Virus record (IMG/VR): IMGVR_UViG_3300037042_003141
Location: 1 to 35,634 of that record
Direction: 5' to 3' (one strand)
Origin: a virus
Length of the DNA stretch: 35,634 nt
Shown here: one piece after another, positions 1 to 35,634 of the stretch
Layout: each line of letters begins with the position of its first letter
Position numbering within the stretch: position 1 is the first letter of the stretch
Program-made: the position numbers and the translations under genes
The notes under the pieces: model-generated
What the model was told of the DNA's origin: nothing
Database searches by the model: none
What the model saw: the letters and a program-made list of their open reading frames with translations, nothing else

Positions 1-830
1 TAACTTCCGGCCCGAAGTCGGACAGGGTGCCGGTGTCCACACCATAACGGCGGCCATTCCAATCGGTGATGGGCGTGACCGCAAGCCGGTGGATGTGGCC
101 GGTGAAGATGTTCCGCCCGCCCTTCAGAGCGTTGTTCCATGTGGCATGCACGCCATTGTGCCATCTGTGCTTCACCATCGTGTGACCGTTGATCTCCAGC
201 GACCAGCAGTGATCCCAAGATGGGAAATGGTCAGGGAGATCCGTTCCGAACACTTTGACGTACTGGGGTGCCATCTGGGCCAAGCGTGCGCTGAACCGAG
301 TATCATGGTTGCCCATGCACCACACCAGCGGAACTCCATCGGGTGCAATCTTTTCAATCTGACCCAGCTTGCCCTTGCACTCTTCCAGCTCGTCAGCAAC
401 GTCAGGGAGTTGCGCCCATTCCGATGGTGCATGGCGGGAGATGGCGGCTCCATCAAATGCGTCACCATTGCAGACGATCAGCTTTATGGACTTCTTGTTG
501 GCCTTAATGAACCGGATCATCGCGTTAAAGGCCTCGCTGTCGTCACCGGGCCAGAAGTGGGCATCAGAGAAAATCACAGCCATCCCGTCTTTAACTTCCA
601 TCAGGCGGCGGTGGCCGATACGGTCCAAGTCAATCTTGGCGCGGCCAGAGCGGTCACCCTTGCTGTCATGCACCGGCAGGACAATGCCCAGAGCCGCCTC
701 TGCACGAAGACGAGCGCGATATGTGTTGCGCACGTTCATGCCGGTGGCCTTTGAAACAAGATCAGCAGAACCCAGCCTGCGCCAAATCTCTGCAAATTCG
801 GCGTCAGGTATTCTGAGAGTAGCAGCCATT
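1..830 (-). CDS. Metallophosphoesterase, C-terminus cut by window edge
   Basis: Translating down from the ATG at 830 gives an uninterrupted reading frame of 276 residues that runs off the left edge. It carries the ordered motifs of calcineurin-like metallophosphoesterases: SDAHFWPGD (about 88-96), VCNGDAFDG (119-127), MGNHDTRF (172-179), KHRWHNG (220-226) and TGHIH (243-247), which supply the Asp, His and Asn ligands of a two-metal centre. The first 80 residues look like a small helix-turn-helix-type domain, as in other phage members. The gene follows the portal with a 10-base gap and is probably co-transcribed with it. Substrate is unknown; nucleic acid or nucleotide phosphodiesters are usual guesses for phage enzymes. 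The family call is firm and the role is inference. Confidence 0.9.
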
Positions 831-840
831 TGTATTCCTC

Positions 841-3171
841 TTAACCAACAAGACCGGGCTTTGGCTTGGTTGCGGCAACCGTCATCTGAGCCGCAGCCTT
901 AATGCGTTCTTGCTGCAACTTGACCTCCGCCATCTTTTCACGGCTCTGGCGTTCTTCTGCGCGGTTCTGGCCGTCGATCAGAATGTCCTGATGCGTGATC
1001 TTCACCTCTTCAGCCTTGGCCTGTGCGGAGATCAGCTTGGCCTTGGCTTCCATTGCGTCAACGCTGTTGGGCGGCTCTCCACCGGCTTGACCGGCTTCCT
1101 GCATCTTGATCTGCGCCTCAATCTGCTTCACCTGAGCGTCAGCCTGCTTGTAGGCAGCATCAGCCTGTGCGCGGATCATATCGGCCTGTGCGCTCAAGCC
1201 CTGAGCATCTGCAGACTTGTTGGCAATCTGGGCCTGCGCCATCTTTTCCATCATCTCAGGCGGCATCTGGCCGTCAGGCGTTCTGATGAACTCATCCACG
1301 TTGGTGAAGCCGATGGTGCGCAATGCCTGCTTGTTAACGGCATCAAGGTCATATCCCTGCGGATAGGCCATAGCCAACTGGATCAGGGCTTGGGTCTTCA
1401 TCATGCGCTGGGTCTGGCTGGCCGTGTTTGGATCAGCCTGCGGCGTCAGGTAGAAGTTATCCAACGCCTCCATGAACGTGGCTTCATCCCACGGATATGC
1501 CGGTGCCTTGTTGCGCTGCCAGAAGCTTTCAGGGTTATCTCGGAAGCACTCAATCAGAAGCTGGAACTCTTCGCTCTGGGCCGCGTGCAGACGCTTGTGG
1601 ACGCTGTTAAGAACCTTGGTGGCCTGATCGATGATGGCGAGCGTTGTGCCGACCGGCGCATCCTGCCGACCTTCACCAACCGCCATTTCCATCGTGCCGC
1701 CCACGCGCTGGCCGTACTCCGCCATGTTCTGCGCAAGCTGCATCAGGGCCGCAGACGGCTCCTTGTACGGCAGGGGCATGATGGCCTGATTGAGGGGCAT
1801 GCCAGCGGTCTTGACCGGCGCACCACCACCCGGCGGCACACGGAAGATGTTGCTGTTCTGGCGGCCACCGGCATCGGCGTACAGGAAGCCGGGGAAGTTG
1901 GCGTACATACCCGCGTCCAGCAGCTCACGCCAAGCAGCGGTCACCGCATTGGTCGTGTTGCCGAGGATGTGCAGCAGGCCGATATCATAGAAGCCCAAGC
2001 CGGGAACGAACGGGAACTTGACAAACACCTTCTTCGCGGTCGGCAGGCGCTCATCCTGATCATAGTTGCGGACAAGGCTCAGGATCTGGCGGCTGGATAG
2101 ATCGATGGTGACGCGGTACGGGATTTCAAGGCCGGTTTCCTTCCCCTTGTACTTATGCTCGAAGCCCTTGATGTCCAGTTCGCAGTAGCACTCATAGATC
2201 TCGCGGTCGCGGTCCTCGGCATTGGTCACGTTGGGGCTGATGCCCTGCACGGATGCCTTTTCTTCCTGCGCCGCATCGGGATCACGCTGCTTGGGATCAT
2301 GCAGGGTTAGATCACGGTACGCGCCGAGGATCTGCATGCGCTTCACCACGCTGGGGCGCATCATGATGCGGTGCGTGATGCGCTTGGCGTTCTCTAGATC
2401 AGAGGCCGCGTTGTTAACGATCAGGTCATCGGCATCAATGCTTTCGGACACCGGGCGATTGCGCAGCGGGCATTGGTAGACCTTCTTGAAGGCAGAACCG
2501 CCAAAGCCGAGCATGAACAGCATGCGGTCGGTGTCCGGGTAATACTCGGTCGCGGTCGTCGTCAAGTAATGGTTCATGTCCTTTTCAAGCGCATCGGAGA
2601 GCGCATCAAGGCGAGAGGATCCATTGTTGCTGTCGTCACGGATCTTGACCGGCCCATCTGTAGGCAGCAGTTCCGAACGGGTGTTGGCTTGGAAACGCAG
2701 CACGGCTTCGAGCAGCAGCGGATGCCGGACTTTGCTCATGCCTTCGACCGGCGCACCGTCAGCAGCACCCTGCAGGCCGGGGATCTCAATCTTCAGGCCG
2801 AGCAGGCGCAGGCCTTGCGCACGGTCTTCGATCCAATCGCGGCGGCTGTCGATGTCTGATTGAATGCCACGCAACAGCTCTTCGGAGATGCGGGACAGCT
2901 CACCATCCTCAATGTCTTCAGCCAGATTGTCGAACCAACCTTCCGGCCCCCTGTCTTCTTTCGCGCTGCCAATTGGTTTGCCATCAAGCGAAACCGAGAT
3001 CGAGCCATCGGCGTGATCGATGCGCAGGATATTACCGGAAATGTCGATCTCAGGAACGTCAACGCTGTCGTCAACTTCCTCAATGATCACATCCGCATCC
3101 TCAATAGACGGCAGCTCAGGCGCGTCAGGGATCAGGCGAAGGTTTGGGTTCAGACCGGGAGTGAATGCCAT
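841..3171 (-). CDS. Portal protein, P22 type
   Basis: A 776-residue protein directly downstream of the large terminase, the usual place and size for a P22-family portal (P22 gp1 is about 725 residues). It should form the dodecameric ring at the capsid vertex through which DNA is packaged and ejected. The N-terminal 90 residues are acidic. A conserved-looking core runs from about 100 to 600. The last 150 residues are rich in Ala, Gln and Lys and predicted helical, matching the long helical barrel of P22-type portals. Start is ATG with AAGG nine bases upstream. Family membership is inferred from composition, size and synteny rather than a catalytic motif. Confidence 0.88.
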   Translation of the reverse strand: MAFTPGLNPNLRLIPDAPELPSIEDADVIIEEVDDSVDVPEIDISGNILRIDHADGSISVSLDGKPIGSAKEDRGPEGWFDNLAEDIEDGELSRISEELLRGIQSDIDSRRDWIEDRAQGLRLLGLKIEIPGLQGAADGAPVEGMSKVRHPLLLEAVLRFQANTRSELLPTDGPVKIRDDSNNGSSRLDALSDALEKDMNHYLTTTATEYYPDTDRMLFMLGFGGSAFKKVYQCPLRNRPVSESIDADDLIVNNAASDLENAKRITHRIMMRPSVVKRMQILGAYRDLTLHDPKQRDPDAAQEEKASVQGISPNVTNAEDRDREIYECYCELDIKGFEHKYKGKETGLEIPYRVTIDLSSRQILSLVRNYDQDERLPTAKKVFVKFPFVPGLGFYDIGLLHILGNTTNAVTAAWRELLDAGMYANFPGFLYADAGGRQNSNIFRVPPGGGAPVKTAGMPLNQAIMPLPYKEPSAALMQLAQNMAEYGQRVGGTMEMAVGEGRQDAPVGTTLAIIDQATKVLNSVHKRLHAAQSEEFQLLIECFRDNPESFWQRNKAPAYPWDEATFMEALDNFYLTPQADPNTASQTQRMMKTQALIQLAMAYPQGYDLDAVNKQALRTIGFTNVDEFIRTPDGQMPPEMMEKMAQAQIANKSADAQGLSAQADMIRAQADAAYKQADAQVKQIEAQIKMQEAGQAGGEPPNSVDAMEAKAKLISAQAKAEEVKITHQDILIDGQNRAEERQSREKMAEVKLQQERIKAAAQMTVAATKPKPGLVG

Positions 3172-3172
3172 G

Positions 3173-3376
3173 TTAATCTGCCTTTTCGTGATCTTCCATA
3201 AACAGGCGGATGGCTGTCATGGCTGCATAATCTTCGGGGGCTTTGTATGTTTCGTCACTTTGAGCTTCTACCAGCGGGATCAGGTATACCTCTGTGATGC
3301 CGTTATCACCTGACACCTCGACCGTGAAGATGTCAGTGTGAGGATCAAATTCCAAGATGGCCTTGCACTTTAACAT
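3173..3376 (-). CDS. Small hypothetical protein between terminase and portal
   Basis: A 67-residue acidic protein starting MLKCKAILEFDPHTDIFTVE. It lies in a compact minus-strand run, 7 bases after the large terminase, and its stop ends one base before the portal start. The N-terminal part looks like alternating beta strands and the C-terminal part, ending in MEDHEKAD, looks helical. I do not recognise a family. Position suggests a morphogenesis accessory role, but nothing in the sequence proves that. Confidence 0.65.
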   Translation of the reverse strand: MLKCKAILEFDPHTDIFTVEVSGDNGITEVYLIPLVEAQSDETYKAPEDYAAMTAIRLFMEDHEKAD

Positions 3377-3383
3377 CCAAACC

Positions 3384-4976
3384 TCAAACTGGATAAAGGG
3401 GCTTTTCGCCCGCGTTGCCGTGGAACTGTACAGCGGCGGCAGTCTCTGCCGTGCGTTCAGCGCCGCGCGTGATCATACCCGCGTTCCTGAGATAACGCAA
3501 AGCCATCGTAACTGTGTCGACGATATCGTCATGTTTCCCCTTGGGGAACTGGCTGCACTGGGTCACCACCATATCGGCCCATGAGAAGGCCATAGGAGCA
3601 TGCACGATGCCCTCTGCGAGGATGTGCTGTACCGAGTATGCCCGCGCCACCTTATCGCCGCCCTTGGGGTCGATGAGCTGCACGCTGAAATCCTCGTAGG
3701 CATAGAGCCGCCTGATTTCCTGCGCCACGCTGATGCCAGATGCTTTGTTTTCCACGATCAAGTGATCAACCTTGAACTTCTTGGCCGTGCTGGCGATGCG
3801 CTCGACCAGCTCGTTTAGCTCCATGCGGGCCTGCCAGCCGTTCATTAACATGATCTGCGGAACGTCCTGATCGTTGTTAAAGACGCCCCACACGGTCATC
3901 GCGCTGAAGTCGTTCTCTTCCTTGGTGGTATATGCCGTATCCACTGTGGCAATGACGAACTCGACCTCTGGATATGTCTCGCGTTCCCAATCGATCCAGT
4001 ATTCGCGCTTCAGGATACCACCACCCTTTGGCTCTGGCCGCTGTTGGAGCTGACCGGCGGCACCGAACGGGCCGAGCTGACGCTCAAGCCGGTCCACGCT
4101 GATCTCGTCGTACCGCTCAGGCGTTAACAGCTCGCCTTCCTCAGTGCGGGGATCCGACCAGCCAATGGCGTTGGGATACAGGATCTTGGCGCGCTCTGGC
4201 TCGTACCGCATGGGCAGCATGAGATGCACCCAATCGCTGTTGTTGCTGCCGAGGATGTGGCCGGTCAGGTCGTCCTCATGCAGACGCTGCATAACCAGCA
4301 CCATCGCGCCGGTGCGGGCGTTGTTAAGACGGGTGGACAGCGAATTGTCGAACCATTCGACTGTGCCGTTGCGCACCGTCTCGCTCTCCATGTCCACGCT
4401 GTTGTGAGGGTCGTCGATCATGATGATGCCGCCGCCTTCACCGGTCAGCGCACCGCCCACAGATGTGGCAAGGCGATATCCACCTGAGCTATTGTCGAAC
4501 CGCTGCTTGGCGTTCTGGTCGCCGGTCAACTGGTATCTGTCGCCCCACATGGATTGGTACCACGGGCTTTCGATCAGGCGGCGAGCCTTAATGCTATCAC
4601 GGATGGATAGCGATAATGCGTAGGAGCTATGCAAAAACTGCACACCGGGGCCGCTGGTGTCGCTCACATGGGGCTGCGCCCAGACCCAAGGGTCGAAGGC
4701 AACCAGCATAGATGACTTGGATGTGCGCGGTGGTTGGTTAATGATCAAGCGTTTGATCTCGCCGTCAGCGACAGCCTGCAAATGCTCAGCGATGGCACCC
4801 AGATGCCAGCCATCCACGAACGGGTTGGGATCGATGTATCGCCACCCGCGCTTCATAAACTCATACAGGCTCTGTTCGCAATCGAACCGCTCCAGATCCC
4901 GTTTTACTTTATCTACGTTAAAGGGGAGAGACGATCCGGTAATCTCCCGAAGCATCTCTCCCTTGAGCAGTTTCAC
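3384..4976 (-). CDS. terL: Terminase large subunit
   Basis: A 530-residue two-domain packaging motor. The ATPase domain shows a Walker A-like stretch QPPRTSKSSM (81-90) and a Walker B GGGIIMIDDPH (181-191). The RNase H-like nuclease domain shows IATVDTAY (342-349, acidic D346), VEN (E409) and KHDDIVDTV (481-489), giving the expected acidic cluster. It acts with the small terminase at the portal to pump and cut concatemeric DNA. The GTG start overlaps the upstream stop by four bases (GTGA); an ATG seven codons in is an alternative. Length and motifs are normal for the family. Confidence 0.95.
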   Translation of the reverse strand: MKLLKGEMLREITGSSLPFNVDKVKRDLERFDCEQSLYEFMKRGWRYIDPNPFVDGWHLGAIAEHLQAVADGEIKRLIINQPPRTSKSSMLVAFDPWVWAQPHVSDTSGPGVQFLHSSYALSLSIRDSIKARRLIESPWYQSMWGDRYQLTGDQNAKQRFDNSSGGYRLATSVGGALTGEGGGIIMIDDPHNSVDMESETVRNGTVEWFDNSLSTRLNNARTGAMVLVMQRLHEDDLTGHILGSNNSDWVHLMLPMRYEPERAKILYPNAIGWSDPRTEEGELLTPERYDEISVDRLERQLGPFGAAGQLQQRPEPKGGGILKREYWIDWERETYPEVEFVIATVDTAYTTKEENDFSAMTVWGVFNNDQDVPQIMLMNGWQARMELNELVERIASTAKKFKVDHLIVENKASGISVAQEIRRLYAYEDFSVQLIDPKGGDKVARAYSVQHILAEGIVHAPMAFSWADMVVTQCSQFPKGKHDDIVDTVTMALRYLRNAGMITRGAERTAETAAAVQFHGNAGEKPLYPV

Positions 4977-5218
4977 CGGAAATCAACGTCCGTCTTACGC
5001 GGGCGTCCATAACCCTTGTAGGTCGTGGGCCTTGCGTCAGTAAGAACCGCCGCCTTGCGAGCAGCAAAGCCGCTCTTCACCGTTGAGCGAGGCCGCCCGC
5101 GCTTGGGGATCTTGTCGTCGCCATCGTTCGCCTTGATGTTCACCAAACGCTTTAAGTGCGGATACGCCAAACCAATCACAATACCGGCAGCCAAAGCCAC
5201 AAAAATCAGCTCATTCAT
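4973..5218 (-). CDS. Small membrane protein with AT-hook-like motifs, between terS and terL
   Basis: An 81-residue protein if started at the ATG at 5218, which has GGAG nine bases upstream and overlaps the small terminase stop. A start five codons earlier (5233) lacks a good ribosome site. Residues 1-20 (MNELIFVALAAGIVIGLAYP) form a hydrophobic segment, probably a membrane anchor. The rest is basic and contains KRGRPRS and GYGRPRK, two copies of the Gly-Arg-Pro core seen in AT-hook DNA minor-groove binders. The combination suggests a membrane-tethered DNA-binding protein, possibly linked to packaging because it sits between the two terminase genes. No family is recognised; function is inference. 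Confidence 0.75.
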   Translation of the reverse strand: MNELIFVALAAGIVIGLAYPHLKRLVNIKANDGDDKIPKRGRPRSTVKSGFAARKAAVLTDARPTTYKGYGRPRKTDVDFR

Positions 5219-5795
5219 CGTCGTCTTCTCCATCTATGTTAAGGTCTTCAGTGTCTCCCTCGCGGGCCTCAATAGCCGTCAGCGCGAACCGAAGGCTGTC
5301 TCTTGCCTCGTCTGTTAACGAGGCAATGTCGATCTCTTGCGTTGGCACCAGCGGTGCGCCGTCCTTGCCGGTGATCTCCATCTTAATCACCTGATCGTTG
5401 TACTTCTTGGGCCTTAACTTGCCCATAACCCATTTGCGCGCCTCAATAGCCATTTTGCGATCGTCAGGCGTGGCGTTAACGAAGTCAGGATGGTCACCGT
5501 CAGCGATGGCAATTATCTCTTCCGCATAGGTGTCCTGCTGCATCTCGCGCGCGCGAGTGTAACTCTCTTGAAAAACATCATTCATTGCCAACTGCTTATA
5601 GATCACCGCCGCTGACGGAAAGTCATCGCCTATCTCCATCTTGCCTGATGTGGCTATGTATTGAATGGATCTTCCTGCGATGATCTCGCTCAGGATGAAC
5701 TCGACAATGTCAGGCGTGAAGTTAATGGGTGGTCGTCCTCCCTTTACGGGAAGCTTGATGACGTTGTCAGCCTGTATGTTTTGCTTCTTTGCCAT
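5211..5795 (-). CDS. terS: Terminase small subunit, Sf6 gp1-like
   Basis: A 194-residue protein just upstream of the large terminase. The N-terminal region has GRPPINFTPDIVEFILSEI (about 20-38), resembling the HTH start of the Sf6-type small terminase. The middle has RKWVMGKLRPKKYNDQV followed by a GKDGAP segment, a hallmark of that family. The acidic tail ends in DGEDDDE. It should recognise the packaging site and present DNA to the large terminase. Its ATG overlaps the stop of the HNH gene (TAATG), indicating translational coupling. It is longer than Sf6 gp1 (about 140 residues), mainly through the C-terminal acidic extension. Confidence 0.88.
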   Translation of the reverse strand: MAKKQNIQADNVIKLPVKGGRPPINFTPDIVEFILSEIIAGRSIQYIATSGKMEIGDDFPSAAVIYKQLAMNDVFQESYTRAREMQQDTYAEEIIAIADGDHPDFVNATPDDRKMAIEARKWVMGKLRPKKYNDQVIKMEITGKDGAPLVPTQEIDIASLTDEARDSLRFALTAIEAREGDTEDLNIDGEDDDE

Positions 5796-6292
5796 TACGT
5801 TAACCGAGCGTATTCGCCGTGATAGCGGACTGCCGCCCTGCAGTATGCGATATGCGCGTCCCTCTCTGTATTGTACCTTCCAAGATAGATGCGCTTGTGG
5901 TTAACGCAGATCTGGGCAGTGTATGTTCCAGACGCATTACGATGCGCTCCCTTGAGCTTACCAGACCTACCGGGCTTATTACGGGCATTCTCGGATTTCG
6001 TCACCGCGCGAAGGTTAACAATGCGATTGTCGGACTTGTCGAGGTTAATGTGATCGATCTGCTCTGGGGGAAACTCGCCATACACATAGAGCCATGCCAG
6101 CCGGTGCGTCAGGTACCTACGGCCATCTATGGAGATCTGGGTATAGCCAGCCGATTGAACCGCCTCTGGTCGGCTGCCTTTGGGCCTGCGCCCGCACTTG
6201 ACGAGGCTGGTAAAGATGCCGGTGTGCGGATCATAGTGAAGCAGTTCTTTGAGCCGCGCCTGCTTGAGGTCATTTACAGGTATGTTTTCCAT
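5795..6292 (-). CDS. HNH endonuclease with C-terminal AP2-type DNA-binding domain
   Basis: A 165-residue protein. The HNH core reads QIDHINLDKSDNRIVNLR (about 78-95) followed by ENARN, giving the paired His and the two Asn of the HNH_3 type. The C-terminal half (KGAHRNASGTYTAQI through YLGRYNTERDAHIAY) is an AP2-like DNA-binding domain. This pairing is typical of free-standing homing endonucleases in phages. It is the first gene before the small terminase and ends in a TAATG junction with it. It may be a mobile intruder or may assist packaging, as some terminase-adjacent HNH proteins do. Family is firm, role open. Confidence 0.9.
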   Translation of the reverse strand: MENIPVNDLKQARLKELLHYDPHTGIFTSLVKCGRRPKGSRPEAVQSAGYTQISIDGRRYLTHRLAWLYVYGEFPPEQIDHINLDKSDNRIVNLRAVTKSENARNKPGRSGKLKGAHRNASGTYTAQICVNHKRIYLGRYNTERDAHIAYCRAAVRYHGEYARLT

Positions 6293-6298
6293 TGCTCA

Positions 6299-6327
6299 AC
6301 TTTAACCTTTTTTGTCTATTTTTGCAA
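6299..6327 (-). promoter_or_regulatory. Candidate minus-strand promoter before HNH/terminase genes
   Basis: Read on the minus strand, TTGCAA (6327-6322) and TAAAGT (6304-6299) are separated by 17 bases, a fair sigma-70-like arrangement in a strongly AT-rich gap. The -35 hexamer equals that of the repeated early promoters in this genome. Predicted transcription would begin near the HNH start codon and so would mainly serve the terminase genes. This is pattern-based only. Confidence 0.3.
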
Positions 6328-6334
6328 TTTACGG

Positions 6335-6343
6335 TGTGGATAA
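6335..6343 (-). promoter_or_regulatory. Perfect DnaA box
   Basis: The 9-mer TGTGGATAA here is the complement of the consensus DnaA box TTATCCACA. A perfect copy is expected only about 0.3 times by chance on both strands of this window, and no other was seen. It borders an AT-rich tract (6300-6330) in the gap between the HNH gene and a small gene. The phage also encodes a protein with a DnaA DNA-binding domain (16647-17159). A role in replication or regulation is inference. Confidence 0.45.
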
Positions 6344-6344
6344 G

Positions 6345-6515
6345 TTACAAACGGTCGTTCAACGCCCTTTTAGCTATCAGAGACAATGAATAGACCACAG
6401 CCGATGCCTTGTCACTAGGATTAACTTGATAATCCCTGATCTTGATTAAAGCCTCCCGCATCCGGTGGATCTCTTCACGGTCGCTGTTAATGTATATCTT
6501 TTCAATCCCGGTCAT
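6345..6515 (-). CDS. Small hypothetical protein (56 aa)
   Basis: A 56-residue reading frame beginning MTGIEKIYINSDREEIHRMR. It starts at the ATG at 6515, overlapping the stop region of the upstream 107-residue gene by 14 bases, and ends at a TAA at 6345. The protein is charged and probably all helical. It follows the same overlapping style as its neighbours, which is the main reason to accept it. No family recognised. It is the last gene of the small-gene array before the AT-rich gap. Confidence 0.6.
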   Translation of the reverse strand: MTGIEKIYINSDREEIHRMREALIKIRDYQVNPSDKASAVVYSLSLIAKRALNDRL

Positions 6516-6825
6516 TTGTGCCTGCCTTTAACAAACGGTCAATAACCTTCTGAGCCGTGGCATGCCGGTCGGCTTGCTTCAAACGCATCTTCAGGCGTTC
6601 TATCTTGTCACGTGATTTCTTTGCCTCCCAATTGAGAAGGCGAATTTGATCCTTCAGGTCTTCGGCTTGCAGCCGGTGATCTTGCGCAATGCTTGTTATC
6701 ATTATCCGCTCCTGCCGGAAGTACATGATCTTCTCACCCGCCTCTGCGAGCAGTGCCTTCAGCTCAAGATCATCTGTCTCATAGGTGCTGAGCCGCCAGT
6801 TAATGTCGGGCTGGATGTCATTCAT
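6502..6825 (-). CDS. Hypothetical coiled-coil protein (107 aa)
   Basis: A 107-residue, highly charged protein. From about residue 20 to 95 it is a nearly continuous predicted helix with heptad-like spacing (LKDQIRLLNWEAKKSRDKIE, then RLKMRLKQADRH), suggesting a coiled coil. Its ATG overlaps the end of the upstream gene by eight bases (ATGAATGA). No enzymatic motif is visible. Several proteins in this array share this helical, Glu/Lys-rich character. Confidence 0.7.
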   Translation of the reverse strand: MNDIQPDINWRLSTYETDDLELKALLAEAGEKIMYFRQERIMITSIAQDHRLQAEDLKDQIRLLNWEAKKSRDKIERLKMRLKQADRHATAQKVIDRLLKAGTNDRD

Positions 6826-6988
6826 TAACTTTCACCTTTCCATGCAGGGGGCATTCTCCTGACCGCCAGAACATCATTGTTCCGTCCTTCATCGGCCCTA
6901 TGCCTGCGCCATTGTTATTGTCCATTACGGGGCATGTGCAACCAAGTTTAGTTGCTTCTTCACTGCCGGGGTTTGGGGGGTTATTCAT
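6818..6988 (-). CDS. Small Cys-rich conserved phage protein
   Basis: A 56-residue protein from the ATG at 6988, which overlaps the upstream stop; a TTG five codons earlier is possible. The pattern NPGSEEATKLGCTCPVMDNN followed by FWRSGECPLHGKV is one I recognise from uncharacterised small phage proteins. The cysteines (CTC and ECPLH) could bind a metal, but this is inference. Function unknown. Confidence 0.7.
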   Translation of the reverse strand: MNNPPNPGSEEATKLGCTCPVMDNNNGAGIGPMKDGTMMFWRSGECPLHGKVKVNE

Positions 6989-7172
6989 CACCAACAGCAC
7001 CAAGTTCAGTTAATGCATCGTGCGCCATCTCAGCCTCAATGCTACGGTCAACTTTAACAAGTGTCTTCTCCCACCCGTTGTCAGTCTCTTTGCTGGCCCA
7101 GATCTGACGGCTTCCCGTTTCACGGATGGCCTTCAATGCGTTAACCGCCTGTTCAAGCTTGCTGTTCATCAT
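6981..7172 (-). CDS. Small hypothetical protein (63 aa)
   Basis: A 63-residue protein beginning MMNSKLEQAVNALKAIRETG. Its first ATG overlaps the preceding stop by four bases (ATGA), and its TAA overlaps the next gene's start. A helical start is followed by a short central segment (WASKETDNGWEKTLVKVD) and a helical end. No recognised family; it is accepted mainly for its place in an unbroken coupled operon. Confidence 0.62.
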   Translation of the reverse strand: MMNSKLEQAVNALKAIRETGSRQIWASKETDNGWEKTLVKVDRSIEAEMAHDALTELGAVGDE

Positions 7173-7366
7173 TTTACCCCCAACGCCTCATCTGCAATGG
7201 ATTTCACCCTTTCGTCTGTGCAGAACCCCATAGAAATGATCCACAGGGCTTCACGCAATTTCTCGTTCTCAGCCATCACCGCCTTGAACGTCTCAACCTG
7301 AGTTTCATAGCCACGCCGCTCCCAGCGGTTAATGCAAGTCCAAGCCTTGTCTTTGAGGTCAGTCAT
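7169..7366 (-). CDS. Small hypothetical protein (65 aa)
   Basis: A 65-residue mostly helical protein (MTDLKDKAWTCINRWERRGY at the start; MAENEKLREALWIISMG in the middle). The segment AENEKLREAL recurs in similar form in the neighbouring 121-residue protein (AENEKVRKSL), hinting at an old duplication or a shared partner-binding helix. It overlaps both neighbours by four bases. No known family. Confidence 0.65.
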   Translation of the reverse strand: MTDLKDKAWTCINRWERRGYETQVETFKAVMAENEKLREALWIISMGFCTDERVKSIADEALGVK

Positions 7367-7728
7367 TTGCTCTCCACCCTTTTGCCCCGCGAATATTTGT
7401 CAAAGTCATCCCAAAGCTGGCACGACAAAATATACATATGTGAGATATGTAAACTTTTACGCACTTTCTCGTTCTCAGCAACAGCAGCCGCCAGTTTGTT
7501 TTCCAATGCCTCTGTTTCCGCTTCCTCTTGGTAAAGATTGGCCCGAAGTCGCTCGTTCTCATCCTTGGCTTCAGCCCACATAGTGCGGAACTTATCCAGA
7601 AGCTCGATTTCAGCAGCAGCATTGTCAATAACCGCAGCCTCAACGCCAAATGCGTCTGTTCTATAGCCATCCATCCTCATCATGGAAGCGATGGCTTTCA
7701 GTGCGTCAGGTGTAGCCGGATCAATCAT
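7363..7728 (-). CDS. Hypothetical coiled-coil protein (121 aa)
   Basis: A 121-residue protein with a long predicted helix from about residue 35 to 95 (AEIELLDKFRTMWAEAKDEN, later ALENKLAAAVAENEKVRKSL). The N-terminus, MIDPATPDALKAIASMMRMD, resembles a short helical cap. It overlaps the upstream DUF6378-like gene by eight bases and the downstream gene by four. No catalytic signature is seen. Confidence 0.7.
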   Translation of the reverse strand: MIDPATPDALKAIASMMRMDGYRTDAFGVEAAVIDNAAAEIELLDKFRTMWAEAKDENERLRANLYQEEAETEALENKLAAAVAENEKVRKSLHISHMYILSCQLWDDFDKYSRGKRVESK

Positions 7729-8011
7729 TTCTCTTCATCCCGGTAAACCGATTGTTTGCCAATTCCCCGGCCAGAGCCACATACCCTGCCGCATCTACAA
7801 AGCTATCTACATGGTTTGGTGTGTTGCAAAGGCGAGAAATCTTGAGCCACACCATGCACAAGGCCGCCTGATCAGCGGTCACATGGCTGCCGAGGATCAA
7901 TGACCATCCATTTGCAATGCGATTGAAGTTAACATCCGCATCGCCATATTCCTCGGCACGATCCCCGTTAATGAGGTCATGGGCCTTGCTCAAGATTTCT
8001 TCGCGCTTCAT
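7721..8011 (-). CDS. DUF6378-like phage protein
   Basis: A 96-residue protein with the recurrent phage pattern of an N-terminal ILSKAHDLINGDRAEEYGDA, then IANGWSLIL, then ALCMVWLKISRLC and a closing DSFVDAAGYVALAGELA. I recognise this as the widespread phage domain known as DUF6378. It is compact and helical; its biochemical role is not established, though its conserved Asp and Glu invite comparison with nucleotide-processing all-alpha folds. It lies inside the coupled early array. Confidence 0.8.
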   Translation of the reverse strand: MKREEILSKAHDLINGDRAEEYGDADVNFNRIANGWSLILGSHVTADQAALCMVWLKISRLCNTPNHVDSFVDAAGYVALAGELANNRFTGMKRND

Positions 8012-8014
8012 TTG

Positions 8015-8242
8015 TTAAAACACAGATGTTTTGTTAAGTGCCTCAACAATTTCCTCAACCCTGTGTTTGAGTGTCGTGAGAAGAACTTCACTGCTGTCTC
8101 CGTGACCAACAGTGTACAAAACATCACTGTATGCCGGGTTATCTTCGCATTCTTCAACCACGCAAATTTTGCCATGCCAGAGGGCAATCTTGCCTTCGAC
8201 AGCACCGCCTACAGCAGCTTTTGTAAAGATGATCATGCTCAT
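8015..8242 (-). CDS. Small hypothetical protein (75 aa)
   Basis: I start this at the ATG at 8242, behind AAAAAAGGA; the frame is open further upstream, but that part overlaps another good gene in a different frame. The 75-residue product starts MSMIIFTKAAVGGAVEGKIA, has a beta-rich centre with WHGKICVVEECEDN, and ends in a helix (HRVEEIVEALNKTSVF). No family recognised. It begins 13 bases after the previous small gene. Confidence 0.6.
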   Translation of the reverse strand: MSMIIFTKAAVGGAVEGKIALWHGKICVVEECEDNPAYSDVLYTVGHGDSSEVLLTTLKHRVEEIVEALNKTSVF

Positions 8243-8255
8243 TCCTTTTTTCCTG

Positions 8256-8432
8256 TTATTCGTAAGCAAAGCCGTTGCCCGGAAGGCAGATGGCTTGATA
8301 GTTAATGGGACCGTCATTCTTGGGTATTGTTTTCGCAACTTCTTCACAAGCACCCTTGGCGTCATAGAAGCCCAATGGTTGGCTATCAATTCCCCACGGC
8401 GTTATGATCGTTAATAACAACATCCAAGTCAT
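8256..8432 (-). CDS. Small probable exported or membrane protein (58 aa)
   Basis: A 58-residue reading frame starting at the ATG at 8432, which overlaps the upstream stop by four bases (ATGA). The first residues, MTWMLLLTIITPWGIDSQPL, are hydrophobic like a short signal or anchor. The rest holds two cysteines (GACEEVAKT and AICLPGNG) that could pair outside the cytoplasm. I have the impression of similar short phage proteins with the order leader, Cys, Cys, but cannot name the family. The next gene follows after 13 bases with its own ribosome site. Confidence 0.6.
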   Translation of the reverse strand: MTWMLLLTIITPWGIDSQPLGFYDAKGACEEVAKTIPKNDGPINYQAICLPGNGFAYE

Positions 8433-8674
8433 TTTTTGTCAGTGCCTTTACCGAACACGTTCCAGCCAAATTGACCGGGCTGGATCTGCTCCGCCCAAGG
8501 CATCGGTTCCGTCCATGTGCGAATGGCCTCCTCATTGAGCTGGTATGTGCGCTCACGGGCCTTCGCCATTTCGATCTTCACCTTGAGCAGTTCATTCTCC
8601 ACCTTGAGCTTTTGAAGCTCGTCAGACACAGGGATGCCCCACATCTGCATCCAGTATTTCATAAATTCAGGCAT
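8429..8674 (-). CDS. Small helical hypothetical protein (81 aa)
   Basis: An 81-residue protein with a strong ribosome site (GGAGGGG just before the ATG). The N-terminus MPEFMKYWMQMWGIPVSDEL is amphipathic. A long helix follows (LQKLKVENELLKVKIEMAKA), and the C-terminus is Trp-rich (TWTEPMPWAEQIQPGQFGWN). The combination suggests membrane-surface association, which is speculation. No family recognised. Confidence 0.65.
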   Translation of the reverse strand: MPEFMKYWMQMWGIPVSDELQKLKVENELLKVKIEMAKARERTYQLNEEAIRTWTEPMPWAEQIQPGQFGWNVFGKGTDKK

Positions 8675-8684
8675 ATCCCCTCCT

Positions 8685-9011
8685 TCACGCCGAAGCGCAT
8701 TTGATGCTGGTGGTGTTAACTTGGCCGTCCTTATATTCCGTCACGCCAAGCCCGACATTCGCGTTGAAATCATACATCATCACGAAGGTTCCGTATTTGC
8801 CTTCCTGCTTGACGTAAAGCTTCGGTTCCACAAATTCCGCCTTGGCATCGTAATATTTTTTGTCGGCCCACTGAATGGCAACTTTGTTATCAGTGATTGA
8901 CACAACGAAAGTCTCACCCGCGCTCGTCGTACAGCCGAGCATAAAAGATGAAGCTTTAACCGGCGTTGACACCAGAAGTGCTGCCGCCATCAGACACATG
9001 CGAAGTTTCAT
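8685..9011 (-). CDS. Probable secreted or periplasmic protein of unknown function
   Basis: A 108-residue protein from the ATG at 9011, with AGGATTGGAAAAT upstream. It opens with a clear signal peptide: MKLRM, a hydrophobic stretch CLMAAALLVST and a likely cleavage site after PVKA. The mature part is beta-rich and has two cysteines, one near its start (LGCTTSAG) and one near its end (SIKCASA), which could form a disulfide. An exported protein inside an early phage operon might act at the envelope, for example against superinfection. That is inference only. The end of the following gene's frame overlaps its 5' end. Confidence 0.7.
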   Translation of the reverse strand: MKLRMCLMAAALLVSTPVKASSFMLGCTTSAGETFVVSITDNKVAIQWADKKYYDAKAEFVEPKLYVKQEGKYGTFVMMYDFNANVGLGVTEYKDGQVNTTSIKCASA

Positions 9012-9195
9012 ATTTTCCAATCCTGTTCAAATAAATGATTGCATTCAACCGGTCTATCTCAGTGCGCAAGCTGTTAATCTCGACCACTGCCTCGACCATC
9101 ACCGGCATTATGCTGCATCGCGCATCTGCCTGTGCCTTTGTCTCTGTCGGCCACCCGTTAATGAGGCGGAAGGTTATGTCTTCTTCATTGTACAT
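8956..9195 (-). CDS. Small hypothetical protein (79 aa), overlapping
   Basis: A 79-residue frame starting MYNEEDITFRLINGWPTETK. Residues 1-60 look like real protein, with a helix at VEAVVEINSLRTEIDRLNAI. The last 18 residues overlap the signal peptide region of the next gene in another frame (56-base overlap), which is longer than elsewhere in this array. The start is well placed 12 bases after the preceding gene. No family recognised. Confidence 0.55.
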   Translation of the reverse strand: MYNEEDITFRLINGWPTETKAQADARCSIMPVMVEAVVEINSLRTEIDRLNAIIYLNRIGKYETSHVSDGGSTSGVNAG

Positions 9196-9207
9196 GCGCC
9201 CACCCGA

Positions 9208-9435
9208 TCAGATAATTAACTTCGGTTTTTCTTCCGTCTCAAGCCGCCTAACAGCCTCTTCAAACACGCCAATCTTGATCATGTCGCGCAAGAACATGTC
9301 CATCTGAAAGACGATCTCAGCCAGACCCGCCATGCGTTGTTGAGCCAGTTCCATTGCCTTCTCGCCGTCCTCGAACATTCTTTTCAAGCGTTCGATCTCT
9401 TCCTGCGCGTTAAACTCTTTTGTGCCTTCGCTCAT
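9208..9435 (-). CDS. Small helical hypothetical protein (75 aa)
   Basis: A 75-residue protein that is almost entirely helical and charged (EEIERLKRMFEDGEKAMELA, then FLRDMIKIGVFEEAVRRLET). Its ATG lies three bases beyond the stop of the HTH gene with AAGG upstream. It may be an oligomeric regulator or adaptor, but nothing specific identifies it. Confidence 0.65.
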   Translation of the reverse strand: MSEGTKEFNAQEEIERLKRMFEDGEKAMELAQQRMAGLAEIVFQMDMFLRDMIKIGVFEEAVRRLETEEKPKLII

Positions 9436-9438
9436 TCT

Positions 9439-9615
9439 TCATGCCTTTCTCAGTGATTTTGGTGCGCGGTGGCGATAGGCACCTATGAATTTTAAGACAT
9501 ACCCAACTGTTGTATTGGACACGCCCATGATTTGTCCAATTTCAGTATAAGTGAAACCTTTTTTGTGCATTGCGCGGATTTTATCCGCATCTTTGTCAGT
9601 CAGAGATTTTTTCAT
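9439..9615 (-). CDS. Small HTH DNA-binding protein (58 aa)
   Basis: A 58-residue basic protein starting MKKSLTDKDADKIRAMHKKG. The segment FTYTEIGQIMGVSNTTVGYV (21-40) is a clear helix-turn-helix of the resolvase/Hin type. The ATG shares a base with the upstream stop (TGATG), so translation is coupled. As the second gene behind the divergent promoter region, it is a good candidate for an early transcription regulator, though its operator is unknown. Confidence 0.78.
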   Translation of the reverse strand: MKKSLTDKDADKIRAMHKKGFTYTEIGQIMGVSNTTVGYVLKFIGAYRHRAPKSLRKA

Positions 9616-9866
9616 CAGCTATCCAAAAATTGCTTATAGGCTTCCAAAGACACGCTTTCCAAAAGCTCCAAAATCTCTTCTTCAGCGTCCTCGTTCTCGT
9701 CAACAATTTGCCCCACTGCCAAACTAGCTATTTGGCTGGCGGCAATCAGGTACTTGGCCTGCTCAACAGGGTCCATCCCCCGAAACTGCGGGGTCAGTGA
9801 AATCTTTATGAGTGAAGGCCTGTTGCCGTTCTCATAAAATTCAATTGAACCGATAATGGATTTCAC
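9615..9866 (-). CDS. First gene of the leftward early operon, hypothetical (83 aa)
   Basis: I choose the GTG at 9866 because AGGGGGGG lies five bases upstream; the frame stays open 11 codons further but without a start signal. The 83-residue product starts MKSIIGSIEFYENGNRPSLI. It has a beta-like N-terminus and an acidic helical C-terminus (DENEDAEEEILELLESVSLE). No family recognised. Being first in the operon suggests an early function. Confidence 0.65.
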   Translation of the reverse strand: MKSIIGSIEFYENGNRPSLIKISLTPQFRGMDPVEQAKYLIAASQIASLAVGQIVDENEDAEEEILELLESVSLEAYKQFLDS

Positions 9867-9889
9867 TATTCCCCCCCTGATTTGCAGCC

Positions 9890-9949
9890 AGTATAACATA
9901 TTTCTCAGGCAATTGGCGCATTATCCCCAGTTTTAACATAATTGCACAA
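9890..9949 (-). promoter_or_regulatory. Candidate promoters for the leftward early operon
   Basis: Two candidates are visible on the minus strand. One is TTGTGC (9949-9944) and GATAAT (9925-9920) with an 18-base spacer. The other is an extended -10, TGTTATACT, with its hexamer at 9895-9890 and no good -35. Both lie 25-85 bases before the GTG at 9866, and nothing else in the gap would drive this operon. Confidence 0.4.
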
Positions 9950-9974
9950 AATGGGTTTTGTGTGCATTAGAGGG

Positions 9975-10004
9975 TTGCAAGGCACCCGAATACGGGCGTA
10001 ATGT
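9975..10004 (+). promoter_or_regulatory. Early promoter/operator element, copy 1
   Basis: TTGCAA and TAATGT are 18 bases apart, and the spacer contains the palindrome CCCGAATACGGG. The element is repeated upstream of two further plus-strand genes at 10888 and 13009, each 51-57 bases (from the ATACGGG core) before a start codon. Copies 1 and 2 also share the downstream sequence GTTATTGATT. The repeated -35-like hexamer plus palindrome suggests a regulated promoter with an operator in its spacer. The regulator is unknown. Confidence 0.6.
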
Positions 10005-10040
10005 CTGGTTATTGATTGATTTGAAACAAGGAACCTAGAC

Positions 10041-10559
10041 ATGAACGCTCAGCTCAAAATTGCTCTCGACGCCATCAAGCCAGAACTGGCTGCCCGTTAC
10101 GAAGCCCAAATCCGCCGCCAGTATGAAGTCCTGCTGGAAAAGTTCGGCCCCACCTTCAAGGGTGCCGCCAGTGCTTGGGGCTACACTGGCAACTGGCAGA
10201 CTGTCTGCCCCCTGCTGGTCAACATCGTGGAAGATGAAGCGCGGTTTGTGCATTCTCCAAAAATTCTCTCCGAAAAGAAGCTTGCCAAGTTCAGCGAGCA
10301 GCAGGCTCACTTCGCAGTCGAAAGCTGGGCCGCCAAGATCGACGGCAAGCTGGGCGAATTGGACAGCGTCTCGGTCAACAAATTTGGCAACTGCGCCTTC
10401 GTGATCTTCGGCAGCCGCAACGGCAAGGCCATCAAGATTGAGCAGTCGGTGGTCCTGAAGTACAGCAACCGGGGCAAGCTCTTTAACCAGTTCCCGGCTC
10501 ACATATACGTTGACGGCAAGTTCATCAGCGAGGCCAAGTACAAGGCACTCTTCGCCTGA
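10041..10559 (+). CDS. Hypothetical early protein (172 aa)
   Basis: A 172-residue protein with start ATG and AAGGA eight bases upstream. It begins MNAQLKIALDAIKPELAARY and is helical for the first 45 residues, followed by a mixed region with WGYTGNWQTVCPLL and a beta-rich C-terminal half (VSVNKFGNCAFVIFGSRNGK). It ends in an Ala/Lys-rich helix. I do not recognise the family. It is the first rightward gene, driven by copy 1 of the repeated promoter and followed by a GC hairpin, so it appears to be a single-gene transcription unit. An early role in host takeover is plausible but unsupported. Confidence 0.75.
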   Translation: MNAQLKIALDAIKPELAARYEAQIRRQYEVLLEKFGPTFKGAASAWGYTGNWQTVCPLLVNIVEDEARFVHSPKILSEKKLAKFSEQQAHFAVESWAAKIDGKLGELDSVSVNKFGNCAFVIFGSRNGKAIKIEQSVVLKYSNRGKLFNQFPAHIYVDGKFISEAKYKALFA

Positions 10560-10566
10560 CACCGGC

Positions 10567-10588
10567 GGGGGCTTCGGCCCCCCCCCCC
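10567..10588 (+). terminator. GC hairpin with UUCG loop and C-tract
   Basis: GGGGGC-TTCG-GCCCCC forms a six-pair stem with a very stable UUCG tetraloop seven bases after the previous stop. It runs into an 11-base C tract rather than T residues, so it is not a textbook intrinsic terminator. It could instead stabilise the 3' end of the upstream mRNA or pause polymerase before the next gene. Confidence 0.5.
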
Positions 10589-10618
10589 ACCACCACCCAT
10601 CCCAGACAGGAACCCACC

Positions 10619-10879
10619 ATGAAAAACCTCATCGCCCCCATCGTCCACGGCAACGGCACCTCCAAGTCCGCGTTGCTTGAGCAGCAACTTGGGATCATGA
10701 ATAACCTTCGCAGCGTGCTGAAGGCCATGAGAGAGGCCACGCCCAATGGCCGTGATTATTACCCGGTGTCGGCGGATGCGGTCGTCGAAGCCCGCGATGC
10801 CTTCAACGAGCGGTACAACGCGATCAACCAGATCTTTGCCGACTTTGAAAAAATTGCTTTGGAAATTCACAAACAGTGA
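10619..10879 (+). CDS. Small conserved-looking phage protein (86 aa)
   Basis: An 86-residue protein (MKNLIAPIVHGNGTSKSALL at the start) with AGGA seven bases before the ATG. The opening IVHGNGTS and the helical remainder (EQQLGIMNNLRSVLKAMREA, later ARDAFNERYNAINQIFADFE) resemble uncharacterised phage proteins I have seen, without a known role. It lies between the C-tract hairpin and promoter copy 2. Confidence 0.7.
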   Translation: MKNLIAPIVHGNGTSKSALLEQQLGIMNNLRSVLKAMREATPNGRDYYPVSADAVVEARDAFNERYNAINQIFADFEKIALEIHKQ

Positions 10880-10887
10880 TTTTCCTC

Positions 10888-10917
10888 TTGCCACGGCCCC
10901 GGATACGGGCGTACTGT
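10888..10917 (+). promoter_or_regulatory. Early promoter/operator element, copy 2
   Basis: TTGCCA and TACTGT with an 18-base spacer containing CCCCGGATACGGGCG. The ATACGGGCG core and the downstream GTTATTGATTTGAA match copy 1. It starts nine bases after the previous stop and serves the gene at 10955. The palindrome is slightly degraded by one base compared with copies 1 and 3. Confidence 0.58.
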
Positions 10918-10954
10918 CCAGTTATTGATTTGAACCAGTAAACGGAGAAACACC

Positions 10955-11341
10955 ATGCACTGCCACGAATTTGCCAACCGCCCCTCACGCATCCAGATCA
11001 GCAACGCGCTGGTCGCCGCCATCAAGGCCGGTCACCCGCACATCGCCATCATCTGGGGCGAGAACGAAATTGAAGCCGTCCGGTATCCCCACGGGTACGT
11101 TGGTAACGGTTTCATCAAGAACGTCAGCGGTCATGACGTTGTAGAAAAGATTGTAAAAACCTTAAAGCAGGAGACGAAATTGACCATCATCACGCGCTAT
11201 GCCCCGCCCCCAATCCCCGAACGCTCTTGCGATTGGTATGCCTACGTTGACGGGTCTGACGAGGATGCACCGGTCGGTTACGGTGCCACCGAAGCCGAGG
11301 CCATTGAAGAGCTGAAGTTTATTTTGGAGGAACAAAAATGA
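10955..11341 (+). CDS. Hypothetical early protein (128 aa)
   Basis: A 128-residue protein with GGAG seven bases before the ATG. The N-terminal half (residues 1-70) includes an odd His-rich start (MHCHEFANRPSRIQI). The C-terminal part, from about 75, reads ITRYAPPPIPERSCDWYAYV followed by DGSDEDAPVGYGATEAEAIE, a small alpha/beta module I recognise from many short phage proteins. Function unknown. The last base of the stop overlaps the next ATG in a four-base ATGA junction, so the two genes form an operon. Confidence 0.72.
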   Translation: MHCHEFANRPSRIQISNALVAAIKAGHPHIAIIWGENEIEAVRYPHGYVGNGFIKNVSGHDVVEKIVKTLKQETKLTIITRYAPPPIPERSCDWYAYVDGSDEDAPVGYGATEAEAIEELKFILEEQK

Positions 11342-11559
11342 GACACCTGAACACCATCATCGTTTCAAACGAAGCCATGAGCGCAGCTTTCTGGTACATC
11401 ATAAATAACATCGCGAAGGACAAAATCCCTGCTAATGGGGCGAAAGAAATCCTCAGAAATCTTGATGCCGCGATGAAGGAATGCCGGTACCACATTGGCA
11501 CGGATCCTTGGGATCACGACCCCCGCGCCGATAAGGCCGCATCAATCCACGCCGGTTAA
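11338..11559 (+). CDS. Small hypothetical protein (73 aa)
   Basis: A 73-residue protein with a strong ribosome site (GGAGG six bases before the ATG). It begins MRHLNTIIVSNEAMSAAFWY, is helical up to about residue 50 and ends in a polar tail rich in His and Asp (GTDPWDHDPRADKAASIHAG). It is coupled to the preceding gene. No family recognised. It ends six bases from an opposing gene without an obvious terminator. Confidence 0.65.
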   Translation: MRHLNTIIVSNEAMSAAFWYIINNIAKDKIPANGAKEILRNLDAAMKECRYHIGTDPWDHDPRADKAASIHAG

Positions 11560-11564
11560 TAACA

Positions 11565-11819
11565 TCAGGGGCGGAAGCTCAGGGCGCGTTTGGCATCCCT
11601 GAGTTCCGCCTCAACTTCATCCAGCCTCATATGCAACAAATCAATTTCATCTTGCATCAGCAAGATTGTGGATCCCAGCTCGGTAAAAGCATCCAAGGGC
11701 GGCGAGTGGGCTATCCAATTCCGCGTTTCGTGAACCGTCATCGCATGGCGATGGTGAGGCTGCTCCAACCAATTGGTCCATTCGTTCATGGCCGAATTTA
11801 CAAGCCGGGAGAGGTTCAT
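11565..11819 (-). CDS. Small helical hypothetical protein (84 aa)
   Basis: Started at the ATG at 11819, which overlaps the upstream stop (ATGA); the longer open frame would invade that gene. The 84-residue product contains MNEWTNWLEQPHHRHAMTVH and a C-terminal coiled-coil-like segment (LLMQDEIDLLHMRLDEVEAE). No family recognised. It is the last of three minus-strand genes inserted in an otherwise rightward region. Confidence 0.6.
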   Translation of the reverse strand: MNLSRLVNSAMNEWTNWLEQPHHRHAMTVHETRNWIAHSPPLDAFTELGSTILLMQDEIDLLHMRLDEVEAELRDAKRALSFRP

Positions 11820-12025
11820 GTGATGCCCCTGAGGCGAAGCCGGTTCTCGGCCTCCAGTGCGCGCCTGCGCCATCGATCTGCGTCCCGTTCGCGGTCGCGG
11901 AGAAGTTCAATTTGCAATTCAATACGGTTTGCCGCCTCAGATAACAGGCGGGTGAGCCGAGGGGTTGCCCCCTCGACTTTAACCGTTGCCTGTTGCCGAA
12001 GGGCGGTGATCAGCTCGTCTGTCAT
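11816..12025 (-). CDS. Small coiled-coil hypothetical protein (69 aa)
   Basis: A 69-residue Arg/Glu-rich protein, almost fully helical (AANRIELQIELLRDRERDAD, then RWRRRALEAENRLRLRGIT). The N-terminus reads MTDELITALRQQATVKVEGA. It overlaps its neighbours by four bases on each side. The Arg density would suit a nucleic-acid or protein-binding helix, but no family can be named. Confidence 0.62.
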   Translation of the reverse strand: MTDELITALRQQATVKVEGATPRLTRLLSEAANRIELQIELLRDRERDADRWRRRALEAENRLRLRGIT

Positions 12026-12234
12026 GCGGCGGCTGTATCACCGGGCAGGGCTTCAGACAAGTCTGCCTTCACCTTCTTCTTTAACCCATGTCGTTTTTCA
12101 GGGTGGACGGCAAAGTAGGCCGCCGTGATGCTGACGCCAAATTTTTTAGCAATCTGGGAGTAAGGCGCACCGGTCAGCCGCATCGCGCAAGCTTCTGGGT
12201 GCCAAGACCCTTTGGTCTTATTTTCATTTTCCAT
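12022..12234 (-). CDS. Small HTH DNA-binding protein (70 aa)
   Basis: A 70-residue basic protein. The segment YSQIAKKFGVSITAAYFAVH (25-44) is a helix-turn-helix, preceded by HPEACAMRLTGAP. The C-terminus contains EKRHGLKKKVKADLSEALPG. It is the lead gene of a three-gene minus-strand unit divergent from the transglycosylase gene, so it could regulate either side. The ATGA overlap with the next gene supports the frame. Confidence 0.72.
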   Translation of the reverse strand: MENENKTKGSWHPEACAMRLTGAPYSQIAKKFGVSITAAYFAVHPEKRHGLKKKVKADLSEALPGDTAAA

Positions 12235-12293
12235 GCGTTAACATCATGGATCATTAACCAAAGGCCGTCAACATTCTGCCTTGCTTTACCCAT
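12174..12293 (-). CDS. Possible short ORF or leader peptide (39 aa)
   Basis: An ATG at 12293 preceded by GGAGAAAGAAG opens a 39-codon frame (MGKARQNVDGLWLMIHDVNA...) that overlaps the start of the HTH gene in another frame. The ribosome site is better than that of many neighbours. It may be a leader peptide that couples translation into the HTH gene, or chance. Not recognised. Confidence 0.3.
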   Translation of the reverse strand: MGKARQNVDGLWLMIHDVNAWKMKIRPKGLGTQKLARCG

Positions 12294-12342
12294 CTTCTTT
12301 CTCCACCCTTGCGGGTTCCGTTAACAGAAGAGAGCTTTAACC

Positions 12343-12966
12343 ATGCCTTATTACCGATTGGCTATTGCCGTTGCCCTGCTGATGGCCGCCCTGCTGTGGT
12401 CCGCTGTCGCCTTCTCCGCATCGTACTCAAACGATGCCAGCCTTATCGTAAGGCAAGCCGCCTTGCGTCACCATGTGCCGGTGGATTTTGCCTTGCGCGT
12501 TGCCCGCCATGAAACAGGTGGGAAGGGTGGCCGGTGTGGCCTGCGCGGCGCTGCCGGTGAAGTTGGCCCCTTGCAGATCTTACCGTCCACAGCCCGCGCT
12601 ATGGGCTACCGGGGCGTATCTGGTGCCACTTGTGAAGCTCAGACAGACGCTGGCATGGCCCATCTGGCCTATTGCTATCGGAAGACCGCCACCCAATGGC
12701 TTGCGGCTGCCTGCCATAATCAAGGCGTTTCGGTGGCGCACGGTCGCAAAGTCACCCGCGCAGCTCACAGGTATGCCAATGCGGTGACCGGGGCGGCGGT
12801 AAAGACCGCCCAAAAAGCCGCTCAGGTGACCGTGGAGGCCGTTTCTTACCCTGTCCGGGCCGTCACCTCCCCCTTCACTTTTATGGCCCTGCTGGCCCCT
12901 ACCAAGGCGCATGTGAAACCCGCGAAAGTTAAATATAGCTGCAACTGGGTCAACTGCCCGAAATGA
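12343..12966 (+). CDS. Exported lytic transglycosylase (SLT/VirB1-like)
   Basis: A 207-residue protein. The N-terminus (MPYYRLAIAVALLMAALLWS plus AVAFSA) is a signal peptide. The catalytic domain follows: RVARHETGG (about 53-61) supplies the catalytic Glu, EVGPLQILPSTA (72-83) is the conserved GxxQI segment, and AYCYRK with WLAAACHNQG (about 120-128) closes the fold. The last 70 residues, rich in Ala, Val and Lys, end in an unusual CNWVNCPK tail. It should cleave the glycan strands of peptidoglycan in the periplasm. It has its own small transcription unit in the early region, far from the lysis cassette and ended by a good terminator. Confidence 0.87.
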   Translation: MPYYRLAIAVALLMAALLWSAVAFSASYSNDASLIVRQAALRHHVPVDFALRVARHETGGKGGRCGLRGAAGEVGPLQILPSTARAMGYRGVSGATCEAQTDAGMAHLAYCYRKTATQWLAAACHNQGVSVAHGRKVTRAAHRYANAVTGAAVKTAQKAAQVTVEAVSYPVRAVTSPFTFMALLAPTKAHVKPAKVKYSCNWVNCPK

Positions 12967-12982
12967 GCAACAATTTAACAAA

Positions 12983-13006
12983 AGGGGGCTTCGGCCCTCT
13001 TTTTTC
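12983..13006 (+). terminator. Intrinsic terminator after the transglycosylase gene
   Basis: AGGGGGC-TTCG-GCCCTCT forms a seven-pair stem (one G-U) with a UUCG loop, followed at once by six T residues. It is a canonical rho-independent terminator 17 bases after the stop and directly abuts promoter copy 3. Confidence 0.88.
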
Positions 13007-13008
13007 GT

Positions 13009-13037
13009 TTGCAAGCACCCGAATACGGGCGCAAAAG
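13009..13037 (+). promoter_or_regulatory. Early promoter/operator element, copy 3
   Basis: TTGCAA followed by GCACCCGAATACGGGCG, identical in the palindrome to copy 1 but with a 17-base spacer and a poor -10 (CAAAAG). A nearby TAATGC is an alternative. Downstream, AAGCAGA-TGG-TCTGCTT is a perfect seven-base inverted repeat absent from the other copies (13044-13060). The element serves the gene at 13080. Confidence 0.5.
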
Positions 13038-13079
13038 TAATGCAAGCAGATGGTCTGCTTTTGATTTGGAGATTTAGAC

Positions 13080-13340
13080 ATGGCTTACGGAATTGACATC
13101 AACATCGAACTCGAACTCACCCTCAACGACCGTTACCTTCTTATCGTTGGCTCTGCCGTATACGATGTGTACATCGACGAAGGCATTGACCTCGTTGGCA
13201 TTGATGTAGACCTTTACGATGATAATGGCGATTTGGTCGGACATTTTTGCAAACACGAAGGCGAGCTGTTTGATGCCGTGCGTCAACACCTCGCAAAGGG
13301 CAGCTACATTGCCGACAAAATTGCCGAAGCCCGTTTATAA
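13080..13340 (+). CDS. Small acidic hypothetical protein (86 aa)
   Basis: An 86-residue protein with many Asp residues and predicted beta structure (MAYGIDINIELELTLNDRYL, then VDLYDDNGDLVGHFCKHEGE). GGAG lies eight bases before the ATG. It is strongly acidic, as are several phage proteins that mimic DNA, but it is short and this resemblance is only suggestive. First gene of a four-gene operon behind promoter copy 3. Confidence 0.7.
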   Translation: MAYGIDINIELELTLNDRYLLIVGSAVYDVYIDEGIDLVGIDVDLYDDNGDLVGHFCKHEGELFDAVRQHLAKGSYIADKIAEARL

Positions 13341-13362
13341 ACCCAACTAACAGGAGATTGAA

Positions 13363-13665
13363 ATGAACATTCCCAACCTCACGGACTCCCTCGCGGATGA
13401 AATTGGTCGCCTTGATGCCCTGAAAGCTCAGATCGAAGAAAAGCTTTCAGCTCTGAAGGCAGAGTTCAAGGCCACCGGCCTTGACGTTTTGGAAGGCCAG
13501 ATCTTCACCATCAGCCAATCCAAGGCCATTCGCCAAACGCTCGACACCGCCGCTGTTAAGCAGGAGCTGGGCCAGAGCTGGTTTGACGACCATAGCAAGC
13601 TTGCCGAGGTCACGACCGTGCGCGTGAAGGCCAAGGCTCCCAATGTCCTCTATGTGGTGGGGTGA
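13363..13665 (+). CDS. Small conserved phage protein (100 aa)
   Basis: A 100-residue protein whose N-terminal 45 residues form a helix (LADEIGRLDALKAQIEEKLS) and whose C-terminal half follows the pattern DVLEGQIFTISQSKAIRQTL then VKQELG and TTVRVKAKA. I recognise this layout from uncharacterised phage proteins often placed near recombination or replication genes. AGGAG lies six bases before the ATG. Function unknown. Confidence 0.72.
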   Translation: MNIPNLTDSLADEIGRLDALKAQIEEKLSALKAEFKATGLDVLEGQIFTISQSKAIRQTLDTAAVKQELGQSWFDDHSKLAEVTTVRVKAKAPNVLYVVG

Positions 13666-13669
13666 GAAC

Positions 13670-13870
13670 ATGAAAGCTCGTTTTGCTATTAACAACCTTC
13701 TGAACGATGTGATGACAACGCATGGGTGGAGCCGTCAGGAGACGGCCCGCCACATTGGGTGCGGGAAAGATATGCTTTCACATTGGCAAAAGGTTGGCGC
13801 ACCCAAATATATCAAAATTGCGCTGCTGGGCGCGCTCAACGGCCTTCATCTGGTTCAGGTGGAGAATTGA
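13670..13870 (+). CDS. Small HTH protein, Cro/XRE-like (66 aa)
   Basis: Started at the ATG at 13670, four bases after the previous stop. The 66-residue product contains WSRQETARHIGCGKDMLSHW (19-38), a helix-turn-helix of the Cro/XRE type, followed by KYIKIALLGALNGL, which resembles the closing helix of that fold. It may be a repressor or anti-repressor, and the palindromic promoter elements nearby are candidate targets. That link is inference. Confidence 0.72.
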   Translation: MKARFAINNLLNDVMTTHGWSRQETARHIGCGKDMLSHWQKVGAPKYIKIALLGALNGLHLVQVEN

Positions 13871-13871
13871 T

Positions 13872-14093
13872 GTGGAGCGCAAATCCTATCGTGAATTGAT
13901 CAAAGCTTTGGGCGCACACGGGATCCACGTTCTAAGTTTTGAACAGGGCAAAAAACACGGCAAGATGAAAATCACTGATGGTCAGGCAACAGCGATCATC
14001 ATCACCGGCAAATCGCCCAGTGACTTTCGGACGTTAAAAAACATGGTCAGCGATGCGAAGAAGACGCTGCTGGTACACCGGCCACAACAATGA
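13872..14093 (+). CDS. Small hypothetical protein (73 aa), HicA-like layout
   Basis: I use the GTG at 13872, one base after the upstream stop, with GGAG eight bases upstream. The 73-residue product (VERKSYRELIKALGAHGIHV...) has EQGKKHGKMKITDGQATAII followed by GKSPSDFRTLKNMVSDAKK. The order helix, KHGK strand, strand, then a Pro-Ser-Asp helix resembles small phage proteins with a double-stranded RNA-binding-like fold (as in HicA), but the catalytic His is not placed convincingly. Left as hypothetical. Confidence 0.65.
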   Translation: MERKSYRELIKALGAHGIHVLSFEQGKKHGKMKITDGQATAIIITGKSPSDFRTLKNMVSDAKKTLLVHRPQQ

Positions 14094-14097
14094 GATA

Positions 14098-14124
14098 AGC
14101 CCCCTTTTGGGGGCTTTTCTTTAT
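14098..14124. terminator. Terminator between convergent operons
   Basis: AGCCCCC-TTTT-GGGGGCT forms a seven-pair perfect stem followed on the plus strand by TTTCTTTATT. It ends the rightward operon. On the minus strand the downstream sequence has few T residues, so it is weaker for transcription from the helicase gene. Confidence 0.85.
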
Positions 14125-15608
14125 TCAAAAATCCTGCGCACCGGGTCGAAGGTCAGGGTCACATCCCCCAGCTTACCGGCATCAGGCTGGTACCTCACCT
14201 TCTTCACGAATATCCCGGTTTCAGTGCTGAAAGGCACATCCCCAATGCGCGCCACGACCACACCGAGATCCGCTTTATTTGCCCAGTGGGAACTGTCGCT
14301 GATATCGTACAGGCTGATATCAGGCGCGTCCTTCTGGCCCGCACTTTTCACCGGGTGTGCCACGACGATCACCAGACAGTCGTAGCGGCGGGCAAAAGTC
14401 TTCAACTTGCGAATAGCCCTGCCGGTGTAATCGGTCACGCTCTCGTCCCGCCCGCGCACATGGTCGATCTCATTCCAAGGGTCAATAACACACACTTTCA
14501 TGCCGTGCCGGATCACAGCGGTGGTCATGCGCTCCAGCAACCAATCCAGATCATGCACGGCATCATCCTCGGCATCCGGGGCGATGAAAAAGAACCGGCG
14601 TTGGATGAACCGATCCGGCGTCAGGTGCATATCAGGCCCGTTGCCCCTTGAGCGGCGGTCGATGAAGACGTTCTCAATCTGCGCCGTAACGTAAGGCTTC
14701 ACACGCATTTCGAAGCTGGCAAGGCCGACATTCCAACCGTTCTTGTAGGCCAGATTGGTGGCAAGCTGGACGGTCCATGTTGACTTGCCGTGGCCGGGAA
14801 AGCCGGTGACGATCATGAACGCCGGTCGATAGGGCATCAGATACTCGTCTAATTTGGGGAACCCGGTCGAAACTGTCTCCATCTCCAGCTCAGGCGGGAG
14901 ATCGTCATATGTGTACACACCCGACACCGGGTAAGGCTTTGCCTGCGCCACAAGGGCCAGAACAGCGGCGGGGCCATGCGTAAGCAGAACCTCATTGGCG
15001 TCTTTGCAGTCAGGCGGATAGGTGACAAAAGAACAGCGCACCTTGTCCAACCGGCGGATCAGTTCCTTCGCCAGCCGCTGACCCGGTTCATCCGCATCAA
15101 CGGCAATGATGATGCTTTTGATTTTCGCCAAGGCATCCCACTCGTTCAGGATGAAGGCATATTTGTCGTCGCTATCGATATCGATGTCTGCGGTGCCTTC
15201 CGGCACGTTAATGAGCTTGCCGTCCTTGTCACGGGCCGGTGGCGCACCATCAGGCACCGAAACCACAAAAGGATACCCGGCGGCCATGAACGACAGGGCA
15301 TCCGGCTCACCCTCAACGATCACCAAAGAATTGGTGCCATCGATCAGGCCGGGGTCATCAAGAATGTCGCCATTAAAGAATGCTTTCGGGCAATTGGGTT
15401 TTTGCCAAAAACGCTTTCCCTTGGCGCGGTACTTTGCGCCTATCTCCCGACCATGCCGAATAAACGGAAAAACAAGAATGTCGCCATTTCCGTCAGCGAG
15501 AACTTGCCCATCCGCCACGCGCTGCGCTGAGTAAATCCCGATATCCATCGCGGCGGTCAGTATGCCGCGTTTGTCCAGCCATTCCATGTGAAGCGCGCTG
15601 ATTGTCAT
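14121..15608 (-). CDS. TOPRIM primase-helicase (T7 gp4 type) without its zinc domain
   Basis: From the ATG at 15608 this is a 495-residue protein. The TOPRIM primase part has SLVIVEGEPDALS (94-106) and IIIAVDADEPG (167-177). The hexameric DnaB/Twinkle-type helicase has Walker A GFPGHGKST (269-277) and a Walker B-like VCVIDPWNE. It should unwind the replication fork and lay primers. The zinc-binding domain that normally starts this protein is encoded immediately upstream in another frame (15493-15813). Deleting one T from the TTTT run at 15612-15615 would join the two into about 563 residues, close to T7 gp4A (566). The start used here lies near where T7's short form gp4B begins. The ribosome site is weak (AAGG 11 bases upstream). 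Confidence 0.9.
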   Translation of the reverse strand: MTISALHMEWLDKRGILTAAMDIGIYSAQRVADGQVLADGNGDILVFPFIRHGREIGAKYRAKGKRFWQKPNCPKAFFNGDILDDPGLIDGTNSLVIVEGEPDALSFMAAGYPFVVSVPDGAPPARDKDGKLINVPEGTADIDIDSDDKYAFILNEWDALAKIKSIIIAVDADEPGQRLAKELIRRLDKVRCSFVTYPPDCKDANEVLLTHGPAAVLALVAQAKPYPVSGVYTYDDLPPELEMETVSTGFPKLDEYLMPYRPAFMIVTGFPGHGKSTWTVQLATNLAYKNGWNVGLASFEMRVKPYVTAQIENVFIDRRSRGNGPDMHLTPDRFIQRRFFFIAPDAEDDAVHDLDWLLERMTTAVIRHGMKVCVIDPWNEIDHVRGRDESVTDYTGRAIRKLKTFARRYDCLVIVVAHPVKSAGQKDAPDISLYDISDSSHWANKADLGVVVARIGDVPFSTETGIFVKKVRYQPDAGKLGDVTLTFDPVRRIFE

Positions 15609-15813
15609 CGTAAAATCTACCTTGTGTCCAATTACAGTTAAAGCACCTAGCACCAACGCCGGTTTCGTCTATTCTTACCGACAAGCACGGATCAAGTTTG
15701 TGTTTACGCAGATGTGAGCATTGGGGGCAGAGCGTTTTGAAGTTTCCGCCGTTCGTCCTCACACGCCTGCCGGTTATCCCCATTTCGATCAACAGTTCTT
15801 CAGAAGTTTTCAT
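15493..15813 (-). CDS. Primase zinc-binding domain in a separate, shifted frame
   Basis: The ATG at 15813 overlaps the upstream initiator stop (ATGA). Residues 1-66 form a primase zinc ribbon: FKTLCPQC (C29, C32) and ARCFNC (C57, C60), with the helical lead MKTSEELLIEMGITGRRV. After that the frame continues for 40 residues (about 67-106) with a composition unlike the family, antiparallel to nothing known and overlapping the primase-helicase frame. The natural continuation lies one base away in the next gene. This is either a truncated, independently made zinc protein, a programmed or slippage frameshift site, or a sequencing/assembly error in a T run. Confidence 0.75.
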   Translation of the reverse strand: MKTSEELLIEMGITGRRVRTNGGNFKTLCPQCSHLRKHKLDPCLSVRIDETGVGARCFNCNWTQGRFYDDNQRASHGMAGQTRHTDRRDGYRDLLSAARGGWASSR

Positions 15814-16454
15814 ACAAAGTTTCTCCCCCTCATCAACATTTTCGCCGGTGTGAAATCGTCCTCCCACCGTTTCTGGTTCAACCACGTTGCCGCCATCGCG
15901 GTAAACACAGGATCCTGTCCGACCCGGCTGGCGGCATAAGCTTTAACACCCGCCATGATATGCTCATGGGTCGCACCGTCCTTGATGGCCTTGGCATAGT
16001 TTTCAGCAGCCTTGTGCCGAGAGTGAGCCGCCCGCTTGGGGTATGCCGACCAGAACTCGTTGAAGGCTTCTGACAATATATCTTTCTTTTGGTGGTTCTT
16101 AATGATGGTTCTCTTTAGAGGGGTGACAACAGTGTCACCCTCCCCGGTGACAACCGTGTCACCCCCCCCTGACAACTTGTCACCCTCCCCCGTCCACAAT
16201 AGTGTGTATTTGTTCGCAGCCGTCCGGCCCAATGTGTCGTGGCGGATAGTGCATTGCAAAAAGCCATCCTTGACCAGCTTTGAGATGATCCGCTGAACGG
16301 TTCTTTCCGAAACATAGGACTTCTCGGCAATGCGTGAAATTGAGGGCCAGCACTCACCAACGTCATTGGCGTGATCCGCCAAGGCAAGAAGAACAACCTT
16401 TTCATTTCCGCTGATAGGCTGCTCAAACGCCCAAGTCATGGCCTTAACACTCAT
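15810..16454 (-). CDS. Replication initiator, O-like, with internal repeats
   Basis: Started at the ATG at 16454, which has GGAG six bases upstream; the product has 214 residues. The N-terminal winged-helix domain (about 5-70) contains WPSISRIAEKSYVSERTVQR, like HTH_36 phage replication proteins. A Gly/Thr linker (about 88-112) repeats GEGDTVVT. The C-terminal domain has FWSAYPKRAAHSRHKAAENY and MAATWLNQKRWEDD, typical of phage and plasmid replication proteins. The linker DNA holds three tandem palindromes that look like origin iterons, as in the lambda O gene. It is followed by the primase gene in one coupled operon, so it probably binds the origin and recruits the primase-helicase. Confidence 0.82.
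   Translation of the reverse strand: MSVKAMTWAFEQPISGNEKVVLLALADHANDVGECWPSISRIAEKSYVSERTVQRIISKLVKDGFLQCTIRHDTLGRTAANKYTLLWTGEGDKLSGGGDTVVTGEGDTVVTPLKRTIIKNHQKKDILSEAFNEFWSAYPKRAAHSRHKAAENYAKAIKDGATHEHIMAGVKAYAASRVGQDPVFTAMAATWLNQKRWEDDFTPAKMLMRGRNFV
16121..16182. repeat. Three tandem palindromic iterons, candidate replication origin
   Basis: Inside the initiator gene lie three similar units at 21-24 base spacing: GGGTGACA-ACAG-TGTCACCC (16121-16140), GGTGACA-ACCG-TGTCACC (16146-16163) and TGACAA-C-TTGTCA (16170-16182). Each is an inverted repeat, and together they are direct repeats separated by C tracts. An AT-rich stretch lies directly beside them (16072-16118). Iterons within the initiator gene next to an AT-rich unwinding region is the layout of lambda ori. 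Origin function is inferred. Confidence 0.6.
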
Positions 16455-16517
16455 GTGGAACTCCAAGATAAAATCTTGTTCCGATGAGCCAAACACTGTA
16501 AATTGTGTTTATTCCAT

Positions 16518-16538
16518 CAGAACGGTGCAGTCGTTCTG
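16518..16538. repeat. Inverted repeat in the gap before the initiator gene
   Basis: CAGAACG-GTGCAGT-CGTTCTG has perfect seven-base arms. A second GC-rich imperfect hairpin lies just beside it (16544-16566). The gap 16455-16646 holds these, the terminator at 16592 and no good gene. The repeats could be an operator or an mRNA leader structure controlling the replication operon. Confidence 0.45.
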
Positions 16539-16591
16539 TATTTTGAAGCGCCTCGGTTCCAGCCGGGGCGTTTCGTTTTGTAGGCTTCTAT

Positions 16592-16623
16592 AAAAAGGGG
16601 CCGGTGGAGCGAACACCGGCCCC
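16592..16623 (-). terminator. Intrinsic terminator after the DnaA-like gene
   Basis: On the minus strand GGGGCCGGTG-TTCGCTC-CACCGGCCCC forms a perfect ten-pair stem followed by TTTTTATAG. It lies 24 bases beyond the stop of the DnaA-like gene, separating that gene and rusA from the initiator-primase operon, which therefore needs its own promoter in 16455-16590. Confidence 0.88.
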
Positions 16624-16646
16624 AAGTCGAGGGAGGAATACCATGA

Positions 16647-17159
16647 CTACATGGCCCGCTCAGACTGAACTTGCGCCGATTGGCTGTCAAGTATCTTTCG
16701 CCCGTGCTTCTGGATCCCATGAAAAACGGTGCTATGATCACGGCCTGCCAACTGCGCTATGCGCGGATAGCTGTAATCCAGCTCGGTGCGAACCCGGTAC
16801 CAAAGCTCATGGCGGGCCGCAATTAAAGGCCGCTTCCTGCAGTCGCTTTGGATCAGGTTGGGGTTGATATTGTGTTTTCTTGCAACCATGCGAAGCATGT
16901 TGTGGTAGCTCTGACGTTCACCGGCCAGAGGCGTAAAGCCAGACTGAACCGACGACTGTGGCGGAACCAGCCCAGAGGGGCCAGCAACGCCCGCAAACGA
17001 GATGGGCGGGGAAAGTGCCTCAAAGCCCCCATTTGCCCGCCAGAGGGCTTCCTGTGCGGCCACAACAGCCGCTTGATCAACAATAGACACCCTGCTGGTC
17101 TTATACATGCGATCTTTGACCGCCTGATATTTTGCTTTCAACTCTTCGGCATATGTCAT
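16647..17159 (-). CDS. Protein with DnaA domain IV (DNA-binding) and no ATPase
   Basis: A 170-residue protein. Residues about 86-155 match the C-terminal DNA-binding domain of DnaA: MVARKHNINPNLI, then RPLIAARHELWYRV, and the signature RIAQLAGRDHSTVFHGIQKH (133-152), equivalent to the GRDHTTV box-recognition helix. The first 80 residues have a helical start and a Pro/Ser-rich linker, but no AAA+ motifs. It should bind DnaA-box-like DNA without being able to melt it, so it might load host replication proteins, compete with host DnaA or act as a regulator. It is coupled to rusA (ATGA overlap). A perfect DnaA box is found at 6335-6343. Confidence 0.85.
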   Translation of the reverse strand: MTYAEELKAKYQAVKDRMYKTSRVSIVDQAAVVAAQEALWRANGGFEALSPPISFAGVAGPSGLVPPQSSVQSGFTPLAGERQSYHNMLRMVARKHNINPNLIQSDCRKRPLIAARHELWYRVRTELDYSYPRIAQLAGRDHSTVFHGIQKHGRKILDSQSAQVQSERAM

Positions 17160-17542
17160 TTCAATTCCTCAATCGTTACGAGCATTTCCGGCCCGTCATT
17201 GAGCCAACGCGCCGTAACTTCCTCGCATAGGCAATCATTTTCAATCATCCCGGTGGTTTCCAAAACGTCAGAAACGGCCTTGATCAGGTTGTCAATGTCT
17301 CTTCGACGTTTGTCCGGTCGAACAGCCTCAATCAAAAGCCGATACGGCCCCAAAACAGGTATAGCCTGAGCCTTGTATATTAACGCGCGGCAGTCGGCAA
17401 GCCAGCTCTCATAGACGGGTGTTTTGTACATGCCGCCACCCTTGCGGATCCGCCACAGGCGATTGACGCTCGGCGCAAACGGCAGTTCCAATCGAACAGT
17501 TTTCCCCAAGTTTCCCCGCCGCCATGTTGCAAATGAAATCAA
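17156..17542 (-). CDS. rusA: RusA-type Holliday junction resolvase
   Basis: A 128-residue protein with LELPFAPSVNRLWR (18-31) and the acidic catalytic pattern RPDKRRRDIDNLIKAVSDVL (75-94), followed by ENDCLCEEV with D103. These match the Asp residues that bind Mg in RusA dimers. It should cut four-way junctions formed during recombination or replication and so tidy DNA for packaging. The open frame begins at a TTG at 17542 without a ribosome site; a TTG at 17509, just before the conserved start of the fold, is an alternative. It diverges from the Gp157-like gene with almost no space between. Confidence 0.88.
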   Translation of the reverse strand: MISFATWRRGNLGKTVRLELPFAPSVNRLWRIRKGGGMYKTPVYESWLADCRALIYKAQAIPVLGPYRLLIEAVRPDKRRRDIDNLIKAVSDVLETTGMIENDCLCEEVTARWLNDGPEMLVTIEELK

Positions 17543-17587
17543 CAGAGTTCAAAGATATACCTGTAGATGAAGCGAAGCAATGGCAGC

Positions 17588-18085
17588 ATGAACATCAACC
17601 AATGGACCATTAACGATCTGGAGCAATCCATCAAAGCGTTGCTTTTGGATTATCCAGAACTCAATGATGATGAAGAACTGAAGCAGGACATGCTTCACGG
17701 AAGCACCAAGTTTATTGAAGTGATGGAAAAGCTTCTGTTAACGATGATGGAAAAACAGGTTCTCAGGGATGCGTTGGGGGAGTTTATCCTTGCTCTCCGC
17801 CTCCGAGAGAGCGCGCTGGAAAAACGCATTGCATTCTTGCGTTCTCTCATGCACCGCCTTATGACCGCGACCGATACAAAATCTCTTGATTTGCCAGCCG
17901 CAAAATTGACTGTCAAAAGCACACCGGCAAAAGTTGTGATCTCGGACGAAGATGCTGTTCCTGCAGAATTTTTCCGTGTCAAGAAGGAGCTGAACAAAGC
18001 CGCAATCAAAGCCGCATTAGAAGATGGCAAGGAAGTTCCCGGTGCCAATCTTTCGAACGGGGGAACGACAATACAAGTGAGATAA
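17588..18085 (+). CDS. Siphovirus Gp157-like protein
   Basis: A 165-residue protein from the ATG at 17588; an in-frame ATG at 17567 is possible. It has a long helical first half (LREALEKRI-like heptads around residues 60-100) and the closing pattern of the Gp157 family: PAKVVISDEDAVPAEFFRVK then KELNKAAIKAALEDGKEVPG and SNGGTTIQVR. Family members are common next to ERF and SSB genes, as here. The molecular role is not settled, though a link to DNA recombination is suggested by context. It is the first gene of the rightward recombination operon. Confidence 0.87.
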   Translation: MNINQWTINDLEQSIKALLLDYPELNDDEELKQDMLHGSTKFIEVMEKLLLTMMEKQVLRDALGEFILALRLRESALEKRIAFLRSLMHRLMTATDTKSLDLPAAKLTVKSTPAKVVISDEDAVPAEFFRVKKELNKAAIKAALEDGKEVPGANLSNGGTTIQVR

Positions 18086-18088
18086 TTG

Positions 18089-18313
18089 ATGGAAGAAGAA
18101 TTGAAAGAAGGTTTGGGTGTTCCGAGGATCAAAACACCGGAGGCGGCCAGAAGGGCCGGGGTTTCCTGCAACGCAATTCATCAATGGTGTTACTGGTACC
18201 CGACACTTGCAATTCAGCCTATGAAGAACCAAGGTGCTTTTCTTATTGATCCGGTTGTCTTGCAGACAATCATTGATGCCAAGGCAGTTCTGTCAAACTT
18301 GAAAAGGAAATAA
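18089..18313 (+). CDS. Small excisionase-like HTH protein (74 aa)
   Basis: A 74-residue protein starting at the ATG at 18089, four bases after the previous stop. IKTPEAARRAGVSCNAIHQW (12-31) is a MerR/excisionase-type helix-turn-helix, followed by the wing-like LAIQPMKNQGAFLIDPVVL. No integrase is visible, so a regulator is more likely than a true excisionase. The next gene begins two bases beyond its stop. Confidence 0.72.
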   Translation: MEEELKEGLGVPRIKTPEAARRAGVSCNAIHQWCYWYPTLAIQPMKNQGAFLIDPVVLQTIIDAKAVLSNLKRK

Positions 18314-18314
18314 A

Positions 18315-18950
18315 ATGTCAGCCAAAATTGCTGCTGCCCTTCATTCGGTCATGTCCAAGGTTGGATATGTCCAGAAACTGGGCGAAAACAAGTTCCACAA
18401 TTACAAATATGCCGGTGAGGGTGACCTTCTGAAGGTTCTTCGCCCCGCCATGATTGAGGCTGGCCTGATGCTGATACCCAGCATTCAGAGCGTTACCGCA
18501 ACCGATGAGAACGGCAATACAAATGTTCTTATCAGCTATACGCTGGTCCACAAGGATGGCGATGTGTGGCCCGAAAAGATCATGGCCGCCGGGTGTGGTG
18601 GAGACAAGAACAAGGGCGGCGTTGGTGACAAGGGGCTTTACAAGGCTCTGACCGGCGCAAACAAGTACCTTCTGTTCAAGCTTTTCCAGATCGAAACTGG
18701 CGATGATCCCGAAAATAACGCCAAACAACAGGCCGATGTTGAACAGGCCCAGTTGACCTACATCGAAGTTGCAAAGGCCGCAATTGCTTTGCAGGAAACG
18801 TCCACTGATCTTGATGCATGGTGGACCGCTGAAAAAGACAATCGCAAAAAGGTTGGCATCATTGTTAACAGCGATTTCTACTTGACACTGGCTAACCACT
18901 TTAAGGACCGCAAGGTCGTTCTGCTTCAGAAGGAAAATACAAATGGCTGA
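18315..18950 (+). CDS. erf: ERF-family single-strand annealing protein
   Basis: A 211-residue protein. The ERF domain spans about 1-135: FHNYKYAGEGDLLKVLRPAM (27-46), MLIPSIQSVT, and GDKGLYKALTGANKYLLFKL followed by FQIETGDDPE. P22 Erf and relatives form rings that anneal complementary single strands and can circularise or recombine phage genomes. The C-terminal 70 residues are a separate helical region with WWTAEKDNRKKVG. AGGA lies six bases before the ATG. It overlaps the SSB-like gene by eight bases, so the two are made together. Confidence 0.9.
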   Translation: MSAKIAAALHSVMSKVGYVQKLGENKFHNYKYAGEGDLLKVLRPAMIEAGLMLIPSIQSVTATDENGNTNVLISYTLVHKDGDVWPEKIMAAGCGGDKNKGGVGDKGLYKALTGANKYLLFKLFQIETGDDPENNAKQQADVEQAQLTYIEVAKAAIALQETSTDLDAWWTAEKDNRKKVGIIVNSDFYLTLANHFKDRKVVLLQKENTNG

Positions 18951-19272
18951 GTACGACAACAGGAACACCGGTGCTCTTTTTAACAACGAAAAGAAAGAGA
19001 AACCCACCCATCCCGATATGCGCGGAAGCTCGACCATTGTGTCGCCTTCTGGCGAGGTGTTTGAGGTATGGACCTCTGGCTGGATCAAAACCAGCAAGGC
19101 CGGTCAGGAGTATATTTCGTTGGGCTTTACCTTGAAGGACGCCGCCGCCGGTGCGACATCCAACAATCCCCCGCCGTCATCTTTGAGCAGCCGCTTTAAG
19201 AGTGGCGGAAACACCAACTCAACAGTTGGATCCCGCGTTGTACCTGAATTGGATGATGAGGTACCGTTCTGA
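18943..19272 (+). CDS. SSB-like single-strand DNA-binding protein
   Basis: A 109-residue protein beginning MAEYDNRNTGALFNNEKKEK, a pattern I know from phage and proteobacterial DUF736-like proteins with an OB-type fold. The centre has EVWTSGWIKTSKAGQEYISL. A disordered Pro/Ser/Gly linker leads to an acidic tip ending DDEVPF. This matches the C-terminal tip of bacterial SSB (DDDIPF in E. coli), which recruits repair and replication proteins. Context (ERF, Gp157, RusA) fits single-strand DNA binding. The overall function is inferred; the tip is directly visible. Confidence 0.8.
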   Translation: MAEYDNRNTGALFNNEKKEKPTHPDMRGSSTIVSPSGEVFEVWTSGWIKTSKAGQEYISLGFTLKDAAAGATSNNPPPSSLSSRFKSGGNTNSTVGSRVVPELDDEVPF

Positions 19273-19439
19273 TGAATGAGTGGATTGGAAATGCAATCTA
19301 CCTGTCAATCATCTTTGCTTGGATCACAAGCGTAGTAAATTGCATTCATGAGGCCGCGTGGGCTTTGCTTTTTGCGGTCGTCTTTGTCCCGCCTGTGGGT
19401 GTTATTCACGGGTTTGGAATTTGGATTGGAGTGTTTTAA
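19272..19439 (+). CDS. Small membrane protein (55 aa)
   Basis: The ATG shares a base with the SSB-like stop (TGATG) and the stop shares a base with the next ATG (TAATG). The 55-residue product has two hydrophobic segments, AIYLSIIFAWITSVV (about 8-22) and AWALLFAVVFVPPVGVIHGF (about 29-48), so it probably spans the membrane twice. No family recognised. An inner-membrane protein within a recombination operon is unexpected. Confidence 0.72.
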   Translation: MNEWIGNAIYLSIIFAWITSVVNCIHEAAWALLFAVVFVPPVGVIHGFGIWIGVF

Positions 19440-19684
19440 TGTCGATGCGCGACGATGACGATGAGCCTTCAAATTCCGAAAGCTTCGTGGATTGCTGGGA
19501 TGCTATGCATTACAGCATTGACAACAAAGGTCGCAAAAACTGGATGAAAATTGGCCGTGCATGGGCAAATGCCGACAGTGATGTGATCACACTGAAGCTT
19601 TATGCACTGCCGTTCCCCAATCTGGATGGTCAGGCGGTTCTGAAGCTTAACCCCTACGATCCTGAATGGAAGAAAAACAAGTGA
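19439..19684 (+). CDS. Small conserved hypothetical protein (81 aa)
   Basis: I start at the ATG at 19439, coupled to the preceding stop; the open frame extends upstream but over the membrane-protein gene. The 81-residue product has an acidic start (MSMRDDDDEPSNSESFVDCW) and KGRKNWMKIGRAWANADSDV followed by LKLYALPFPNLDGQAVLKLN. That second part resembles small beta-barrel proteins of alphaproteobacteria and their phages. Function unknown; nucleic-acid binding is possible given the context. Confidence 0.68.
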   Translation: MSMRDDDDEPSNSESFVDCWDAMHYSIDNKGRKNWMKIGRAWANADSDVITLKLYALPFPNLDGQAVLKLNPYDPEWKKNK

Positions 19685-20022
19685 GCAATAAGCTCATTAC
19701 AGACGATATGTTGGAGGCCGCCATTCAATATTTGGCGACCTCCAGCCCTCATATCGCAGCCTCCCGCGCCAATCGGCTTCGGGCGGAACACAAACGCAAA
19801 CGCACGCGAGCAAAGCTGATCCTTCAGTCTCTGGAGAAATCAGCCACCATGCGCGAGGCGTGGGCAGAGGCCCATGATATCTATGCTGAAGCCTGTGAAG
19901 ATGAAGCCAAAGCGGTCGAGGACGATGAATTTCATCGCAACGAGCGCAACAAGGCGGATGTCCTCATTGAGGCTTGGCGCACCGAAAACGCAAACCACAG
20001 GGCTGGGAGCAATTTCCGGTGA
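19681..20022 (+). CDS. Hypothetical helical protein (113 aa)
   Basis: GTG start at 19681 in a GTGA overlap with the upstream stop and GGAAG eight bases upstream. The 113-residue product is almost all helix and rich in Ala, Glu and Arg (SRANRLRAEHKRKRTRAKLI, then AHDIYAEACEDEAKAVEDDE). I have seen similar short phage proteins beside HNH nucleases but cannot name one. Its end overlaps the HNH gene start in the same manner. Confidence 0.68.
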   Translation: MSNKLITDDMLEAAIQYLATSSPHIAASRANRLRAEHKRKRTRAKLILQSLEKSATMREAWAEAHDIYAEACEDEAKAVEDDEFHRNERNKADVLIEAWRTENANHRAGSNFR

Positions 20023-20381
20023 ACGAAGACGTTGGAACCACCAAGCGCGGCAACCTTTCCACCCGGCGCAAACTGGCGATCTGGGAGAAGGAAAAAGGCA
20101 TGTGCATGCTTTGCGACACCCGCCTTCAACCGGGCAAGTTCATTTATGAGCATGTGCGGGCGCTGGAGCTTGGTGGTACCGACACCGATGACAATATCAG
20201 GCTTACATGCTTGCCCTGCGCGGGCGTGAAGACCAAGGATGATCACCGGAGGGCGGCTAAGGCCAAACGGGTCAAGAGCAAGGCTTTGGGCCTCAAGAAA
20301 AGCAAAAACCCCCTGCCCGGAGGCAAAGGGTCTAAGTGGAAAAAGAAAATGGATGGAAGTGTGGTTCGCCGGGACGATTAA
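20019..20381 (+). CDS. HNH endonuclease (phage type, CxxC)
   Basis: I use the GTG at 20019 (GTGA overlap with the upstream stop, GGGAG nine bases before) for a 120-residue protein. The HNH module reads GMCMLCDTRLQPGKFIYEHV, then LELGGTDTDDNIRLTCLPC and KTKDDHRRAAKAKR, with two Cys pairs that hold a structural zinc and the catalytic His and Asn. The tail is very basic (LGLKKSKNPLPGGKGSKWKK). Such proteins act in packaging cuts or as free nucleases. The stop overlaps the stop of the opposing fibre gene by three bases, with no terminator between. Confidence 0.88.
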   Translation: MNEDVGTTKRGNLSTRRKLAIWEKEKGMCMLCDTRLQPGKFIYEHVRALELGGTDTDDNIRLTCLPCAGVKTKDDHRRAAKAKRVKSKALGLKKSKNPLPGGKGSKWKKKMDGSVVRRDD

Positions 20382-21712
20382 GCGTAGCCAACAAGGGCCA
20401 CGGTTCCAGCATCGAACACATCTGAACCGTTCCAATCCAACCGAATGTATTTAACATATCCAGTGTCTACGACTGCTGTTTGAGAATAAATACTTGCTGC
20501 GCCTGATGCAAGTTGGTTTGTGGTTGCAGAAATCAATCGTGTTCCTGTTAAAGTGTCGGCCCCAACAATTTTGACAACACCAGAAATGCCACTGCTGGAA
20601 GCTGTTGTACTTCCAATAACAAATAAAGTTGTATAGGTGGTGCCGTCTCCGCTGATTTGAATAGACAAGTTGCTGGTACTATTTGAACTGACACCGTTCA
20701 AATACAATTCTAGAACTTTGAATGGGGCGGTGATGGTTGAATTGGTGATAGTGTATGTTATGCCTGTTCCGGGGCTTGTTCCGGGTGCAACCAATGTTTT
20801 TGTTGAAGTACCCCAAGAAGCAGCAGCACCTGTGCCGCCGGACACCAACACTTGACCAGCCGTGCCATTGTTAATGGCGGATGTTCCTGCATCCCACACA
20901 CCAATTTCACCAGCCGTACCGAGGCGAAGGCGTTCATTGGAGGCGGTTGCACCAGCGATGGTGGCATTTGTGAAGAAACGAAGGGTACTTGCGCTGGCAA
21001 CGGTCGTATCAGCGGCATAGGTAGTAGATCCGCCCATAACCGCGCTGTAATTGCCCACAGCACCCGTATTGGTGCCGTTATTGGCAATTGTGAACAGGGA
21101 GCCGCCTTGAGTGCCATTGCCCGCGCTGGAGCCGTTCAAGCGCAATGCTTGTTGAGCTGTGGCGGAGCCAGAAGATCCACCAGCACCCACATCCAGCGTT
21201 ACAGCCGGTGCGGTGCTGCCTGTGTTCACGCCCACCCGGTTGGTGCTTTCCACGCGGAGGACGTTGCGGAGGGTGTTAAGGGTGTCGCTGGAAATTGTGC
21301 CAGCAGCAGCGACTTGCATCAGGATAGAACCACCAGCAGCGGTGCCGGTGCTGTTGCCGCCTGCAATTGTCAAGTTGCCACCAGCCGTATTATTTGATCC
21401 GGCAATGGCATTGCCCGCGCGAATGGTGTTCCCCAAAACACCACCTGAAGAGCCGTCAAGACCAAAAATATTAGTTCCTTGAGAGGAAAAAGTTCCATAG
21501 CTACCAATTTTCAAAGTTTGCGGGTTGGGAGTAGGAGTGGCACTGTCTCTGTCAACAAACAATCCAACAGGCGTACCGCTTGCATCCGCAGCAAACACAT
21601 CGTCAATTTTTTGGAGGACGAAGTTTAAGCCGCCAGCAGTTGCTCCTTGACCCCAGTTTGTCGTCACACCGGGTGTTGGCAGCAAAATACCCAAATTGGT
21701 TGTTGTGGTCAT
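20378..21712 (-). CDS. Tail fibre-type protein (444 aa)
   Basis: A 444-residue Gly/Ser/Thr/Ala-rich protein. The N-terminus, MTTTTNLGILLPTPGVTTNW, resembles virion-attachment ends of other podoviral fibres. The middle has fibre-like beta repeats with NVLRVESTNRVGVNTGSTAP and SNERLRLGTAGEIGVW, units also found in the larger fibre at 33781. The C-terminal 130 residues (from about TGITYTITNSTI) look like a compact beta domain that may contact the host. No S74 chaperone is present at the end. It is the last gene of the long minus-strand structural operon and is a likely receptor-binding component. Confidence 0.75.
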   Translation of the reverse strand: MTTTTNLGILLPTPGVTTNWGQGATAGGLNFVLQKIDDVFAADASGTPVGLFVDRDSATPTPNPQTLKIGSYGTFSSQGTNIFGLDGSSGGVLGNTIRAGNAIAGSNNTAGGNLTIAGGNSTGTAAGGSILMQVAAAGTISSDTLNTLRNVLRVESTNRVGVNTGSTAPAVTLDVGAGGSSGSATAQQALRLNGSSAGNGTQGGSLFTIANNGTNTGAVGNYSAVMGGSTTYAADTTVASASTLRFFTNATIAGATASNERLRLGTAGEIGVWDAGTSAINNGTAGQVLVSGGTGAAASWGTSTKTLVAPGTSPGTGITYTITNSTITAPFKVLELYLNGVSSNSTSNLSIQISGDGTTYTTLFVIGSTTASSSGISGVVKIVGADTLTGTRLISATTNQLASGAASIYSQTAVVDTGYVKYIRLDWNGSDVFDAGTVALVGYA

Positions 21713-21722
21713 CGGTCAATCC

Positions 21723-24104
21723 TTACTTTGTTTTGGCAATGTGCAATGCCGATACAATAGCATCATCCGGCATAGAAAGCATTGAGGCTGTTTTCTGACC
21801 CAACAGGAGGCGCGTGCGGTTCACTTCAGCGCAAATGCTGCTGCTACCTACCCGGCCACCGGCTTTGCGCTCTACGCGGCCACCAGAGGCCTGCGCTTGA
21901 TATGGCGTTGGCTCCAACTGCCAGTAATTTTCGTCAACTTCAGGCTTGGGTTCCACCTGTTGTTGGGATTGGATATAACGAAGGGGAGCGCGGGCCGCCA
22001 CCTTGTTGATCTTTTCAATAAACGTGAACGCATCCGGGTTTTCTTGGATTAACTTACCAAGGTTTTTGATGTCTTCCGGCTTTTGGCTTTTCATCAAAGC
22101 TGTCACGCGAGGAGCAATTCTACGCTCACCAGCGTTAAGGACCACGTTTCTTGCTGCCAAGCCCGCAGACGTTGCGTACAAAGCCAGTGTTGTTGCAGAT
22201 GGGTTTGAGCCTTCCATCATGCCCTGAATGATACCGCCAGCAAATCCGGGGCCACCAATTTGCGCAAATTGTTTAACATTTGCCCACGACACAAACTTGG
22301 TGTCTGCCTCCTTGATAGCCGCAACCCGATCCATTGTTTGCTGGGCCACAGCTCGACCAACAAGATCATCGTACTGGTCACCAAGAACTTCGCGATAATA
22401 CCTTTGGGCTTTTGGGCTTTTGATAGAACTGACAAATGCGTTGAGGGAGCCTTCTTTGTTTCCCAAATCGTCATACATAGAACGAATGAACGAACGCTTA
22501 AACAGCTCCTGTTGGTCTGGAGTGTATTTGTTATACACCTCAAGATACTTGTTAAAGTCTTCGCTTTTTTTCAGTTTTGCAAATTGCTCACCGGCATCTA
22601 CTGAATTGTCCAAACCAAGCAATGCAGAATGGCTGTCACGGGCTTTGCCATATTCAGGAACAGCATCGTCCAAAATCTTCAAAAGATTTTCTTTTGCGTC
22701 CAAAGCAGCATTGTACAAAGCAGTGTCACCCGTTCCGGTAACCTTGTTTGGTTTGCTTTTGCGAATTGTATCATCCAACTCAGTTTTAACTTGTTGCCAA
22801 AATGAAAGATTTTGAACAGTTGGGTTCACCCCGTACTTGCTGGGATACAATTTTTGTTTTGAGTTTTGAACAACCTGATCAAAAGCTTGTTTCAGGGTGC
22901 CATTGTTTTTGCGCAATTTGTTTAATTCAGGAAGCTTCAAAGAAGCCGCCGCCGGATTGGCGCGAGAGCTAGCCCAAACGGCATTATTCTCGGCTTCCTT
23001 GGCGGAAGTTAAAAGTTTTTCTTTGTCAAACGTGGCAAGATCTGTTCCAAAAGTCTCTTCCATGTAGTCACGCATTTTTGTGCGCGTTGCCTCTGGGCGG
23101 CCTTCAATAATGTTATTGAGATCTGTTACGTTCTTCATGGTTTCTGAAGAAATTTTGTAATTTTTCTCAAGCCACTCGCGTGTTTTTGGACCGGCAAGAT
23201 CAAACACGGTAGGATCAAGGCCATCTTCAATGGCTTTGTTGAGCTGTTCCGGCGTCATTGCCGAAGTTCCGTCTTTGAAATCTTCCGCCAACAGTTTCAA
23301 AGCTGTGTTGTCAGCAAATGTCTTGGGCATCACCCAAGGTTTAACAGTTTCAAAAGTAGCGTTTGCACCAGCCGGTGCCACCATTGAACCGGCAAAACGC
23401 GCCCAACCTTCATATTCTGGAGCATTTTCTTTTGCCCATTCCCCGGCGGCTTCCGAGCCAAGGCCAGAAATGCCGCCCAGCAACGCTTCTTCACTAGAAC
23501 GCATAAGGGTTCCAGTTACGGGCTTTGCGGCAAGGCGAGCAGTGGTGCTTTCCCCTTGGCGAAGAAGATTTGTAGATGCTCCGGGTCCAAGGAAGGGGGC
23601 GGTGGCCGCTGCGCCAGTGGCAAATCGAGATGCTGCTCCCAGCATCTTGCCTTCTGGCGTCACAGCCTCGTATTGAGTGTAAGGCAAAAATTCTTTTGTC
23701 TTTTCTTCATAATACTGAGGCGTTGCATACGTTCCTACCATAGGAGCATACACTCGACGACCTTCTTCAACGTCTTTAATCTCAGACGGAGAAAGCTCAG
23801 CCTCTTGAGCTTTCTTCAAACCGTAATCAACATCAGCTTGAATTTGCTCTTTGTTAAGGCCCGCCCCAAAAAGGTTTGGAAGGTCAATGAAAGCCTTTTC
23901 CCCAAGGAAACGAGCGCCTTGCTGAATGCCTTGCGTAATCCCGCCTATCATGCCGGGAAGGTCAGCCGTTACACCAAGAGTGCCTTGCGCCGCCATCCCA
24001 CGGCGAACATCCTCTCCCGTAGACACGGGAGCAGGAGCAGGCACCAAAGACCAGTAATTGTCATCTGGAGCCGCTGTTGCGTTTGGGTTTACTTCATCTT
24101 CCAT
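21723..24104 (-). CDS. Large internal virion / DNA ejection protein (793 aa)
   Basis: A 793-residue protein whose ATG at 24104 shares a base with the stop of the 1127-residue gene (TAATG). It is Ala/Gly/Glu-rich and mainly helical, with hydrophobic Gly/Ala stretches (about 160-215 and 615-660) suited to membrane insertion, as in podoviral ejection proteins. The N-terminus has APDDNYWSLVPAPAPV and the C-terminus repeats this as EVDENYWQLEPTPYQ. The end, GGRVERKAGGRVGSS followed by KTASMLSMPDDAIVSALHIA, is a short module I recognise from other phage virion proteins. It probably forms part of the trans-envelope channel. Confidence 0.72.
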   Translation of the reverse strand: MEDEVNPNATAAPDDNYWSLVPAPAPVSTGEDVRRGMAAQGTLGVTADLPGMIGGITQGIQQGARFLGEKAFIDLPNLFGAGLNKEQIQADVDYGLKKAQEAELSPSEIKDVEEGRRVYAPMVGTYATPQYYEEKTKEFLPYTQYEAVTPEGKMLGAASRFATGAAATAPFLGPGASTNLLRQGESTTARLAAKPVTGTLMRSSEEALLGGISGLGSEAAGEWAKENAPEYEGWARFAGSMVAPAGANATFETVKPWVMPKTFADNTALKLLAEDFKDGTSAMTPEQLNKAIEDGLDPTVFDLAGPKTREWLEKNYKISSETMKNVTDLNNIIEGRPEATRTKMRDYMEETFGTDLATFDKEKLLTSAKEAENNAVWASSRANPAAASLKLPELNKLRKNNGTLKQAFDQVVQNSKQKLYPSKYGVNPTVQNLSFWQQVKTELDDTIRKSKPNKVTGTGDTALYNAALDAKENLLKILDDAVPEYGKARDSHSALLGLDNSVDAGEQFAKLKKSEDFNKYLEVYNKYTPDQQELFKRSFIRSMYDDLGNKEGSLNAFVSSIKSPKAQRYYREVLGDQYDDLVGRAVAQQTMDRVAAIKEADTKFVSWANVKQFAQIGGPGFAGGIIQGMMEGSNPSATTLALYATSAGLAARNVVLNAGERRIAPRVTALMKSQKPEDIKNLGKLIQENPDAFTFIEKINKVAARAPLRYIQSQQQVEPKPEVDENYWQLEPTPYQAQASGGRVERKAGGRVGSSSICAEVNRTRLLLGQKTASMLSMPDDAIVSALHIAKTK

Positions 24105-27100
24105 TACTGCACCACCACCCAAGTGTTTCCGCTCTTCCTCAGCTTTTCATTGTTGCGACCGTTGACAACATCGTTTTCAGAAGCGTTAGGGAACTTTTCG
24201 TTCAGTTGTCTTACAAGGTCTGGATCAGCCTCTCTTGGTCCAGATGTCGCCGGTGGAGGCAGCAAATCTTCTGCGCGCTTTACATAGTTTTCCATCGCAT
24301 GGGCTGGATCAGATGTAAATTGACGGATGTATGAGGCGGTATCGGGGCTTGTATCCCAGCCAGCATAGAGGTCATTGTTGCGCTCAAGAATGGCAAGTGA
24401 TTTCTTGACAAGGTTATAACGAGCTTCTGGAGCCATATCGGGAATTGGCACTGTGCGTTCTTCGGCCTCAAGTGCGGCACCGGGAGCTTTAAGAAGACCG
24501 CTTTGCTGAGCATCGCGGATGGCAATTTCTGTCGCCAATTTCAATGCTTCATCATACTTCTCATCATCGTCCTGCCAGCCTTTTGGCAAAATGCTTTGAA
24601 TGCCAAGTTTTTCAGCAATGCCGATAACATCCGCCACATTTTTAGAACCACGGCCACCCATGAACGATCCGTTCAATTCACCAAGGCGCAAAAGGTTTGT
24701 TTTTGCAATATCATAGTTTTGAGCCATGTTTTGCGAGGCAACATAGAATGGGTTTGCTTGGATTTTCTCCAAAGCATCTTGGGCCAATGAAATTTCTTGC
24801 GTAATGCCGGGAACTTTTTCTGGCGTTGCATAGACCAAGCTATCTTGAGCGCGGCGCATGCGTTCTTGCCAATAGTTCATTGTTCCTACTTTTTCGGGAT
24901 TTCCGCCAGTTTGAAAATTATCCGTTGGCGTTTGATCTGTGGCGGCAGGAGGCCTTTCACCAGTAACAGTGCCTGTTGCGCCACCGGCTTCAATGTCTGT
25001 TGCGGCAGGGCCACCCAAATCAGCAGCTCCAGCCGAAGGCTGAGAACCGCTTGGGCCGGATTGCAATCCAATGGTTTTCATATACTCTTCAAACGTGATC
25101 GGGCCTTTACCAGCTTTAATGCGGATCATGTTGAAATTCATCCACGCAGCCTGCAGCGCAAGGCGTGTTTGATTTTGAACAGAAGTTGTTTCAGCAACGG
25201 TTTTCCCTGCTTCAGCACCAAGCTTTGCGGCTTCCATGCTTTTATTGACGTTGCCAAGGTAAGCATTCATGCCCGCAACACCGCCCTGACCAATGTTGAC
25301 CGCAGCAAATGGCGACCGTCCGGCCATCATGCCAAGACCGGCGGCAAGAAGCCCCATGCGGGCAGGGGTGGAGATACGTTTGCCTGTAACACGCTCAAAC
25401 AAGCTGGTTGGACCACCGGCAACGCCCTGATCTTCGGCTATATCACTTGATGCCGCAGGAACAACGCCGGTTGTTGCACTTGGGTCTTCCATGCCTTCTG
25501 GGGGTGCGGCACCGGCCAGACCGGCATCAGCGGGTGCGCCGTCTCCACTGATGTCTGCCATCAGTGCGTTGTTGCGATTTTCCCAAGATCTTGCAAATGG
25601 GCCATATTTCTCAGGATTTTGTTGAACCAAATCGTTTAAGAAAGAAGAACGAAGCTCCATATATTTAACAGGGTCACCGCCAGACGCTTCAAGCATTTTC
25701 TTGGCGCGAGGCGCACCGGCAATGATAGCTGTGTCGAAGGCAACGTGAGCCAGATTTGGGTTTTCAGCGGCAAGCTGATCCCCATTGATTGCATCCCAAT
25801 ATTGAGCCTTGTAGATTGCCTTGGCGTCATCTGGGCCAATCTGCCTTACATCAATATCTGGATGAGATGCCTGATTGATGCCATAATTGGTAGGCGTTCC
25901 ATTGGTGTCCGCTTCCAAAAGTCCACCTTCAAACTCAAGGGTGCGATCCGCAGAACGATCAAAATAATTTTTTGGTGGAATGATGCCAGTTGGCGGTGCT
26001 TCCGTTTCCGTTACGGCACCGTCAGTTTGATACCCGTGGCGACCATTAACAAGGCCACCATCAGCAAAACCAAAAATCTTACTAAGACCACCAAACATTC
26101 CTCCAGAAGACGGGGCTGCACGGAAATCATCTGTGCTTGGGGGTGTAACACCACCCAAACCTTTCATGTTTTTAACAAAAATTTCCTTTTGCTCTTCGGT
26201 CATGCCTTCCAATTGAGCAAACATTGGGTCAAGACCCGGATCTTCAAATGGCTTTGGCGGGTTGGACCAATCGCTTGGAAGCGTGCTGCCGGGTTTTGCA
26301 CCGCTCATATCCGAAACTGGAATAAAGCTCAGACCCTTCATAAAGTCTGCATATGGAATGGCACCAAATCCGCCCGCCGCGAAAGCCTGACGTTCCATGC
26401 CGGGAGACACAAGTCCACCCATAGACGCGCCACCACCGGCCTTGCCTGTGCGGGAGCCTTCTGTAGCTGCATCGTAGTCAACCATTTTGAGGCCGTTAAT
26501 CTCATGGACAGCATTGGGGTGCTTCTTTTCAACTTCTTGTGCAAGCAAGCCCATTTCTGTCTTGGGGTTGCCCTTGAAGTTATATGTGTAGATGCCCTGA
26601 CCGTCCTTGGTCTGACCGACCTTTTTGACGTTTTCTTTGAGACGTTCGTCTGACCACGGCAAACCAGCCATCGCTGTACCAAAGCCAAGCACCTGAGAGA
26701 ATGGGCTTGGACCGGGTTGCGTTGTGGAGGACGAGCCACCGGCACCGGCACCGATGCCCTGAGCGATGTTTGCGTAGAACTGGGCCTGCTGATAGGGGTA
26801 CGCCTGACGCTGCAAGAACTGGTCGTAGGCAGCCTGAAGACCGGCTTGTTCTGTGGACTGTTGCTGCGTTCCTGCGGCCATAAGAGCCTGAGCGCCACCA
26901 AGCGCCGACTGCTGAGCCGCCGTTCCCATGCCAGCCAATTGCTGACCGCCCATCATCATGTTGCCAATCTGGTTCTGGGCGGCACCAAGTGCCTGCCCAT
27001 AGCCTTGGTTCATGAGGCCACCAATAACTTGTCCGCCCGCCAAGCCTTGTTGGCGGGCAAGTTCTGAAAGGCCGTACTTTGCGCGATCACCGCCAAATGC

Positions 27101-27487
27101 ACCGGATTGAATAGACCCAGCCTTCATTGCGGCCTGTTGCTGGGCGTTGCTTTCCAAAAGATTGCGCTGTGTTGCGCCAACAACATTGTTCAAATATGGA
27201 GACATAAATTGGTTAATCATGCCGGGGTTAACACCCTGCGCGGCTTGATTGGTATATTGAGCACCCTGTTGGATAAACGGCAAAGCCATCCCTTGTGCGT
27301 TTTGCACGTTGGAAATAGCCTGCTGTTGGTTCTGGTTCATACCGGCAACGAGGGGGGCGGTGTACTGCTGATATGGTTGTCCAACAACCTGTTGGGCCAT
27401 GCCCAAAGACTTCTTATACGCCTCCATTATCTCCGGGGGTGGCGCACTGTTTGATTTTGTCGTCGAACCTTTACCACCACCACCCAC
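24104..27487 (-). CDS. Giant internal virion protein with S74 chaperone and GH108 muramidase domains
   Basis: A 1127-residue protein (GTG start, AGGAG six bases upstream). Residues 1-270 are Gln/Ala/Gly-rich helices. Residues about 278-342 are a peptidase S74 intramolecular chaperone: SDERLKENV gives the Ser279/Lys284 dyad, followed by KTEMGLLAQEVEKKHPNAV. Residues about 510-640 are a GH108-type muramidase: LEFEGG (E520 likely catalytic), TPTNYGIN, KAIYKAQYWDAI and HVAFDTAIIAG. The remainder is helical. It probably enters the envelope during infection and cuts peptidoglycan for DNA entry. S74 usually sits at the end of fibres, so its place here is odd; self-cleavage would split the protein near residue 279. 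Confidence 0.85.
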   Translation of the reverse strand: MGGGGKGSTTKSNSAPPPEIMEAYKKSLGMAQQVVGQPYQQYTAPLVAGMNQNQQQAISNVQNAQGMALPFIQQGAQYTNQAAQGVNPGMINQFMSPYLNNVVGATQRNLLESNAQQQAAMKAGSIQSGAFGGDRAKYGLSELARQQGLAGGQVIGGLMNQGYGQALGAAQNQIGNMMMGGQQLAGMGTAAQQSALGGAQALMAAGTQQQSTEQAGLQAAYDQFLQRQAYPYQQAQFYANIAQGIGAGAGGSSSTTQPGPSPFSQVLGFGTAMAGLPWSDERLKENVKKVGQTKDGQGIYTYNFKGNPKTEMGLLAQEVEKKHPNAVHEINGLKMVDYDAATEGSRTGKAGGGASMGGLVSPGMERQAFAAGGFGAIPYADFMKGLSFIPVSDMSGAKPGSTLPSDWSNPPKPFEDPGLDPMFAQLEGMTEEQKEIFVKNMKGLGGVTPPSTDDFRAAPSSGGMFGGLSKIFGFADGGLVNGRHGYQTDGAVTETEAPPTGIIPPKNYFDRSADRTLEFEGGLLEADTNGTPTNYGINQASHPDIDVRQIGPDDAKAIYKAQYWDAINGDQLAAENPNLAHVAFDTAIIAGAPRAKKMLEASGGDPVKYMELRSSFLNDLVQQNPEKYGPFARSWENRNNALMADISGDGAPADAGLAGAAPPEGMEDPSATTGVVPAASSDIAEDQGVAGGPTSLFERVTGKRISTPARMGLLAAGLGMMAGRSPFAAVNIGQGGVAGMNAYLGNVNKSMEAAKLGAEAGKTVAETTSVQNQTRLALQAAWMNFNMIRIKAGKGPITFEEYMKTIGLQSGPSGSQPSAGAADLGGPAATDIEAGGATGTVTGERPPAATDQTPTDNFQTGGNPEKVGTMNYWQERMRRAQDSLVYATPEKVPGITQEISLAQDALEKIQANPFYVASQNMAQNYDIAKTNLLRLGELNGSFMGGRGSKNVADVIGIAEKLGIQSILPKGWQDDDEKYDEALKLATEIAIRDAQQSGLLKAPGAALEAEERTVPIPDMAPEARYNLVKKSLAILERNNDLYAGWDTSPDTASYIRQFTSDPAHAMENYVKRAEDLLPPPATSGPREADPDLVRQLNEKFPNASENDVVNGRNNEKLRKSGNTWVVVQ

Positions 27488-27499
27488 AGCCGTCTCCTA

Positions 27500-28000
27500 T
27501 CAGTTAACGACTTCGCTGGCATTCACCAGTTCGCCGGTTTTAACGCCATACAGGAAAAAAGATCCTGCAGGGGTGCCAAGCTGCCGCTCATAAAGCCGCA
27601 CCTTGGCGTCTGTTTGTGAATTGCTCAAAACACCAATCATCAATGGCATCTTCAGCTCTTCTGAAACCTTCTTCGCAAACTCAACCAGTTTGCGCGCCCG
27701 ACCGCCTTTTGCAGAGCGATAATCAGGGTGGACATATACTGCCATTTCTTCGAGGAATGCGCCATCAGAATACCATTGGGTGACGATCCGCAAGAAAACC
27801 AGACCTTCAATTTTGTCAGGGGTGCCAATGACGCCCATGATGCCGCCATCGCGGAACAAAACGGGGATCACAGCCTCCCTTACTTTTTCTTCGTTCATTG
27901 GAAAAACGGAGTTTTCTTTGTTCAACAGTGTGGCGAGGGCCATGATGCCATCAAAGTCCTCTGGGCCAGCAACGCGAACGTGGATGTCTTCGCTGTTCAA
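27500..28000 (-). CDS. GNAT-family N-acetyltransferase
   Basis: I use the TTG at 28000 with AGGA eight bases upstream (166 residues); the open frame runs further but over the preceding gene. The fold follows GNAT order: HVRVAGPEDFDGIMALATLL at the N-terminus, GAFLEEMAVYVHPDYRSAKG leading to GGRARKLVEFAKK, which is the acetyl-CoA pyrophosphate-binding loop, and a C-terminal RLYERQLGTPAGSFFLYGVK. Phage GNATs within structural modules are fairly common; the substrate (protein, small molecule or host wall) is unknown. Confidence 0.82.
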   Translation of the reverse strand: MNSEDIHVRVAGPEDFDGIMALATLLNKENSVFPMNEEKVREAVIPVLFRDGGIMGVIGTPDKIEGLVFLRIVTQWYSDGAFLEEMAVYVHPDYRSAKGGRARKLVEFAKKVSEELKMPLMIGVLSNSQTDAKVRLYERQLGTPAGSFFLYGVKTGELVNASEVVN

Positions 28001-28004
28001 TTCA

Positions 28005-28547
28005 TCAATCCTTTTTTGGGCCGGGGAGTTTTTGGAGCGTTTTGATGGTCTTGGCACGTTCGTCCTTGACCCAATCGTCAAGGTTCTTATGTCCCTTGTC
28101 CATGTCTCCTTCACCAAATTGAACGACCGCAATCGGTGGAATTACATACTCACCACCGGCGGCCACAATTGGCACAGGGTTCCCAGCCTTGGGATCATCA
28201 CCCTGCGAACGCATTTTTACCATATGATCTAGGATGGCGAAACCAGTTTCAGTGTTTCCCTCACCAATGGCCGATACGATGTCCGCAGGAACCACATAAG
28301 ATCCAGAGGCAACGTGCATAGGCAGATGGTCGGTACGGCCAGCCACAGCGGCCTTAATGGGGCCAGCGTGGACGGTTTTGGCCTGTCCCGGTGGTGTTGG
28401 ACCCTTGGGACCGCCAGCGGCCTTCCCAGCCTTCCGGGCAATGCTCAGGGCGGCAGCGATAGCTTGATCTTGCGGATGACCGGCATGCACCATTTCACTG
28501 ATGTTGCCAGAGATTGTCTTTTTGCTCTTACCCTTGGTCAACGGCAT
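28005..28547 (-). CDS. Conserved phage virion-associated protein with internal repeat (180 aa)
   Basis: Started at the ATG at 28547 with GAGG five bases upstream. The first 45 residues (TISGNISEMVHAGHPQDQAI, then AAALSIARKAGK) are a short module found at the start of many uncharacterised phage proteins. Two similar units follow: GSYVVPADIVSAIGEGNTET and GEYVIPPIAVVQFGEGDMDK, each ending in a helix with an LD pair. The tail reads TIKTLQKLPGPKKD. The repeat suggests an internal duplication. Function unknown; its place before the giant virion proteins suggests a structural or assembly role. Confidence 0.72.
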   Translation of the reverse strand: MPLTKGKSKKTISGNISEMVHAGHPQDQAIAAALSIARKAGKAAGGPKGPTPPGQAKTVHAGPIKAAVAGRTDHLPMHVASGSYVVPADIVSAIGEGNTETGFAILDHMVKMRSQGDDPKAGNPVPIVAAGGEYVIPPIAVVQFGEGDMDKGHKNLDDWVKDERAKTIKTLQKLPGPKKD

Positions 28548-28554
28548 GGTGTCC

Positions 28555-28932
28555 TCACGAATATGTAATGTTAACTTGCATGCCGGTGCCGCACACCGCC
28601 ACAAGGCCATCGTGGAAAACAATGTTGGCTGGATAGATGCCATTAACAATTGGCAACTCACAGATAATGTTGTCTACCGTTGCCCCGCCGACTGTTGCGG
28701 TGTCGTACAAGTATCCCACCGTTGTGGCTGTGCCAGACAACGCAAAATTCACCACACGGCCTGCGCCGGTTTTGACAAGAGCGCCCTGTGTAGCTTTGAT
28801 GGTGTTTGTGCTGTCCGTACCGACAGATGCTTCATAGATGACCTTAAAAGCATCCAAAGCTTGCACCAGAGCATTAACTGCTTGAACCCCATTTTTTTGG
28901 GTTGTTAAAATATCATCAAGAGAAGCTGCCAT
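28555..28932 (-). CDS. Small hypothetical virion protein (125 aa)
   Basis: A 125-residue protein with a helical start (MAASLDDILTTQKNGVQAVN) and a beta-rich rest (GAGRVVNFALSGTATTVGYL, GYLYDTATVGGATV). Its composition and site between the gp10-like gene and other virion genes suggest a small structural part. The ATG shares a base with the upstream stop (TGATG). I cannot name a family. Confidence 0.7.
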   Translation of the reverse strand: MAASLDDILTTQKNGVQAVNALVQALDAFKVIYEASVGTDSTNTIKATQGALVKTGAGRVVNFALSGTATTVGYLYDTATVGGATVDNIICELPIVNGIYPANIVFHDGLVAVCGTGMQVNITYS

Positions 28933-31634
28933 CAGTATTTCCCATCAGGTTGGAACCGATAACGAATGTTTCCCAACCGCCAGAATGAACCCAGATCAGT
29001 GCTGCTCACACTGATTGAAACAAGGCGGCCACGCATTCGCACGCTCAAATACTCTGTTTGCTTTGTCATTGTGTAAGGACCAAATGCAACCGGAGGATCA
29101 CCCGGATAGTCTACCACATAAAATGTGATGTAAACCACGGCATTTTGATCACCAGACGTTGTCCCCCATTTCATATCCGGCCAAACTTGGTCAATGAAAA
29201 GCTGTTGATCACCTTCGGACAAGGCAAAGTAACCTGTCTGGAAGTTGGGCTTGATGGCAATGGTTGTGCCGTTAATAGCCTCTGCATCATTTGACGTTTC
29301 ATGCTGGAAGACAGCATAACTGGGCGATGCAGGCGTTATGCTCTTGGATGTGGCAGCGCCAATTGGCGGTCCAAGAACAGACTGATCAATCCATGCCGTG
29401 CGGGCCACGTTCACGCTGTTGGAAACGTCTGAAGTGCTGGGATCCTGATATCCGAAATCCCACTGGTTCAGGGAGATGTTGTACTTCACATAAGCGTTAA
29501 CTTCGCCGGTCCCAGCTACAGTGCCGCCAGCGGGTAAACCGTTGCTGTCAAGGATTGGAACCTGAGCAGCCGGGAAATACCAAATGATCTCATTGAACTG
29601 AGTGTTTGGGCAGCAGCGGATGCGATCCGTCCACAATGCACCGTTGGCATCATAAATGCCGGTTGTCGGGCTTTCGTAGATGTTTTGGAACACCTGATCC
29701 CACACAGGGCATGGCAACAGTTCCGCACCTTGACCGGCAAAGCGGAAGAACTGCTTTTGGCTCATCCAATAAACGCTTCCAGCAAGCTGGCCCATTGCCT
29801 TCCGGCCAATCAAGCCAGCATTTGAACCGACCTTGTTAAACCCATAAACACCGGGGAAGCCAATGAACTGCATCGCCCAGAGATCAAGGTCAGTCCAAAT
29901 AAGACCCTGCTGGGCAGCCTGAATGCCGCCTACGATACGGCTTCCGGTAGGGATGCGGTACTTGCCCGCCAGATTGTTGGCGGTTCCCTGCCATACCGTA
30001 AAATCTTCAACGTCACACCAGCGAACAAGCAACGGATCTTGGAATGTACTATCTGTAGACCCAAGAGCAACGATTTGACGCTGCGGCATCGCCACAAACA
30101 TGCTTTCATTAAACAATGGAGCGTTTGGCATGTAGACGGCATTTGCCGCCTCACCGCCAGAGGGGATCCAATAAAAGATTGATCCGCCTACGGGATTGGA
30201 AACAAGAATTTGCCCCCATGTATCCAGTGACCAATCTGTTGCTGTAATTTCACTACCGGTCGTCACGGATGAAGAAAAGGAAATAGAACCAGCGGTGACT
30301 TGGCTGCCGGTGGCGGAACTGAGGAATGAGACAGAGCCGCTGGATGATGCGGTCACCACCCACGGGACACCGGGTGCGCTATTGTACGCACTGGGCGTTA
30401 CGCCAGAAATAGTGATAGATGTGCCAATCGGAATAACTTGGGCTGGGGTAAAAGTTACGGTAGCAGTTGTACCATTTCCTGATGTGGTTACGGTTACGCT
30501 GCCGCCGGTGCTGTAAACACCAGAACCGTATGTACCGGCAGAGGATCCGTCACCGCCGTAATAAAAGTTGGCGTTGTCTGTTGACGCTGAAATTGCAATG
30601 AAAAGGTTCTGGCGGATGGCTCCGCCGTTTTCATAACCAGATGCCGCAGACGTAGCAATCCCAGAAACTCTGATAGTGAAATTGTTTTCGTCAACAAGAC
30701 CTACAACAGAATACACACCCAAGAGTGTGATGCCGCCAACCGTTGTTGAAATAGGAATTTCAAAATCATCACCAATCACAAGGTTGTGGTTGTAAAGAGT
30801 TACGCGCACGCTGCTTGAAGCATTGGTTGTTGTAAACTGCGGCGGCGTGCCACCGTTCGTAACAGCGGGTGTTACCGTCCCACCAAAAGAAGATGCAGTG
30901 CCGCTGGCTCCAGATGTGTATGTAAATACATATGGGTTGCCTGAGTTTACCGTGATCGTCACCGTGGCGTCTGGAAAAGTTGTGTTATCATCCACATCTT
31001 TGATGTAAATGCTTTGAGAATTGTAAAATCTGTGTGGCTCAACCGTTGTGACGGTTACCGTTGTTCCAGACCTTGAAATGGTTGAAATTGACAGTGTCGC
31101 GTTTACGTTAATTGTATAGCTGTTTGTTCCAATATTGGACACCTGATAGGGGCCATATAGAAGCAAGTTCCCAACATTGATTTGTGTTGGAAAATAAACC
31201 CAATCAAGAACCGATGGGCTGATAGAACTTGTGACCACAACGCTATCGGATCCAGCCGATGTTGTTATGCCATATGTAAGCGCCCCAGACGTTGTACCCG
31301 GTGTAAAATCGTTGGTTGTGAACCGAGGGGTGACGTTATATGGGCCAAGCTGTTGCGAAGCATCATATGCCTGCAGACCGCTTTCGCCCTCTGACCCAAT
31401 GCCAAGCCAATCAACATTGTCTAGATCTTGCCAGCCCTTCAAGGCTCGGATCACGCCAGAGGATACCGTTCCGGTGATGAACCGCTTCCATCCGCCAATC
31501 TTTTGGGCCAAACCAGCGTTTTGCCGATCAGGGAAAAACCGCATCAAATTTGACTGAGAAACAGCCGCCTCATTCAATGCTGGCGTCCGGTTGGTATCGA
31601 CGCCCGGAATGATTTTTAGTGAGCCATGAGGCAT
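28932..31634 (-). CDS. Large virion protein, probable P22 gp10-like tail/stabilisation protein
   Basis: A 900-residue protein. The first 110 residues and the last 450 look like one beta-propeller-type fold (ITGTVSSGVIRALKGWQDLD at the front; MPQRQIVALGSTDSTFQDPL, AAQQGLIWTDLDLWAMQFIG later). Between them, about 110-450, lies a Ser/Thr/Gly-rich beta insert. P22 gp10 (packaged-DNA stabilisation, tail hub) has about 470 residues; the excess here equals the insert. The call relies on place and fold impression. The ATG follows GGGGAT at five bases. It should sit below the portal and hold the fibres or needle. Confidence 0.6.
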   Translation of the reverse strand: MPHGSLKIIPGVDTNRTPALNEAAVSQSNLMRFFPDRQNAGLAQKIGGWKRFITGTVSSGVIRALKGWQDLDNVDWLGIGSEGESGLQAYDASQQLGPYNVTPRFTTNDFTPGTTSGALTYGITTSAGSDSVVVTSSISPSVLDWVYFPTQINVGNLLLYGPYQVSNIGTNSYTINVNATLSISTISRSGTTVTVTTVEPHRFYNSQSIYIKDVDDNTTFPDATVTITVNSGNPYVFTYTSGASGTASSFGGTVTPAVTNGGTPPQFTTTNASSSVRVTLYNHNLVIGDDFEIPISTTVGGITLLGVYSVVGLVDENNFTIRVSGIATSAASGYENGGAIRQNLFIAISASTDNANFYYGGDGSSAGTYGSGVYSTGGSVTVTTSGNGTTATVTFTPAQVIPIGTSITISGVTPSAYNSAPGVPWVVTASSSGSVSFLSSATGSQVTAGSISFSSSVTTGSEITATDWSLDTWGQILVSNPVGGSIFYWIPSGGEAANAVYMPNAPLFNESMFVAMPQRQIVALGSTDSTFQDPLLVRWCDVEDFTVWQGTANNLAGKYRIPTGSRIVGGIQAAQQGLIWTDLDLWAMQFIGFPGVYGFNKVGSNAGLIGRKAMGQLAGSVYWMSQKQFFRFAGQGAELLPCPVWDQVFQNIYESPTTGIYDANGALWTDRIRCCPNTQFNEIIWYFPAAQVPILDSNGLPAGGTVAGTGEVNAYVKYNISLNQWDFGYQDPSTSDVSNSVNVARTAWIDQSVLGPPIGAATSKSITPASPSYAVFQHETSNDAEAINGTTIAIKPNFQTGYFALSEGDQQLFIDQVWPDMKWGTTSGDQNAVVYITFYVVDYPGDPPVAFGPYTMTKQTEYLSVRMRGRLVSISVSSTDLGSFWRLGNIRYRFQPDGKY

Positions 31635-31637
31635 GTT

Positions 31638-32375
31638 TTATCCCCGTGTCGGCGTTGCAACAGGTGACGGAGACATAGATGTCCACGCGCTGGCGGCAAA
31701 CTTTTTGCGATATTCTTCCATTGTCGCACCCTTCAGCAGGGCTTGATACTGGCTTTCGTAAGTTACAGCCATCTGCGGATCGTCATTGAGACGACCGAAA
31801 TTGCGTTGGTATCCGCTGACATAGATCATAGATGCCATCAGGAGCAAATCAGGCAGATATTGGCTGATGAAAGTTGTTGTGTTGGTTGAAGAAAGTGTTG
31901 CCGGTCGAATGGTGCCGATCACTTCAATTGTGTATGCGCTGTTAGGCCACGGACCCAAATAGAACGTGTGGTCATCCAACATAGCAAACGTCTCAGGAAC
32001 AGAGGTTCCGGTCGAGCTGGGCCACACATATTGCATGTATTCTTTGGTCACCGGCAGCAATGGATTGCGGGTGCCGCTATCAGCCACGGTTGTTCCCGCC
32101 GGTGTGATCACGTTAACGTCTTGAACGGTCACAAATACGCCTTGCGTAAATGATGCCGTTGAGGATCCGGGTGTGGCGGTGATGTTAACGGGGGTTACGG
32201 TTGAAAGAAGATCTAGATCACGCTGGATGCGCAGTTCTGCATATTCCAAAGCTTCAGGGATCAGCGCGTTAAAATTGCTGTCAGTTGAAGATGTGACGCC
32301 GCCCACGGTCTGAGATGGGACCACCGCCAGAAGGCAAAGCTGCTGCACATAGTTGTTGTAAGTCAAACCAGCCAT
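31638..32375 (-). CDS. Head-tail adaptor-like protein (245 aa)
   Basis: A 245-residue protein beginning MAGLTYNNYVQQLCLLAVVP. The segment FNALIPEALEYAELRIQRDL (34-53) is typical of podoviral adaptor proteins, followed by a beta domain (TPVNITATPGSSTASFTQGV onward) and a helical C-terminus with YQALLKGATMEEYRKKF. It lies between the gp10-like and endolysin genes. It probably links the portal with the tail hub. Family not assigned with certainty. Confidence 0.65.
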   Translation of the reverse strand: MAGLTYNNYVQQLCLLAVVPSQTVGGVTSSTDSNFNALIPEALEYAELRIQRDLDLLSTVTPVNITATPGSSTASFTQGVFVTVQDVNVITPAGTTVADSGTRNPLLPVTKEYMQYVWPSSTGTSVPETFAMLDDHTFYLGPWPNSAYTIEVIGTIRPATLSSTNTTTFISQYLPDLLLMASMIYVSGYQRNFGRLNDDPQMAVTYESQYQALLKGATMEEYRKKFAASAWTSMSPSPVATPTRG

Positions 32376-32386
32376 AACCGAACCCT

Positions 32387-32899
32387 TTATGTAGCCATCT
32401 TAAAGGCTGCATCCTCGACCTCTTCGACCCGCCTCGACCAACCACGGCCAAAGGTGTTCCAAGTTGCCAAAGATTGAAGAAATTTAAGACGTTGTTCGCA
32501 AACATCTTGCACCAATTCTCGCGGATTTGCATCAGAAACCTTGGCAAGCGTCTGAGCGCCAATAGAACCGTCCTCCTTGACCCCCAGAACGCGCTGGAGA
32601 GCCTTTGCAGCTCTGCCGGGTCCAGAGTTCACGGCATAGTCAAAGATGGCGTAATCAACGCCTTCAGGCAGATCATCAGCCCTTACCTTGTCCCAGTAGT
32701 TCTTGCGGTATAGGGGTTTAACTTTTTCCTTGGTCAGGCCACGCATATCCGCCTCACTGGCGGTTTTGCCTGTATAAGCCTCCCAGACCCGTTGGGTTAC
32801 ACCGAGGTTTGTGCGGCCACCGGGATCTTTTGGGTGATTAACATACCCGCCTTCATGTTTAATCATCAGTTCAAAACACTGATCAAAATTCTCTTTCAT
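32387..32899 (-). CDS. Endolysin, GH108-type N-acetylmuramidase
   Basis: Started at the ATG at 32899 (ATGA overlap with the XhlA-like gene), 170 residues. The catalytic segment is LMIKHEGGYVNHPKDPGGRT (about 12-31) with Glu in the HEGGY motif, then NLGVTQRVWEAY and VKPLYRKNYWDKVRADDLP. The C-terminal half has FDYAVNSGPGRAAKALQRVL and DGSIGAQTLAKV, the peptidoglycan-binding-like helical bundle of this family. It lacks a signal peptide, so release depends on the holin. It ends the lysis cassette. Confidence 0.92.
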   Translation of the reverse strand: MKENFDQCFELMIKHEGGYVNHPKDPGGRTNLGVTQRVWEAYTGKTASEADMRGLTKEKVKPLYRKNYWDKVRADDLPEGVDYAIFDYAVNSGPGRAAKALQRVLGVKEDGSIGAQTLAKVSDANPRELVQDVCEQRLKFLQSLATWNTFGRGWSRRVEEVEDAAFKMAT

Positions 32900-33174
32900 T
32901 TGAAAAACACTTTGATGGCAAAGGCCGTTCCAATGCTGACCAAAGTGCTGATCAGGCCGACAAAACCGCCAATCCAAAATTTGGAAGCGGCGCGAGCACC
33001 CTTCTCTTCGCTCATGCTCCGCGTTATTTCTGCAAGTATTAACTTGATGTCGTTAAATTCATTCTTAACTTCAGTCTTTAACTCTTTGAAGTCTTGCTCC
33101 AACCGGTTCACTTTTTCTTCCAATCTCACGATAGCCGCCGTTGTTTTGTCAAAACCAGATGTGGGTGAGGTCAT
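32896..33174 (-). CDS. XhlA-like membrane-associated lysis protein
   Basis: I use the ATG at 33174 (ATGA overlap with the holin stop, AAGGG nine bases upstream), giving 92 residues. A coiled coil (VRLEEKVNRLEQDFKELKTE) is followed by a C-terminal transmembrane segment (FWIGGFVGLISTLVSIGTAF) and a short basic end. This matches XhlA-type proteins that work with a holin. It may set lysis timing or act as an antiholin; the sequence does not decide. Confidence 0.78.
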   Translation of the reverse strand: MTSPTSGFDKTTAAIVRLEEKVNRLEQDFKELKTEVKNEFNDIKLILAEITRSMSEEKGARAASKFWIGGFVGLISTLVSIGTAFAIKVFFK

Positions 33175-33569
33175 CTTGATGTTCCCTTCCATTTGTCAAA
33201 GCTGCGGGCGGCAGTAACACCCAGCATAGCTGTCACCAAGGCCATCATGGTTTCGGTATTTGGCTCTGGTAGGGGTGTTGTCACACCACAAATAAGAAGG
33301 AACCAAGAAAGGATAGGCTGAAGCAAGAAAGCATAGCCAAGAGAAACACCGCCCATCCAGCCAATGAAAGGACGCCAACCAGCGACAAAAATGCTGGAGT
33401 GGGCAGCCTCAACTTTATTAACTTCTGTCTGAGATTGGCTTTCAGCAACAGCGGCCTTAAGCAATTCAGCCTGCATATCCAAGGCGGCTCGCTCACGAGC
33501 AGCCGGGTCTGGAATACGGGCCACCAGCTTGTCAATCAAAGGCATAAAAGAAGAGATCAAAGCAAGCAT
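33171..33569 (-). CDS. Holin, three-TM family (GTA type)
   Basis: A 132-residue protein with WRPFIGWMGGVSLGYAFLLQ (65-84), the signature of the GTA_holin_3TM family, then PILSWFLLICGV and a third segment TMMALVTAMLGVTAARSF. An amphipathic helix precedes these (ERAALDMQAELLKAAVAESQ). It should form inner-membrane lesions that let the endolysin out. This holin family is concentrated in alphaproteobacteria and their phages, which helps place the host. Confidence 0.9.
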   Translation of the reverse strand: MLALISSFMPLIDKLVARIPDPAARERAALDMQAELLKAAVAESQSQTEVNKVEAAHSSIFVAGWRPFIGWMGGVSLGYAFLLQPILSWFLLICGVTTPLPEPNTETMMALVTAMLGVTAARSFDKWKGTSR

Positions 33570-33584
33570 GGTGGCCCCTATTTG

Positions 33585-33770
33585 TTAAGCTTCAGCGGCA
33601 GAAGCTTCAGACGGGTTTGAGGCTTTGTGGGCCTCCACCTGTTCTGCACCCTGCCTCTGAACGGTTGCAATGAGTTCATGCACGGCTTCATACGGAGCCT
33701 TGGCTAAGACAGCAAGGATCGTATTAACCTGTTGAACATTAAGCTGAAGAACGATAGGCAAATTATCCAT
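33585..33770 (-). CDS. Small hypothetical protein upstream of the holin (61 aa)
   Basis: Started at the ATG at 33770, which has AAGGGGG four bases upstream; an upstream start at 33791 would overlap the fibre gene. The 61-residue helical product reads MDNLPIVLQLNVQQVNTILA and has an Ala/Glu-rich end. I have seen similar short proteins in lysis regions and near fibres. Function unknown. Confidence 0.65.
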   Translation of the reverse strand: MDNLPIVLQLNVQQVNTILAVLAKAPYEAVHELIATVQRQGAEQVEAHKASNPSEASAAEA

Positions 33771-33780
33771 AGAAACCCCC

Positions 33781-35634
33781 TTATGAGACACGATAGACAG
33801 TGAATGTGTTGGCGGCAGTCTTTCTGAAACGGAAGGTGCCGGAAGTCAATGTCGCCACTGTCAGCGCACCAACCGTGGTATTGCCGTTTGCACCAATTGT
33901 CAAAAGGTTGGCAGAAGTGTTAATAAAGGTAAGCTCAAATGCACTATTAACAGTCATGCCGCTGGCAATCACTGTATCAAGTGTGGTGCCTGTGGGAAGA
34001 TTTACAGTGGCTGCGCCACCTGTATATTGAATGATGCGGGTGCGAACCTGAGCAGCGTCCAAGGTGGTGGCAGCAGCCAATGATGTTTGTGCGGGTTGGA
34101 AGTATGTAAGGATACCAGAACTGTCAACGCGAACGCGCTCTGTTTGTGATGCTGTATCAATAATAACCGCATCAGTCGTGCCAGCGCCGCTGGTTGAGTG
34201 AATTGTTATTGTAGACCCTGCACCTGTGCCGCCAAACATTTGCGGAACTGTTACAGAGGTGCCGATAGTTGGGGCGGCACTGAATGAAGGCGCACCAGCA
34301 TTGGCGGTCAGGATTGTGTTAGCACCGCCTTGAGCGGTTGCCAGAATGGCACCAGCACCAGCGCCATAGAGGACACCATCAGTGGTAAATGTGGACACAC
34401 CAGTACCGCCATTTGGCACTGTAAGATCAGTCGTAAGTGTCAGAGAACCAGTGATGCTTACAACTCCGGCATTATCAATACGCATACGCTCAGTTACATC
34501 GCTTGCACCATCTGCCGTGGTAGAAAATGTTAAACGACCCGGCATATCGTTTGTGCCGGGTGTTGCATCTACAAATGCTGCAATTTGAGCGGCTCTCAAA
34601 TAGTTGGTGCCATCAAATCCTTCAAATCGAAGTGAGCCAATTTGATCTCCTGAAGCAACGATAGCACCACCTCTGCTTTTCAAAAAAGTATTGATGGCAG
34701 GAGAAGCATCTACCCCAGCGTAATGTGCTGAAAAACCAGAAAGTGAATTATTTGATTGGAAGCGGGCTATGCCAGCAGTGCCTGAAATTGATGTCAAGCT
34801 GCCAGATATAACTTGACCGTCATTGGTGACAAGAAACGGAGAAGCATCTGGGTTTGCACTGTCTTCAACAAGGATTGCATTTCCCGCGCCCGTTTGCGTA
34901 ATACGAAGGGCATCTGAAGCTGAATTTGCATTGATGATGCCCGTGCCAGTGATAGTAGTAACGCCAGCATTTGAAATACGAAGACGCTCGGATGCGCCGA
35001 CATTAAAAGCGGTATGTGCCGCAGCGTCCGTTTCTGTGTTGCTGATTACAAACGCGCCATTTTTGTACTTGACTATATTGGCCGCTACGTTCCCAGACCC
35101 AGCAGCATTTGATGAAATAAAGCGGAGAATACAACCAGCACTTGCGCCAGTATCTGGATTTGAAATGTCCAGATAACGAAGGTCGTTTAGGCTGCTGCCT
35201 CCAACAGTAACATTGCCATTGCTGGCGATACGCATACGTTCAGTTGGAGAAGATGCGCCATCTGCTGTGGTGGAAAAGACAAGCCTTCCCGGCATATCGT
35301 TGGTGCCGGGAGTTCCATCCACAGTGGCGGCCATGCTTGCCAATTCAATATTGGCTGCACCATCGTAACCAAAGAAGTTTACCGAACCAATGTCATTGCC
35401 AGAGGCCACAATTGTGGGGGCGGCAAATGTTCCGTTTGAACGGACAAAAAGTTGTCGGCTGTTAATTGCCGCGCCAGACAGCCACATCCTGTTTTGTGTT
35501 GTGCCAAGAATTTGCAATGGGGCCACTGGAGCCGTAACGCCAATACCGACATTCCCAGTTGCAGTTACAACAAATGGAGTGCTGTCCGGGTTTGCGCTGT
35601 CTTCAACGAGGATAGCATCGCCTGCGCCTGTTTG
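33781..35634 (-). CDS. Large repetitive tail fibre, N-terminus cut by window edge
   Basis: At least 617 residues; the frame is open to the right edge, so the true start lies outside. It is Gly/Ala/Thr/Asn-rich beta-fibre sequence. Two tandem units of about 245 residues are visible: QTGAGDAILVEDSANPDSTP near the edge recurs as QTGAGNAILVEDSANPDASP, and GTNDMPGRLVFSTTADGASS recurs as GTNDMPGRLTFSTTADGASD, each followed by TERMRI. The C-terminal 130 residues (from about TTLDAAQVRTRIIQYTGGAA) form a different beta-rich domain. No S74 chaperone ends it. It probably binds the host receptor and may be modified by repeat exchange. Confidence 0.82.
   Translation of the reverse strand, partial: QTGAGDAILVEDSANPDSTPFVVTATGNVGIGVTAPVAPLQILGTTQNRMWLSGAAINSRQLFVRSNGTFAAPTIVASGNDIGSVNFFGYDGAANIELASMAATVDGTPGTNDMPGRLVFSTTADGASSPTERMRIASNGNVTVGGSSLNDLRYLDISNPDTGASAGCILRFISSNAAGSGNVAANIVKYKNGAFVISNTETDAAAHTAFNVGASERLRISNAGVTTITGTGIINANSASDALRITQTGAGNAILVEDSANPDASPFLVTNDGQVISGSLTSISGTAGIARFQSNNSLSGFSAHYAGVDASPAINTFLKSRGGAIVASGDQIGSLRFEGFDGTNYLRAAQIAAFVDATPGTNDMPGRLTFSTTADGASDVTERMRIDNAGVVSITGSLTLTTDLTVPNGGTGVSTFTTDGVLYGAGAGAILATAQGGANTILTANAGAPSFSAAPTIGTSVTVPQMFGGTGAGSTITIHSTSGAGTTDAVIIDTASQTERVRVDSSGILTYFQPAQTSLAAATTLDAAQVRTRIIQYTGGAATVNLPTGTTLDTVIASGMTVNSAFELTFINTSANLLTIGANGNTTVGALTVATLTSGTFRFRKTAANTFTVYRVS

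Follow-up and report, generated by a model that had tools for sequence, protein, structure and literature searches.

The question raised by this locus is why a stretch of phage DNA of 35,634 nucleotides (the window) contains almost no copy of the pentamer GANTC, and what kind of host would lead a phage to lose it. The window (IMGVR_UViG_3300037042_003141, virus record G000) is a 35.6-kb piece of a tailed-phage genome from an uncultivated record and was classed as a freshwater-type phage. Lysis and tail genes were present beside an SU10-type portal, a terminase, a primase-helicase, an ERF recombinase and a Gam-like protein (Table 1). The phage is probably lytic and the window is a fragment of its genome, which would measure perhaps 60 kb. 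A protein with HNH_3 and AP2 domains, encoded on the minus strand at 5795-6292 and adjoining the terminase-side genes, is probably a free-standing homing endonuclease. The tail fibre gene contains internal repeats with two near-identical TPGTNDMPGRL-FSTTADGAS--TERMRI blocks.

Table 1 Features of the window with their coordinates
Feature	Position	Strand	Remark
Whole window	1..35634	.	almost without GANTC; zero CCWGG and about 20 palindromic hexamers at zero
Portal (head-tail connector), SU10_portal family	841..3171	-	basis of the family tree
Large terminase	3384..4976	-	nearest named hosts after MW202675: Roseobacter, Paracoccus
Small gene, function unassigned, no PHROG match	13363..13665	+	carries the single GANTC near its start
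Toprim/DnaB-type primase-helicase	14121..15656	-	
Mu Gam-like DNA end-protection gene	17567..18085	+	
ERF-family single-strand annealing recombinase	18315..18950	+	
Virion structural (stabilisation) protein	28932..31634	-	
Tail fibre gene	33781..35634	-	runs past the window end

A programmatic count returned exactly one GANTC (GACTC, 13384-13388), the same site that a first-pass annotation had picked out by eye, and the roughly 139 sites expected in that reading agreed with the 138 obtained from base composition. Stricter nulls lowered the expectation: order-1, order-2 and order-3 Markov models gave 124, 103 and 46, and 200 shuffles preserving every protein and the codon usage gave 72.5 +/- 7 (minimum 52). 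The order-3 model was judged too lenient and its value of 46 too low because it is built from GANT and ANTC tetramers that are themselves depleted by avoidance. Even against an expectation of 72.5 the Poisson probability of a single site is 2e-30. The loss is about 75-fold and spans the whole window. None of the other 256 N2-N-N2 words was as depleted as GANTC (0.008), with CCNGG next at 0.55, the deficit of which comes from CCWGG alone, and the one-mismatch neighbours of GANTC stood at 0.62-1.20 of expectation. Tens of sites were thus not found and unrelated pentamers showed no such loss.

The codons of the window carry the same signature. GANTC arises wherever a TCN serine codon comes after an Asp or Glu codon, and serine after Asp or Glu was encoded 45 times by AGY and once by TCN, while elsewhere the two classes were used 212 and 441 times, respectively (Fisher p=6e-20). 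Proline before glycine was encoded by CCS in 45 cases and by CCW in none, compared with 240:230 elsewhere (p=5e-13). At portal sites where relatives have GANTC, the window kept the amino acids but used a different codon at 10 of 25, and at sites where relatives have CCWGG it did so at 18 of 31 (2 of the latter in gaps). As the recoding at GANTC and CCWGG positions is synonymous, selection acts against the DNA word, through synonymous codons, and not against the protein.

The gap had at first been taken to be specific to GANTC, which did not hold up, as CCWGG and about twenty palindromic hexamers were absent to the same degree. No CCWGG was found against 80-91 expected (84.8 by the codon null), while its twin CCSGG was at or above expectation (82 vs 70). 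Eighteen to twenty of the 41-46 testable palindromic hexamers were gone (18 of 46 with an automatic gene set and a stricter limit of at least 5 expected), and about 21 stood at zero among those with about four or more expected under the codon null. The hexamers at zero included GCCGGC (0/22.9), GGCGCC (0/20.3), CGGCCG (0/15.7), TGGCCA (0/14.2) and CAGCTG (0/13.4). The degenerate classes GRGCYC (0/30-39), CYCGRG (0/19-30), RGGNCCY (0/25-34) and GKGCMC were empty, and the asymmetric words GGTCTC and ACCTGC were likewise at zero. Type II enzymes with such targets include HinfI (GANTC), EcoRII and BstNI (CCWGG), BanII (GRGCYC), AvaI (CYCGRG), EcoO109I (RGGNCCY), BsaI (GGTCTC) and BspMI (ACCTGC), and this match of the empty degenerate classes to known Type II specificities supports a reading in terms of restriction.

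The pattern was all-or-none, with lost words at zero and the remaining words near 1, including GGATCC, GTTAAC, AAGCTT, TGATCA and the tetramer GATC, which were normal or raised. Words with internal gaps of 2-10 included no palindromic and three other words at or below 0.1, compared with 19 of 46 contiguous palindromes; these three were weak cases and the Type I-like gapped words were otherwise free of zeros. The lost words are therefore palindromic Type II targets rather than gapped Type I-like words. A site has been counted as eliminated when its compositional bias is below 0.1 with more than 15 expected (PMC6286503), and by this measure GANTC gave 0.03 (1 vs 39.8) and CCWGG 0.00 (0 vs 33.8). 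In contrast to the purged words, GTTAAC exceeded its expectation, at 21 against 5-6 by Markov models and at 20 where the codon null predicts 12, and so did GATC, at 208 against 132-194.

Close to 600 relatives turned up in the viral collection, and 80 of these were fetched for comparison. The nearest named record was MW202675 (Manatee Spring, 61 kb), with a portal 61% identical, and the next were Pelagibacter, Roseobacter and Caulobacter phages at 31-34% portal identity. GANTC was at 0 or 1 in L001 (61 kb, 1 vs 115 expected), L005, L006, L007, L027, L043, L065 and MW202675, with zero in L005, L006 and L007 and one in MW202675 and in the near-full relative G001 (61 kb), while the remaining relatives showed graded values of 0.15-1.1. 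Since the window comes from an uncultivated virus record, the pattern might be suspected to be an artefact of assembly or sampling in a single metagenomic contig; this is scarcely credible, however, given the agreement of these independent records, the absence of GANTC from the isolate phiM5 and the extension of the loss over the entire window.

Elimination of GANTC and of CCWGG switched repeatedly across the 80 relatives. Sister lineages differed, with 9-22 GANTC in L002-L004 compared with 0-1 in L001, L005 and L006. CCWGG was at zero across most of the phage family, while L035-L039 mirrored the window with zero CCSGG and CCWGG kept at 0.6-0.7, and the avoidance thus tells apart the central base pair (W or S) of CCNGG. 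On the portal tree, which was a quick tree with long branches flagged, the eliminated state changed at least 5 times for GANTC, at least 10 times for CCWGG and at least twice for CCSGG, and very near sisters differed. The window and its closest relative had lost 18 and 26 hexamers, respectively, with 11 in common, and every GANTC-eliminating phage examined over a long record also eliminated 12-26 hexamers. Lineages therefore carry differing and changing sets of lost words. Intermediate CCWGG levels of 0.27-0.48 were seen in L053, L045, L046 and L054 and in L126 and L082 (Caulobacter phage RW), levels that would fit an elimination still in progress or one that is decaying.

The only GANTC lies on the plus strand, where the small gene listed in Table 1 encodes Asp-Ser as GAC TCC. 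Retention of this lone site for a function was ruled out, since the surviving sites of the window, G001 and MW202675 are at non-homologous positions.

A mutational or compositional bias, through decay of methylated cytosine, codon usage or a generic avoidance of palindromes and with no selection by a nuclease, was also considered. Mild under-representation of palindromes is common in phages, and the palindromic hexamers of the window together stood at 0.5 of expectation, as such a bias would predict. The null that preserves codon usage nevertheless still predicts 72.5 GANTC and 84.8 CCWGG, the distribution is all-or-none, neighbouring words are near normal and adenine methylation at GANTC offers no decay route. 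CCWGG is lost but not CCSGG, and L035-L039 have lost CCSGG instead. Methyl-cytosine decay and codon usage are ruled out by the shuffle that preserves codons and by the difference between CCWGG and CCSGG, and a bias of any of these kinds is considered very improbable.

Evidence on the host was drawn from proviruses on large isolate contigs. Portal relatives with 50-54% identity were located on contigs of 200-882 kb from Rhizobium lusitanum P1-7, Rhizobium sp. BK316, a Rhizobiales isolate and Acidisoma; these were the nearest chromosomally anchored relatives and all were Alphaproteobacteria. On the indirect evidence of these proviral relatives an alphaproteobacterial host, already hinted at in the first-pass annotation, is likely for the phage of the window. 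The proviral relatives L114, L116, L117 and L119 (Rhizobium, Rhizobiales, Acidisoma) had GANTC at 0.40-0.54 and almost no lost hexamers. Host assignment from metagenome bins was dropped, as the carrier bins belonged to several phyla. A model of EcoRII-C gave no matches in the carrier genomes, nor in the controls.

These observations are best explained by avoidance of Type II restriction enzymes, those of the HinfI type among them, in hosts from the Alphaproteobacteria, an explanation that we hold with good confidence. Ancestors of the phage would have repeatedly met hosts with Type II restriction enzymes, genomes bearing a target word would have been cut upon entry, and mutations removing a word, mostly silent, would have been retained, so that GANTC, CCWGG and about twenty further Type II targets eventually disappeared. 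The GANTC loss together with the proviral relatives points to Alphaproteobacteria as the hosts, in which GANTC is already methylated by CcrM; the word is also the target of HinfI-type enzymes. It was proposed at the outset that GANTC is either cut by a HinfI-type system or marked by CcrM in the host. The selection behind that proposal is real, as the synonymous codons show, and cutting is favoured over marking because CCWGG and many other Type II words, untouched by CcrM, were purged too; cutting as the agent and the host class are both inferred.

The alternative is that the phage avoids marking by CcrM, or capture of GcrA at methylated GANTC, and that the other lost words are a separate effect of restriction. 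Among named phages GANTC was depleted (at or below 0.54) in 7 of 10 from Alphaproteobacteria and in none of 6 from other hosts, which have purged other words but not GANTC (p=0.011 in a small, hand-picked set that excludes phage DSL-LC04, which came from a sample of lake water and has a host named no more closely than 'Gammaproteobacteria'). Depletion that tracks host class is not predicted by a pure restriction account without an extra step, and growth in a CcrM host could leave GANTC in the phage DNA methylated and the phage immune to HinfI-type cutting, which counts against the restriction explanation. Marking is also in line with Rhizobium phage RHph_Y52 (L127), which has two genes for beta-class N6/N4 DNA methylases (matches L134 and L136) and is undepleted in GANTC (93 vs 85 expected), with CCWGG at 0 vs 45. 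No match to PF01555, PF05869 or PF02086 methylases was found in the window, an incomplete genome, and none to these or PF00145 in G001.

Alphaproteobacterial chromosomes bearing CcrM are likewise depleted in GANTC, though only about twofold (PMC3973325), compared with about 75-fold in the window, so the CcrM mark alone is insufficient. The twofold level in chromosomes and proviruses may reflect CcrM or something linked to CcrM. Proviruses in Alphaproteobacteria reached only the 0.40-0.54 given above, the Pelagibacter phages HTVC023P and HTVC027P kept GANTC at 1.08 and 0.98 despite a GANTC-methylating host, and Caulobacter phage RW was at 0.52 in the CcrM type host. The loss of GANTC in the window is also as deep as that of CCWGG and the hexamers, words that CcrM leaves alone. 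Elimination was thus neither found in all phages of CcrM hosts nor confined to GANTC, and the depth of the loss, the other lost words and the CcrM-host phages that keep GANTC rule out the mark as sole cause. Avoidance of the mark with separate restriction of the other words is regarded as unlikely.

The claimed cyanophages MinM2 (L104) and MJing1 (L125) and the records OL906435 and PP438419 have 68-71% GC and lack GANTC. A length of 65014 is shared by three records, that of MinM2 and two others, which name three different cyanobacterial hosts, and the true hosts of these claimed cyanophages may be heterotrophic bacteria in the cultures. They were set aside as examples of elimination outside Alphaproteobacteria on account of the GC content and the conflicting host labels, which make the hosts doubtful.

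An extra step that would join restriction to host class is speculative. Protection of host DNA by CcrM might make GANTC-cutting enzymes cheap to keep in Alphaproteobacteria; the methylation would let these bacteria hold GANTC nucleases without a partner methylase, or would make GANTC a class-wide mark of self and non-self. We offer this tentatively and rate it as possible but more doubtful than not. If true, GANTC would be the main restriction target for phages of Alphaproteobacteria, and these would split into those that purge the word (the family of the window, phiM5 and some pelagiphages) and those that have it methylated by enzymes of their own (RHph_Y52 and vB_OspM_OC). The contrast in GANTC between phages of Alphaproteobacteria and of other hosts suggests that methylation tied to the cell cycle may serve in defence as well. 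Under the restriction explanation each genome of the family would be a readable record of the restriction enzymes that its recent ancestors met, and lost words could serve, for uncultivated phages, as a guide to their hosts and to the specificities of the enzymes.

Elimination of Type II sites in non-modifying dsDNA phages is well documented (Rusinov et al. 2018, PMC6286503). In the same pipeline the classic case, T7, resembled the window with 14 of 52 hexamers and CCWGG eliminated, but T7 keeps GANTC (189 vs 138 expected) where the window loses it, and in the window's case the set of lost words varies among close relatives. About half of 33 pelagiphages have been reported as depleted in GANTC, with clustering by phylogeny, a contrast seen mainly in Autographivirinae, and evasion of a defence based on methylation marks has been raised (PMC9516812). 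Pelagiphage HTVC019P is GANTC-poor like the window (6 vs 82 expected), although the depleted pelagiphages belong to a different phage family, and the fact that many further Type II words vanished along with GANTC in the window points to restriction, unlike the mark-based suggestion made for pelagiphages. Sinorhizobium phage phiM5 is closer in pattern, with 0 GANTC vs 94 expected, 15 hexamers eliminated, a rhizobial host and a virion protein distantly related to that of the window; it differs in being a 44-kb genome with an annotated integrase gene and in having CCWGG reduced (11 vs 136) rather than at zero. Ochrobactrum phage vB_OspM_OC encodes a CcrM-like methylase (PMC7139368) and so handles GANTC by its own enzyme, whereas the window and G001, with no match to the methylase families searched, avoid the word. 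The strategy itself is known and GANTC depletion has already been reported in pelagiphages, while less familiar aspects seem to be how broad the loss is in this large uncultivated family, the switch between W and S in the middle of CCNGG and the pattern by host class. The loss of sites is unusually clear and broad in the window and varies between related phages.

Follow-up and report, generated by a model that had tools for sequence, protein, structure and literature searches.

The 35,634-base window analyzed here, which is the whole virus record, carries three tandem palindromes, probably iterons, inside its replication initiator gene, next to an AT-rich stretch. Judged from the sequence, the palindromes are, with a probability of about 87%, the binding sites of the protein encoded by the same gene and, together with the AT-rich stretch, a phage theta-type origin. 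Across related initiator genes, the TGACA or GTGCA iteron type was strictly associated with residue 55 in the recognition helix.

Iteron array within the initiator gene

The gene, the domains of its product, and the iterons are located as follows:

15810..16454, minus strand: replication initiator gene, 214 aa, ATG start at 16454, with HTH_36 and phrog_270 matches
16200..16454, minus strand: winged-helix DNA-binding domain, residues 1-85 (Pfam match and AlphaFold2 model)
16269..16307, minus strand: recognition helix, residues 50-62 (DSSP on the model)
16302..16304, minus strand: Arg51 codon (helix-column comparison among relatives)
16290..16292, minus strand: Arg55 codon, the residue that accompanies TGACA iterons
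16092..16184, minus strand: linker, residues 91-121, predicted to be disordered (model pLDDT) and encoded by the iteron DNA
15825..16094, minus strand: C-terminal helical domain, residues 121-210 (AlphaFold2 model)
16170-16182: iteron 1 in gene order, TGACA-N3-TGTCA, TGACAACTTGTCA on the plus strand
16146-16163: iteron 2, GGTGACA-N4-TGTCACC, GGTGACAACCGTGTCACC on the plus strand
16121-16140: iteron 3, GGGTGACA-N4-TGTCACCC, GGGTGACAACAGTGTCACCC on the plus strand
16072..16119: AT-rich stretch (69% AT), candidate unwinding element, downstream of the iterons in the gene direction

The iterons lie approximately 270-330 nt inside the gene, with start-to-start spacings of 21 and 24 nt. The palindromes have arms of 6-8 bp and short spacers, which are 4 nt long in two sites and 3 nt in one; this corrects the earlier sequence-only reading. 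No other exact TGACA-N3-TGTCA or TGACA-N4-TGTCA site was found in the window (one N3 and two N4, 0 mismatches), and the AT content of 16072-16119 was equalled by just 0.8% of the 48-mers in it. The motif search and the 69% AT of the flank thus confirmed the tandem palindromes at intervals of 21-24 nt beside AT-rich DNA that the sequence-only reading had described. The same reading had taken the repeated GEGDTVVT linker to indicate that the coding sequence seems shaped by a DNA-binding need. The iteron DNA encodes GEGDKLSGGGDTVVTGEGDTVVT within gene 16454-15810 (minus strand), and 5000 whole-gene synonymous-codon shuffles gave 0 sites in 4241 cases, 1 site in 733, 2 sites in 26, and 3 sites in none. 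Thus, the repeated peptide alone does not generate the palindromes, and this claim held at the DNA level. Cumulative GC skew over the window, which had been proposed as a check, made no sharp turn at the iterons; the broad curve tracked the gene strand and was hence uninformative on the origin.

The initiator start is likely ATG 16454 (214 aa) and not the GTG at 16496 chosen by the ORF tool. HTH_36 matched with 61.3 bits against a Pfam cut-off of 25 (E 7e-17), and phrog_270, “replication initiation protein,” covered residues 16-218 of the 228-aa ORF (E 2.4e-45). The AlphaFold2 model (mean pLDDT 83.6) predicts an N-terminal winged helix, then a disordered linker with pLDDT below 50 at residues 91-103 and 105-121, and then a helical C-terminal domain. 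When the model was used in a structure search, the predicted winged-helix fold matched the DnaD N-domain, CAP, LexA, and one initiator/Rep structure. PDB sequence searches returned no close relative, one match having an E of 0.46 and the best match of another search an E of 0.014. A possible likeness of Arg55 to an Arg of CAP draws on the fold match and on the CAP numbering and was not counted as evidence. The phrog_9327 “primosomal protein” matched residues 133-220 of the 228-aa ORF, and the modeled C-terminal helical domain is possibly the helicase-recruiting part.

Genes neighboring the initiator

The replication genes beside the initiator are the following:

14121..15656, minus strand: TOPRIM and DnaB_C primase-helicase (Pfam; phrog_239, E 8e-75)
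15493..15885, minus strand: separate overlapping ORF with zinc-ribbon-like CPQC...CFNC (from the sequence), with a homologue in L001, the nearest relative found, that is also a separate ORF

TOPRIM and DnaB_C were found in one ORF of 511 aa, that is, a TOPRIM and a DnaB-type helicase in one chain, as in a T7-like primase-helicase. By its sequence, the CPQC...CFNC ORF is probably the primase zinc-binding part. The zinc-ribbon-like and TOPRIM-helicase parts occupied two overlapping frames in the window and in L001 and a single ORF in L447, L260, and L186. The split primase-helicase represents either two genes or a programmed frameshift. A helicase homologue was located near the initiator in 16/514 loci with differing flanks, which bears out the suggestion of the sequence-only reading that pairing with a T7-like primase-helicase is uncommon among the relatives.

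A further ORF beside the initiator, 16647-17159 (minus strand), encodes a protein of 170 aa whose C-terminal end is a DNA-binding domain like DnaA domain IV (Bac_DnaA_C, 50.7 bits). It is kept in L001, which has this DnaA_C ORF, the primase-helicase, and the zinc-ribbon ORF in common with the window. The sole exact DnaA box, TTATCCACA, was located at 6335 in the window.

Iteron arrays in related initiators

Relatives were sought with the HTH domain alone, to keep the linker from biasing the sample. Among the 107 non-redundant initiators, which include the window itself and relatives from one whole-protein query, 46 had at least two exact palindromes of the same half-site after the HTH domain, vs 2.1% among their synonymous shuffles and 3.0% among 636 control ORFs. 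At least three were present in 22/107, compared with practically none in the shuffles or controls. A relaxed search found palindromic repeats above all 20 of their own synonymous shuffles in 74/107 initiators, where at most about 5 were expected; in the remaining 33, no array beyond their own shuffles was detected by this search. A clear palindromic array was likewise not detected by the present search method in six of eight named phages.

The architecture was conserved. TGACA or GTGCA arrays were present in 133 non-redundant initiator genes, and the spacing of the iteron centers in these peaked at 21-24 nt. The sites used more than one reading frame in 59 of these genes, and TGACA sites were never found in the frame that makes TGA a stop. 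The DNA downstream of the array was more AT-rich than that upstream in 86/128 relatives. The place and spacing of the array were thus kept across relatives, whereas the iteron sequence was particular to each lineage. L001 carries GGTCG-N5-CGACC four times and has a different recognition helix. Exact TGACA iterons were found in 0/13 loci of close protein relatives with an HTH ORF. This result was considered as a refutation of the iterons and rejected, since the same linkers carry other iterons at the same place. Conservation in relatives, proposed as a check by the sequence-only reading, therefore applies to place and spacing and not to the iteron sequence, which differs by lineage and follows the protein.

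Within one close family (122 distinct rows), helix SKRSVMNH paired with GTGCA/GTGAA iterons, helices SKRSVMRH and SRRSVIRH with GTGACA iterons, and helix GRSTVKVH with GGGGCAG iterons, while helix DRSTVRRH paired in most cases with GTGTAGGC or a close variant of it. Class-wide genome samples contained few relatives (16/369 and 16/385 genomes). In the Yersinia phage YeP2 (L819, gene 838-1854), TCAGAATCTGA-like repeats follow one another at 15-nt intervals in the linker of the initiator, closer together than the usual 21-24 nt.

Residue 55 and iteron type

For the tests of the helix/iteron code, rows were made non-redundant, and those with a poorly covered helix were removed prior to counting. 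Among the matches listed, Arg55 was present in 37/37 initiators with TGACA-N4 pairs and 11/11 with TGACA-N3 pairs (48/48 non-redundant initiators found motif-first), and in 0/64 non-redundant initiators found motif-first with GTGCA pairs. The absence of Arg55 in the GTGCA set had been predicted in writing before that set was analyzed. When the motif-first and protein-first sets were pooled, with genes bearing both iteron types omitted, Arg55 occurred in 61/61 genes with TGACA iterons (59 motif-first, 1 protein-first, and the window) vs 0/72 with GTGCA iterons (55 motif-first and 17 protein-first). GTGCA-type genes encode Asn, Tyr, Ser, Asp, and other residues at this position. Arg51 was common to both types (46/48 TGACA-type and 64/64 GTGCA-type relatives).

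Column 55 separated the TGACA and GTGCA classes perfectly, and the runner-up among the 82 columns reached 72%. The helix/iteron switch persisted between domains that are 76% identical outside the helix. When the helix columns were left out of tree building, the best tree required 33 changes for iteron type and 33 for residue 55, and all six independent pairs on supported branches were concordant for the two (p 0.03). The tree is short and weak; therefore, the column ranking is the stronger argument for the association.

Arg55 is needed rather than sufficient for TGACA iterons. Among 156 non-redundant protein-first initiators, at least two TGAC sites were found in 5/18 with Arg51 and Arg55 vs 0/138 others, and 13/18 with both residues lacked two TGAC sites. 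The contig of one of the five positives (L587) also yielded L314, which heads the query alignment. Arg55 was also present in 9/25 initiators with other iteron types and in 68/69 of a wider TGAC class, the one exception being Leu. Since one helix residue goes with one version of the site across many related phages, the sites are partly predictable from the protein. We infer from these sequences that residue 55 would contact bases 4-5 of the half-site directly.

Specificity of the motif scans

Totals of the motif scans are lower bounds. TGACA palindrome pairs were found in viral contigs in at least 120 rows for each spacer (N3 and N4), vs 10 rows in all for the control, one palindromic pair with a shuffled half-site. 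For TGACA-N4, among the matches listed, the first pair was inside an HTH-hit ORF in 44 of 112 loci, and in 38 of 112 no ORF of 120 aa covered it. The remaining TGACA-N4 ORFs (25 non-redundant, among the matches listed) included 3 with HTH_36, 4 with phrog_270, and structural proteins. TGACA-N3 pairs lay inside HTH-hit initiator genes in 11 of 117 loci among the matches listed. The N3 pairs thus fell mostly outside such genes, and the motif alone is not diagnostic.

The 114 TGACA-N3-TGTCA pairs outside HTH-hit ORFs among the matches listed (L267-L383), many of them in AT-rich DNA, had spacing peaks at 21-22 and 30-32 nt. One TGACA-N4-TGTCA palindrome was located in a VTKSVTKTVTALSP repeat of an E. 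coli lambda O-like replication protein (L052:1045-1920). DNA related to this gene occurs in 287/5426 E. coli genomes, but the protein is apparently of the lambda O type and not a member of the HTH_36 initiator family; this count was therefore not used.

Proposed origin and alternative explanations

In the proposed origin, the winged-helix domain would bind each palindrome as a dimer, and the array, with about two helical turns per site, would form an O-some-like complex. The adjoining AT-rich DNA would then open, and the C-terminal domain may recruit the phage's own primase-helicase. We infer dimer binding, unwinding, helicase recruitment, and origin use, the working probably being that of lambda ori. 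The claim of the sequence-only reading that initiator-binding iterons lie inside the initiator gene gained strong sequence support from the shared place and spacing, the multiple reading frames, and the joint switching of helix and iteron.

The palindromes could instead be operators at which the HTH protein represses or tunes the operon that it belongs to. The winged-helix fold is common to repressors such as those of the LexA and MarR types, and the covariation of helix and site indicates binding, not replication as such. However, the sites are flanked by AT-rich DNA some 270-330 nt into the gene, like lambda ori, the families matched by the protein are those of annotated replication initiators, and the primase-helicase gene adjoins the initiator gene; we consider a purely regulatory role unlikely. 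The 6-8 bp arms with short spacers could also fold into stem-loops in the mRNA, but RNA hairpins would leave both the link to a recognition-helix residue and the helical-turn spacing unexplained, which makes this explanation quite improbable.

It is also conceivable that the repeats are a feature of the protein, a repetitive flexible linker whose peptide entails the DNA palindromes; GEGDTVVT is indeed repeated, and the linker is predicted to be disordered. Yet the palindromes were lost in synonymous shuffles, the iteron type follows residue 55, and the peptides differ in the 59/133 relatives whose sites fall in more than one frame. The mixed reading frames refute this as a full explanation, and we give it hardly any credence. 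An origin bound by the protein of its own gene thus remains the preferred reading.

Comparison with known origins

The origins of lambda (ori in gene O), P22 (gene 18), and phage L (gene 18) resemble the proposed origin of the window in having mid-gene iterons of about 18-20 nt, spaced at 20-24 nt, with AT-rich DNA downstream. In lambda gene O, the starts of the four iterons are 20, 24, and 23 nt apart. The iteron sequence of the window differs from that of lambda, and the initiator is neighbored by a primase-helicase, whereas the neighbor of lambda O is a P-type loader. As a control, lambda O matched Phage_rep_O with 123 bits and did not match HTH_36, while a Pfam search of the window initiator gave no Phage_rep_O match at E 0.1. 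The proposed origin in the window is therefore a functional parallel to that of lambda and not a member of its group: the lambda ori architecture suggested by the sequence-only reading stands for layout and function (place, spacing, and AT-rich flank) but not for ancestry.

According to published work, the coding-region iterons that the initiators appear to bind differ between lambda, P22, and L (PMC8022706). Work on the Stx phage origins (P27 and 933W) places iterons within the O gene, with added iterons lengthening the protein, and reports that synonymous iteron changes abolished transformation by a Stx phage plasmid (PMC7466680). These phages resemble the window in their intragenic iterons but have lambda-type iterons and an O protein. 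Repeats were also reported within an O-like gene of Pseudomonas phage MD8, likewise an initiator gene with repeats, although the published passages give no iteron sequence or code (PMC8508860); our search found no clear palindromic array in this gene. The “DNA replication protein O” of E. coli phage PhiR55_1 has five GTGCA/GTGAA-type linker iterons and Asn55, which fits the residue-55 rule, whereas its iteron class differs from that of the window. HTH_36 proteins are named in a study of Stx phage types, the main text of which does not contain the word “iteron” (PMC8951638).

Implications for HTH_36 phage initiators

Intragenic, type-specific iterons are already known for lambda, P22, and L. 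A survey of titles and abstract openings in mainly open-access literature revealed neither an HTH_36-wide iteron pattern nor the residue-55 rule. It seems somewhat probable that HTH_36 phage initiators make up a very large group of self-contained units of replication, each gene bearing its own binding sites and the helix residues, 55 foremost, largely fixing the iteron sequence. If so, the protein sequence could be used to locate and type origins across phages, and units whose codes differ could replicate together without cross-talk, like incompatibility groups. In most phages, replication origins are unmapped, and if the rule holds, their annotation from sequence would become feasible throughout a widespread family. 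The numerous initiator-site pairs found in nature would also provide a ready set for studying how a protein and its DNA site, both encoded in one piece of DNA, change their specificity together.
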